Assembly (NCBI GenBank): GCA_963920765.1
Contig: OY987242.1
Coordinates: forward strand, 5,730,789 to 5,794,788
Reading direction: 5' to 3'
From: Ulota crispa
Taxonomy: Eukaryota > Streptophyta > Bryopsida > Orthotrichales > Orthotrichaceae
Length of the DNA: 64,000 nucleotides
A program made the position numbers and the translations under genes. Position 1 is the stretch's first letter. Each line of letters opens with the position of its first letter. Shown piece by piece: positions 1-64,000 of this stretch. Under the pieces are notes generated by a model. That model was given only the letters and a program-made list of their open reading frames with translations. It ran no database searches and was not told where the DNA came from.

Positions 1-318
1 TTTTTTTTTTTTCCATTGTGCCCAAAAATTTCAGATGGCTTTGACTGACATTTGCTGATTTTTTTTGCACCACGGACCTCAAATTTGTAATTTTTTCTTG
101 TAAATAATCAAGTTAGACCTTTGAACACCAGTTTTCAAGGCAATCAAAGACACGGAACACATCCTAATAAATATTGCAATGCCACTATATGACAAGTTTT
201 GCAAATACACTATGACATTTTTGAATGAAGTTTCCCACCACATGTTTTTAGATATGGGAAATCCAAATGGTGTATTTAAAGATGAACGTGTACTTCAAAT
301 GTAAAAAAAAAAAAGAAG

Positions 319-685
319 TTAAAAACCTTAAAAACTCTAAAATTTAGAAACTCTCAAAGCCCAATCTGACCTCCTAATTGGAAACAAAAGGGGAATAATG
401 GGGACCACCAAAGCAACATGTGGCAACCCCTCCTAGCTCCCCCCCCTTTCAAAGTCAATATTTTCTCCCTTGCCCAAGCTGCCCCTTGAACTGCTTTTTG
501 CCAAAAGAAGCCCATAACTTGTGAACCGTGTGACATAATCACATGATTTTTTGCATCCCACAAACTTTATACATTCCTACACACTCATAAAAAGTTTCAA
601 AAAATCATGTAAAAATTTGAGGTCACACGAGCCTACGCAAAATCCCAAAAGTCCCTCAAGGGGACTTTGGGGCTTTAGGGGTTAA
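319..685. mobile_element. TTAA-type element, left boundary uncertain
   Basis: The right end is clear: ...GGGCTTTAGGGGTTAA at 670-685. The DNA before it (about 570-660, with a GTTTCAAAAAATCA stretch) resembles, reversed, the left part of the copies at 11063 and 19082. The left end at TTAAAAACCTTAAAAAC (319) matches poorly, so the copy may be deleted or extend further left. No coding capacity. Confidence 0.45.
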
Positions 686-908
686 ACATTCCCAAGGCAT
701 AGTAGATATTTTTCCATATATTTGGCATTTATTATCATGAAGAAGTTTTAATTTGGGATCTAAAATGCCTCACTAGAATTACACTGATCTATATTTTAAC
801 TTTTTTGTTAATCTCAAATGAAGTAAAGGTAAGAATCCATTCCAAATATAAGAAAAATACCTTGTATTGTATTGGTCACAATGGCATACTCAAGACGCTT
901 AGGGTTAA
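682..908. mobile_element. TTAA-type element, 230-bp subfamily, diverged
   Basis: Internal sequence (TTTTAATTTGGGATCT..., then CACTAGAATTAC) matches copies at 34589-34829 and 40129-40361. The right end reads GCTTAGGGTTAA. The left end is degenerate and uses the same TTAA (682-685) as the neighbouring element. Confidence 0.5.
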
Positions 909-2163
909 TTGGTTTGGAATTTGTTTAGCAACTTTGGTTGACCACATCACAATCTTGGTCAAATGCATTATAATTTTGTTCTTTTGATTCTTGGCTTGCT
1001 CAATTTTCAATATATCAAGCCATAAATTAGACCATTTATAATCAATTTCATTGACTTTTCAACTTGTTTTTAGCCTCATGTTTAACCTCCTTGCCAAAAA
1101 CTTAATTATCCTATGAAATAGTGAACTTGAGCAAGATTCTCTCTAACCAAAAATTACATAATAGCTTTTTTTAGCAAGAAAAGTCTTCATGATAATTTGC
1201 AAAGCAATCATTTTCTTAAATTTTGTGTTCAAATGTACAAGTTTTATTTTCTCCACTTAGTTGGCCATTCACTTAGCTATCTAAACCAATTTGTCTTGGC
1301 AAAGATCAACTAGCTAATGTTACTTTAAAATCAAATTCTCTTTGGACAAATTTCTAGTATGATGCTTTGACAAAGGTGTTTATTTTGTTTATTTTGTTTG
1401 AGTTTGTAAATAACATTGTATTGGTGAAAACTGTCATGTGTGAACATGAAATTTTTGAAAAGCTGGTAGATTTCAACTATATGGACAATGACCTTGATTA
1501 TTTAAATACAAAGGTTTTTATTGTTTATGCCCATAGAATTGACATGTTTTTCCTTAACTTTGCATGTGCCAAAAATTATGACTTGACTTTTGTAAACTTG
1601 CAAAAATGTCTAACATCTTTATGTGAGATGTGACATTTCCATTAACAAAACCTTAAAAGGATATAAATTTTGGATTTCTTACTTGTTTTGATTGTGGGAC
1701 AACACTTTTGCGATTGAAATAAATTCATTTTATGTGTCAAAATGTAATAAATAAAAACAATTAAAACAACTAAAACATACTGCATCGTAGAGAAAATTGA
1801 GGAATGGTCAAAAAAATCTATCCTCTTTTTACTCTTGTAAAAATCCTACTAGTCACAAACACGTGTAACTAATTGTGATAAGACCAAAGTTACATACAAG
1901 TGTGAAAAGGTAGAGTGTGAGAAAATTGCTCTTACTTTATAACGTTTTATAGAAAAATCTACCACATGTGGTGATATTAGATTCTTCAATGTTCAGATAA
2001 TTAAAATTTGATTTAGAATTCAGAATTTAGTGTTTAAGGGTGTTGGGGATTTAGGTTAGGGTGGCCTCCCACCTGAAAAATGCTAAATCCAAAAAAATGC
2101 AGTTAATTTTGCACTAAATATCCTAACAAAATGAATTAAAGTGGGTTAGATGTACACTGAATA
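909..2163. other. Unassigned AT-rich DNA
   Basis: No gene or repeat recognised. An 88-codon frame at 1367-1633 has no recognisable motif and lies in AT-rich DNA; I do not call it a gene. Confidence 0.6.
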
Positions 2164-2458
2164 TTGCGTTTAGGTTGCCCCACACTAATTTCTTCACATT
2201 TTGCACTATGTAAACGTTTATTGCTACTAAAGTAATTTTCATCAATAGTAATTTTCATCAATAGTTACTGTAATAAACAAAGTTTAAAAGTCCTAGCAAG
2301 AACAACAATGTTTTGGAAAAACAAATTAGTTAAGTCCATGGCATTGTAAATCATGTGAAATCCTAAAATCTAGAGAGTTGCATGCGCCTCCAAGCTCCAA
2401 GTGACTAAACAATGAGTCATGAGGTAACTTCTAGGGTAAAACAACCTAAATTATGCAA
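2164..2458. mobile_element. Inverted-repeat element, family H, copy 1
   Basis: Ends TGCGTTTAGGTTG... and ...CAACCTAAATTATGCA form an inverted repeat. The body (CACTAATTTCTTCACATT, TTTTCATCAATAG, GAGAGTTGCATGCGCCTCC) matches the two copies at 54288-54567 and 54578-54853. No coding capacity. Confidence 0.7.
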
Positions 2459-2488
2459 TGTTTAGTGTAGGTTATATTGGTCTTGTAA

Positions 2489-2841
2489 GAGCATCCACAC
2501 CTTTGCATGCAACCTTGAGCTCTCCAAAGTAGGTGTCCATGGTGCATCCACAACCACGAGCTTGCTCAAATCTCCAATGGCCCACCCTTGCCTTCAAGCA
2601 GGTACAAACAAATACTGAGAGTGTATCACAGAGGACAAGTTTGGGCCTCTTGTGCATCTAGTCAACAAGTTTAGATTGTCCTAGATTTGTGCGCACCAAT
2701 GATTCATCAAACCCTAAATGTTTTAATGTTTATACTACAATTGAGCAAGCCATGTCTTGTAGAGGGTGTTGGCGCATCAAACAAAATAGCTGCCCTAAGT
2801 GCTTTCACATGGTTCTTGAGCATGTGTGGGTGCGGATGCAC
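2489..2841. mobile_element. Tourist/Harbinger-like MITE upstream of the KORRIGAN-like gene
   Basis: Ends GAGCATCCACACC and GGTGCGGATGCAC are imperfect inverted repeats flanked on both sides by TAA (2486-2488 and 2842-2844), the 3-bp duplication typical of PIF/Harbinger MITEs. It stops about 130 bp before the candidate TATA box, so it may contribute promoter sequence. Confidence 0.55.
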
Positions 2842-2969
2842 TAAGGAAACTTCACTAAAAACAGGTCCAACCCTCCACAAAGGAATAGCCCCTGAGAAGG
2901 ACCCTTCCTTCATGGTCGCCCCCACACCATGAAAGAATAAAGAATGTGATGCGATGTTACAGAAGGTGA

Positions 2970-2976
2970 TATAAAA
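2970..2976 (+). promoter_or_regulatory. Candidate TATA box of the KORRIGAN-like gene
   Basis: TATAAAA is a perfect plant TATA core, followed by DNA that becomes GC-richer and transcript-like. It lies about 1 kb before the ATG, so using it would need a long leader or a leader intron. Another weaker A/T patch (aataaaacc near 3572) is an alternative. No transcript evidence is available. Confidence 0.3.
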
Positions 2977-3808
2977 GAGGTGTGCTGATGTAATGTGGAG
3001 TATACGTTGTCAACCAGTGAAGCCGGCCACCAAGAGAAATGTGCTTTTGATAGAGATGGGTTAAGCTAAAGTAACTTAAGTGGAAGAAGAAGCAAATAAA
3101 TCTCAAGTAAGCTTAAAGGGTGCAGCAGCAGGGGAGATGAGATGACATAACAGAGGCGGTGTTGTCAGAGTAAGGGACCTGCAGTGCAAGCTGATTTCGC
3201 TTGGGTTCCCCTTTTCCCTGTGGCTGGGGCAGGGCAAGGAGTGTGTCAGTGGAAGTCTGGGGGGATGGGTTCATGGCTGTAGGTCCCAGACTCCCAGGCA
3301 ACGCCTGCCCTGCCCTGCATTATGCTGCTACCACACCATACCAGGCAGCTAACTTAGCTCGCTCGCGCACTCATGCACGCACATCAACCCTACCCTTGCA
3401 TTGCAGCATTATGATCATCATCGCCATAGCCGACCTCAGCCATTGCTCCTCGTCACAGGGTTTCCTCTCCCTCCCTCTCCCGCACTTCTTAGTTTCCAGA
3501 ACACCTTACCTCCGCATTCGCTGTGCCCGCACCAACACACGCCCTCACTGGTTCTTCCTGCATGTCACAGAATAAAACCTCGGAGCGCCATTGCTATGCA
3601 TGCAGCTTCAGCATCGGCGCTAGCTCGCTAGCTAGTGTTGGGTTTGCGTGTGAAGTCCGATCCTAAAGGTTCTATTGCCGTACCTTCTTCAGTTTTGAGT
3701 GCAAGCTATGGTGTGGGGTATGGAGTACTAGTGCATGTATCTTTTTGACTGTCCATGTCCATCGAGGTGTGTGGTCTGAGATGGTGTGATTGCTGTCCTG
3801 CTGCAGGT

Positions 3809-3838
3809 CTGTGTGTGTATGTGTGTGTGTGTGCGTAT
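3809..3838. repeat. (GT)n microsatellite in the leader region
   Basis: An imperfect run of GT dinucleotides broken by single A or C substitutions, about 140-170 bp before the start codon. Confidence 0.8.
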
Positions 3839-3859
3839 GTTAGCCCTGTTTTTGGAACC

Positions 3860-3883
3860 ATGGTGAAGCTGCATTTGGGTTAG
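3860..3883 (+). promoter_or_regulatory. Candidate 7-codon upstream ORF
   Basis: ATG at 3860 is followed by six more sense codons (M V K L H L G) and TAG at 3881-3883, ending 93 bases before the gene's ATG and in the same frame. If it lies in the mature leader it would be a short uORF ahead of the glucanase. Its TAG also rules out any N-terminal extension beyond 3884. Confidence 0.35.
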
Positions 3884-3976
3884 GAGGAAAGAAGGTAGCC
3901 GAGTTGGGAGGAATCGAGGGTGGGTGCCGGTGGAAAATTTGAAAACGGAGAGGAGGACGAAAGAGGCGCAGCAGCC

Positions 3977-6900
3977 ATGTATAGCAACACGTGGGGAGGG
4001 CCGATGGAAATGGCCACGGACTCGGACGCCGGTGAGGATCATCAGCGGGGCAGGCACCAGGACGTGGACCATGCGTCCGTGAAGAGCTTGGAGGAGACGC
4101 AGCAGAGCTGGCTGTTGGAGCCGCAGACCAAGAAGAAGAAGAAGCAGATCGACCTGGGCTGCATGGTGTGCAGCTACAAGCTCTTCACCATCATCTTCGG
4201 CACGCTCTTGGCCGCCAGCGCCATCGTCGGCTTGTCCATCGTCATCTGGAAATTTGCTCCTCGCAAGCACCATCACCCTCCGCCCCTCGACAACTACACC
4301 ATGGCCTTCAAGATGGCTCTCAAATTCTTCGATGCCCAGAAATGTAAGCTTTCACCCCTGCCTTCGAGAATGATAAACACCACTTCTGTCATTCTAAGCG
4401 TTTTGACATATTTGGGAGAGCCATTCTTGAAAGATGTACGTACAGAGATCTTTGGGTGTAAGATCCACATCTTTAGATAAACCAACAATTGGCACTCCAT
4501 ATAATACTCTTCTTGCCTCTGTTCTAAAACCTTGTTGCATCATCCGTTGTGAAGAGACGAGACTTGCCCGTTGCTGTTGTGATACAAGCTTTTGACCAAC
4601 ATGTCAGAGTTACTCAATATAGCTCACTGGGATTATCAGTAGCCACCGACATTATTATTAACAAAGATTTGTGTACCATGCAACTTGCTAATTGCAGTCC
4701 TGCTGAGTGTTGATTTGAAGAGATGTAAAAAATATTTTGCAACTTGATTCAGGTTTATAGTACTGATGCTTGCTGCCCCCTGTCCTCATCTTGGTTGCAG
4801 CTGGGCGTTTGGACAAATCCAACAACATTTCCTGGCGGTCGACGTCAGGCTTACGAGATGGACGAAATGCAATAGGTGGACCATCCAGTAATCTCACCGG
4901 CGGATACTACGATGCGGGCGACAATATCAAGTTTGGGTTTCCAGGTGCTTATGCCATGACTCTGTTGAGCTGGAGTGTGATCGAGTATAAAGCGAAATAC
5001 GAAGCTGCTGGGGAGCTTGACCACGTCAAGAAGATCATCAAATGGGGTACTGATTACATGCTGAAGACCTTCAACTATACCTCACCGAATGTGGATTATG
5101 TGTTTGCTCAGGTTTGTGCCCTCTCCCTTTTGCGTTGCACTACTAGCCTGGTTTGGACAATTCTTACGAGAATATTCGTCTTTGAAGTTACGCAATCACG
5201 CTAGCATCACTTGCTCATACTTAGGTCCAACAGATGGGTATGGATATATGAGATTTTTTTAGTAATAGGGGTCGGTCAACAGGAGACGGAATTAGGTCGT
5301 GAACAGTTTTGATATCTTGTACTTGAGACAATCATGGAGTCGTTCAAAAATGTCCTGTTGTTCAGAATTCGTGTTTCTGATGACAAACTAACCGGAGGCA
5401 TTAGACATGGATTATACAGCAAACTTTTTTAGAGTTCCCTATGTCATTTCAGGAATTCTTCACATTTTCCTGTGAGTTGTTAAACATTTCTATCTATTTC
5501 TTCTATGATTTTTTCCTGTCTTACATTTCCCTGTTGAGACACATGGAATCCATATGTAAATCCCTTGACGAGAGTTTGCGGTGGAAATTTAAGCTTCCAT
5601 AGTTGGGACATGGTTGTGTCTATTTTGAATCATTATTTAAAACAAGATTTGAAATCACCCCTGTCCAGGTTGGCGATGCAAATACGTCTCTCCCCAATGA
5701 CCACTCCTGCTGGGAAAGGCCCGAGGACATGGACTACCCCCGTCCAGCATACGCTGTCAGCACTGCTCCAGATCTGGGTGGAGAAATGGCAGCGGCCCTT
5801 GCAGCCGCGTCCATTGTTTTCAAGGATTCTCCAGTGTACTCTCACAAGTTGGTAACGGGAGCCACCAATATCTGGACATTTGCAAGGAGAATGGGGAACA
5901 GAGAGCGGTTTGTTGCTGGCCTCCCTCAGGGGGAGGTGCCGTTCTACAACTCCACTAGTTACTGGGATGAGTTCATGTGGGGAAGCGCTTGGATGTACTA
6001 TGCCACTGGGAATTCCACCTACCTTCTGTTGGCTACCAACCCTGAACTCGCTAAGAATGCGCAAGCCAAGGGTGGCAATCCATACTATGGCACATTCAGC
6101 TGGGACAATAAGCTCATTGGTGCCCAGGTATCATGTTTTTCCCTTCCGAATTTGTCTTCTAATTACTGAACTGCACTAAATTATCATCATATTACAAGAA
6201 GGGAAAATTTCATGGATACCCCTGAAGTTCGCAATATTTTCTTAGATAGCCCTGCTTTTTCAGAAATATCACAAATACCACTGGACCAAAAAACTTAGGC
6301 GTTTGTTTTGTTATGCATGTCACTTCCTTCCCCTTTGTGAGCACAGTACTTCTTTCTCGTTATGCAAGCATACAAAGGAAGAAGGGAAGTGGCATGCACA
6401 ACAAAATAAACGTCCAATTTTTTTGGTCCAAGGGTATTTGTGATATTTCTGAAAAAGCATGGGTATCTATGAAAATATTGCAAACTTCACGGGTATCCAT
6501 GAAATTTTCTCTTAGAAGAAAAAGGAAAATCATCCTCTTTTCTCTGTTTTCTCGTTTCGAGGCAACAAAAGTCCTGGGCTTCTTATTTAGGTAGTGTGCA
6601 TTCGGGTTGAGCTCTAGAAGAGATCCTGAGCTAATTCTCCTTTCTGTGCAGGTGCTTTTGTCAAGGCTTTATGTCATGAAAAGTCCAGGATACCCTTACG
6701 AACAGGAACTCCGAGAGTACAAGAACCAGACTGACACTGTAATGTGCAACTACCTTCCGCAATACAAGAAATGGAACGTTACAAAAGGTTTATGCTCAAC
6801 CTAAATTCCTCTTTCTCTATAAGCACAATTATCCCTTTCAACCAGAAGCATGTGTTTAGCATGAAGAAATGGTGTGTAGACGGTTCATTTGCTTTAGCAT

Positions 6901-8117
6901 AAACTGGAGTTCAAATTGTTTGAGTCTTAAGTCCTGATGTGTTTTTTTTCCTTGTTTGCACAGGGGGGTTGACAATGTTTCTATACGGGCTACCCCAGCA
7001 ATTGCAATACACAGTAGCAAATTCGATGCTTGCGTCATTGTATGCTGAGTATTTGAAGGCAGCTGACGTTCCAGGATGGAACTGTAAAGGCACGTTCTAC
7101 CCTGCAGATACCTTGAACAACTACGCAAGATCACAGGTATTGACCAATGTTTCCAATTGTCTCGTACACTTCTATTTGCTTTCAAATTGTCCTTAGAAGC
7201 CCAAATCTGACCTCATGCTTGACAGTTTTGAGCAGATCATGCAGAAAACATCTAATGTCAAATATGGTGTATACCTTTTTATCGACACGTGCCATATTCT
7301 TCCCTGATTCTGGTGATTAATTTTTGGGAAAATTTCATGGATGCCCTTGAAGTTTGCAATAATTTCATAAATACCCCTGCTTTTTCAGGAATTTCACAGA
7401 TACCCTCGGACCAAAATTTTCAGGTATCCTTGTTATAGCATGCCACTTCCCTTCTCCCTTTGTGTTCACACTACTTATTTCTTGATATGCGTGCGCACAA
7501 AGGAAGAAGGGAAGTGGGCATGCACAATAAGAAAGATACCTGAAAATTTTGGTCCAAGGGTATTTGTGAAATTTCTGAAAAAGCAGGGGTGTCTATGAAA
7601 TTATTGCAAACTTCAGGGGTATCTATGAAAGTTTCCCTTCAATTTTTTACCCCATCTGAGTTGTATTTCCTACTCATTTTATTAACGATATATCCCTGGT
7701 CTTGGTATGAAAATTGTGCAGATAGATTACGTGCTTGGCCACAACCCAAAGAACATGAGCTACTTGGTAGGCTGGAGCAAGAAGTATCCGAAGCAAGTGC
7801 ACCACCGAGCTGCATCCATCCCTAAGTCGGCAGGCAAAGTGGGCTGTTCTCAAGGTCACAAGTTCAGAGATGCCAACTCCCCTAACCCACATATCATTGA
7901 GGGGGCTATGGTCATGGGACCAGACAAGAACGACCGGTACACTGACCGGCGCACTAACTACAACCAAGCAGAGCCGACGTTAGCTGGCAATGCAGCATTG
8001 GTGGGAGCTTTAGTCTCCCTCTCTACGGCAACCACCAAGGGCGTGGATGCAAACACCATTTTCAATGCCATTCCACCCTTGTTCAGGGCTCCTCCTCCTC
8101 CACCCAAAGACCCCTAA
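3977..8117 (+). CDS. KOR: KORRIGAN-type membrane-anchored endo-1,4-beta-glucanase (GH9 subclass A), six exons
   Basis: Exons read as 3977-4343, 4801-5111, 5669-6127, 6652-6787, 6964-7136 and 7722-8117, all introns GT-AG; together 1842 nt, 613 residues plus stop, close to the roughly 620 residues usual for KORRIGAN. The start is the first in-frame ATG after an upstream stop and gives the family's N-terminus (MYSNTWGGP). Seen: cytosolic tail with a dileucine (residues 46-47) and a YKLF tyrosine signal (67-70), basic run at 52-56, one membrane segment at about 68-91 (type II topology), then the GH9 domain from about 106. DAGD at 160-163 holds the catalytic base; the HHR at 509-511 and the D553...E566 block with [12 protein letters not shown] are the two GH9 signatures, E566 being the expected acid. 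At least seven N-glycosylation sequons and a proline-rich C-terminus ending PPPPPKDP. Family role: Golgi/plasma-membrane glucanase that works with cellulose synthase in wall cellulose formation and cytokinesis. Nothing is missing, so it is probably functional. The family assignment is certain; splice sites are inferred from homology and reading phase. Confidence 0.95.
6201..6511. mobile_element. Hairpin MITE, family B, copy 1, in intron 3
   Basis: GGGAAAATTTCATGGATACC at the left is repeated inverted at the right (GGTATCCATGAAATTTTCTC), and pairing continues inward for most of each half. It is 311 bp inside a 524-bp intron, so it makes up most of intron 3. Copies: 7326-7637 and 22025-22337. 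Confidence 0.85.
7326..7637. mobile_element. Hairpin MITE, family B, copy 2, in intron 5
   Basis: Same inverted ends and body as the copy in intron 3, 312 bp within a 585-bp intron. The two copies flank exons 4 and 5. Being self-complementary, each can pair with itself or with the other in the pre-mRNA. Confidence 0.85.
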
Positions 8118-9274
8118 ACATCATCTCCATGGTATGTTTTCCCAACAATCTTTCTCGTCCATGGAGCTTTGGCTCATGTGTTGGAAAAGAGCGAGGGAAA
8201 AAGCAACAAGTTCGACTTACTCAGTGGTTTGACGGTTCAGGGAATGGTTGCAGATGGTGGGGTACATACAGGCCCCGTAACTCAGCTCTCATGATTTTCA
8301 TATAGTTTTTATGAGTCTTTGTTTAAAGAGATGGTTGATTTGTAGATCTAGCTTGAGTGGGTGCGTCCTCAACTGAGCAAGATGCGTGGAACCCTCTGTT
8401 TTGCTGCTTCGGAAGTAGAGGAATTCTCCAACCATCTCTTTTGGCGATATTACTTTTACACTTACGGAAAGCTTTCATATTTTAGTAGTATAAAAATATT
8501 TTGCAATTTCCAATAGATTGAAGGTTCGATTTGGTGTGATTGGTTGTTCGAATAGGAGGAGTTGCGAACCCTTCTAGAACATTATATCAAAGTCTCTGGA
8601 TTTTGTTTAGTATACACATTAGAAAGGAGTCAAAGTTACTCCTCAAAAACGTTTCACTAGTCTCGTTGAATTTTAGGGAGTGCAAACGAAGGGTTTTGAT
8701 AGCACCGCCGTCTGTAGAATGCCCTTAGGCTTGTGACTGAGTTTGCCGTTACCTATATTTCTATGTTCAAGTTGATACGGAGGCGTTTTTTTCTTTTCAG
8801 TTAATATTGATGTAATGACCAAGATGAACTATTAGGCCACCCATTTGCAATGGATGGTCAGAGACTCTATTAAAAGATGACGTTATTATAAACAGAATGG
8901 CCTTACATTCGTTTTGTTCAAAACTGATTACCTCATCCTGAGTTGAAGGTCCATTCTTAATTTGTAGCTATTGATTTACTTTGAACTGGAGTTTACAAAT
9001 TGAGTTCCTTGATTGATGGAGAGGTGAGGTTTAAGGTATTCAGTTTATGCAACATTGTGCACACTTCTTGTTCCTCCCTTGCAAAAATACGTAATATCTC
9101 TTCACTATCTGGCTCATGTGCCTCTTTGGCCCGGCTATGGCTACTAAACTTGCAAACCGAGATCATAGCCACTACTAGCAGTTTGTGATGTGAATTTGCA
9201 AGGAGGCACAGTTTTTTTTGTAAGTGTGTAACCTGTGTTTTACTTACTACCACTATAGCATGGTACAAAAGTCA
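8118..9274. other. 3' flank of the KORRIGAN-like gene, otherwise unassigned
   Basis: The first few hundred bases after the stop should hold the 3' UTR. I saw no canonical AATAAA close to the stop. Further right no gene or repeat is recognised. Confidence 0.5.
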
Positions 9275-9563
9275 TAATGTCGGAGGCTCATGAAAGGAGC
9301 ATCTACGGGCTGAAACTGAATTTTGGGTAGGTGAAACTTCTTGAAATGCTTTTCAGAAAATTTTCCCTGAAAGACATCTAACCCAAGTTGTTTCATACTA
9401 TTTGGAACTTTGTGGAATTAGTTATGAAATTTTGAAGTGGAAAGGCCTTGGGGCTCTAGAATGGAGCACCTCCTCAAATGTACATTACATGTACTTTGTT
9501 GAAGGGCTATGAAAAGGTGCTTCATTTTAGAGCTTGCTCCAAATTAGAGCCTCCTGCCTTACT
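9275..9563. mobile_element. Hairpin MITE, family C, copy 1
   Basis: Right end GAGCCTCCTGCCTTACT is the inverse of the family's AGTAAGGTAGGAGGCTC left end, which is eroded here to ...GTCGGAGGCTC. The body (GGGCTGAAACTGAATTTTGG, GAAACTTCTTGAAAT) matches 29831-30163. No open frame of note. Confidence 0.7.
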
Positions 9564-11062
9564 CCTATCTTAGTGAACTATTACATAATTCAAAGTTAAT
9601 ACCTTAGAGTTTTGAGTTTTTTAATATTTTTATAATGCTATGAAAAAAAAGTTAGAATATTCTTGGATGGGCTAATAGCAGATGACCTACAAAATTGGGA
9701 GGCTAGAAAAGGTTAACAAACATGATATGATTTACTTTTGAATTAAATACATTCAAGGAATGTTTTTTTTTTTGCCTCATTTGATGGCTTTTGTTGAACA
9801 AATAGTCATGGATCATAATCTTATTTCTCCCAATCACAAAACACTTGACATGTTTATATTGCAAGGTGAGTTTGGTAAAGTAAGAAGTTGAAGAACAATC
9901 TCTATCATCCTAAAACAAATAACCTAAGAATATTATATGTGGTTTATGTAATCAACTTTTGGAGGTTTGGTTGTGGACACCTTTGAATGCAGTTAGACTC
10001 ATAAGCATGCAGGGATGATAAACAATAATACAATTTAACAATGATGTTGTGTGTTGTATGAGCATTGTTGTTATTATGTCCAAGCACATATTGTTCTAAA
10101 AACTTATTTCTAATCCTAGCAAGTAGTGAAATGAGCTTACATCTACCACCTAGCCTATGTTCAATAGTTTGCAAGACTATACACAACTATTAACTTCATT
10201 TACAAGCCAAGGCAATGGCCAAATTTGTAATTCCATTAGCTCTAAACAAACCACCATTGACTTGTGATACTTATTACAATTGCTACAACCTTATAAGTTA
10301 TGACAAGATGCAAAAATAAGATTCTTATTACTAAAAGCATAAGAGACTTGAGCTTCCAAATCAAAATTTGAAAAATTGGATTATTTTAGACCAATTTTGA
10401 GTTAGCATAATGAGCAACTATCAATATATTTTTATCAAATGGCATACATAAAACAAAAATGGAGTTCTAAGATAGAAGAGCACATTTAATTCTATTGTGG
10501 AAGATTCAACCTAGGAAAGATGAATATCTTCAATACATAAGCATGGAAGAAATGAGACCTTGAGGCTCCAAAGGTGTCAAAATACACCACCAAGCCCCAC
10601 ATCAAAACTTGAAGTCAACCGACTATCAAAGGGGTCCTCTACTCTCCACATTTTGTTCTAATCCATACAAGTGTTTTGCTACAATTGAGCCAATGCCAAA
10701 TCAACTCTCCATACATAAAATTTAACCCTTAAAACAACATACCTAACTCCAAGGACTTGGTGTTCAAAGATTTTTTTTTGTAAGAGTGCCACTTGGTTGT
10801 GGTAGCTTGGGCAAGGTCTTGTCAATTTATAGTAACTCACTATTGTTGGTAATTTTTTGTACTTATTTGGAACATCTAATTCTTCTATGCTTGCTTGCAA
10901 TTTGCACTTAAGTAGTTTGAAAGATTGTCTTATTGTTCCCCAAGTCTCCAATTAAAACCTCATGTGATTGTTTTGTTATTGTGATTGGTCATGCATGCAT
11001 ACCCAACCTATGTATCTCATTATTTTGTGCTTTGGCTACCCCAACATGACCTAGAATGTTGT
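9564..11062. other. Unassigned AT-rich DNA
   Basis: No gene, RNA or repeat family recognised. Short open frames on the minus strand (80-90 codons) carry no motif I know. Confidence 0.6.
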
Positions 11063-11983
11063 TTAACCCCTAAATCCCTGAGTGTCCTCTTGGGGGACAA
11101 ATGGGATTTCAGGCAGGTACCTACAACTTCAATTTTTGTCTTGATTTTTTGAAACTCTTTTGTAGATAGAAAAACACATTAGCTTTTGGGAATATAATTT
11201 TCATTCCAATCTATGACCAAAAGCAAAAGTTGTGCCTAGATAAGCAAAAATTTATGGAGATTGGGTAGAATTTTTTTTACAAAATTTTTTTATTTTTTAT
11301 TTTTTCTTCTCATACGTTATAGTTTTTCCTACATCTGAAGCTTTGATTCATTCTATTTGGACTAGTTTTGAGAAAGTTATGGACAATCTTGTTTTTTGGG
11401 CAACTCAAGCATCTTCTTGAAAAAATAACTTATATACTTCATTTTTGAATGAAATTTTAGCATTTTTTCAAAAAAAATTGTTGAAAAAGGTGAAGTTTGC
11501 TTTTTAGAACAATCTCACCATTGGGATTATTGCACTTCAATTCCATTGTAGGGTTATTAACAATTTAAGTTTTTGTTCAGTCTCATACCTTCTTCTACCT
11601 AATGTTTTTTATAAGAATGAAAATAAGTATTTTTTGTTTTGATTTTTTTCTAAAGATTCTCAACTCAATTTTTCACCATTGAAAAAAAAACCCCAAAACT
11701 CTATGGTGCAAAAATTTGAAGTTAAAAAAGATCAAAGTCAAATAGTCTAATCATTCAAGGTGCAGAAAAATTTGTTTTTGACACTTTAAACGCAGATATC
11801 TTGCAATCCATGCGGTCAAAGTTTTTGAATTTTTGTTTCCACATTCTTATACTAGTCTAGTACAAGGTCTTATGGTTAAATATGCAAAAAGACCAATTTT
11901 CAAATCTTTTTACTCTTTGCAATGAAAGTGGCAATTTTGAGTATCTTTTGACAAAATAAAGGCCCGAGGAATTTAAGGGTTAA
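11063..11983. mobile_element. TTAA-type element, 920-bp subfamily 1, copy 1
   Basis: Begins TTAACCCCTAAATCCCTGAG and ends AATTTAAGGGTTAA. The body, including CAAATGGGATTT and a right part with TTTTGACAAAATAAAGGCCC, matches 19082-19996 in the same orientation and 61087-62015 in the opposite one. No transposase frame. Confidence 0.85.
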
Positions 11984-12474
11984 GAATTAGTTCTTTGTGG
12001 AGGTATACCACGTTTTTTATAATGGACAAATCCATCTCCAAGCCAATGCATACAAATTACAAATATACAAATGAAACAACATTTTTACTTCTGTCCTTTG
12101 CCTTCGTATAATGGCTAGCTTTCAAAAGGCAAAGAATTTTGATGAAGGGATTCTCCCTCCACATGTATTATAGATATTTGTGTTTACAACATAAAATCAA
12201 AGACACAAATGATTGAAAACCTAAACTCTATACATCACTAGATTCCCTTCAACTATTGAAAATTTTACTTGTAATTTTTAATGGCAAAGCCTTTTGAATC
12301 CAAGTGGTCTAGTATGTTTCAAAAAATATATGACATTAATTTCCACAAATCAATTATAAATAATGGGGTAAAACAAACCCAGACTAGCTTGGCTTGGGCA
12401 GCTGTGGCGATTGGAGCAAGTTTTCCCACCACCATTACATTTCTTTTTCTCATTTTAAAAACAAGTGATTGTCT
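11984..12474. other. Unassigned AT-rich DNA
   Basis: Nothing recognised between two TTAA-type elements. A 65-codon frame at 12281-12478 lacks any motif I know. Confidence 0.55.
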
Positions 12475-13129
12475 TTAACCCCTCAAGGTCCAAGGGGACC
12501 AAACTGTCCCTCCTTGTTTGTAATTTGGGATGCCTAAACTTTTTTCATAATTAATTACAATGATTATTATTATTTTAAAGTTATTTTTAAAGTCTTGTTT
12601 TAGTATCAAAAGTTTGATTTTGAAAATGATTAATTACGATTTTTTTATTTAAGATTTTGTGGAAGGGTGTTCATTGCAAATCTTCACTTTCTAGTGTTGA
12701 GAGCTCTTGGAATGAGCCTAAAGTATACTAGAACTTGGAGAAACAATCACATTAGTCACATAATTTAAAAATTTGTAGAGTAGATTTTAAGAAGCCGTAA
12801 ATTGATTAGGGTTACACATGTTGTACTTTACATACTCATATTTTTTTGGTACCTTGAATTTTAAATTTGAGAGATGTGAAAAGAGGATTGAAAGACTTCA
12901 AATCACTTTCACAGTTTTAACACCTTCTTGATCAAATGTTATAATCTTTCAATCCATAAGTGATATTGTTGTGTTTTCTTTTCCTATGTGATTTTTAACA
13001 TATCTAGTTTGAATTTGTACAGTTACAATTTTTTTTAAATCAATAAAACTTATCAAAATGTTGCCATTCTGTTCATCCAAGAGTGGATTCTGAGATACTC
13101 GGGAACGTATGTGGGTGGTGAGTGGTTAA
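12475..13129. mobile_element. TTAA-type element, 652-bp subfamily, diverged copy
   Basis: Left end TTAACCCCTCAAGGTCCAAG is clear. The body (AAGATTTTGTGGAAGGGTGT, GAGAGCTCTTGGAATGAGCC) matches 42751-43405, 56969-57620 and the reverse of 31181-31832. The right end has decayed to GGTTAA, but the 655-bp length fits. Confidence 0.65.
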
Positions 13130-13881
13130 GAAGTTTCTTCACAAAATAGGAGCACTAAGGATCCTTTCAATACAGCAAGGTGCAACTCGGAACATTCAAT
13201 TATCTGAAAAATGGAGTTTGGTAGATTTTAAATTAAGTTGTTACAAGAGCAGTACAAATGACAAAGGGTGACCAAGTTTCGTGTACTGAGGGCAATGAAA
13301 GGAACATGGTCCCATGTGTCCCATACCCAACCCCTGGAATGAACCAAAAGACACAGGGTTGCTAGTAGGCGAGCATGTGAGCATGAACTTGTGAGCTTGA
13401 GAGCCTATGAGCAGGAATTTTTTAAAGCAAATTTTGGGGTCAAATACCTATGACCGTGGAACTTTAGTACAAATTTGAAATAGTAAGTTGATCATATTGT
13501 AAAAAAACTTGTAGAATATATGAAACAAATTGAATAACTTAATCAAAATTTTCAAATCTATTGTAGAATTACATAAATCATGTAATAATTAAATAAACCA
13601 ACAAATGCAAGGAGGAAATATATAGCCATAAAACACACAAATGTATAGATAATAAATAAACCATACACATACCAATTTTTGAATTATGAAAGTTTCACAA
13701 GTCTAAGTGTTAGTGGACTCATTGGATCATTTGGACAAGTCATTAGTATTGGGTATGTCTGAAGATTGCTCTTTGTCAGAAGCCATTCCATCTATAAACT
13801 AAAGGATGTTCAAATATAAGTATCACGACAACATCTGGGTATAAAGCATCATAAACTTCAAATATTGAGGCCATTTGCTAT
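13130..13881. other. Unassigned AT-rich DNA
   Basis: No gene or repeat family recognised. It includes a short GAGC-rich stretch near 13370-13415 (repeated GTGAGCATGA-like words). Confidence 0.5.
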
Positions 13882-14110
13882 GCATTAGCAAAATTTTGAG
13901 CCCTCTAGAAGGCCCTTATGAATCCGTGCCCGCTATATAACGGAGGTAAAAAACAGTAAATTTTTTTTACTTTTTTTTTGTGATTAGTACAGTGTGTCAT
14001 ATGATCTGACTACGTGACAAAGGTCAGATCTGACCTTTGAAATTGGTCAGAAACTTCTCTATATGCACATCTTTTAAGGGCCCTCTAGAGGGCTCAATTT
14101 TTCCTAATGG
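13882..14110. mobile_element. Hairpin MITE, family G, copy 1
   Basis: GCATTAGCAAAATTTTGAGC followed by CCTCTAGAAGGCCC on the left; GGGCCCTCTAGAGGGCTC then ...CCTAATGG on the right, its inverse. A second copy lies at 30844-31095. The centre shares GTGTGTCATATGAT with that copy. Confidence 0.75.
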
Positions 14111-16600
14111 CATACAAAGATAGTGAAAAAATCGTATCTGGGCTAATTCAAAAGTTCTTAATAGTGTTGGTTGGAGAATTGGTCATTGTTATCAATCCAC
14201 AATTGCTATTTAAATGCATTCAATATATTTAAGTCAATTCAAACATAAATACATTAAATTTTAATAGAAAGATGAAGGATGAAGATTTATTTACTAAATT
14301 TCAAAATTTATGCTAATTTTTGAGATAATTCATGGATAGCATTTGGATCTTGTGTAGTTACTATTAAAGATGGTTCCTCTTTATCTACAATTGCGGACAA
14401 GGTCTGCATCATGAATTTTAGTATTACAACAAAAATATCTTCATTTTCCTCTAATTCCAAATATGATGGTCTATACTACAACAAGCTATAACCGCCGCAC
14501 TTGTAAACAAAATAGAAACAATTAAGCAAAATTAAGTTGAAAACAAAAAGAAGGATACAAAAAATACAACAATACAACTAGTAATACTACTAACTGAGGT
14601 TGTGCAATCCAAAAGAACATCCCTTTCAAGCAATACGGCTTCAATGAAAAGCTGAATGAACTTGGGATCTTTCACAAATGGTCTTATGAGCCATGGTCTA
14701 ATGCCATGCATGGCTAAATTGTTTGTCCATGTGAAATTCATGAAATTGTCATCGTATGCAATGTCCAAGCCTACTTTCTCCATTGTCCCTTTGTGTTCAA
14801 AAGTAAAATTGCAATTTTGTTCCTCCTTTAGGTCCTTCACCAAGAGGATAAATATAGATTTTTATGTCTAACAAACCAGCCATGCAACTAATACATTACT
14901 ATACACACAAAAAATAAAATAAAAACAACAAATTAAAGAAGGTAAAATGTAAGGGACTCATATTGCAAGAGGTATCAAAAGACAAAGTCAAATGTAGTCA
15001 ACTTGTATCCATCTACTCTTTCATTACCAACATAAGATAAATTTTGCAAAGCCTTGTAATACTAACCTTATAATCAGCAAAATAAGAATAAATTTTAGCA
15101 ATTGTACCATAGTCTTGCAAACGCTTCTTAGTAAGAACAAAAACTGCGTGAAGTACACTATGTTCATGTTGTCAAAGTTTTAAAGAAAATCAAATAACCA
15201 TCACACAACAACCTTGAAATACAAAAGACTTCATCACCTTACCTTTAATGTAGATTTAAGGTTATAAAGATGCAACCTACCTTAGTATATCAAACACATT
15301 TGCTTAGGAAAGTCTTCAATTTCTCTTCTAGCATTGATTTTAGTGGAAACCATCTAGCATAAGAAGATGGCACTAACAAATTGCATTATTTGAAGAACTT
15401 GGACATTTGGTATGATGTTGTGTGGCATGTGGTAACAAGTGGAGCTTGTCTAACATCATTCCAAATATCCTACTTAAGTTACAATGCTTTCAACCTATGT
15501 CAAGGTCAATGTATGTAGTTTAGGGATGAATTAAGAAACGCATGATGAACTAAAACAAGAGATTATTAATATTGATGTCAAATCTCTTCAAGACAACTTT
15601 GGTTATTGATTGAATTTGCAATAGCTACAAAGTCCATCATTTTCACATAAAATTTCTTAGCTTTCTCCTTTGATCTTGCTTGCATGATGTTACCTACATC
15701 AACATCCCTCATTTCATCCTCAACAATGATTCCATGGTACTTCCATAAAACGTGGTCTAAGAAATAACAACAATCTCTTGCTACACATCTTGGTGAAAAG
15801 AACAAAGCCATTACATCAAAGGAAGAGAACAAGAAAAAACCACTAAACAAGGAATTGAAATAATCATGGCTTACAATAACTTTGCATACCCAAAACATGA
15901 ATGAGATAAACACATCTACAAGTATTGTATACCACGTCTTCTTTATTAGTTTCACTCCACAATGTTTTAGCTCAAAAACATGCAAAAACTCAATGAACTT
16001 TTCTCGTAGAAGCAAGCCAAATTTTGAATCCAAGATAATGTATACATCAAACAAGTTGAACAATTGCAATCAAATCACCACATATTCACATCACAAGGTC
16101 TTGGGCATGCAGCAAAAAGATGTCATCATCAAATGACAAACCCACAAAATATTTGCAATAGCAGCAATAGCTAGTTTTGAATCCAAAACAAAAGAGTTCA
16201 ATGATGAAGTAAAAGAATTATACAACTTGGAATGGACAGACACTTTGGATAATCTAACACCAATTATAATATAACAAAACAACAAGGAATTGTAATCTAG
16301 CCTAACACCATATCCTAAAATCACATAATATTTGAGCAAGTACATGAAATTATAATTAATTGTTTAGAAGTAGCAAAACAAATTGATGCTTTGCATTACT
16401 GCTATCAAAAATATGACAACAATCCAAAGTACAAATTTCTCTTAATCCTCAAAGAAATCTACATAAGAAAGAAATCCAATTAAGTGATGAAAAAAATGAT
16501 AAAAAAAGGACGTTTGTGATTCTAACAAGTGACAACAACTATAGACGTTGCAAAGTGCTTCTAGAAGTCTACAAATTAACAAATATGTACTAATGCTATC
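14111..16600. other. Unassigned AT-rich DNA with two longer minus-strand frames
   Basis: Minus-strand open frames at 14532-14843 (103 codons) and 15578-16069 (163 codons) are longer than usual for this composition, but I recognise no domain. They might be remains of a decayed transposon or gene. No intron structure or start can be defended. Confidence 0.4.
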
Positions 16601-16609
16601 AAATAATAT

Positions 16610-18726
16610 AAAAACAAGACTAGAGGGTAGCTAGATGCACTCCTAGAGCTTAGGCATTGACAACTAGGCCCTTGGTGGTGCACCTAGTGACCCCCAATTT
16701 CCAACCAACAAACAAAAAAAAACATATAAAGCATTCATTTCTGAATATTGAGGGTCATTGGGCACACCCCTAGGAGCTAAGTTGTCCACAACTAAGCTCC
16801 ACAACTAAGCTCCTAGAAGTATGCCCAGCCACTACCAAATTTTCAACCTTACAAAAAACAAAAGTACAGAATAAGTATTTGTGCACTAAAGAGATGGTTC
16901 AGCACACCTCCCAGAGCTTTTTCTTAAAAGAATGAGGTCTTGGGATGTGCCCAACCGTCCCCATCTTTCACAAATTCATGCCTTGTATGAACATTTTTCA
17001 TGAATCTGTGAAAAATGGGGACAGTTGGGTCCACCCCTAAAAGCATCCTCTTGGACAAGGATGCTCAAGGGGGTAGTACCAAACCGTCCCCATTTTTCAC
17101 AAATTCATACCTTGTATGAACATTTTTCATGGATTTGTGGAAAATGGAGACGGTTGGGCACACCCTAGTAACACCTTCATCCAAGAAGGTGCTCCTAGGA
17201 TTGTGCCCAACTGCGCTTGACTAGAATTGCACAAATTTATAAAAACATGTCTCTACAAGGCATGAATTTGTGAAAAATGAGGACGGTTTGGTACACCCCC
17301 GGGATCATCCTCGAGGACAAGGATGCTCGTGGGGTCTACCCAACCGTCCCCATTTTTCACAAATTCATGAAAAATGTTCATACAAGGCAAGAATTTGTGA
17401 AAAATGGGGATGGTTGGGTACACCCCCGAGAGCATCCTCGTCCAAGAGGATGCTCCTAGGGGTAGACCCAATCGTCTCCATTTTTCACAAATTCTTGAAA
17501 AATGATGATAGAAGGCATGAATTTGTGAACAACGGGGATGGTTGGGTACACCCCCAAGAGCGTCTTCTTCCAAGAGAATGCTCCTAAGGGTAGACTCCAC
17601 CGTCCCCATTTTTCACAAATTCCTGAAAAATGATGATAGAAGGCAAGAATTTGTGAAAAATGGGGACGGTTGAGTACACCCCCAGGAGCATCCTCTTCCA
17701 AGAGGATGCTCCTAGGGGTAGACCCAACCATCCCCATTTTTCACAAATTCATGAATTATGTTCATACAAAGCATGAATTTGTGAAAAATGGGGATGGTTG
17801 GATACACCCGCGGGAGCATTCTCTTCCAAGGGGATGCTCCTAGGAATGGACCCAACCGTCCCCATTTTTCAAAAATTCTTGAAAAATGATGATACAAAGC
17901 ATGAATTTGTGAAAAATGAAGATGGTTGCGTACACCCCCAGGAGCATCCTCTTCCAATAGGATGCTCCAAGGGGTGGACCCAACCGTCCCCATTTTTCAC
18001 AAATTCATGCCTTGTGTCATCATTTTTCATGAATTTGTGAAAAATGGGGACGGTTGGGTCCACCCCTAAAAGCATCCTCTTGGACAAGAATGCTCCTGGG
18101 GGTGTACCCAACTGTCCCTATTTTTCACAAATTCATGAAAAGTATTCATATAAGGCATGAATTTGTGAAAAATGGGAATGGTTGGGTACCCCCTTGGGAG
18201 CATCCTCTTCCAAGTGGATGCTCCTAGGGGTGGTTCCACTTGTCCCCATTTTTCACAAATTCATGCCTTGTGTTAACATTTTTCGTGAACTTGTGAAAAA
18301 TGGGGACGGTTGGGTCCACCCAAAGGAGCACATTGTTTCATGAATGTGCTCATGGGGGTGTCCTTAACCGCCATCAGTTTTGCGACTATGTAATTGTAAT
18401 TATTACAAGGCATGATTTTGTGCACTTTGAGGATGGGTAGGCACACCCTTAGGAGCTTATTCTTGGAGGACTAATCTCCTAGCGGTGTGTCTAGCCATCA
18501 CTAAGTTTTCCACCATCAATAAAAATAATGATAAACTAAGGTTATTTGTGCAACTTGGAAATGGTTGGGCACACCCTAGGAGCTTATTCTTCCAAAAATG
18601 AGGTCTTGGTTTGTACCCATTTGGTTCCAATTTTTTATCACAACAAATAACAAAAATAAAGGGCATTTAGTTGTGCACTTTAGAGATGGTTGGCACACCC
18701 CTAGGAGCTTTGTTTTAGGCAACTAA
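16610..18726. repeat. Tandem satellite, 128-bp period, built of two palindromes per unit
   Basis: The word TGCTCC(T) or its variant recurs at 17062, 17190, 17324, 17451, 17579, 17707, 17835, 17963, 18091, 18219 and 18347, nearly all spaced 128; weaker units continue to about 16680 and 18604. Each unit has one palindrome around a CACAAATTCATG / CATGAATTTGTG core flanked by ACCGTCCCC / GGGGACGGT, and a second, GGAGCATCCTCTT / AAGAGGATGCTCC. The central units are most alike and the edges decayed. No coding function is likely: 128 is not divisible by 3 and frames open on both strands. Confidence 0.92.
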
Positions 18727-19085
18727 GGTAGAACTATCATAAAATGTTAAAATTAGCCACTTTAGCTTGTAAGATGTGGGTAATTTCTTGAGAAATTAAG
18801 TTCAATCTGTGCAGAAACAAGGATAAGAAAGAGTGCAAAAAAAATACTAATGTATGAACGTTTTTTGCAATATGAATGTGGATTCTTGATTTTGACCTAT
18901 TCTGGTTTCATATGTGCACCTTAAACGGCTACCTCTCGAACCTTGTTCCAAAACTAGTTTGAACCAATCAAATGCAAGGTAATAACATCTTTTTGAAATC
19001 TATTTTAGAGCCAACTTTTGATGGTTTCAGCTCAGTCTACTTTGCCATTATTGGAGAGCAACCATTTATGGTATTCCTACCTTAA
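18726..19085. mobile_element. Inverted-repeat element, family D-like, inserted in the satellite
   Basis: TAAGGTAGAACTATCATAAA on the left pairs with TTTATGGTATTCCTACCTTA on the right. Satellite sequence lies directly left, and resumes after the next element on the right. The termini resemble the GGTAGGAGCACCC family. Confidence 0.55.
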
Positions 19086-19996
19086 ATCCTTAACCTTGAG
19101 TGCTTCCTCGGGGGACAAATGGGATTTTGGGTAGGTACCTATGGCCTCAATTTTGTCTTAATTTTTTGAAACTTTTATTGAAAATGGGAGAAAAAATTAG
19201 CTTTTAGAGAATATAGTTTTTATTCCAATCTATGCCCAAAAGCAAAAGATATGTCTAGTTAAGCAAAAATTTATGGAGATCGGGCAAAATTTTTTTTACA
19301 ATTTTTTTTTTAAAGTTTTTTTTGATAGCTTATATTTTTTTTTTTTGCATCTAAAGCTTTGATTCATTCCATTTGAACTAGCTATGAGAAAGTTATGGAC
19401 AATCTTATTTTTTGGGCAACTCAAGCATCTTCTTGAAAAAATAACTTATAAACTTCATTTTTGGATGCAAGTTTAACATTTTTTCAAAATAAATTGATGG
19501 ACAGGGCAAAGTTTGCTTTCTAGAACAATCCCACCATTGGGACAATTGCATTTCAATTCCTTTGCAAGGTTATTAACAATTTAGGTTTTTGTTTAATCTC
19601 ATACCTTCTTCTACCTAATGTTTTTTTAAGAATGAAAGTAATGTATTTTTTGTTTTTATTTTTTTGATGACTCTCGACTCAATTTCTTACCATAGAAAAA
19701 TAAACCTCGAAACTCTTGGCGCAAAAATTTTAAGTGGAAAAAGCTCAAAGTCAAATAATTTAGTCATGCAAGCTGCAAAAAGGTTTGTTTTTAATACTTT
19801 AAACGCAAATATCTTGCAATCTGTGCAGTCAAAGTTTTTGAATTTTTGTTTTCAAATTTTTATACTATTCTAGTATAAGATCCTATGGTTAGATATGCAA
19901 AAAGATCAATTTTCAAACTTTCTTACTCGTTGCAGTAGAAATGGCATTTCCGAGTGTCTTTTGACAAAATAAAGGCCCTAGGGATTTAGGGGTTAA
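19082..19996. mobile_element. TTAA-type element, 920-bp subfamily 1, copy 2
   Basis: Left end TTAAATCCTTAACCTTGAG is mutated; right end GGGATTTAGGGGTTAA is intact. Body matches 11063-11983 throughout. It abuts the D-like element on its left and decayed satellite sequence on its right. Confidence 0.85.
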
Positions 19997-20220
19997 GCTA
20001 TTGGAGGTGTACCTAGCCACTTCTGTTGCTCAAGCAGCAAATGTAATACATCATAGAAGGCATTCATTTTAGGAATTTTGGGGGTGGCCAATCATTCATT
20101 TAGCAATTTGGGAAGTAGTCAATCATTCATTTTAGCAATTTGAGGGTAGTTGGACGCATCTCTAGGAGTTTAGTCAAGGATGACTAGGCTCTTGGTGGTC
20201 CCTTGAGCCACCTCCATATC
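19997..20220. repeat. Decayed remnant of the 128-bp satellite
   Basis: TTGGAGGTGTACCTAGCCAC and later GACTAGGCTCTTGGTGG match edge units of the satellite at 16.6-18.7 kb, with two local repeats of CAATCATTCATTTTAGCAAT-like sequence between them. Confidence 0.6.
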
Positions 20221-22024
20221 ATTTTTTAATAATCACTAAACCTAAACTTAGCCAAGTTTTGGCTATTCAACCCTCATATGTGAGAAAAATCATGGTCATC
20301 CTCTAACATGATTGCTTCAATATTTTAAAGAAGGTAAGTCCAGTGCTAGTGGATGATATGAATAACTCACAAGTCGGTCATTGTTATAGCTGCTTTGAGA
20401 TATACTAGAAATGATTGCATTTCACTTGACCGTGTTCACATTGGTAAGCTTTTTCTTTTTTTGGGTAGGTTGAACTTCATCGTACATTTTACTGTTTACA
20501 CTTGAATGCCCAAAGCACTAAATTTTGGTGTCCAAAAAATTTCAAGAAGTTTGAAACTTTGTGGAAGGCACAACTTCAAATGTTTTAAGGTTAGTTTTTG
20601 GGAGAGGTTTTGAGCTGAATTTAGCTTCAACATTCAATTTAATCTTCATAAATATCTTATTGCTAAAATCACAAAAGTTTCTAACAACCCTCTTCATGAG
20701 TGATCTTGTTTTGTTGAATCTTTAGTTTATGTAGAAGAAGATAAGATCTCTAAAATTGATGAACCCCTACAATTGGTTCCACTTATTAAGTTTGTAAAAC
20801 AAGATATGAAGTTCTGGAATCTATATTATAGTTTTAGAGTGTATATTCTCCTTCTAAGTTTGATTTCAATGTCTATTTTAAAACCCAATTGGCCATAAAG
20901 TGGTTCAAGTATTGACATGCCTTTATGTACATTTCACAATGTCTCCTAGTCTAACAAGAGGGAATGTAATTTTACACGTACTCTCTTTTAGCGTGGCATA
21001 ATTGAATGAACAGTTTAGTTTTTTGTAAAAATTTTCTCTCTTTTAGTACAAGTTGAAATTTTCTATATATTGATATTCAAAACCCTCTTCTTCTTCAGTG
21101 TAGATTTCATATGAAAAATTAGAACAAATGTTGGATGGAATTGCTTTTGTACAAATGTTGTATGTCAATAATTATCTTAAAGGGGTGAATGCAAGGTTGA
21201 GTGACTCAATTTTGGCAAAAGTCCCTATCTTCAAAGTCCCCTAAGTGGATTTAAGGATTTTGATTCAATTGTTAGTTTGTAATTGCATCAAGTGTATCTT
21301 CAAAGTCCCTTAAGTGGGTTTAAGGATTTTGATTCAATTGTTAGTTTGTAATTGCATCAAGTGTCCTGGCATCTAAGTGGCCTCTTCATGTCTACAATGG
21401 ACTTATAAACTCAATTCAGCGGTCCAATGTCTCCAGATCTATTATTTTTGAAATTACTCACTACATGCTATGTTCTAGGGCTTAGACCTAAACCAATCAA
21501 AGTTATTCAAAAAGTCCTTATTGCTAGAAGCACTTCTAGAACTTAGAAAAATACTCAAGTTGCAAAAAGAAAAATTGGAAAAACAAAAAAAAAAAACAAA
21601 GGAGAAAAAGAACTTGTAAGATTGAAGGTTTAAAAAGGCCTTAAAAAGTCCTTTGCAAACATTCTATACACATTTACAAAACAAGATTATAATTTCTTAA
21701 AATTTTATCCAAATACCACTAGAATCCTAGTCCTTTGTATTCTCTTAAGTAACTATGTTATCTTGAAAAAGTCCTTAAAAAACTTGCTGCCAGCAGAAAT
21801 GTCACACTTATGTTTTTTCAAAAGTCCTTTACACTTCCATAAAATGCCAAAGAAGAAACTGAACAACATTATTGTAGTTACAATAAAGTTTAAATCTCTA
21901 CAATGGACTTTCTTTTCTTTTTCGAAAATTTCCAATGTACCTTTTAGGCATTTCAAAATTGGATGTGTGTAGTTTTTTATAGTGTGACATGATTTTGAGC
22001 AACTCAACCATGCATTCACCCAAA
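20221..22024. other. Unassigned AT-rich DNA
   Basis: No gene recognised. It contains the 69-bp tandem duplication listed separately. A minus-strand frame reaching 22193 runs into the next hairpin element and is not credible. Confidence 0.55.
21227..21364. repeat. Two-copy tandem duplication, 69-bp unit
   Basis: ATCTTCAAAGTCCCCTAAGT at 21227 recurs at 21296, and the following DNA to GCATCAAGTGT is the same apart from a couple of substitutions. Confidence 0.9.
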
Positions 22025-22337
22025 GGGAAAAGTTCATAGATACCCTTGAAGTTTGCATTACTTTTGTAGATACCCTTGCTTTTTCAAAAATATCACAAAT
22101 ACCCTTGGAACAAAAAACCAAGGTGTTTGTTTTGTTATGCATGCCACTTCCTTTCTTCCTTTGTGCGCACACTACTTTTTTCTTGTTATGCATGCGTCCA
22201 AAGGAAGCAAGGAAGTGGCATGCACAACAAAATAAATGCCTAAACTTTTTTATTCAAGGGTATTTGTGATATTTTTGGAAAAGCAAGGGTATCTATGAAA
22301 ATATTGCAAATTTTTGGGGTATCCATGAAATTTTCCC
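22025..22337. mobile_element. Hairpin MITE, family B, copy 3
   Basis: 313 bp with inverted ends GGGAAAAGTTCATAGATACC and GGTATCCATGAAATTTTCCC. Same family as the copies in introns 3 and 5 of the glucanase gene. Confidence 0.85.
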
Positions 22338-22897
22338 TTATCTAAATAGTCATATTATGTATTTTACCGCAACAAAAAGAATGCTTCTAGTTTAGCTTAC
22401 AATGAGCCTAAAAAGGAAGGCCTTCTTTTTTACATGTGTTTGTAAATTACATTATCTCATTCTCTTATATTTTAGTTATTCAATGATCCATCTTTTGAAT
22501 GGTTGTACATGAAGCTCATAACTCACATTGTAACTTTGAATTTATTCTTTATACAATATTATCACCAAATTGACTTTTAACAAAATGATTCACATTTCCA
22601 CGGTTGTAGGTATAGAAACATGTCCGTGGTCATAGGTATCCAAATCTTTTATAAATAGAAATTTTTGTTTGAATTTTACTTATTTTTTTAAGAAATATGA
22701 AGTTAATTTTGATTTTTGAAAGTTTTAAAGTTCAAGGCTCATAAGCTCATGGTATTCACGCTCAAGGCTCACAAGCTTGCCGCTCGAGGCTTGCACGCTA
22801 GCGTCGTTGCCAAAAGACATCCTTTCCTTGTCCCTCTAAATTTGCACCTAATTCTGAACCCCAAGGATCTCCAGTTTACCAAGGATGCCTTCAAGAA
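22338..22897. other. Unassigned DNA
   Basis: AT-rich, nothing recognised except a short GCTCAAGGCTCA/AAGGCTCACAAGCTTG repeat near 22735-22800. Confidence 0.5.
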
Positions 22898-23360
22898 AAG
22901 GAATTTTTTGAATAAACCCCTATAATTTTGCTATATTTTGAAGAAATCCCTTGTAATTTTCAAATTGCAAAAACGTCCTTGCAAGAGTTCCTCAAGTATT
23001 CTAGTGCAAATGTATTGTGGCTGGCAAAAAGTATACAATCACCCCTGTAATCACCCATACAAAATTTGGATTTACCTTTTTTTTGCTTTTGTATTTCACT
23101 ATTAAACCAATTTTCCCATTTTTGATACTCATGTCTTCTAAAACTCGTACATATTTGCATATTTGCATATTCATTTTCACAATAGAAAAATTTGCTTTCA
23201 ATGAACAAAGTGTTTGCAAAATTGAGCATGGAAACATTGCCTTGAGTGTGCATGTGGTTCAACGTGTCATTGCAATGTAGGTGTTTTATAGGACCCCATC
23301 AAGGGTACTTTTGCAATTTTGAAAATTACAAAGGCATTTTCAAAACACAACACAATATAG
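22898..23360. mobile_element. Inverted-repeat element, family E, intact copy
   Basis: Left: AAACCCCTATAATTTTGCTA then CCTTGTAATTTTCAAATTGC; right: TTTTGCAATTTTGAAAATTA then ACAAAGGCATTTTC, the inverse. Internal words (GGCAAAAAGTATAC, CCTTGAGTGTGCATGT) match the copy at 29727-31179, which has three further insertions. Confidence 0.7.
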
Positions 23361-23364
23361 GAGG

Positions 23365-23796
23365 AAGGTAGCAACACCCCTCTCCATGAGAGTCCCCATC
23401 GGCGTTGCATACGTTCTAGATTTGTGTCATTGACTGACAAATACAAAAAAATTGGTTACGAGTGACAAAGTGATGGTTGTGGGTGACTAGCATGATGGTT
23501 TTGAGTGCCCCATCTCATTATTTAAGAACTCCTCAAGTTAGTATCATGAGCGTATGAGCACACTAAAGACTTTAGTAAGTGTTGTTTTTAGCATCTCCTA
23601 CACACAACTATACATTGTTAATGATTTTGAACTTTGAAAAATCTTTGTGAACAAATGTTTGCAACTAGAACTATGACATTGATGCCAATATTTTTGGTTT
23701 CCTCTTTCTCACTTGACAATATTTTTTTCAAAGTTCATCAATTGATTTTTCTACTCCAAAATCCTTAATTTTGCGGTTATGGGTGTTGTTACCTTG
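23365..23796. mobile_element. Inverted-repeat element, family D
   Basis: AAGGTAGCAACACCCC at the left and GGGTGTTGTTACCTTG at the right. Inside, GACAAAGTGATGGTTGTGGG matches, reversed, the element at 57711-58100. Confidence 0.65.
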
Positions 23797-23926
23797 TTAT
23801 ATAAACTTTCCCTAAAGAAGTAGATGAAGAAAACTGAAAATATTTTTGTACAAGACATGCATGTACAACCGCCTTGCTTGCCTGGAGCATGGTGGAGGGG
23901 GCTAACCTTCTGTTTGCTCCAACTAA

Positions 23927-25214
23927 GGGCCGCTTTACATATGGGGGCAGGGCCATATCACTGTGTCAAAGGTCAAGAATCCTCACTTGTGGTTGGACAA
24001 AAGGCTAAAATCAGCCCCAACCCCTTTACACCTAAAGTAAAGGCTAATTTGGTGAAATGAATATTTTATTCAACAAAGACAAGATCTAACATGGCCCGAG
24101 TTCACTGAATTGGGTGCACCCAAAGTGGGAGGCCAATTCTTGGCCTTGGGGCCAATGTCAAGTTTCATTAAAAAAAAATCATAAAATATTATTTTTTCTC
24201 CAATAGAACCAGTTATACCAAAAGCTAGGGGGACACGAGAGAAGAGAGGGGATGGGGGGCATGGGGGGCATGGGGGGCATGGGGGGCATGGGGGGCATGG
24301 GGGGCATGGGGGGCATGGGGGGCATGGGGGGGCATGGGGGGCATGGGGGGGCATGGGGGGCATGGGGGGCATGGGGGGCATGGGGGGCATGGGGGGGCAT
24401 GGGGTATTTAGCTTGCTAAACTAGTTCTTATGTGTATGAAAAACACTAGTCTTGTATATTTTGTATCTATTTGCAAATCATTTTTTCCTTCTATGCTTCT
24501 CATGAAGTATTTATGTAGACCTTGCATATGTTGATATGTTGATTTTTTTCTATCATCTTTTATGCAAGATACTCTTGATGATCTATAACTCATAGTATTT
24601 ATTCTCCTAGATACTATTTGCATAAAACTTAATTTTTGAAAGCACTAATTAATAGGCAAAAATAACATAATTGTTTTGTGGTTGATTAAAAGAAAATAAA
24701 TGAAGGCAATTGGAATAATATACCTTGAAAAGGTAAACAAAAAACTTAAGAGTTTGTTTCAAACTTCATGTTTAGGGTTCATGCACATTTTGGCAACGTC
24801 CCCCTTTGCCCAATTCTATTTTTTTGGTGTCTATCATCATGTCCTTGTTTTGATTTTAAAAATAAATAATAAAAAATTAGAAATAAACTAATTCACTTTA
24901 AAAAAAATTGTGACCTATTCTCACTTTACATTGCAACAAGAAACCACTATCTCTAAAGGCTAGCTTTTTGAAAACAAGCCATGGCCCATAAGATATTTTT
25001 GTCACAACTTCTCACCTCTAATTTAAAAATGGCTTAACTATATTAAATTGACCCAATTCCTTAACCTTAAGGCCTCTACATATGAAACAATTGGCCCCCA
25101 CAATGATCTCATTTTAACTAATAGTGGAGGCCGGCTTTAAGCAAAATGTGGGTTGAAATTTGAGGCAATCGGCCCCAAGCCAAATTGGCCCCGCCCGCAT
25201 ATGTAAAGCGGCCC
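23927..25214. mobile_element. Harbinger/Tourist-like non-autonomous element, 1.3 kb
   Basis: Terminal inverted repeat GGGCCGCTTTACATATG / CATATGTAAAGCGGCCC is perfect, flanked by TAA on both sides (23924-23926 and 25215-25217). GC-rich ends starting GGG and a TAA duplication point to PIF/Harbinger. It holds no transposase, and carries a G-rich minisatellite. Confidence 0.8.
24250..24405. repeat. G-rich minisatellite, 9-bp unit ATGGGGGGC
   Basis: About 17 tandem units with occasional 10-bp variants (one extra G). Each unit has six or seven consecutive Gs on the + strand, so intramolecular G-quadruplexes are possible. The minus-strand Met/Pro frames it yields are artefacts. Confidence 0.97.
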
Positions 25215-25217
25215 TAA

Positions 25218-27853
25218 GCTTAAGTTATGACAATAGGAGACTTCTTCCTTAGGCTGTACTGTAAAAACTGAGGGGCAGTTCACAATTATGTCTCATGTCC
25301 CGACTCAACAACGTCCCAGTTGATGCCAAGTCGCAACTTTTATGGGTTGTAAAGGACAGTAGGACACAAAGGTATAATATTAAATGAAAATTAGGGGGTT
25401 ACAAAGCTCAGGGCAAATTAATTTTCTTACAAAAAAAAGTGGCAAATTTTCATTTGAAAGTATTGCACACCTAGCAAAGTATGCAAAAGTGTAAGTATAA
25501 GCGTTCTTGCTTGATAATATTGGAAGCATAGCCCCCTTGTGTTAGAAAAAGGAAATAATAGATAATTCTAAGTCTTGTGATTTATTTTATTTTCTAAATC
25601 CTTGCTAAAAGAAGCACAGAGAGAAAAAATTTAACTACTAAATATATTGACTTTTGAAACACCATACTATGCAAATTAGATTGGAAGGATTTAGTTTTTT
25701 TAGTTGGGTTTATGTTATTGCTAGACTTAGTTCTTGAAGTAAAGGTTTGTCTTACTAGTGCCAAAATTTCTAAAAAAAGTGTTGTTGTATAGATATTTTT
25801 AGGTTGAATGCACATGGATATTTACCCTTAAAAATCATTTTAGGGTTTGATGGGACAGCCTTAGGAAGAACAAAAATCAAATACTGAGGTTAGGCACAAA
25901 TGTATGACCAATCACAATAAACAAATAAAACAACAACCACTTGAAAAATCAATTGAAAGCTTGGGCAAGAGTCAATTGATCCTTCAAACTTCTTATGTGT
26001 ACATTGCAAGTAAACATGAAAAATTTTGATGTTACAAATAAGTACAATGGATGAACATTTAATTGAATTAAAGAACTATTGCCTAAGTTATCACAACTTA
26101 ATGGTATCCTTGCACGAAAAAAAATTCTATGAACACCAGGCCAGACTTGATACATGGTATGAGACTGTGAGTTCCAATTTCTGACTTCTAGATACATTTG
26201 CTTTTGGAGGAGTTGGAATATAAAACTTCACCTACACAAGACCATTGATGTTGAGTTTAAACGTAACCAGCTTCATTAGTTTCAAGCCAATTGAAAGTCT
26301 CTTTCTGTGCAAAAGCAAAAAAAACATGTCATCATTTGTTGAGGCGCCTAGGTTATTGTAAAAATAAAATTAAAAAAAAGAAAAAAGAAAAGAAAAAAGA
26401 AAAAAAAGTGGTATTTGTTGGTATGCCAACTAAGCAAAGCAATGGATCCTTTAAAATGGAAAGCCAACTTTGAAGCAACAATGAAACTTTATTTACGTAC
26501 AAGTATTTCAACAAATGTATGTTTTCAAAATTGATGCCTTTACGTAGAACTAAAAATCCAACAACTCTACTTGATCTCCTTCATCCCTTTTCTTCAAAAA
26601 AAAAAATCATAAACTAATGTCATATTTAACAAATGTGCACTTTGTAAAGTTTGTAAACGATAACAAGAAATATATTTAATTGGAGATCTTTCATTGGAAA
26701 CTTGGAATGTCTAAGAGTTGATAGATTTACTAATATTTTGCCTAAAATTCAAAGATTTTATAAAACGGTGATAGCAAGAATGACATGTACTATATTGTGT
26801 CCCACTCACCTGTTGTGGCTTGTTTTTTGCTTGTAACTTTTGCAAAAAAAGTCGTATTGACTTATCCTTTTAGGGTAATGTGAACATGCAAGTTATTAAC
26901 ATTCAGTGATTTTTGGTGTTTTTAAAATTATTTTGCTTTAAGCAACCCTAAAATAGGTGTCTACCTTGAAAATTTTGGGGGTTTTTAGTACTATTTTGGG
27001 TCCAGAAAAGCATTTCTAGGGTTATAAATTAGGGATGTTGTTTATGGAGCATGCTTACATGCATTTATAGAAGGGTTTTGCAAAAATTATAAATTCCATG
27101 ACATCTACATTGTCTCAAAGTGGGCATCCTATCTCCCTTCATTGGCAAAATACAAAGAAATTCCTCAGCAAAGCAATTGTACCATGTGAATGTGTTTAAT
27201 GGGTTCTCAAATAGCTATTTTTTTTATCTTATTTTATTGAATAATTTTACTATTTTCTAAAAAGCAAGAAAGAAACTGGCTTTTTGTTGGTAATTTCTAT
27301 CCCTCTATTTTTGTGCATAACTTTTAGAATCAAATTTTACTAAATTTGAATTTTCACGAGTATGCTAATTTAAGTGCTTTACACATTGTCCATATTTTAT
27401 TTTATTTAAGAATGTATATTTCAAAATCTCATAGTACTAGATAGTACTACCAGTCTTAAGAGTGTTTGAGACAAAACTGACATGTCATTCTTGCAACTAC
27501 CCAATAATTAGCCTTTATTTATCTACACTTATGGAGATGCCCCCAATATTAGAAATAGTTAAACTCTTCCACAAAAGTCGACAAATTTATGAATAATCCA
27601 TCTATAGTTAAACATGCCGTGCTTGTACTTACAACCTCATTCATACTGGCCTTAATGCCTTTATTACTGAGAGAGAAAGCGCAATTAGTCCTGTTATACT
27701 GAATGCTCAAGACCATTCTCACTTGAACCCGTATGAGCTGAAATATCTGTTAAAAAAACCCCAAGTTTTTATGACTTCCACTCCTAGTGTAAAATAACCC
27801 CCAAGTTTCATACCCATCAACCAATGATCCAGCTCCAGTGGCTAGAACCTATA
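25218..27853. other. Unassigned AT-rich DNA
   Basis: No gene or repeat family recognised. Includes an A/G-rich low-complexity run at about 26367-26408. Confidence 0.55.
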
Positions 27854-28100
27854 CTAACCCCTAAAGGATGTTGCCTACAAAAAGTGTTGTTTGTATTTGT
27901 ACAAGAATCATTTAGTACTTAGAGAAATGACTATATGACAAATGTTAAAAATTTCCCAAAAAATCCTAGTTGACAAGTAGAATGTCTATGATTTGGCTTG
28001 AAACTTACAACTCCAATGGGGTTCATGTGCTATCCAAATATCCCATCTGTATACAATTTGGGAGTCCGTATACAAAACAGCAACATCCTTTAGGGGTTAA
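27854..28100. mobile_element. TTAA-type element, 247-bp subfamily, copy 1
   Basis: Starts CTAACCCCTAAAGGATGTTG and ends CATCCTTTAGGGGTTAA. Nearly the whole body recurs at 60582-60825 in the same orientation, including CCCAAAAAATCCTAGTTGAC. Confidence 0.85.
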
Positions 28101-28154
28101 ATCCACTAAAAAAATCAAATTTGACACTTTGAAATGGATAGAAGTAACTTATTG

Positions 28155-28359
28155 TTAACCCCTGAATGGCCCAAAAGCCCTTTGTGGTCATATGTACAAT
28201 CATATGTACAGACGTTGTTGAGTTGCTCTAAGAGCTTTCCAAAAAAGTTTATGCACCCAACATGTAACACTTAATTTCCAACTGATTCAAACTTCTAAAT
28301 ATTGATGCGACCGTATTTGGTACCGTATCTCCGAAGCCCAAAGGCCCTTCAGGGGTTAA
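28155..28359. mobile_element. TTAA-type element, 205-bp subfamily, copy 1
   Basis: TTAACCCCTGAATGGCCC at left, GGCCCTTCAGGGGTTAA at right. Body matches 46735-46967 (CCCTTTG.GACC/GTATGTAC words, GAGCTGATTCAAAC-like). Confidence 0.85.
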
Positions 28360-29726
28360 AATAAGCCACGTTTTGGGATTACTACTGTACTGACTACTGG
28401 TAACCATTTATAACCACCTTTCAGTACTGAACCAGTCTTCACAAAACATGACTTATTTCAACAAAACTTCTACTAAATTTTCTTCTAGTTACAAAATGTG
28501 TTCTAGTGTTATATTTCGGAAAAAATAGTGCGTTCAGCATTGTTTTTAGCCACTAGAGCTATATGTGGAAATCACATTTGGGATCACTGTCCTCAACTAT
28601 TTACCGTATAATACTGTATGGTAGAACTGTAGAAAAGGAATTGATATAGGCACACCCTGGGTTTGTTATATGGACACCAAGGGCAAGTTTTAGGTATTAA
28701 TCATCAACAAGTTGAATTTCAAAAATTTGAATTCAGATTTGGATTTAGAGACTTTGATTTTATCTAGAATCACCAATGGAGGTTATAATTGAACTACGTT
28801 TAGTGGAAAAGCTTAGTTAGAGAGCAAATTACAGTAGTACTTTTAGCCTTGTTTGTATAAGAAGCTAAGCTTTTTCAATGGGCATAATTCAATTGTAACT
28901 TTTTTTTGTGGTTTGAGACTAAAACAAGATCTCTAAATCCAAATCTGAACTCAAATTTTTGAAATGCAACTTGAATATCTAAAACAACCCCATCCCCGGT
29001 ATCCATATAACAAACCCCGGCTGTGCCTACATCAATTTTCTTGTAGAAATATACCTGAAGTCCTGAATAGGGAAAGTAAAATATAATGCGTCCTTGACCT
29101 CTTTCTCTGGGGCTGTGTCCAGACTCCAATCCACTGTAATCAAATGATTTTCAGCTCTGCAGTGGCTGACACATGGTCTGGAATCTGGAAACCTTGGCAT
29201 TGTGACTGTGTGACCATGTCTGAGCATCAGTGTTTTTTTTTTTTTTTAATTTTATTTGGTGCGCAATTGCACTCAAAAAAAATCTGGCTAAAAAATGTTA
29301 AAAAAATTGCCAAAAAACCTATACGAAATTTTCAAAAACTTTCAAATTTTAAAAAAAAACTTGAATGAAATTGTCAAATTGTGGATGAAAATCAAATTAT
29401 AGCACATGTACTATGTGCTAATGTGATAATTTCTATCCATTATATGAATGAATGTTGAAATTTGAAGCACCACTATAACATTTTAAATCGCCACTTTGAC
29501 ACTTCTTAAAAAATGAAAAGAAAAACCCTGCTGAGCATGTGACTCTGTCTGTTCACATCTCCATCCCAATTGAAAATGTGTAATTCCAAACATGTCATGT
29601 CATCAGTAAATCTTCTACGAAACATAAAATACATAATAAGTAAATTCATCAATGTTATAGAGTTTGTTTTTCCTTAGATAATGACGTTTCAATGATTAGT
29701 TTACATGAGCAATTAAATCAAGGGAA
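28360..29726. other. Unassigned DNA with a partial inverted repeat
   Basis: Sequence near 28645-28740 (CACCCTGGGTTTGTTATATGG, then GAATTTCAAAAATTTGAATT) recurs inverted near 28945-29035, so 28640-29035 looks like another foldback element of unknown family. No gene recognised. Confidence 0.5.
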
Positions 29727-29830
29727 GGTTTGAAAAATATCCCTATATTTTGACATATTCTGAAAAATATCCTTGTAGTTTTGAAATTGCAAAATATCCT
29801 TGTAGGGGTTTTATTGTACTGTGCTGCAAA

Positions 29831-30163
29831 GTAAAGTAGGAGGCTCATGAATGGAACATCTAAGGGCTGAAACTAAATTTTGAGTAGGTGAAACTTCTTG
29901 AAATATTTTTTAGTAAATTTTTCTTGAAAGATGAGGAATTGGCATTTAACTTAAGTTGTTTCATATTTTTTGGAGTTTTGCGGAATTAATTATGAAATTT
30001 TGAAGCAGAAAAGGCCATAGGGCTCTAAAATGGTGCACCTCCTCAAATGTATATTGTATGTACATTGTTGGAGGGTTATGAAAAACAACATATACAAACA
30101 AAGTACATTTGAGAAGGTGCACTGTTTTAGAGCCTGCACGCTTTTAGAACCTCCTACCTTACT
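29831..30163. mobile_element. Hairpin MITE, family C, copy 2, nested in element E
   Basis: Ends GTAAAGTAGGAGGCTC and GAACCTCCTACCTTAC. The body matches 9275-9563. In the intact E copy the flanks (GTGCAAATGTATTG and GTGGCTGGCAAAAAG) are contiguous. Confidence 0.85.
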
Positions 30164-30300
30164 ATGGTTGGCAAAGAGTATGCGGCCATCCTCCAACCAC
30201 CCAAATATGATACAAATAAACATTAAAGTAGACTATCTCCTCTCAATTCACCACCAAACAAAGAATTTAGTGCAAAATTTAAAAAAATAGGAAATTATTA

Positions 30301-30690
30301 AAACAACATCCAAAATTGCTAAAGCAACATCCCAAGGTATGCTTTGAGCATGAAATTTAAGAATATAATGCTGATTTTTTTTATTTGAACAAAAAAACTT
30401 GTTTCACCTTTATTGTTCTAAAGCTATATCCACAAAATTTGAAGGTAACTGAATTTAGAATTGAAAATATAGGACTTTGAAGTCATATAAAAGCAAGAAC
30501 ACATCAGAAAAATAGCAATGGTACAATAAGGTTTCAATAAATATTTGTATATGTGTTTTTTTTCTTTCAAAGAGGTGGTAATGCCATGATTAAGAAAATG
30601 ACTAACCACTTGGATTAAGAAATTTAGCATTAAACCTTCAAATTACATGCTCACAAGGGTGTGGGTTTAACAATTTTGGGTGTTGCTTTA
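30301..30690. mobile_element. Inverted-repeat element F, nested in element E
   Basis: AAACAACATCCAAAATTGCT on the left and CAATTTTGGGTGTTGCTTTA on the right are inverse, and pairing continues inward (GAGCATGAAATTTAAG against the right arm). No equivalent in the intact E copy. Boundaries are approximate. Confidence 0.6.
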
Positions 30691-30843
30691 GTAAGTCCCT
30701 CAAGACATTAGCCTAATGTATATAAATTCAATATACAAATGAAATATTTCCTACTATGATTTTTTTTGTGAAATTGGGCGTGAAAGCATTACCTTGAGCG
30801 TGCATGTAACTCAATGTATAATTGCAATGAAGGTGCTTCATAA

Positions 30844-31095
30844 GCATTAGCAAAATTTTGAGCCCTCCAGAAGGCCCCTAACTCCACTTGAGAGATGTGC
30901 ATATAAAGAAAAAAGCTGCCATTTCTAGGTGTCAGAATTTGCCATTTCTGATATCTACAGTGTGTCATATGATGTGCCACGGCAATTTTAGTTTTTTTTT
31001 TTATATATACATTTTTTATTGTTCTTGTTCACCTTCGTTATGTAGAACAGTAGAGTGTTTTAGGGGCCTTTTGGAGGGTTTAGAATCTTGCCAAT
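30844..31095. mobile_element. Hairpin MITE, family G, copy 2, nested in element E
   Basis: GCATTAGCAAAATTTTGAGC then CCTCCAGAAGGCCCC; inverse GGGGCCTTTTGGAGGG then TTGCCAATG on the right. Matches 13882-14110. The intact E copy lacks it. Confidence 0.8.
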
Positions 31096-31180
31096 GATCC
31101 CTCCAAGGATATTCTTGCAATTTTGAAAATCACAGAGATTTTTTTTAAAATACGGCAAAATACAAGGGTGTTTTTCAACT

Positions 31181-31832
31181 TTAACCCCTAAATGCCCAAG
31201 GCCTTTTTGAACTTCTTGGCATTTTCACAAAAGAGAATAATCAACCAACATTTTCATAAATCTCATCAAGTTTTTTTATACTGTAACTATTCAAATTAAA
31301 CTTGACATGTTGGAGATTACATGGAAAAAGAAAACACAACAATATCACTTATAATTTGAAAGATTATAATATTTGAACATGAGGGTGTTATAATTGCAAA
31401 AGTAACTTGAAGTTTTCTAATCCTCATTTCACATGTCAAATCTAAAAAGGTGGTCATCAAAAAAATATGAGGTTTAAGGTCATTACATGTTTAACTTCAA
31501 CCAATTTACGATTTTCAAAATCTACTCTTGTATTTTTTTTAAATGGATTTCTGATGTGAAATTTTCTCCAAGCTCTAATGTATTTGAGGCTCATTTTCAA
31601 GATCTTTCAACACTAAAAAACTCAAGATTGCAGTGGACACCCTTGTACAAAATCTTGAATAGAAAAATCATGAACATTCATTTTCAAAATCAGATTTTTG
31701 ATGTTGAAAACAGACTTCAAAACAAACTTGTGTTCAAAAGAAAATACCAAAAATAGTGATTTGATAAAATTTTATTTGTTTTCAAAGTTTTGCAAACACC
31801 CAAATTGGGTGCCTTGGGCATTTAGGGGTTAA
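31181..31832. mobile_element. TTAA-type element, 652-bp subfamily, copy 1
   Basis: Perfect ends TTAACCCCTAAATGCCCAAG and CTTGGGCATTTAGGGGTTAA. Same length as, and in opposite orientation to, 56969-57620, with only scattered substitutions where compared. It begins immediately after the end of element E. Confidence 0.95.
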
Positions 31833-34560
31833 ATCAAACATCATTTTGATGATAAGATATTGAAAATGTTATAATAGCCACACTACTCGATATTACTGAA
31901 GAAGATGGATTGTTTGTTTTTATTGGCTTTTGCAACTCCTTACCAACATGAGTTCAAATATTGAACAGTTAATGAATGTAAAAATGTCTCCCTGTATACA
32001 AACTTGTTTTTTCGTACACCTACATGTACATGTTACGAGATTTCTGTGTTCATTTTGTGATGTTTATTTGGTATAAATCTCCAAAAAAAATCTTTGCGCT
32101 TATTATATAATTCAAAAGTATAAGTTTGTTTCACGTCAAAAATCTAGACATGTCCGTTTCATAAAACAACAATTAAAGATATTTCAAAAATTAATTACAT
32201 TGAAATATCCTTAAAATCACCATAATTAGAATTCAAATCATAAATGTATCAAATATATTTGTTGACTTAATATCTTGAATATATACGTCACGATTGATTT
32301 TAGAAGGAATACCGAATTGCTTATTTCAAGGATTTATTAGCAAATATATACTGTTGAGAGCAATTGGAAGATCCCACCGTATGGATATGCCCTATAGATC
32401 ATAGTTTATAACTATTGTTCAAACGTCATCATTTAACTATTTTTCTAACTGCACTTTACGTCTTTACTTTTGCTTGGGTTTTGAATATCCTTATGCCAAA
32501 CACAACACTATTTTTTCTTATAAAAAAATCACTTGGCATTAGAAGGTGTCACAAATGAATTTTTTGCAAGAAAGGCAAGTCAAACGTTGTGACATATATA
32601 AAGTGCATAATTACTAATGCTAAGCATGTTATTTCTGAAATTAATTAATTGACATGAACACTGCAAAAGTTTGCATGTGAACAACCAAATCCGTCACCTA
32701 CATGGTGAAATTGACTAGCCTTGCAGAAAAAGTCACATTCAAATAAAATGTTTTTCACAGATACAATGTTACACTCCCAATAGATTGCATTTCAACGTAG
32801 GTTGCCTTATTTCCACCCAAGTTATGTGATACAACTTACTCAACACATGGACTGTTTAAAGACATTTGTCCTCGAGCCTTTGTCATATGAAGACATGCAA
32901 TTCAAGTTTGTGGATCAGGTTAGCTTCAGTGATCTACATTACCAAAATAAATAAATTATGATTGTTTATTGTTGAAAATTTTATTCAAAAGTTACCGATT
33001 CTGCAGCAGCAGACATTCAATATAATGTGAATGAGGAGCAAATCGTGTATGGCAATCTAATGAGCCTATTTAGTGCAGTCTTTAACAAGATTTATTTATT
33101 TTTCATTTGAATTTGGCAATGCAAAAAAACGGTTTTTTTGCTAATGTGACAGAGCTATTCACATCCATGGACATGGATACCACATGCGAAATATGTATGG
33201 AATCTCATTTCTGTGTCAAAAATAGTCCGCATTAGAGCAATATCATCCCAAGGTTTTGGAGCAATTGAGTGATTTCATATTCTGAAAAAGAAGAGCATAT
33301 AGTCAAATACTTTCCCAAAAAAATTGTATGACTTTTTAGTCCCTATGATCCCTAAATGATTGAAAGACCCTTTGCAACCAGTACAATATAAGGTATTTTT
33401 TTTGTATTTAGAATAAATCTACACCTTTACTATATTTAAGATCAACAAAAAAATTTGAATATAAATCAATGTGATTTTAGTGAGCTATGTAACATCCCAA
33501 ATTATTTGTTAATAGCAAATGCCAATTACATGACAACTTATTTACTATGCCCTTGGGACATTTAAGAATTAAGCTACTACTCAGTACTCCAATCCACAAC
33601 CTATACTCCATTGTATAAGTTATAACAGAAATTCATTCAGTCATCCACCCAACCATTCGTCAATCTATTTTCCATCCAATCATTCATTTCTTCGGCACTT
33701 AAGCTATTTATCTAATGCATTCCTTCATTCATCCTTTTCCAAGAAGGTTTGCCTCCTGGGGGCTGTGGCAGCATGGCTGCCAGGACATGTTGGTGAATGA
33801 TGACATAGTCCTCCATATAGAATTACTGCCAGTAAAATACATGAAGAGCTTACGTGATGAATGTCTGTGGATGATTGTTATGATACACCAGCTGCAACTA
33901 TAGCTACAGTGATCAGTCAGGTTGTTACACTTACAGTTCTTACAAATATTGTAATAATTTACATTACAGTACTGTACATCCATCACAGTTAACTAATGGG
34001 CAATTCACACCAGTTTTCTCAAACATGGCAAAACGTAACAAAACCTCTGCCAGTTTTTTCTTATAGCTGCCCCCCTCCCCCCTTCCCCTCGAAAATATAC
34101 CTACTCTGTAGGTTGAGAGCAGATTCGGCATAAAATAATTCCCCAAAACGTTGCCTAATTATTCTATAAACTATTCTTCAAAAATGTCCAATGTCAAACA
34201 AATTAAAAAATTGAAACGCCGAATATTATAAAAGTCGTTAAGCTTAACTAACAATGGAAGGTCAAGGTTGATTCCAAGAGGGCTCAATCTATTGCAAATT
34301 TTATATCAAGAGCTAATTTAAGATTGTAGGAGATGCTTAGAAAAAGGCTTCAATTCCACTAATTTGTTTGGTTGAATGCCAAATAATAGCATTTTTTTTT
34401 AGAGTGCCTAATCTTGTTTAATTATGAAATTTGATGCGAAATTGATTTTTTCTCAAAAAATAATCAATTTGGCAGAGACTTGCTGAATCTGCTCTCAACT
34501 TATAGTATACCATTATTAAATTTGAATCATTAGTACTATTAGCAGTGGTTTTAGCAACTT
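31833..34560. other. Unassigned AT-rich DNA
   Basis: No gene, RNA or repeat recognised with confidence. A possible decayed TTAA-type end lies near 33550-33575 (GGGACATTTAAGAATTAAG). Confidence 0.5.
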
Positions 34561-35200
34561 TATAGTAGGAGGCTTGAAAAGCGACCCTTTAACCTTTAAA
34601 GGTTCAAGCTACTATAATACATAATATGTAGGCTGCTGTACAGTTGGCATTTGCTACCGACAAAAAGTTTTAATTTGGGATCTTGACTATCTCACTAGAA
34701 CAACATTGATCTATATTCTAACTTCTTTGTTGATCTCAAATGTAATAAGGTGTGGATGCACTCCAAATACAAGAAAAATACCTCGTATTGTATTGGTCGC
34801 AAAGGGCTTCTTGGTCCTTTAGGGGTTCAGGGCTTATTTGCTTTTTTGTGGTCTTCCCGAGACATGAAGTTTTTTGTGTAATTTTCAGACAAAGAGAAAT
34901 GGATGTTAAATGTAACCCAAATTTGTTCATATTTTTTTAGGCTTTATTGAATTGTGGATAAATTTTCAAAGTTTTATGTAGTAAGTACCTATTTATGATT
35001 CTAAATCTCCCATAAACTATGCCCTTGTAATTTATAAAAAGATTAGGTGAAATCAAGAAATGTGATTGGCTCTTGCAATGAAAGACACATTTTCTTTTAA
35101 GACTAAGTAGGGTCCATTCAAGAATTACCTCTTATTCATTCTTAGGCTACCTAGAGGACTCATTATCTGACACGGGTTGCTTTTCAAGCCTCCTACCTTA
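34561..35200. mobile_element. Inverted-repeat element, family C-like, hosting a TTAA-type element
   Basis: TATAGTAGGAGGCTTGAAAA on the left is inverse to TTTTCAAGCCTCCTACCTTA on the right. A TTAA-type element lies inside at 34589-34829 and another begins at its right edge. Confidence 0.65.
34589..34829. mobile_element. TTAA-type element, 230-bp subfamily, copy nested in element C
   Basis: TTAACCTTTAAAGGTTCAAG at the left; CTTGGTCCTTTAGGGGTTCA at the right. Body matches 40129-40361 and 682-908 (GGGATCT...CTCACTAGAA, CCAAATACAAGAAAAATACC). Confidence 0.75.
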
Positions 35201-36291
35201 TCCCGTAAAGGCCCAAGGGGTGTTTTAACCAGAAGAAATTGCCAAAATTTGTGTTTTTTCAATATGTTGATGTGAATTTTAATTTGAAAACTATTTTGAA
35301 ACTTCAACTATACAAACTTATAGTAAATTAAACTAGTATTGAGTGCAAAAAAATTCAGCCCATTTGACCACATGGATTGAAAGACTACAGCATTCAAAAT
35401 TCATAACAAAAAAAAATTGTCTTTGCCTGAATGGGTCAGCAGACTTTGAACCTCTTTGGAGTCAATTTTTTGGTTGGCATGGAATAAAGTTTTTTTTCAA
35501 TAACATCTAAATCTTGTTAGGTACACTCATGAAAAGTTTCAAGAGCAAATTATGAATCTAGCTTACTCTAAATTGCCCTACAATACAAGGAGGTCAAGTG
35601 AATTGGCAGTACATTAGTCATTCTTTCATGATTTTTTATGCAATGAGGAAATTTTTTATTTGAAATCTAAATAGTGAGAAGTTAGAGACAACATTTAGAA
35701 CAAGTGAAAAAAAATTCAAGAGCTTTGGATTTATAAATTAAAGGATAACAAGGCCTAAAGTTAGAGGGAAACGTTTTTTCTTGAAAATGCATGAACATAG
35801 TTAACAAAGTTTGACTCCCTTTGGAATGTGATGTGAAACCTCAATTTATTTATTTATTTTAAGAATCTTACACCATGCCTTTTTAGTTAACTACAACAAA
35901 ACCATGGTCAAATCTACAAAAAGTTGACAAAGATTGTGACTTAATCTACAATATAATGTAGATTAGGTCACAATCTTTGTCAACATTTTGTAGATTTGAC
36001 CATGGTTTCCTTGTAGTGGTTACATACTTGCTAAATTTCAAAAGTTGATGAGAGTTTTAGCATAAGATTCTCCAAAGATGCCCAAATTGCCCAAGTTGCC
36101 CAAATTCTTTTGGGTAGCATAACTTTTGAACTAAGCATCCGATTGGGGAAAAAACTATATTTCCACTTGGGGGATACATATTTACACCTTGTGTAACAGT
36201 TTTAAGAACATCCAATAAAAATTGACTCCATATGACCCTATCCAAGTTCTCAAGTGGCTGTTGAACAAAGACTTGAGCCTTTAGGGGTTAA
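35198..36291. mobile_element. TTAA-type element, 965-bp subfamily, with CACTA foldback inserted
   Basis: Left end TTATCCCGTAAAGGCCCAAG is slightly mutated, right end AGCCTTTAGGGGTTAA is intact. Reverse orientation to 48922-49888; longer by about 130 bp because of the foldback at 35889-36018. Confidence 0.85.
35889..36018. mobile_element. CACTA-type foldback MITE, 130 bp
   Basis: Right end read inversely starts CACTACAAGGAAACCATGG; left end is AACTACAACAAAACCATGG. The arms pair almost completely across the centre (TCTACAATATAATGTAGA). GTT flanks both sides (35886-35888, 36019-36021), a 3-bp duplication as in CACTA elements. The paralogous TTAA-type element at 48922-49888 lacks it. Confidence 0.88.
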
Positions 36292-36330
36292 TTATATATG
36301 AAAAAACACGTTTAGGACCACTAGTTCACA

Positions 36331-36554
36331 ATAAGGCAAGAGCACCCACTACCAATAGTGTATCTAATGATGTCACTCTTTACACAAGGTGATCCTTTTA
36401 GAGTTTGAATATAGGTAGACCATAGATAACTTATTGTTTTGGTTAACAACAATAAGCTATTTATGGTCCACCTAAATTTAAGTTCTAAAATGACCACCTT
36501 GTGTAAAGAATAAGGCCATTAAGTACATTGTTGGTATTGGGTGCTCCTACCTTA
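36331..36554. mobile_element. Inverted-repeat element, family D
   Basis: ATAAGGCAAGAGCACCCACT on the left, GGGTGCTCCTACCTTAT on the right; inner arms pair again (TTTACACAAGGTGATC against GACCACCTTGTGTAAA), so the whole unit is a foldback. Confidence 0.75.
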
Positions 36555-37327
36555 TGTCCAAGGTCTCAACCTTACAAGTCTGACTTGTAGATATTTGGAT
36601 CCAAGAAGGGACTATGAGTTTGGCTGTTCTTGATCATGGGAACCAACCCCTGCTGGTTGTCAAAAAAAATTAATAAAAAAAAATTATAAACAAAATTATT
36701 AAAAAAATAAGTCTTAGAAAAAATAAGGATTTTTATTAATATATTGATTTTTTTTTTAAATTAAAGTTTTTTCAATAAAATAGTACTATCTGACGTGATT
36801 GTCTCAATGCCATGTCAAACTACTGCAAACTGCCCATGTGGAAAGTGTTCCCAAAGTTCCCATGGATTTGGGGGAAGGGACCTCTTTTTGGGTCCAAATC
36901 TCTTGTAATGCCATGCCTCAATTTTGTTGGATTGAAAACAACAAAAGAATTCATAAAATATGTGAGTATTTCATGCAATAATTTGTTAGAACCTCATTCT
37001 TGGGTAGGGTTTTCGTTTTTGGTAAATTTGATGCTAGGAGCAAAGTCCTTTTTTCTTAGCGCCAGAACTTTCAATACGTGTTGTTGTACATAGGTTTTTC
37101 TCAATGAAGAGAATTTGAAACTTGGGACAAAAAGTGAACCATTTAGTAACAATTCACACTACCTCCCTAGTCCCCTTGAATTCTCAAATCTAGTTGGTTG
37201 AGGACCCCAGGATAGGGCTTGGAGATTCACAATGTGTGTCCAACTTCCCGTATTTTGCATTTTTTCACATGGCAGCACTTTTGAAAATTGGTGAAACTTC
37301 TCTAAAGATTTGGATTGACCGCTTTGG
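36555..37327. other. Unassigned AT-rich DNA
   Basis: No gene recognised. Overlapping open frames at 36799-37093 have no motif I know. Confidence 0.5.
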
Positions 37328-38053
37328 TTAACCCTTAAAGGACCAAGCCCCCTATTTAGGGACAAATGGGATTTTGGGCACGTACCTATGGTTAAATTAC
37401 TTTGTGTGATTTTTTGAAACTTTTATGGAAAATGGGGAATTTAAAGATCTATGTGGACATCTTATTTTTGCCTCATTTCAACATTTATTGAATAAGTTAA
37501 AAATGAATTTATGAGAATTTTAGTTTGGGGGGCAGCCCAAAAACTTCTTTAAAAATTTCAGTTTTTTAGAATAAAAATTTGAGGTTAGTTCTTTAGACTT
37601 ATGCATATGTGGGAAGCTTTGAATCATTCAATTCCAATTGATGAGGCAAAAGTTATGAGAAGTTTTAGTTTGCGTGTAGGCATAGTTTTGAGATTCTCCA
37701 CACCTACCCACAAACTAAAACTTCTCATAACTTTCATCTCATTAATTAGAATTGAATGATTCAAAGCTTCCCACATATACGTAAGTCTAAAGAGCTAACC
37801 TCAAATTTATATTTTAAAAAAATGCAATTTTTAAAAAAGTTTTTGGGCTACCCGCCAAACAAAAATTCTCATAAATTCATTTTTAACTTCTTCAGTAAAT
37901 GTTGGAATGAGATAAAAATTAGACGCCCACATAGATCTTTGAATTCCCCATCTTCCATAAAAACTTCAAAAAATTACACAAGGTAATTTAGCCATAAGTA
38001 CATGCCTAAAATCCCAAAAGTCCCCTGAGGGACTTTGGTCCTTTAGAGGTTAA
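37328..38053. mobile_element. TTAA-type element, 728-bp foldback subfamily, copy 1
   Basis: TTAACCCTTAAAGGACCAAG at left; GGTCCTTTAGAGGTTAA at right. The inner parts are long inverted arms (GAATGATTCAAAGCTTCCCAC and inverse), so it is one large foldback. Copies: 45936-46663, 54867-55594, possibly the fragment at the window's end. Confidence 0.9.
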
Positions 38054-38415
38054 TCCAACGTTTAGGCCAAGTCCCGCCAATATTTTTGCAAAAAATATCT
38101 AGGGCTTCCTTAGTGCTCATTTTTACCTTTAACAACCCAATAAAGCTAGAAGCGTGCGTAGGGGTGGGACTTCCATACATAAGGCATGGGACGTAGTGTG
38201 AACAGTCCCTTACCAGTACATGGATAGAGTCGCTCAGGACAAGGGATTTTTATTTTTACTGTGGTACAGTCATGTCCCAGATAGTCTGGGATGCAAAAAC
38301 TACTTGAATAAATGCACCTGGAGTGGCACCAAACCATAAACCCTAAGCGCCGATGAATATCTTGATTCTGCATTCAAACGACGTTAGATTCATCCTAAGT
38401 AATAGTCGAATTACC

Positions 38416-38426
<11 letters not shown>
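38054..38426. other. Unassigned DNA
   Basis: Nothing recognised. Confidence 0.5.
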
Positions 38427-38509
<83 letters not shown>

Positions 38510-38530
38510 TTATATTTATATTTATATTTG
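38427..38530. repeat. (TA)n microsatellite followed by (TTTATA)n
   Basis: About 70 bp of alternating TA followed by five or so TTTATA units. The Ile/Tyr and Asn/Ile frames across it are artefacts. Confidence 0.97.
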
Positions 38531-38649
38531 TGACCAGATTGATGAAATAAATGTAATGATAGATTCGCGGATAGATATAAGCAAAAGTAAGGTAAAAGCT
38601 AAAGGGGTGAGGTATTAGGCTTGGTGGCATTTTGAAAACTAGATTATGC

Positions 38650-39594
38650 TTAATTCCTAAAGGACCAAACAACATTTTGGTAGCATTGCAATTCTAGGCA
38701 AATTAGTATTTGTAGAATAATAAATAAATTTTCACAAAAGAAATTATAGGATGCAAGTTCAAGAAGTACCTTTCCAATGTAACAATTTTCAAACCATTTC
38801 AATGTGTAAAAAACAAATTATGATGGAATATGTTTTTTTTTTTTTTTTTTTTTTTTTTTGCTTGTAGGGCAACATGGGCACATTTATTTACAGTGCAATT
38901 GAAATTTTGGGATCTTACCCAAAACTTGAGGGCCAGAGCTATTTCCTTGTCAAATCTAATTCAACCTCATTTCATGAAGGCAATTGTTTTGCTTATTGCC
39001 CTTTACTTTACCTTTGGTGGAAGTAGTCATATGTTGATCAAACTTGTCAAAACCACAATTCTTGGCCAATTTTCTTTTTTTTTCCCTTCCTCTAAAGCTA
39101 GCTAAAATCTAAAACCTTGCGATTCACAATTTTTAAAAGATTATTGTATGTGGAAGCTAAAACTTGTTGAAAAAATAACTTTTATGAGTATTTTTTTGAT
39201 GCTAGTTTTCTATTCTATGTTTTTAGTATGTATTCTTTGATTCAAAATGCATGAAAATTCTTAGGCATATGATTAGATCTATTACAAAAGTCAATCCAAA
39301 GAAGTTCAAACAAAAAGGTAAAATTAATTGGTGCAAAAGCCTCTTCAAAATAGAGCTACCTAAATTTGAATGTTCCTAGAAAACCATTTCTACCCTCAAA
39401 CCTTATAATCTCACAATCTGTGCAACAAATATCTTTCATTTTTTTGGTGTAGCGTAATGAAGTAGTGCACTACTAGATCATATGGTGATTGCACCAAAAT
39501 TTCATTTTCATTTTTATTTTTGCGTTTGCTGTCAAAATGACTCATTCAGATTGTGTTTTGGTGAAACATAGTAAAAAAAAGCGTTAGGGATTAA
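38650..39594. mobile_element. TTAA-type element, 945 bp, single copy in window
   Basis: TTAATTCCTAAAGGACCAAA at the left and GCGTTAGGGATTAA at the right match the family termini. Body does not match another subfamily clearly. It contains a 27-base T run at 38833-38859. Confidence 0.6.
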
Positions 39595-39671
39595 CAATGG
39601 GAGAAATGTTGAATGTATGGCAATGAAGCAATTTAAGAACCATTGAATGTAAACATTCATGGTTTTAAGCT

Positions 39672-39994
39672 TAAGGTAGGAGCACCCATAAGCATCAAAC
39701 TAAGGGTTTTGAACATGATGACTATTAATAAATATTTAGCAAATTATAAGATCCTATTAGGAACAGAAAAATAATAAGTTTGCACTTTTGAATGTATTAT
39801 TTGGATACTGTGAGAAAAAGTTATGAATTTTCAAAAAGCAAATTGCCATTGTACCCATAACCAACACTAAGGTTTCATGTTCACATGTTGTATTACACAT
39901 CCTTGTAATTACATTTATTCATTTCCACATATTTTCCAAGACTTTAGAGGTGACAATTATGGGGACACTAACTCTTGTGGGTGTTCCTACCTAA
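39672..39994. mobile_element. Inverted-repeat element, family D, copy with close inverse at 47.3 kb
   Basis: TAAGGTAGGAGCACCCATAA at the left, GTGGGTGTTCCTACCTAA at the right. The body (GTTTTGAACATGATGACTAT, GATCCTATTAGGAAC) is found reversed in 47271-47590. Confidence 0.85.
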
Positions 39995-40128
39995 TGCTTG
40001 GTAAAAAATAAAAAATAAAATACCCTACCTAACCCTCAATTGCAATTTAGATGTGATTTTAGATCCATTCATATACAATAATGAATTACCCGTCACTTTT
40101 AAGCAAACTTCATCCTCTTGCAACCATA

Positions 40129-40361
40129 TTAACCCTTATATGACCACGTGGCATAGTATATAGGCTGCTATATAATTGACATTTGATACCAATAAGAGGT
40201 TTTAATTTGGGATCTCAAGTAGCTCACTAGAATTACTTTGATCTATTCTCTAACTTCTTTGATGATTTCAAATGTAATAAAGATGTGAATATATTCCAAA
40301 TACAAGAAAACACATGGCCTTATACTACTTGCAATGACACGCTCAAATGTTCAAGGGTTGA
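40129..40361. mobile_element. TTAA-type element, 230-bp subfamily
   Basis: TTAACCCTTATATGACCACG at the left, ATGTTCAAGGGTTGAA at the right. Body as in 682-908 and 34589-34829. Confidence 0.7.
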
Positions 40362-42750
40362 ACTCAAGTTATTCCAAACTCATAAGCATTTAGAATTGCA
40401 AAAAAAGTTTGAGGATGAGAGGATTTGTTATTTCTTGCATTTTTGTAATTAAAGGAAGATTCCCTTTCCTTTTAATAAAATTTATGGAAGCTTAGATGGA
40501 AATATTTTGGAACAGCGTTAATTCTAACAAATAATGCATCATGGTTCATTTATGCCAAATCATGTCCACAGAAGGTATCCAAAGTCCATAATTGACAATC
40601 CAAAAGTAATAGTTCAAATTTGTTTTGATTTTTAAAACATTGGGAGGTACTTGCAATACATGCAAAGCAAGATGCAAAGATATTTGTAAAATTTTGAAAG
40701 ACATCTAAATAAAAAAGGAACATGCAAAACTTCAAGAAAATTTACAAAAGATATTGAGAAATTTTTCAAAATGTAAGGATGTAGAAAGTCCATGTTTACC
40801 TGAATAGTTTACTAGTAGTTAAATGTGTCTTAATCCAGTATTGGAAGCTTGAATAGTTGAATTTTGCACTCCCTTTCCAAATTGTGTGTTGACTCTTGCA
40901 ACCAAGGTAGTCTGTAAATTCTTGTTCTAAGGAAATAATCTGATGATTATATAATTTATGTAATTGATTTATTTTTTGCATTATATTCCATACACATTAT
41001 ATTCTTCATAGTGATTTTAACCTTACATCTTAAATGAAAAAAATTGATGATCTAGTTTGAAATCAAACTAAACAAAAGATCATATCTTGCTATTACTTAC
41101 ATAAAAATTTCAACTATCTTGAGATTTGATTGATTTTTTAAGGAAACTTTTGAAAAACAAGCATGGGCGTATTCACTCCTCATGTTTGTTAGATATTAAC
41201 ATTAACATTTTGTCCATTTATTTGAGTGTGCTATGCCATAACACACCTTCAATTCTCATGTTAGCAAATAGCAAGTTGCTTGTATGTCAAATTATTGTTT
41301 GATATCAAACATGTTTTATAATCAATGGATCAAAATTCCTATATAAGTTTGGATGTCTTGAAGTTGTCATTGCTCAAGAAAGCATCATCCAATTCAAGAG
41401 TATCTTTAGAATAGCTAATATCTTGATGGTAAAATTTTAGAGGTAGACACTTTTAGAACATTTTTGGGTTCCAAATTCAAAAGTTTATAAAATATTCAAT
41501 TTGATGTAGTTCATACAAATCAATATTATGGATGTAACTTTCACTTGCCTCTCAAGAAAATTTGACTAAAAAACACTTTAAGATGTTCATAAACTTTCAA
41601 AGCATGAATTGTAGTTACAAAAAGGCTTATGAACATCTCACCTTACCAACACCAAGAGGGAGACTTAATATAACACATCCATCTTTTGATGTGACTAAGT
41701 ATGGATGCCATATATTCAATTAATTGCAAATGAAACATGTCCAGAACAAACTCAAATTTTTACATATATTCAAATGAGCCACAATAGTTTAGATTCTAAG
41801 AATGAATCTCAACGATAAAATACTAGAAATATGTTGCATCCAAAAGAGCCACTCTTGTCGAATGTTTAAATTTGTTTATTGTAATTAAATAAAAATTTAA
41901 TATTTTATATCCTCGTAGACAAAATCTGAGTTTATACCAAAGCAAACTCTCTAGCATAGTGCAAGTTTAATCTAAGTAAATTAATTTTCTGCCAAGAAAG
42001 TTAGAATGAGTAATTTAAAAAGATGACATTTTATTTGCCAAATTTTCCAAATACCCTACCCAGTTTTGTAATTGGCTACTTGATTTTGTTTTTGTAATTT
42101 AAAAAAATGAAAACAACTAAATCACGAAACATCTTTTAAAAAAACATTAGGTCCACCAATACTTGCATAAAATCCACTAATAATAACCAACCTTGTGGAT
42201 GACCGTGCACACACGGATGATTTTTGTTCAAAGTTTCGTTAGTTGTATACACCCAAGTGCAAATTTTCAATAAAGGAATAAAATAAAATTTACAAATACA
42301 AAAAAATTACACGGTAGAACCCAAGTTACTAATAATGAACCAATGCGCCAAAAGAGTAGATGGCATGGGTAGCACAGACGTCTCTTTCACGATCATGGCA
42401 ATGATCATGGCCTTATGATTGAGAAGTCATTGAAATTGTCCTGCCCAAAGTGCCTTCAATTTTGGTGAAATGTCACCTTAACTACTTGAGAGGCTCATGT
42501 TTTAGTTGAAACCCCGTTTGCTAAGGACACTTTTAGTCCGAATGCTGCCTCTTACTATCAGTTAAATATTCGGTACAACAAATCTTGAGTACATTGAGAG
42601 GGTCCCTTAATAGAAAACAATTCTGAACATGCAGAAAACCTTAATCCCAACAAATATATAGGTTAATTTTTATTTTTACCAATAATCAGCTTTTGGGCTC
42701 TCGATCAAATATTGCTGTGAGTTGATCTTTCATTTTTCCTTGCTTTGATT
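40362..42750. other. Unassigned AT-rich DNA
   Basis: No gene, RNA or repeat family recognised in 2.4 kb. Confidence 0.55.
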
Positions 42751-43405
42751 TTAACCCCAAAGCGTCATTGGAGACAGAAACTGTCGTCAATCAATTTTTG
42801 AAGTGAAATGAAATCTAACCAAACTACAGTTTTTAGTAGTTTACATTTGTGAAAATTTCTTTCTAAAGTTTTGTTTTAGATTTAACAATCTCATTTTGCA
42901 AATGATTGATTATGATTTTTCTATTCAAGATTTAGTGCACGGGTGTCCATTGCAATCTTGACTTTATGTAGTGTCGAGGGCTCTTGGGAATGAGCCTCAA
43001 ATACACTAGATCTTTGAGAAAATAATATATTAGAAACTCATTTAAAAAAATTGTAGAGTAGATTTTGAGAAGTCATAAATTGACTAGGGTTATGCATGTT
43101 AGGCCCTTTAACTTGATATTTTTTTGGTGACCAAATTTTCAAATTTGACATGTGAAAAGAAGATTGAAAGACTTCAAATCACTTTTACAATTTTAACATC
43201 CTCATGATCAAAAGTTATAATCTATCAATCCAGAAGAGATATTGCTGTGTTTTCATTTCTAATGAGATCTCTAACATGTCTAGTTTGATTTTGTATGGTT
43301 ATAATTCAAAAAGAGTTGATACAACTTATCAAAATGTTGACTTTTTGTTCAAGTTAGAAATAATTCCTAGAAGCTTAGGAAATTCCAGGATTGTTTTGGG
43401 GTTAA
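42751..43405. mobile_element. TTAA-type element, 652-bp subfamily, diverged copy
   Basis: TTAACCCCAAAGCGTC at the left; the right end is TTGGGGTTAA. Body matches 12475-13129 and 56969-57620 (TGCACGGGTGTCCATTGCAA, GAGGGCTCTTGGGAATGAGC). Its last TTAA (43402-43405) is also the first of the next element. Confidence 0.75.
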
Positions 43406-43954
43406 CCCTTGAAGGCCTAAGGGGGTAAGGGCAAAACATAGATGTGTTATAAAATGGTACTTTTGTAACTTTGATGAAGTTTGCTTCAAAAGAGAAAATA
43501 AGAATCATAATGTTTAGTTATTATCTATATGGTCAAACACTCAAAAAAAGTTTTGAATTTTTATGTAATGAATTTAGAAGCATTTACCATTTAATATTCA
43601 CCAAAATTACAAATTTTACTCATAGAGCTCAAAATTTGGTATGATTGGTTAAAATATACATTCTATCCTAAACTTCAAAAATGCAATTTTTTGAAAGGAG
43701 ATAACATCATTAGTTTCCTGAAATAATAAATTTTACAACACTAGCAAATATTAAAGTGTTTGTTTTTGAAAAATTCTCCTTGGTAGATTTTAACTTGGAT
43801 TGACATGATTCAAGTCAAGTTAGAAAGTGGACTTGATTTTCTATTACAAAAATAAAAATAAAAATAAAATGAAATTGAAAAAGTTTTTTTCATCTTAGGC
43901 AGCTCAAAAAAATGGGTAGTGACCAAAAAAAAAGATTGGGAGCTTAGGGGTTAA
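43402..43954. mobile_element. TTAA-type element, 553 bp, abutting its left neighbour
   Basis: TTAACCCTTGAAGGCCTAAG at left and GAGCTTAGGGGTTAA at right. Only one copy of this body seen. It shares a single TTAA with 42751-43405. Confidence 0.75.
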
Positions 43955-45032
43955 GAGGCAACTTTTGTAAGCTAGACAAGGCAATGTAAGGGACTTCTTC
44001 AAATTCAATTCTGTTTTCAAGGCATCTTTAGATTTCCAAAATCAAAATTAGCCAGGAACCCAACTACTTCAAGTTAAATTTCGAATCTTAGTTTTTTTTA
44101 CCAATGTTTGTAGAGTTTCGGACATGAAGCTGTAGTCCTTTTCCTATAACTCTCGTTTGCAATCAATATTTTACTAGAGCTAAAACTAATTACATGTTTG
44201 AAAAGCTTAGGAAAAGATATAAATTGCATAAAATTTTGACATAAATCTAACTAGGAGAAGTGTTAGAAGAAAAACATTTGAAAAAACATCAAGTTATGAT
44301 TTAAATGCTTGAAATCACTACAAGTTCACCAACAATTTAATAGCAATATGTTCTCAATCTATTCTAAATGTACAACAAGTTTGTTTGAGTTGAGACAATT
44401 TCAAGTTCTAAAGGGTGATGAAAAGTCACAAAGATGTTGGTGGTGTTGATAAAAGTTGATGAATATGGCATACTCATTTGTGCAAAATTGCACTTGGCAT
44501 GGATTAAAAACATGGATTAAGAATAATCTACTTTTCAAATATTAATAGATTTTTTCCTCCTTATCTTTTCAAATATGTAATCACTTTTAGATTTGATGAA
44601 AAATTGCGTGTGTGAGAGATTTGAGCGAGGACTATGGCTTTTTGTGCAAGACTCCATATCAAATTTTCTTGAAACTTGACGTTCAGAGATTGATTCTTAA
44701 TTTTGAAGGATCTAATCTCTTGAATATAAAAGCTCATCCTAAGTCATGTCTTCATTATGTAGGTGAACAATTTTCACCACATCCAACAAAATCAATTATT
44801 TTTATCAAATGTTGATTTTATCACATCAAGACCTCTTTTCAACACTTTCTTTCACTTAGTAAAAAAATTGAACTCTTTTTTGTAATGATTTTACCATCTT
44901 GTTTTTTAAATTTACTTCATAGGAAAACATGTTGGATGGACATGGTGTTCTTTATCAACACATTGAAAACCTTTAGCATGAACACTCCCAGCACTTTTAG
45001 TTATTTTTAGTTGTGAATGTCTTTTTAGGCTA
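43955..45032. other. Unassigned AT-rich DNA
   Basis: No gene or repeat recognised. A 67-codon frame at 44612-44815 is not convincing. Confidence 0.5.
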
Positions 45033-45035
45033 TTA

Positions 45036-45504
45036 GAGCATCTCCATCACATGACTCCAGCTGCTCAAACAGCAAGGCATTTCAGCACTATTCATGTTTT
45101 CAATCTCCATTGGTAGGGCAAGCTGGCCATTTTCTTCCGCGGCCTTGCCAAACCGAAGTCCAGAGACGGGGAAATGCCGGGACTATTGGTATTTGTAGCG
45201 TGTTGAATTTGCGGAATGCTTTGAGTCAAAGTTCTAAATTGGATTGCTCCTATCTCTATTGCTATGTGACTTGCTCATATGGCTTGTCCCAAACGTGCAC
45301 ATATGCCTTGTCCCGGACCTGCATGTGCGTGCTTAGTATGAAAAAGGCTTGTTACTTGTTAGATTTATTGCTCACAAACTTCTCATGAGCCAACCTTATG
45401 TGGCACAGGTGGACATTGAACCAGTGCTCTACCGCTTTTGCCTCCGCATGCCCTTACTAATTCATCTAACAAATCTAAGAATGGAGAGTCCAGTGGAGAT
45501 GCTC
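45036..45504. mobile_element. Tourist/Harbinger-like MITE, GAGCATCTCC ends
   Basis: GAGCATCTCCATCAC at left, GTGGAGATGCTC at right, flanked by TTA on both sides (45033-45035, 45505-45507). This terminus is widespread among plant Tourist-like MITEs. The interior is GC-richer than its surroundings but no transposase is recognised. Confidence 0.8.
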
Positions 45505-45935
45505 TTAGGGGCACATCCCCGGACTGGCCAGAAGCAGTTTATAGCAATAAACACTACTCCCTTAGAGTAGCCTCAATGGATACTCTCCATGTGGACCCTT
45601 TATCAATAAATTAGAGCGTAATTTATGGGAGCCAAATGTTCAAAGCCATTTGAGAGCTTGAGGCTCCCAATGGAGATTTTGAATTTTGACCCAATAAACA
45701 TTGCATTAATTGCTTATAGAGCTTGGAATTATAGGTTAGAGAATAAAAATGCTATTATTTGACATAAAGTAGGGTCGCTTTAAGAATTTGCATGAGGATA
45801 AGGTCACTTTAGGTGGTTTCTCTTCCATTTTCTTTGTAAATAAGGTTAATTGTCATCATGACCCTCTTAACTACACCTTTTTGCTTCACTTGGAGTGGCA
45901 CTGTAACTAAGGTAGACAGACCCATACTCAACTGT

Positions 45936-46663
45936 TTAACCCCAAAAGGACCACTTGTCCCTACGGGGGACAAATGGTATTTTGGGCATGTACTTATGGC
46001 TAAACTACTTTGTGTAATTTTTGAAACTTTTATGGAAGATGGGGAATTCAAAGATCTGTGTGGTCATCTAATTTTTTCCTCATTCCAACATTTTATTGAA
46101 GAAGTTAAAAATGAATTTATGAGAATATTTGTTTGCCGGGCAACCCCAAAAAATCTTTTTTAAATTTTCATTTTTATAAAATAAAAACTTGAGGTTAGTT
46201 CTTTAGACTTACGTATATGTGGGAAGCTTTGAATCATTCAATTCTAATTGATGAGATAAAAGTTATGAAAAGTTTCAGTTTGCATGTAGGCATAATTTTG
46301 AGATTTCCACACCTACTTGCACACTAAAACTTCTCATAACTTTCATCTCATCAATTAGAATTGAATGATTCAAAGCTTCCCACATATGCATAAGTATATA
46401 GAACTAATCTCAAATTTTTATTTAAAAAAAACTGCAGTTTTTAAAGAAATTTTTGGGCTGCCCAATGAACAAAAATTCTCATAAATTCATTTTTAACTTC
46501 TTCAGTAAATGTTGGAATGAGGAAAAAATTAGATGCCCACGTAGATATTTGAATTTGTGATTTTCAATAAATGTTTCAAAAAATCAAGCAAAGTAGTTTA
46601 GCCATAAGTACATGCCCAAAATCATTTGTCCCCCGTAGGAACAAGTGGTCCTTTAGGGGTTAA
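45936..46663. mobile_element. TTAA-type element, 728-bp foldback subfamily, copy 2
   Basis: TTAACCCCAAAAGGACCAC and GTGGTCCTTTAGGGGTTAA. The body matches 37328-38053 and 54867-55594, with the same long internal inverted arms. Confidence 0.92.
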
Positions 46664-46734
46664 AGATTGTTGCTATGGTGTTGTTGTGAGAACCTCTTGC
46701 CACATTTGGCGACCCAGATTTGCCACAAGTAAGC

Positions 46735-46967
46735 TTAACCCCTGAACGTCCCAAACGCCCTTTGCGACCGTATGTACGGCTGTATATACAGATGTATTTG
46801 AGCTTCTCTGAGGGTTTTTCAATTTTTTTTTATGCACCTACCATCACACAATCCTTCAATATGTATGATTGTAACACTTAATTTTGAGCTGATTCAAACT
46901 TTTGAATAGTGGTTGCAACTATATTTGGTACCTTATCTCCAGCGCCCAAGGGCCCTTCAGGGGTTAA
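46735..46967. mobile_element. TTAA-type element, 205-bp subfamily, copy 2
   Basis: TTAACCCCTGAACGTCCC and GGGCCCTTCAGGGGTTAA; 233 bp, with an extra stretch relative to 28155-28359. Confidence 0.85.
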
Positions 46968-47270
46968 GCTTAGTTCCTCTTCCAACATGCCCAGTTTTGC
47001 ACACCCTACCATAAAATCTTGTGAACAAAAGGGCTTTGGAGGCATTCATGGTCCGGTATTACGAGCTGGTAGGGTATTGGATGCTCTTTTGGGTATGAAA
47101 GCACAATGTCCTTCAGTTCATTGCCTTTGTCATTCATACAAACATACACCAATAGGACTTATTAGTTCATACGGTAAGTCAGGAATAGGTCCGGACGAGC
47201 AGGTGTATAAATAATGCAACGAGCCTGTTGTCCAGGTGCACTAAATTCATAACTGAATTGCAGATCACTT
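46968..47270. other. Unassigned short segment with an open frame
   Basis: A + strand frame runs from the preceding element to 47214. Its part after 46968 (ending KSGIGPDEQVYK) has mixed, protein-like composition, unlike the AT-biased frames elsewhere in the window. I recognise no family. It may be a transduplicated or decayed exon. Confidence 0.3.
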
Positions 47271-47590
47271 TTAAGGTAGGAACACCCATAAGAGTCGGTG
47301 TCCCCATAATCGTCACCTCTAAAATCTTGAAAAATTTATGGAAATAAATAAATGTAATTATAAGGATGTACAACATGTGAACATGAAATTTTAGTGTTGG
47401 TTATGGGTGCGATGGCAGTTTGCTCTTTAAAAATTCCCAACTTATTTTCACAGTATCCAAATAATACATTTGAAAGTGCAAATTCATTATTATTATGTTC
47501 CTAATAGGATCTTATAATTTTCTAATTGATTATTAATAGTCATCATGTTCAAAACCCTTAATTTGACATTTATGTGTGCTTCTACCCTTA
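47271..47590. mobile_element. Inverted-repeat element, family D, inverse of the 39.7-kb copy
   Basis: TTAAGGTAGGAACACCCATA at left and GTGCTTCTACCCTTA at right; the body is the reverse complement of 39672-39994 with moderate divergence. Confidence 0.85.
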
Positions 47591-48431
47591 GCAAGTAATT
47601 GCATTGTGACATTGTTTCAGAAGTATAGGTTTGAGCCAGGGTTTCTTTTTTGGTTTTTTGAACAATGACTAAGGTGGAAGCACCCATATCCAATATTTAA
47701 GGGATTCTACAGAAAACTACAAAGAGTTTGAGGCAAAATTGAATTTTCCCATGTAGGAAGATAAGAAATATTGGGATTGCAAATTTTTCATAGTTTTATT
47801 TGCAAAACTAAAATTTCTATGAATTTGGGAGTTGAAAAGAGTTCCACACCCATAGCCAATGTTTGGATATATGTAATTTTGATACTAGCCAAACTAATTT
47901 CAGCTCATTACTCCCTGCCTCACTTTGGGACATGTGGCATGACTTAAGTAGCCCCACCCTTGAAAAAGTCAAAAAAACACATTCCAAAACACCTATCCTT
48001 GCTCATGGTGGAAATAGCACCCCCTACTAGTTGGGAATGGGACGTTGTTGGCAATGGGTCCTTTCACCTTATGTGGCATTCTTTGAAAATGGTTTGCAGC
48101 TTGCTGGTTCCATCCCTTTTTTTGGTTGGAGTTAAAGGTGGCCCCTATGTATGAATTTTTGCACCATCATGGCTTTTAATAATGAAATGAAGGAGAAGCT
48201 GGCACAATCAAAAAAAAATAACTGTGCTTTTGGATCTATCTCATCATAATAATGATGACATTTATTCTCAATTTGATAAGAATTTTATGAAAGCCTAGGT
48301 TGCAACGCAATTTTCATTATTGCAATTTGGAGTTTTTTGAGTTTTTTTCCCTTTTTTTTTCTATATAGACTTGAAACTCACCTTTATTTTGGGAGGCAAT
48401 TGGGCCTTTAATTGTCCAAAAAAAAACCTGG
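47591..48431. other. Unassigned DNA
   Basis: Contains AAGGTGGAAGCACCCATATC near 47670, a possible solo end of family D. No gene recognised; the frame at 47960-48154 is unconvincing. Confidence 0.45.
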
Positions 48432-48434
48432 TTA

Positions 48435-48657
48435 GAGCATCATCAATCCAATATTCTAAACAACTCACTACATATTTTACTACTCTTTGCCTTGAGTAAA
48501 ATTAGAACCATTGTGATTACTATCCTTAGAAGCATATACAAAAATTAGAGTTTTGTATACACTTCCAAGAATAGTAATCACACGTTCTAATTTTACACTA
48601 AATACAAAATAGGAATATATTTGGTGAATTGTTTAAAGTGGTGAATTGATGATGCTC
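48435..48657. mobile_element. Tourist-like MITE, 223 bp, foldback
   Basis: GAGCATCATCAATCCAAT at the left and the near-inverse ...GAATTGATGATGCTC at the right, flanked by TTA (48432-48434 and 48658-48660). Inner arms pair strongly (AGAACCATTGTGATTACTAT against ATAGTAATCACACGTTCT). Confidence 0.88.
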
Positions 48658-48921
48658 TTATATCAAGCTTGTTTGCCAGCAATAGATTTTTTGTATATTA
48701 AGCTTATATGTTTCTACCACATCAAATTTTAATGTTATGTGCAAATGCATGATAAGAAGGGGTAGTTAGCACTATGTCTCAAGACCAGGTTCAGTGAGAA
48801 ATGCTTACACTGGAGCATATTTAGGAAGATCTGGCACAGGCTATGCTCCTGATATCGGGTTGGAACTCATCTCTGAGCCATATTCCAACAAAACAAAAGT
48901 TGCATAAATTGTTCAAATAGT

Positions 48922-49888
48922 TTAACCCCTAAAGGGCCAAGTGTTTGTTTGACAACCACTTGAGAACTTGGGTAGGGTCATATGGAGTGAATTTTTATTG
49001 GATTTTCTCAAAATTGTTACATAAGATGTAATATGTATTTTCTAAGTGGAAATGTATTTTTTTCTCCAATTGGATGTCCGGTTCAAAAGTTATATTTCCC
49101 AAAAGAATTTGGGCAGCTTGGGTAGCTTGGGCAATTTGGGCGGTTTAGGCATCTTTGGAGAATCTTATGCTAAAACTCTCATCAACTTTTGAGATTTGGC
49201 AAGTCTGTTACTAAAACAACATGGTGTACAATTTTCAAAAAAGAAAGAGCTCTCACATCACATCTTGAAAGGAGACAAACTTTGTTAATTATGTTTGGGT
49301 GGTTTCAAGAAAAAAAAAATCCTCTAACTTTAGGCCATGTTATCTTTCAATCTATAAATCCAAAGTTCTTGAAACTTCTTTTCATATGTTTCAAATGTTT
49401 ATCTCTAATTTTTCACCATTCAAATTTCAAAAAAAAGACTTCCTCATTGCACAAGAAACCATGGAAGAATGACTAACGTGTTGCCAATTTGCTTAACCTC
49501 TTTACATTGGAGGATGATTTAGAACAAGCTAGATTGTATTTTGCATCTGAAAATTTTCATGAATGAACCTAACATCATATACTTGTGAATGGTCAAAAAG
49601 CTCAAATTTGTGTAAAGCAAAAAAATTACTCTAGGAAGGATCAAAATTTGCTGACCTTGTTTTGCAAGAATAAAAAAATGTAGTTTTTTCTCACTTTAAA
49701 CATTATAATCTTAAAATCCATGTGAAATGGGCTAAACTTTTTGCACATATGATTTTATCTGTTTTGCACACTTTTTTACGGTTGAAATTGAGAAAGAAGG
49801 TTTTTCATTTCAATTTTGGGCAATGCACTAAAAGTTAGCAGTTATTGAGATTTGTTCTCAAAAAACACCCTTGGTCCTTTAGGGGTTA
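48922..49888. mobile_element. TTAA-type element, 965-bp subfamily, copy without the CACTA insertion
   Basis: TTAACCCCTAAAGGGCCAAG and CTTGGTCCTTTAGGGGTTAA. It is the reverse complement of 35198-36291 with moderate divergence and keeps the uninterrupted site of the CACTA foldback. Confidence 0.92.
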
Positions 49889-52130
49889 AGATATCTATTT
49901 TTTTTTTACTTGCAATCCAACTAGTGTGAGATATGTAGCTAAAGAGGGACTTTGTGGAGTTCGGGCATGGGCCATCATGTGAACCGCATTAAAAAATTCA
50001 TAAGGAATACACCTAAAACCATATTTACGTTTCCCCCACAACGTTTGACTTGCTGCTCAAAATCTCTTTGGAGGAAATTCACATCAAATCCCACGTGTAA
50101 ACTCTACTAGCCCTATTTTAAAGTTTTGTGCCAGCTTTGAGGGGGTGGCAAAGAGGGGCGAAAAGTTTAAACGTTAAAAATGATATTTGAAAGTTTCATG
50201 GAAGAAATTTTGTTGAGGTTAGGTTACAAACACAAGCTTTGGTGTTTGCCACACGCAATTCTTATAGCAAAGCCTCATTTTCTTCATGCCTAAACTCCCA
50301 AAATGTGTTACCATGTAGACATTTCTAAATGTAAACGTCCATTTTACCTCTAGAATTGGAACAAAGAAGAAAGGACAAATAGTTTTGCACTACAAACCCT
50401 TAGGTCTTCTCTCCATTTGCCCTACGTAAATTACGATTTTGAACTTCAAAATCACTGTTTAAAATTTCCAATTTTCAACCCCAGTAACCAATCAATCAGA
50501 TTTTGAGAATGCACTGAGTTTTGGGACTCCCACTTGAGATTTGGGACGTACTGTGAACCGTTCCCTCAAAGAAATATATACTTTGTGGATAAGTTCTTAT
50601 TTGAAAGACCAAGCTGTCAACTCCTGATTTCAACGCCCATGGTTTCATGATATCAACTCAAAATATGAAACTTGAGCACGCTGAAACTCATGCTAGCCAT
50701 AATAAATTTGACATCTTGTTTGTTAGGCGAGGGTAAAAAAGCCCCTCTTTTTGACATGCCAGAAATTACAAGAGTTCCGAAATTTACCATCAAAAAATTT
50801 ATCATTTGGATTTGGAATTTATGATTAATTGCAATGAACTCCGAAAAGGAATACAAAAACCAAATCCAAACTAGAGGCAGATGCTTACCTTTCATCATTG
50901 TCATAAAATAGTGGACCTATTTTACCTTAGCCCAAAAAAACAAGGCGTCAGATTCATTAAGTCTAACGTGGGTTCCAGTGAAATCCCATAAAACCTTTCA
51001 ATGGGTATGTATGTTTGCCTACTTGTTACTTATAATGTTTAAGATTCCTAAAACAAGAACTGACATTAATTGACAAATTTGGAAATATTTGTAAGAAGTT
51101 TTTAACATTGTGAGGACTTCATAGTCAAACTGGGAGTTTGACTTAAGGGGTCTCTTGAGTCTTGACGGCATAGAACTATAGCAGGATTGACACCCGGGCG
51201 GCTGGCTGACCCGAACTTCCACGTATTAGTAGTTTAACTGCCAGTCTGCCACTGGAGTGACTGGACCTCCATGGATCCAAGTCATCCAACAACCCCATGC
51301 CATGCATCACATGCCTTCGTTACCGAGGTTGGTCAACCTTTACATGGGCACCTGCACGAAGAAATCCAGCCATCCAGGTCTTGGCTAATGCCTTTTTCAA
51401 CATTTTCAAACTTTCGAAGATAGAGACTAAAGAAAGGATTGGGGTGCCATTCCATGACTCTTCCAAAATCTGTTGACTTAGTGGGCCCCCATTCCTTCCT
51501 CAAAAACAAAGGACCAAGATTCCACAATCCCTTACGTTAACCCAGGCCTCTCTAATTCACGTATTGTCATAAATTAACAAATTGAGCTAATTTATGCACA
51601 TCGTGAAAGTTAAATTGTGTTTTTGTCATAAATTAACAAGCCTATCTTTATTACGTGCATATTTGATATCAAATTAATTGTGACAAGGCATGGAATTGCT
51701 TGCATTGTAATATTTCATTAAGCGAGAGGTTAGTCAACAATTTACAATGCTCATTTTTCAAAAGTTTAAGAACAAAGAAGTTGAATTCAACTATGGTCAT
51801 GTTAGGGAACATGGTGGGTATACTTCCATAAAAGTTGTATAGTGATTCAAAGCAGCCTTCAACAATCTTCCAAGCTTCATAGAACAAAGTTGCAATGTTG
51901 TCGCAACCATCCAATGATACAATCAAAGCCGGTTCACTCAAATAGGCAACCTTGAGGGCACAAAATTCTTGCCCAAAATCGGCAATGGTCTACTCGTCCA
52001 ATTGTGCCAAAAATTTTACAACACATTGGTGTATCCATATGTTTGTAAGGGAAAAGTCAAGTTAATTTGTGCACTAGGCTAGAAGTTAATTTGTGCATCT
52101 ATTTTTAGAAAACGTAAAATAGAGAGGCCT
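49889..52130. other. Unassigned DNA
   Basis: No gene recognised. The stretch 51150-51540 is somewhat richer in G and C, with short frames on the minus strand, but no domain is visible. Confidence 0.5.
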
Positions 52131-53050
52131 GTAACCCCTAAAATTCTTTTGTATTTAGAGGCCCAAAACTGTTTCAAAATACTAGTCCCCAAAACAGGGT
52201 CAAAATCTTCATTGAAATCTATTTTTTAACAAATCCAATTGTAGGATCCTTTGGTTGACTTGCACAAGTACAGTGTCCCATAATTTTAGAATGAATATCC
52301 CCACCAATTGCAAGATCAATGTGCCTAAATTTCAAAATGTAAGTTTTTCTAATCCTTCCAAAAGGTGAAGTTTTGATTTTCAAAAATTTTAGAGAAAAAC
52401 ACGTATGTTGTAATCCTTGTGCAATTTTGGCAATATGTTGGAAAATGGGTTGAAAGCATATATAAAAAAATTTAACCAAAAAAAATGGTATCATTTTTAC
52501 AAAAATTGTAAAGTGAAAGGTATTGATGAATGAAAGATATAACTAATATGCTAATAAGTTATGGAAGAATTTGAAAATTGTTAATCCCAATGGTGAGAAT
52601 GCTCTAACATACTATTAGTAACTTTAGTTTTCATTTTCATTTGTAATTTTTCAAAATTGAGAGTAAAAGATAACTTTATATGTTCTTTCTACCCTCTTCC
52701 TACCTTCATTGCTTGCAAAAGAAAACTCCTTTTAACTCTTACCTCATTATTCGGAATTGAGTTATTCAATTTTTTGTTTGAGTAGGTATCAATCTATACA
52801 ATTCTATAAATAAAAAAATAAAAAGATTAGAATATAATTTTTGTTGCCCAGTTTGACATTAAAATTGAAAAAACCTTCTAACTTTTGCATCACTTATTGG
52901 AATGACATGAAATAAAACTTCACATATAGATTATAATGAGTAGCATTCATCCTAAAAATTTCAAGAAAAATTTCCAAATTATGAAGTCAATAGAGCTTGC
53001 CTGAGTTCTCATAAAGCCCAAAGTGGGCCCCTTGGTCCTTTAGGGGTTAA
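52131..53050. mobile_element. TTAA-type element, 920-bp subfamily 2, copy 1
   Basis: GTAACCCCTAAAATTC at left (first base of TTAA mutated), CTTGGTCCTTTAGGGGTTAA at right. Same length as, and reverse complement of, 55591-56510; in the segments I compared there were only one-base differences. Confidence 0.95.
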
Positions 53051-53665
53051 TGTGTATCTTGGATAGGGTGACATAACTTTCATTTAAAACTAGAAATTTT
53101 GTTACTTGTTTTCTCATGAAAGGGACTTTCTGAGCACTAAATATTGCATATAGGTTTTCTTAACAATTGGGTTACCTTACGTCATAAAATTATCTTAGAA
53201 AGTTATCTCATACCTCATTATTTAGCCACTTGGAGGCACATGCAACTTTCTAAATACTAAGATTTCACATGGTTAATGGCTTGGATGAGATTGTTTATTT
53301 TTCTACCACATTGTTGTTGTTTTCAAGTCCTCATTGTTGTTTGAAAAAAAAAATTGTAATAAATATTGATAGAAATTATTGTAGTATCAATAAGTATATA
53401 TGTAGTACAAAATGTTGAGAAATTAGAGTGGGGCAACTTAAATGAACTATTTGATGTAGTGAAAACCTTGCAGTGTCTCATCCAAATAATAAGGTGTGAA
53501 ACCAATAGTAACCTCTTAAGAAACAAAGAGTATGAAGACAATAATTATTGGCACAAACATGCTCATGCTCCGCATTTTGCTTTGTGTAGTACATTTCACT
53601 AAGTTGGTATTAGAAAGAATTTAGGTCAAGGAAGGAAAGAAGAAATATTTGCAAAGTATCATACC
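53051..53665. other. Unassigned AT-rich DNA
   Basis: Nothing recognised. Confidence 0.5.
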
Positions 53666-53668
53666 TTA

Positions 53669-54041
53669 GGACATCTCATGCAGCACGCTTTCCAAGTCTT
53701 GGAAAAATGAGGTTTCACAAGGAGAAGGACAGGAACCTTCATCGCAAGGCTTGAAGTTCTCCTACAACCTTGGAGGTTTTAGGGCCTGCAAATATATTAC
53801 AACAAATCACACAAGTACACCTGGCTATGGAGTGGGGTTGTGCTTGAATAGTGCGTGCACAGTGCTTAGCAGGGACCGTGAAGGAGGCTTAGAGAAAGCT
53901 TGGATTTGACGGGAACAAGACTCAATTTGAAAGCCCTGCAACTTACATAGGGACGCATCGAGTGATATTGGAAACTTGAAACGCAAAAACCGTTACGGCT
54001 ATGGAGCGCAGGGCTATTTTGACGTGCTGCAGGAGATGCTC
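53669..54041. mobile_element. Tourist/Harbinger-like MITE, 373 bp
   Basis: GGACATCTCATGCAGCACGC at the left pairs with GACGTGCTGCAGGAGATGCTC at the right apart from a few mismatches; TTA flanks both ends (53666-53668, 54042-54044). Confidence 0.7.
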
Positions 54042-54287
54042 TTAATAGTTTTAGGGTTCCTTGCAAATATCTCGGCAAATACAAGCCTTGAGGGGTAACA
54101 ACGGCTGGTACTTTTGCTTCACAGCAGACATACTTTGACCAAGCTCAATGAAATGACCATTTAATTTCGAAAAGCCAATAAAAGGAAAAATGAGGTTAAG
54201 GAAAATTGAACTAAAGAAAATCAAGGAGAGCAGAGAAATAAGAAAAATACATATTTTTACTCACTAAAGGGTATCTACACAAATCAA

Positions 54288-54567
54288 TGCATTCAGGTTG
54301 TCCCAGACTAATTCCTCAACATTATACGTTATAGAAATACTTACTCTAATAAATTTTCATCAATAATTATTGCGATAAACAAAATTTGAAGGTATTGGTA
54401 ATAACAACAAAAAAAACAAATTAACAAACCAACAATCAACTTGTAAACCATGTGAAATTCTAATATTGTATTTAGAGAGTTCCATGCGCCTTCAAGTGAC
54501 CAAACAATGAGTTATAAGATAGCTTTCCAAGGTAAGGCAACAAAATTGTTAAAGCAACCTAAATGTA
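54288..54567. mobile_element. Inverted-repeat element, family H, copy 2
   Basis: TGCATTCAGGTTGTCCC at left and GCAACCTAAATGTA at right. Body matches 2164-2458 and 54578-54853. Confidence 0.7.
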
Positions 54568-54577
54568 CTACATATAG

Positions 54578-54853
54578 TGCATTTAGGTTGCCCCATACTA
54601 ATTTCTTAACATTTCAGACTATTTATATATTTATTAGGACTACATTAACTTCTGTTAATAATTCTTGCATTAAACAATGGAGGATGCAAGCAAAAAGTTG
54701 GGCGTAGCAACAAATACCAAAGCCAAGGAGCAAGGAAGCTGAAATTTTACAGACAACCAGGAATTACTATAGTATAAAGAGAGTTGCATGCCCCTCCAGG
54801 TGGCCAAGGGTGAGTCATGAGATAACTTTGCCAAGGTAAGACAACTAAATGCA
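54578..54853. mobile_element. Inverted-repeat element, family H, copy 3
   Basis: TGCATTTAGGTTGCCCC at left and GACAACTAAATGCA at right. It sits in the same orientation only 10 bp from copy 2, with a TTAA-type element 13 bp further on. Confidence 0.75.
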
Positions 54854-54866
54854 CTATTTGGTGTAT

Positions 54867-55594
54867 TCAACCCCTAAAGAACCACTTGTTCCTATGGGGG
54901 ACAAACAGGATTTTGGGCATGTACTTGTGGCTAAAGTACTTTGTGTAATTTTTTGGAATTTTTATGGAAGATGGGGAATTCAAAGACCTATGTGGTCATC
55001 TAATTTTTATCTCATTCTGACATTTATTGAAGTAGTTAAAAATGAATTTATGAGAATTTTTGTTTGCCGGGCATCCCAAAAACTTATATAAAAAGTGTGT
55101 TTTTTTGAAACAAGAACTTCAGGTTAGTTCTTTAGACTTACGTATATGTGGGAAGCATTGAATCATTCAATTCTAATTGATGAGATGAAAGTTATGAAAA
55201 GTTTTAGTTTGCGTGTAGGCATAGTTTTGAGATTTTCCACACCTACTTGCAAACTAAAACTTCTCATAACTTTCATCTCATTAATTAGAATTGAATGATT
55301 CAAAGCTTCCCACATATACGTAATTCTAAAGAACTAACCTCAAATTTTTATTTAAAAAAAACTACAATTTTTAAAGAAATTTTTGGATTGCTTGGCGAAC
55401 AAAAATTCTCATAAATTCATTTTTAATTTCTTCACTAAACGTTGGAATGAGATAAAAATTAGATGCCCACACAAATCTTTGAATTCCCCGTCTTCCATAA
55501 AAGTTTCAAAATTTACACAAGGTAGTTTAGCCATAAGTACATGCCCAAAATCCCATTTGTCCCCTGTAGTGACAAGTGGCTCTTTAGGGGTTAA
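54867..55594. mobile_element. TTAA-type element, 728-bp foldback subfamily, copy 3
   Basis: TCAACCCCTAAAGAACCAC at left (TTAA mutated to TCAA) and GTGGCTCTTTAGGGGTTAA at right; body as in 37328-38053 and 45936-46663. Shares its right TTAA with the next element. Confidence 0.92.
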
Positions 55595-56510
55595 CCCCTA
55601 AAGGACCAAGGGGCCCACTTTGGGCTTTATGAGAACTCAGGCAAGCTCTATTGACTTCATAATTTGGAAATTTTTCTTGAAATTTTTAGGATGAATGCTA
55701 CTCATTATAATCTATATGTGAAGTTTTATTTCATGTCATTCCAATAAGTGATGCAAAAGTTAGAAGGTTTTTTCAATTTTAATGTCAAACTGGGCAACAA
55801 AAATTATATTCTAATCTTTTTATTTTTTTATTTATAGAATTGTATAGATTGATACCTACTCAAACAAAAAATTGAATAACTCAATTCCGAATAATGAGGT
55901 AAGAGTTAAAAGGAGTTTTCTTTTGCAAGCAATGAAGGTAGGAAGAGGGTAGAAAAAACATATAAAGTTATCTTTTACTCTCAATTTTGAAAAATTACAA
56001 ATGAAAATGAAAACTAAAGTTACTAATAGTATGTTAGAGCATTCTCACCATTGGGATTAACAATTTTCAAATTCTTCCATAACTTATTAGCATATTAGTT
56101 ATATCTTTCATTCATCAATACCTTTCACTTTACAATTTTTGTAAAAATGATACCATTTTTTTTGGTTAAATTTTTTTATATATGCTTTCAACCCATTTTC
56201 CAACATATTGCCAAAATTGCACAAGGATTACAACATACGTGTTTTTCTCTAAAATTTTTGAAAATCAAAACTTCACCTTTTGGAAGGATTAGAAAAACTT
56301 GCATTTTGAAATTTAGGCACATTGATCTTGCAATTGGTGGGGATATTCATTCTAAAATTATGGGACACTGTACTTGTGCAAGTCAACCAAAGGATCCTAC
56401 AATTGGATTTGTTAAAAAATAGATTTCAATGAAGATTTTGACCCTGTTTTGGGGACTAGTATTTTGAAACAGTTTTGGGCCTCTAAATACAAAAGAATTT
56501 TAGGGGTTAA
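55591..56510. mobile_element. TTAA-type element, 920-bp subfamily 2, copy 2
   Basis: TTAACCCCTAAAGGACCAAG and AATTTTAGGGGTTAA. Nearly identical reverse complement of 52131-53050. The single TTAA at 55591-55594 serves both this and the element on its left. Confidence 0.95.
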
Positions 56511-56968
56511 GGAGCAAATATGTGGATTTTAACAGAATAGTACTTTTTGTTATCCTAAGTTCCTAACACTCTCTGAAATATGAAAAGAGAAAAACAAGAA
56601 AAATAAAATGCAAAATTGGGATTGGCTCTTGGGTTAAGAGGGATATCTATAGAGCAACATATGCTTGATAAGGGGTGAAGAAGGGAAAAAGTGCAAAGAC
56701 GAACTCACCCCATGCTCATCATCAATTCTCAAATCCAGGCTTTTAGTTACAATTCATTGACCACAGAGTTGCTTTGGAGGCATTGCAGGCAAAGTGAGTC
56801 AAACTAAAGTCATTCTTACTTTATCGTGGCATGTTGAATCGACACGTGGTCCAATTTCCATGTCTTTGTTTACTCAAACTCTAAACACTTTTGAAATTAT
56901 TCATTCTATATCCAAATATTCATGCAAATTATATTGAGATCATGTTAAGAAATTTTTATTGGAAAGCT
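56511..56968. other. Unassigned DNA
   Basis: Nothing recognised. Confidence 0.5.
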
Positions 56969-57620
56969 TTAACCCCTAAATGCCCAAGGCACCCAATTTG
57001 GGTGTTTGCAAAACTTTGAAGACAAATAAAATCTTATCAAATCACTATTTTTGGTATTTTCTTTTGAACACAAGTTTGTTTTGAAGTCTATTTTTAACAT
57101 CAAAACTTTGATTTTGAAAATGAATGTTCATGATGTTTTTATTCAAAATTTTGTGCAGGGGTGTCCACTACAATCTTGAGTTTTTTAGTGTTGGAAGACC
57201 TTGAAAATGAGCCTCAAATATACTAGAGCTTGGAGAAAAATCCGTTTCGAAATCCATTTAAAAAAAATACAAGAGTAGATTTTGAAAACCGTAAATTGGT
57301 TGAAGTTAAACATGTAATGACCTTAAACCTCATATTTTTTTGAAAACCACCTTTTTAGATTTGAAACGTGAAATGAGGATTAGAAAACTTCAAGTCACTT
57401 TTGCAGTTTTAACACCCTCATGTTCAAATGTTGTAATCTTTCAAATTATAAGTGATATTGTTGTGTTTTCTTTTTCCATGTAATCTCTAACATATCAAGT
57501 TTAAATTTGTAAGATTATAGTTTAAAAAAACTTGATGAGGTTTATGAAAATGTTGGTTGATTATTCACTTTTGTGAAAATGCCAAGAAGTTCAGAAAGGC
57601 CTTGGGCATTTAGGGGTTAA
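56969..57620. mobile_element. TTAA-type element, 652-bp subfamily, copy 2
   Basis: Perfect ends TTAACCCCTAAATGCCCAAG and CTTGGGCATTTAGGGGTTAA; reverse complement of 31181-31832, same length. Confidence 0.95.
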
Positions 57621-57710
57621 AGAATACAGAAGTACAAGAGAAGAGTGAACTTCTACAAGCAAACATGTCCGTAAAATGGTTGATAATACGGGGAACTCAA
57701 TCCTGATAGT

Positions 57711-58100
57711 AAGGTAGCTGCCCCCCATAAGCATGAGTTTAAGCACTTTAGCATGGTTAGGGTAGTTGGAAAAATGCAAAAATTATATCATTAGATTGGA
57801 AAAAGAGAACATAAAATATTAGTTTAGTTTCGGAAGTTATCCACATAGTCATGTGTGCGTGGGTATTTTTCAAAATGCTAAATCACTAAAATTGTAGGAA
57901 CCATGTGTAAGAAATGCTAAAAACAAGTCTTGTTGGTTCTTAAATAGTGAGATGGGTACTCAAAACCGTCATACCAGTCACCCACAACCATCACTCTGTC
58001 GCCCATAACCATCACTTTGTTCACTCATAAGCATTTGCTTTCTAATTATGATGTCAGTGACACCCATGGGGACGGTCACGCTGATGGGTGCAGCTACCTT
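57711..58100. mobile_element. Inverted-repeat element, family D
   Basis: AAGGTAGCTGCCCCCCATAA at left and ATGGGTGCAGCTACCTT at right. Interior matches 23365-23796 reversed (CCCACAACCATCACT). Confidence 0.75.
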
Positions 58101-59316
58101 AGGCTTATAAGTTAGTTTTATGAATTGAACCAAAGTTTGAGAAGTGCACAAGAGATATTATTAATAGTGTAAGGTGTCTTTGTGCTAAATAGTGTAGATA
58201 AGATATGTGTTGCTTGATTGTCTTTATTTGTTAAAGTTTAGAGTTTAACAATTGCAATTTATTCTTCTTGCAATCATTAGTAGTGGAGGTGTGTCTTGGT
58301 GTATTGAATAATATCAAAACATGTTCTTTTATACTATTGTGAATAAGAAAAGGTAAGCTAAAATCAAGGGCCTAGTATGCTAATATCCTAGTGGACCTCA
58401 ATAACAAAATGATGTGAACTACAAAGTTTGGAATGTTTAAATATTACATAATTAGGGTATGTATAAATAAAAAATTTCAAAAATAAATCTAACCAAAAGC
58501 TTTCGAATTTTAACTTGAATTTTTTTTGTACTAGCAAACAAACATAACTATGCATTTTTTTACTTCTAAAACAACACATTTTATTTTAAATAATATATTG
58601 GTAGTAATATTGCCAATTTTGACATATAGGTGTATGAGAACGAGTTATATATTGTGATTTTTGTTGGAAATATATTAAAATCTTGAACTATGAACATGTG
58701 ATAGATTGTTGAAATGTGCACCACACAAAAGAGATTAATGTTAGCTTAGATCATTTACAATCGATCTTCACATATTTCATATATTGTCCAAATAATATAT
58801 CTAAATAAAACTCTCACGTCCTTGTGGAGAATGAGGTTCAAATAGGAACATTAAACTTTGTAAGAAGTAATAATTAGCATGATCTCTTAAATTTTCATGA
58901 ATTGAACAATGTTTAAAACACCATGTGCCTATTTGGCATTTTCTCAACCACATACCTTCTAGTTGTTTTTGTTTTATTGTTTATGAAGGAAAGCTTGTAT
59001 GAAATTTTAAGAAAAAGAACATTCTTTCTGGGATTTTTTTTTGTCAAGTGGTTTCACCCTACTTGAACATGTTACGCCTTGAGGAAGACAACGGTGTATA
59101 GAGCTACGCTTTTATTAGCAACCAAATACAAAGAGGTGAAGCTTTTTAGCAACAAATATTCTACCTTTAACACAAAATACATGTAAATGAGTTAATAATT
59201 AAGCAACAATTTTGCCCAAATGTAAAATTATTTTAATAAATAAAAAAAAACTCATATTATTTAAAATAAAATAAAAAATCACTATCAAATCCTTAAAGCA
59301 TTGGATTTGCAGACTA
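58101..59316. other. Unassigned AT-rich DNA
   Basis: Nothing recognised. Confidence 0.5.
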
Positions 59317-60080
59317 CTAACCCTTGAGTGCCCATGTTGTTTTCACCAAAATCAAGGTTTTTGGAAACCAACAACTTTGATGCATTGTATCTAAGTCAAA
59401 TGGATGATTCACAAAAAGTGACTATTGAAAATAGTGGAAACCTACTTAGAAAATGGCTTGCAAATTTTGAGAACAACTAATTGTGGGAGATGGGAGATTA
59501 TAACATTTGATCAAACAACATATGATGACAAAATCTCATTTTTTGGTAGGTAGTTGCTACTTGATGATTCTTACAAAATTCAATAAGCTCCTAATTCATC
59601 TTAAATTTTGTGAGTAGCAAGGTTAGATGTGAGTGCACACACTTGTAAATTATTGAAAATTACACTTCCTTTTATGTCAAGTTTTAGGGCTTCAAATATC
59701 TATTGCACGGAAAACAATGACTGGCACAATTGGTGATGGTTGCCCAACAATAAGGGTCTAGAACATGCTTGAACCTTTGCTAACAACTTTCCCGCTACCA
59801 CAAAGCCTACACAAGGAAGCTTGCAAGGGATATTAACCGATTGCAGCATGTAAAACGCTGCTTGCCACTACACCCCGTATGGTGTTTCACCCAATCAAAT
59901 CTCTTGCAGCACTTGTACAACATTTGGCTTTCCTTACCATTACACCATTGACATGGACAACTTGGATGCCTTCATAATTGTAGTTTATAGCAAGATCAAA
60001 AAGTTAGATCTAGTACCTCAAACAAGCCTTTGAAATCATGGGAGGCCATATATAAGACGTTGGGGGCGCTCAAGGGTTAA
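59317..60080. mobile_element. TTAA-type element, 764 bp, single copy in window
   Basis: CTAACCCTTGAGTGCCCATG at the left; GGGGCGCTCAAGGGTTAA at the right. These ends (CCCTTGAGTGCCC) are the variant most like published piggyBac-type termini. Interior not shared with other copies here. Confidence 0.75.
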
Positions 60081-60581
60081 ACACCAAAATTAATCAGAAT
60101 TAAACTCAAAATAAACGCGCTTAACCTACAAAGGTTCCACAACCTATATATTTTGGTACTCAGGTGCCTTTCATTGCTAGAACCTATTACATTTTCTATT
60201 GCATTAACAAGTTGATTTCATTTTCATTGATAATTGAACTTTGTTTTGATGTCATTATAACAAGTAGCAATACGAAAATTTTATGATTCCTTTGATAATA
60301 CGCTATATATCTCAAATAAAATAGATTACATAAATGTCTATCCTCCGCATTCTAGAATGAATTCGGATTACAATAGAAATTCTAAGATCAACATGAATTT
60401 GAAAAAAATATAGTTAGTGTGTATTTAGAGCTTACCAAATTCTTGTTTCAAACACCGAAAATTCACGTGCACTCTAATCCATTTGTAAAGACTATTTTTT
60501 GTTCAGTCTCCAAAATGAATTACTTTTTTATAGCAGCAATTACTACACTTTATATACTTTACTAACCAACAAACTTGATCC
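60081..60581. other. Unassigned AT-rich DNA
   Basis: Nothing recognised. Confidence 0.5.
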
Positions 60582-60825
60582 TTAATCCCTGAAGCATGTT
60601 GCCTACCAAAAGTGTTGTTCGTATTTGTACAAGAATCATTTAGTACTTAAAGAAATGATTGTATGACAAATGTTAAAAATTTCCCAAAAAATCCTAGTTG
60701 ACAAGTAGTATATCTATGACTTGGCTTGAAACTTACAACTCCAATGGGGTTCATGTGCTATCCAAATACCCCATCCGTATACAACTTGGGAGTCCATATA
60801 CAAAACAGCAACATTCTTTAAGTCA
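60582..60825. mobile_element. TTAA-type element, 247-bp subfamily, copy 2
   Basis: TTAATCCCTGAAGCATGTTG at left. Right end is degraded (CATTCTTTAAGTCAAAT). Body very close to 27854-28100. Confidence 0.8.
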
Positions 60826-61086
60826 AATATTGTGACATACAAGAAAGACATATATAGTCTATGCTGGTTTTGAATGTTTGTGGTTGCAACTAATTTTATT
60901 TAATTTAATATTAGATAATCCTATCATTCCAATATCATATCTCAATAATATTCTAATACTACATTATTTTTAAATAATTAATCAAGAAATAATAGCATTT
61001 TGTCATAGATTATTTAACTCAATTACGTCATGATCCCTTTAAAAGAAAATCCATTTTTTTGCTAATTTAGAAGATTTAACAATACC

Positions 61087-62015
61087 TTAACCCCTATAGA
61101 ACCATGGCCTTTATTTTGTCAAAAGACACTCAAAACTGCCACTTCTATGGCAAAGAGTAAAAATGTTTGAAAATTGGTCTTTTTGCATAATTGATCGTAG
61201 GATCTTCTACTAGACTTGTATAAGAATGTGTCATTCAAAACTTAAAAACTTCACTATCACAGATTGCAAGATATTTGTATTTAAAGTATAAAAAATAAGT
61301 TTTTTTGCACCTTGCACGACTAGATTATTTGACTTTAAACTTTTTGACTTAAATTTTTTGCACCTTGGAGTTTTGAGGTTTATTTTTTTATGCTAGGGAA
61401 TTGAGTTGAGAATCTTTGGAAAAATACCAAAACAAAAAATACTTAATTTTCATTCTTTAAAAAAATATTAGGTAGAAGAAGGTACAAGATTGAACAAAAA
61501 CTTAAATTGCTAATAACCTTGCAATGGAATTGAATCACAACAATCCCAATGGTGAGGTTGTTCTAGAAAGAAAACTTCACCCTCTCCAATAGCTTTTTTT
61601 GAAAAAATGTTAAGCTTCCACTCCAAAATGAACTTTATAAGTTATTTTTTCAAGAGGATGCTTGAATTGCCCAAAAAACAAGATTGTCCATAACTTTCTC
61701 ATATTTAATTCAAATGGAATGTATCAAAGCTTCAGATGTAAACAAATATATAATCTACAAGGACAAATTTTTTTTATAAAAAAACCAAGTTTTTGTAAAT
61801 TTTTTTTGTTGCCTGGACCCCTCAAATTTTTGCTTATTTGGGCATCGCTTTTGCTCCTTGACATTGATTGGAATACAAATTATATTCCCCAAAAGCTAAT
61901 ATGTTTTCCTATCTTCAAAAAAAAATTCATAAAATCAAGACAACAATTGAGGCCATAAGTACCTGCCCAAAATCCCATTTGTCCCCCGGACGGACAATGG
62001 TCCTTTATGGGTTAA
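61087..62015. mobile_element. TTAA-type element, 920-bp subfamily 1, inverted copy
   Basis: TTAACCCCTATAGAACCATG at left, GGTCCTTTATGGGTTAA at right. Reverse complement of the bodies at 11063 and 19082 (TTTTGTCAAAAGACACTC near the left, CAAAATCCCATTTGTCCCCC near the right). Confidence 0.88.
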
Positions 62016-63247
62016 AGCATATGGAGATATCAAGGCTCAACGTTAACAGCACGTGCAAATGGGCAAGTTTCAACTGGGTTTTTATCAAAGATACATTTAA
62101 TTTAAGATGTACTAACATTATGGAACTTTTGAGCTAACAATTTGATAAGATATTAGTAACTTATAAATAAACGTTAACAACCAAATAATTTTATTATATA
62201 TATAAGAAATGGATGCTAATTTCAAAATCAAAGATGGATATCATGTGTAAACCATAATATTCAATTACAATGCTACCAATAACTTTCATATTACTTAGAA
62301 AACATGTTCTTGTTGAAAGAAAGATACAAGAGTTATAAGTAAACTTTACAACCTTTACTAGCATTGTTGTTAATTAGTTCTCTTTTTTCGGAATTATCAT
62401 ACTCTTGAATAAATTTGTTTCAGACTGAATCTTCAAAATAAGAAGACATAGCTAGATCATCATAGTTATCAGTACAATATGGAATCAAATACTACTAAAA
62501 TAAAAGAATAATTCATTATTTTCTTTGGCTGATTATTGAATTATATGCTATTCCAAAAAATGTATATATTAAAATTGAATTGATTTATTCTTACACATTT
62601 TTTCTTAAAGTTGGCCAGAAACGTATTATGTAAATGTTTTAGTCTTTCCAGAATAATAAACAAAACAATCTACACCAATTCTATATGCCAAAATCATAAT
62701 GCTGCAACCAATTTCCAAAATTTTAACCTTAATTTGCCCTATCAATCCAAAATTAGTTGTTGAGAAATTTTTGCAAGACATGACATTCTTTGATTACTAA
62801 TGTATAACTTCATTCATTTAAGTTTCCTAAGATTCTTGTAATAAATTCTTAGATTCCATATAGTATTTGTTTGGGATACATGTTTTGAAACGTAAAGAGT
62901 GCAAGTGTGTTTTAAATCAAAGAATAATCTTATTATTTTCAGAAGTGACTTTCAAATTTGACTTCACAAAAAAATTATGTAAAAGTAAGAAGTTGAGGTA
63001 GAATGCCCTCAAATGGCACCTCACTATATTTTCGTCAAGTAGGTTTGATGTTGTGCATTTTAAGTTTAAAGAATTTAGCAATGTGGTTAACTAAACCTTG
63101 TAAGGGGAAGATATTTGCTACTATTGCCCCTCTTTAAACATACTTTATAAAGAACCTTCAATAGTGTTACTGATATGTCCTTATTGATATGTCCTTACAG
63201 TGTCATAATTAACCTACAAACTTTGCTCGCAAAACACATCATGGTTA
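62016..63247. other. Unassigned AT-rich DNA
   Basis: Nothing recognised in 1.2 kb; very AT-rich. Confidence 0.5.
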
Positions 63248-64000
63248 TTAACCTAAAGGATCAAGTAATTTTTTCTGTGAAAAACACAGAAAACTGCCAC
63301 TTTTGGGGAAGCAAGTACAATGGCAAGAAGAAAAAGCTTTTTACAATAATCCAACCGTAAGATCTTATAGTAGACTACAAGAGGTACATGTGGTAAAAAA
63401 ATCAGCTCAATTTGCACAAAAATGAGTGAGATATTTACATTTGCCCAAAAACTTCAGAAGGCTTTGACCACTCTTAGAGCAAAAACATTACTCTACACAA
63501 ATTTGAGGTTTATTTTTCCCATGTAGGAGACCAAGTTAGGTATATGTGGGAGAATTTTCAAATCAATTGGAAAAATTAGTAAATAAAAAGAAGTAGAAAA
63601 TGGGTCAAAACACTAAATTGTTAAGAATTTAATTATTGAAATGAAAAATGCAAATCCCAACGATTATAATATTGTGATAAACAATCCACATCTTTTGGCT
63701 TTGTTTTTTTTTTTCAAACTATTAAAAATTGAGTAAAATAAAGGACTTCAAAGTTTATATTAGAGTAGAGAATCTAGAACTGCCCGCAAACAAAAACTCC
63801 TCATAACTCTCATCTCATCTATGAGAATTGAATGATTCAAAGCTCCCCACGTCTATACAAGTCTAAAGAACCTATTTTAGATTTTTATTTGAAAAAATTG
63901 AAATTTTTAAAGAAGTTTGTAGTTGCCCGGGGAACAACATTTTCCAAATTTTCATGCATAACTTCTTCAATAAATGTTGGAATGAAGAAAAAATTACACT
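63248..64000. mobile_element. TTAA-type element cut by the window's end
   Basis: TTAACCTAAAGGATCAAG at the left; the last 220 bp match the inverted arm of the 728-bp foldback subfamily (GAATTGAATGATTCAAAGCT, TTCAATAAATGTTGGAATGA). The first part differs, so it may be a composite or two abutting elements. The right end lies outside. Confidence 0.55.

Follow-up and report, generated by a model that had tools for sequence, protein, structure and literature searches.

Research on piggyBac elements has dealt mainly with animals and with their use as a tool for genome engineering. Inverted terminal repeats that start with CCC beside TTAA are the pattern of this superfamily, and the T. ni piggyBac element is about 2.5 kb long, with catalytic aspartates at residues 268, 346 and 447 of its transposase. 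Among the MITEs of plants, Stowaway elements belong to Tc1/mariner and use TA, and Tourist elements belong to PIF/Harbinger and make a 3-bp duplication. For two genomes of Helicoverpa moths, 93 and 25 sequences are given as PiggyBac MITEs, which duplicate TTAA and measure 50-800 and 256-775 bp (excerpts of PMC9033116). A repeat table for the fern Ceratopteris has a PiggyBac line reading 1230, 122417 and 0.00, apparently copies, bases and percent (excerpt of PMC6890710). In rice, the animal piggyBac has served to excise markers (excerpt of PMC5505980). Among the matches listed from open-licence PMC literature, we found no account of piggyBac elements native to mosses; a paper on the moss Niphotrichum, recorded under 'piggybac', was rejected since the word it uses is 'piggybacking'. 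An earlier sequence-only reading of this DNA had supposed that little was known of such elements in land plants. General mentions of piggyBac-like elements in 'plants' are, however, already in print (excerpts of PMC8086355 and PMC10813416).

We analysed a 64-kb stretch of Ulota crispa DNA, here called the window, together with the genome from which it comes. One LEAFY locus points to a bryopsid moss. The window repeats are, with high probability, piggyBac-superfamily MITEs mobilised by the transposases of longer piggyBac elements in the same genome. The moss elements share with T. ni piggyBac (PDB 6x67/6x68) and piggyBat (9c0f) a related DDE_Tnp_1_7 transposase, which has the TVDE, DNFF and GVD..DQ blocks, and the TTAA target; their terminal repeats begin CCC next to TTAA, as in piggyBac. 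They differ from T. ni piggyBac in their moss host and in length, the elements with both ends being longer (5.0-6.3 kb). They resemble Stowaway and Tourist as high-copy short elements with inverted ends, but they use TTAA and their related transposase is that of piggyBac. Compared with the Helicoverpa figures in the excerpts of PMC9033116, there are 31,318 exact 17-base ends here, in a plant host. The share in the Ceratopteris table line is negligible, whereas here transposase, ends and derivatives are linked, and the elements make up about 23% of the window. The superfamily is already known; what is unusual is the host and the abundance.

The presence of TTAA-bounded piggyBac-like MITEs in the window was confirmed with TTAACCCYTNANNGNCC, a 17-base family end motif drawn up after inspecting such ends. 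On both strands, 27 ends were found at no more than 1 mismatch (16, 11 and 16 at 0, 1 and 2 mismatches), where 20 dinucleotide shuffles gave on average 0, 0.15 and 2.8. We list 23 elements covering 14,971 bp, or 23.4%; this cover used 63209-64000 for the last element, whose true start is 63248 and whose end at 64121 lies beyond the window, and it becomes about 23.3% after the boundary correction. The sequence-only reading had counted about 26 elements filling about a quarter of the window, and both figures are about right. Its element start at 319 could not be upheld, the sole matching end there being a right end at 672-685. The listed repeats are short, lack a transposase, have inverted ends, occur in high copy and show end kinship to a longer element. 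No ORF of at least 150 aa lies inside them among the window ORFs.

Self-comparison of the window showed at least two copies each of the 205/233, 247, 652, 728, 920, 921 and 968 bp classes (coordinates are given without strand unless one is stated). The 921-bp class consists of 11063..11983, placed by its ends and homologous to 19082-19997 (83.9%) and 62016-61106 (80.1%); 19081..19996, placed by homology with a decayed left end; and 61087..62015, placed by ends and self-comparison. In the 652-bp class, 31181..31832 is 93.3% identical to 57622-56968, its partner being the element at 56969..57620. Two further copies of this class were placed by homology: 12475..13129, with a clean left and a decayed right end, matches 42853-43351, 57072-57511 and 31729-31246, and 42751..43405 is diverged and weak at both ends. 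The right TTAA of the latter (43402-43405) is common to the adjoining 553-bp element at 43402..43954. The 247-bp class is represented by 27854..28100, found by its ends and 93.3% identical to 60583-60820, and by the homology-placed 60582..60828, whose right end has decayed. The 205/233-bp class is represented by 28155..28359 and 46735..46967 (69% identity), both with ends. Self-comparison placed the 728-bp copies at 37328..38053, 45936..46663 and 54867..55594. Ends and self-comparison placed the 968-bp class, at 48922..49889 and, with additional internal sequence, at 35198..36291, and a class of about 241 bp at 34589..34829 and 40129..40361. The 920-bp class has a copy at 52131..53050 (+ strand) that differs at 3 of 920 positions from the young copy at 55591..56510 (- strand), and the latter adjoins the 728-bp element at 54867..55594 through the common TTAA at 55591-55594. 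The last element, 63248..64000 (+ strand), leaves the window, with its right end at 64121 on counting on. The 553-bp element and a 764-bp element at 59317..60080 have no second window copy and were placed by their ends alone.

The ends are abundant in the whole genome. The exact 14-mer TTAACCCCTAAAGG occurs 15,411 times in 274.8 Mb (7,719 + 7,692), as compared to 1 + 0 for the reversed motif. For the 17-base motif, 15,685 + 15,633 = 31,318 exact copies were counted against 4 + 5 for its reversed form, a number far above that of the transposase candidates (528). The density of exact ends in the window is about 2.2 times the genome average (16 per 64 kb vs. 31,318 per 274.8 Mb). A rough extrapolation from window cover and relative end density puts piggyBac elements at about 10% of the genome.

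The sequence-only reading had linked these repeats to piggyBac from their termini alone, and the link was supported by the many DDE_Tnp_1_7 (PF13843) transposase copies in the genome. At least 120 matches were obtained from 116 scored of 528 genome candidates, with a best E of 1.3e-73; none of the 14 control genomes matched, and all listed rows of this genome were above the cut-off. A stop is contained in 110 of the 120 matched stretches, so no active source was found. By phmmer, the frame of locus L039 matched T. ni piggyBac 6x67 (3.6e-20) and piggyBat 9c0f (1.4e-16), with no other match at E<=1. All three aligned catalytic aspartates, in the TVDE, DN and GVD blocks, are kept in 14 of 20 loci; one or two are lost in L030, L035, L036, L037, L039 and L045. 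PiggyBac transposases have a zinc-binding domain rich in cysteine at the C-terminus. A Cys-rich tail can be seen in the L032 ORF at 3446-3877, but a scan of six frames gave no separate Pfam zinc family at E<=0.1. Two lineages may carry a transposase intron.

A piggyBac domain between two family ends, which the earlier reading had proposed to look for, was found in 7 of the 20 loci read, with the ends 5.0-6.3 kb apart. Most of the 21 transposase-element ends begin TTAACCC, with variants in L030_5p, L037_3p and L047_3p. End blocks from three transposase elements were found again across the genome, nearly all of the scored copies starting at the TTAA. For L032, 38 of 40 scored copies of the 3' end (own locus included; 1,876 candidates) begin at base 1, and 40 of 40 scored copies of the other end (417 candidates) stop within 2 bp of the last base. 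For the L046 3' end, 35 of 40 scored copies begin at base 1 and 20 of 40 stop at 354 (4,385 candidates); for the L031 end block, 35 of 40 begin at base 1 (1,679 candidates). Judged from where they stop, the short matches of the L046 and L031 end blocks are probably MITEs.

Three MITEs tie the short elements to one transposase element. L049-L051 (908-920 bp) have both ends of L032 without the transposase, and are composed of 554-587 bp of one L032 end (85-86% identity) and 114-136 bp of the other (76-79%). In the window, the first ~323 bp of the element at 63248 match the L046 piggyBac 3' end block (82.2% over 349 aligned columns). Comparison with a transposase element out to both ends covered these three L032-family copies and the 63248 element only. 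Elsewhere the kinship lies in the ends. One end of 31181..31832 agrees with the L049 right end at 37 of 37 terminal bases and with the L032 piggyBac element end at 34 of 37, and its other end agrees with L049 at 21 of 21; 56969..57620 is likewise identical to L049 over 37 of 37 terminal bases. The right end of 52131..53050 is identical to an L046 transposase-element end over 21 of 21 bases, that of 48922..49889 matches an L041 transposase-element end at 27 of 29, and that of 11063..11983 is weakly like an L046 transposase-element end (67.7% over 133 bp). For a MITE of about 940 bp in L041, comparison of the far end with the L046 element gave nothing better than E 0.008.

Kolobok and Sola targets can also be TTAA, and either superfamily might mobilise some or most window classes, the piggyBac copies being a separate population. 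The interiors of the 728, 652, 553, 247 and 205/233 classes, for which no transposase-element partner was found, would fit this. However, the window ends fit the 17-base consensus of the piggyBac elements, and their terminal bases agree directly with a piggyBac element at as many as 34 of 37 positions, and with a MITE bearing both its ends at all 37. We therefore consider a Kolobok or Sola origin improbable.

The MITEs might also have merely inserted beside transposase genes, the shared ends being a coincidence in a MITE-rich genome. MITEs do occur close to several transposase copies, and among the 15 loci with a 3' end that of L042 belongs to a MITE next to it. The orientation control fails to separate the two directions 5' of the domains (7/20 vs. 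5/20), so chance association was not rejected there. On the 3' side it was: 15 of 20 loci have an outward-pointing family end at 1.0-2.6 kb from the domain and 2 of 20 a wrongly oriented one, with the interval and the end motif chosen after looking at the loci. In addition, the whole 1,561-bp stretch of L046 from TTAA to domain is 91% identical in another copy, and the L046 search found 7 further places with end block and inner block, 3 of them beside known DDE_Tnp_1_7 domains. Together with the three MITEs that carry both ends of one element, these observations contradict coincidence for the L032 and L046 lineages, and we regard it as very improbable overall.

A target duplication other than TTAA, which the sequence-only reading had named as evidence against piggyBac, was looked for and not seen, apart from one odd GTAA flank. 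At the L051 site, a paralogous empty site carries a single TTAA. It was the one row retained from an empty-site screen of 196 joined candidates, in which each possible left end was paired with each possible right end; the majority do not represent real elements. A junction was spanned in five rows. Of the four rejected, one links a left and a right end that belong to separate elements (window 55591-62015), and the unsupported pairing L044:831-7284 accounts for the other three. The joined query for L049 matched one junction side only in 39 other rows besides its own locus, and that for 48922-49889 matched its own locus only; neither gave a further empty site. Genome-wide, ends with TTAA number 15,411, those with VTAA 654 and those with TVAA 679. 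The two Ts are equally conserved, so the target is TTAA and not TA. Among ends with the full inner consensus, 63 of 73 carry TTAA. The young copy at 52131-53050 has GTAA on the left and TTAA on the right, GTAA being one of its 3 differences from 55591-56510; a 4-bp duplication accounts for this only if the base mutated afterwards or the target was not a perfect TTAA.

That these are TA-duplicating Tc1/mariner-type MITEs with a chance preference for T-TA-A targets is hardly credible and was rejected on the variant counts: an empty TTAA site alone cannot separate TA from TTAA and the GTAA flank of the 52131 copy would suit a TA target, but the outer T should then vary freely and varies no more than the second, and the long elements carry a piggyBac transposase.

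We return to the piggyBac reading. On it, the MITEs are short DNA transposons without genes that move by cut-and-paste between TTAA sites; the transposases for this come from longer piggyBac elements, which are 5.0-6.3 kb where both ends were observed. One MITE family at least arose by internal deletion of a piggyBac element, as seen in the three 908-920 bp copies. Other MITEs, including most window classes, share only end sequence with transposase elements, and this would presumably be enough for recognition by the transposase. Each insertion would duplicate TTAA, as the one empty site and the genome-wide base counts suggest. In place of the single transposase for all cargoes proposed by the sequence-only reading, there are many piggyBac lineages, which have diverged and whose ends vary; each such transposase lineage probably moves a MITE set of its own. 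One class at least has been mobile recently, to judge from the copy pair with 3 differences in 920 bp and different flanks.

On a wider reading, which we hold tentatively and judge to fall slightly short of even probability, the piggyBac elements of mosses form a radiation that is native, has persisted for long and was active recently, in which many diverged transposase lineages, some of them with introns, have their own ends and MITE sets and make up about a tenth of the genome as the main class of short DNA transposons. A land plant with tens of thousands of piggyBac ends would alter which superfamilies are sought in plant repeat annotation. It would also supply plant piggyBac transposases that are native and come with the natural ends that match them, and would place lineages and end variants side by side in one genome, where the co-evolution of ends and enzyme could be studied.

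The window spans positions 5730789-5794788 of its contig. The ends TTAACCCYTNANNGNCC were found in it, on both strands, 16 times exactly, 11 times with one mismatch and 16 times with two mismatches, compared to means of 0, 0.15, and 2.8, respectively, in 20 dinucleotide shuffles of the window. Across the surveyed assembly (274.8 Mb, 157 contigs), the exact 14-mer end motif occurred 15,411 times vs. once for the reversed motif, and a 17-base end motif 31,318 times vs. 9. The 23 listed elements, some with one decayed end and placed by homology, cover 14,971 bp (23.4%) of the window; the last element is counted there from 63209, and its corrected start is 63248. Self-comparison gave seven size classes with at least two window copies, and elements of 553 bp and 764 bp are present once each. 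About 123 bp at 35888-36010 lie in one MITE of the 968 class and are missing from that at 48922-49889.

A Pfam search of the same genome gave at least 120 matches to DDE_Tnp_1_7 (best E 1.3e-73; 116 scored of 528 candidates), and every listed match passes the cut-off. The same domain had zero matches in 14 control genomes. A stop falls within the matched stretch in 110 of 120 cases. The copy L039 has an open frame across the domain, and its only PDB matches at E≤1 were 6x67 (3.6e-20) and 9c0f (1.4e-16), both piggyBac-family transposases. It is very improbable that another TTAA superfamily, Kolobok or Sola, mobilises some or most of the window classes. The three aspartates of the aligned TVDE, DN, and GVD blocks, which we take to be the catalytic residues, are all kept in 14 of 20 loci around such domains; one or two are lost in six. 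Because the L039 frame shares 31-70% protein identity with the other 19 loci, several diverged piggyBac transposase lineages are present in the genome. Candidate GT-AG introns lie at the same domain position in L043 (4141-4419) and L045 (4264-4493), where other GT-AG choices are possible; in L044 a single candidate intron falls in a gap at this position.

The transposase-carrying long elements bear the family ends. At 1.0-2.6 kb from the domain on its 3' side, 15 of the twenty 9-kb loci inspected have an outward end with at most one mismatch and 2 have an inward one (18 vs. 2 with two mismatches); this interval and the motif were picked after the ends had been inspected, and the 3' end of L042, one of the 15, belongs by homology to an adjoining MITE. 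On the 5' side the outward and inward counts, 7 vs. 5 (10 vs. 7 with two mismatches), are not discriminating alone. The sequence-only reading, which inferred piggyBac from termini, had proposed a search for the domain between such ends, and seven loci (L029, L030, L032, L033, L034, L037, and L048) have both ends, 5.0-6.3 kb apart.

The MITEs appear to descend from these long elements. The L032 3' end (700 bp) has 1,876 candidate copies genome-wide; 38 of 40 scored, query locus included, begin at base 1, and most end near 554 or 586. Its other end gave 417 candidates, and all 40 scored end within 2 bp of the last base. Both ends occur together in at least four places among the scored matches, spanning 908-944 bp. 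Three of these, L049-L051, were read against the long element: they consist of 554-587 bp of one end (85-86% identity) and 114-136 bp of the other (76-79%), with about 0.2 kb of other sequence at the join, and each element is flanked by TTAA. The L046 3' end, TTAACCCCTAAAGGACCAAGG, has 4,385 candidate copies; among 40 scored, 35 begin at base 1 and 20 end at 354. One more copy is 91% identical along the entire 1,561 bp from end to domain, and the end and inner blocks occur together in seven places (40 scored), three adjoining listed DDE_Tnp_1_7 domains. The L031 end has 1,679 candidates, with 35 of 40 scored beginning at base 1. From their stop positions, we infer that the short L046 and L031 matches are MITEs.

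Window elements were linked to the same sources. The element at 63248-64121, whose right end lies beyond the window, is 82% identical to the L046 end block across 349 columns, and the 920-bp pair has 21/21 terminal bases in common with the L046 end. The 652-bp pair matches L049 at 37/37 terminal bases at one end (38 with one flanking base) and 21/21 at the other, and the L032 element end at 34/37. The remaining window classes are linked to transposase elements by end sequence only.

The L051 MITE lies inside a repeat, and a paralogous uninterrupted copy in L029 (117/148 identical) has a single TTAA at the junction. Two abutting element pairs in the window have one common TTAA, at 43402-43405 and 55591-55594. 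Genome-wide, variants are equally rare at the first T (654) and at the second (679), beside 15,411 TTAA, which rules out duplication of TA alone. The youngest pair differs at 3 of 920 bases and has different flanks; GTAA beside one copy, on one side only, counts against TTAA duplication.

Exons of a putative KORRIGAN-type membrane endo-1,4-beta-glucanase were seen as ORFs at 3899-6169 (+). A separate repeat of about 315 bp (6198-6514, 7326-7640, and 22023-22340; 75-86% identity) is nearly palindromic, since its copies match in both orientations, and two copies lie beside or within the presumed gene. Self-comparison also showed overlapping internal direct repeats at 16804-18717, mostly 70-79% identical in several registers, perhaps a satellite-like or repetitive stretch, and a 70-bp tandem duplication (97% identity) at 21226-21364. 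Elsewhere in the genome, a Pfam search for the LEAFY DNA-binding domain hit two exons of a single locus, which reads MRDYVHC and AWCQACY around residues 312 and 345. Sayou and colleagues are said to have reported in 2014 that angiosperm LEAFY has H312 and R345, and the moss type II form D312 and C345. According to PMC6588583, LFY type is determined by residues 312, 345, and 387; LFY members from Bryopsida are placed in type II, which is otherwise known from other mosses and one liverwort. The host is therefore probably a bryopsid moss.

Plant piggyBac-like elements receive a general mention in PMC8086355 and PMC10813416, and the PiggyBac line of a fern repeat table reads 1230, 122417, and 0.00 (PMC6890710). 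PMC5505980 reports that markers can be excised in rice with animal piggyBac, which as of 2017 had not been tried in Physcomitrella. PMC9033116 gives 93 and 25 PiggyBac MITEs with TTAA in Helicoverpa moths. Among the matches listed in open-licence literature, no description of native moss piggyBac elements was found. With DDE_Tnp_1_7 elements carrying these ends and MITEs derived from them, the piggyBac assignment has held, and we regard it as highly probable that the window repeats are piggyBac MITEs with resident transposase elements in the same genome. There are signs of recent movement. The system is of a known kind; its host and its abundance are unusual.
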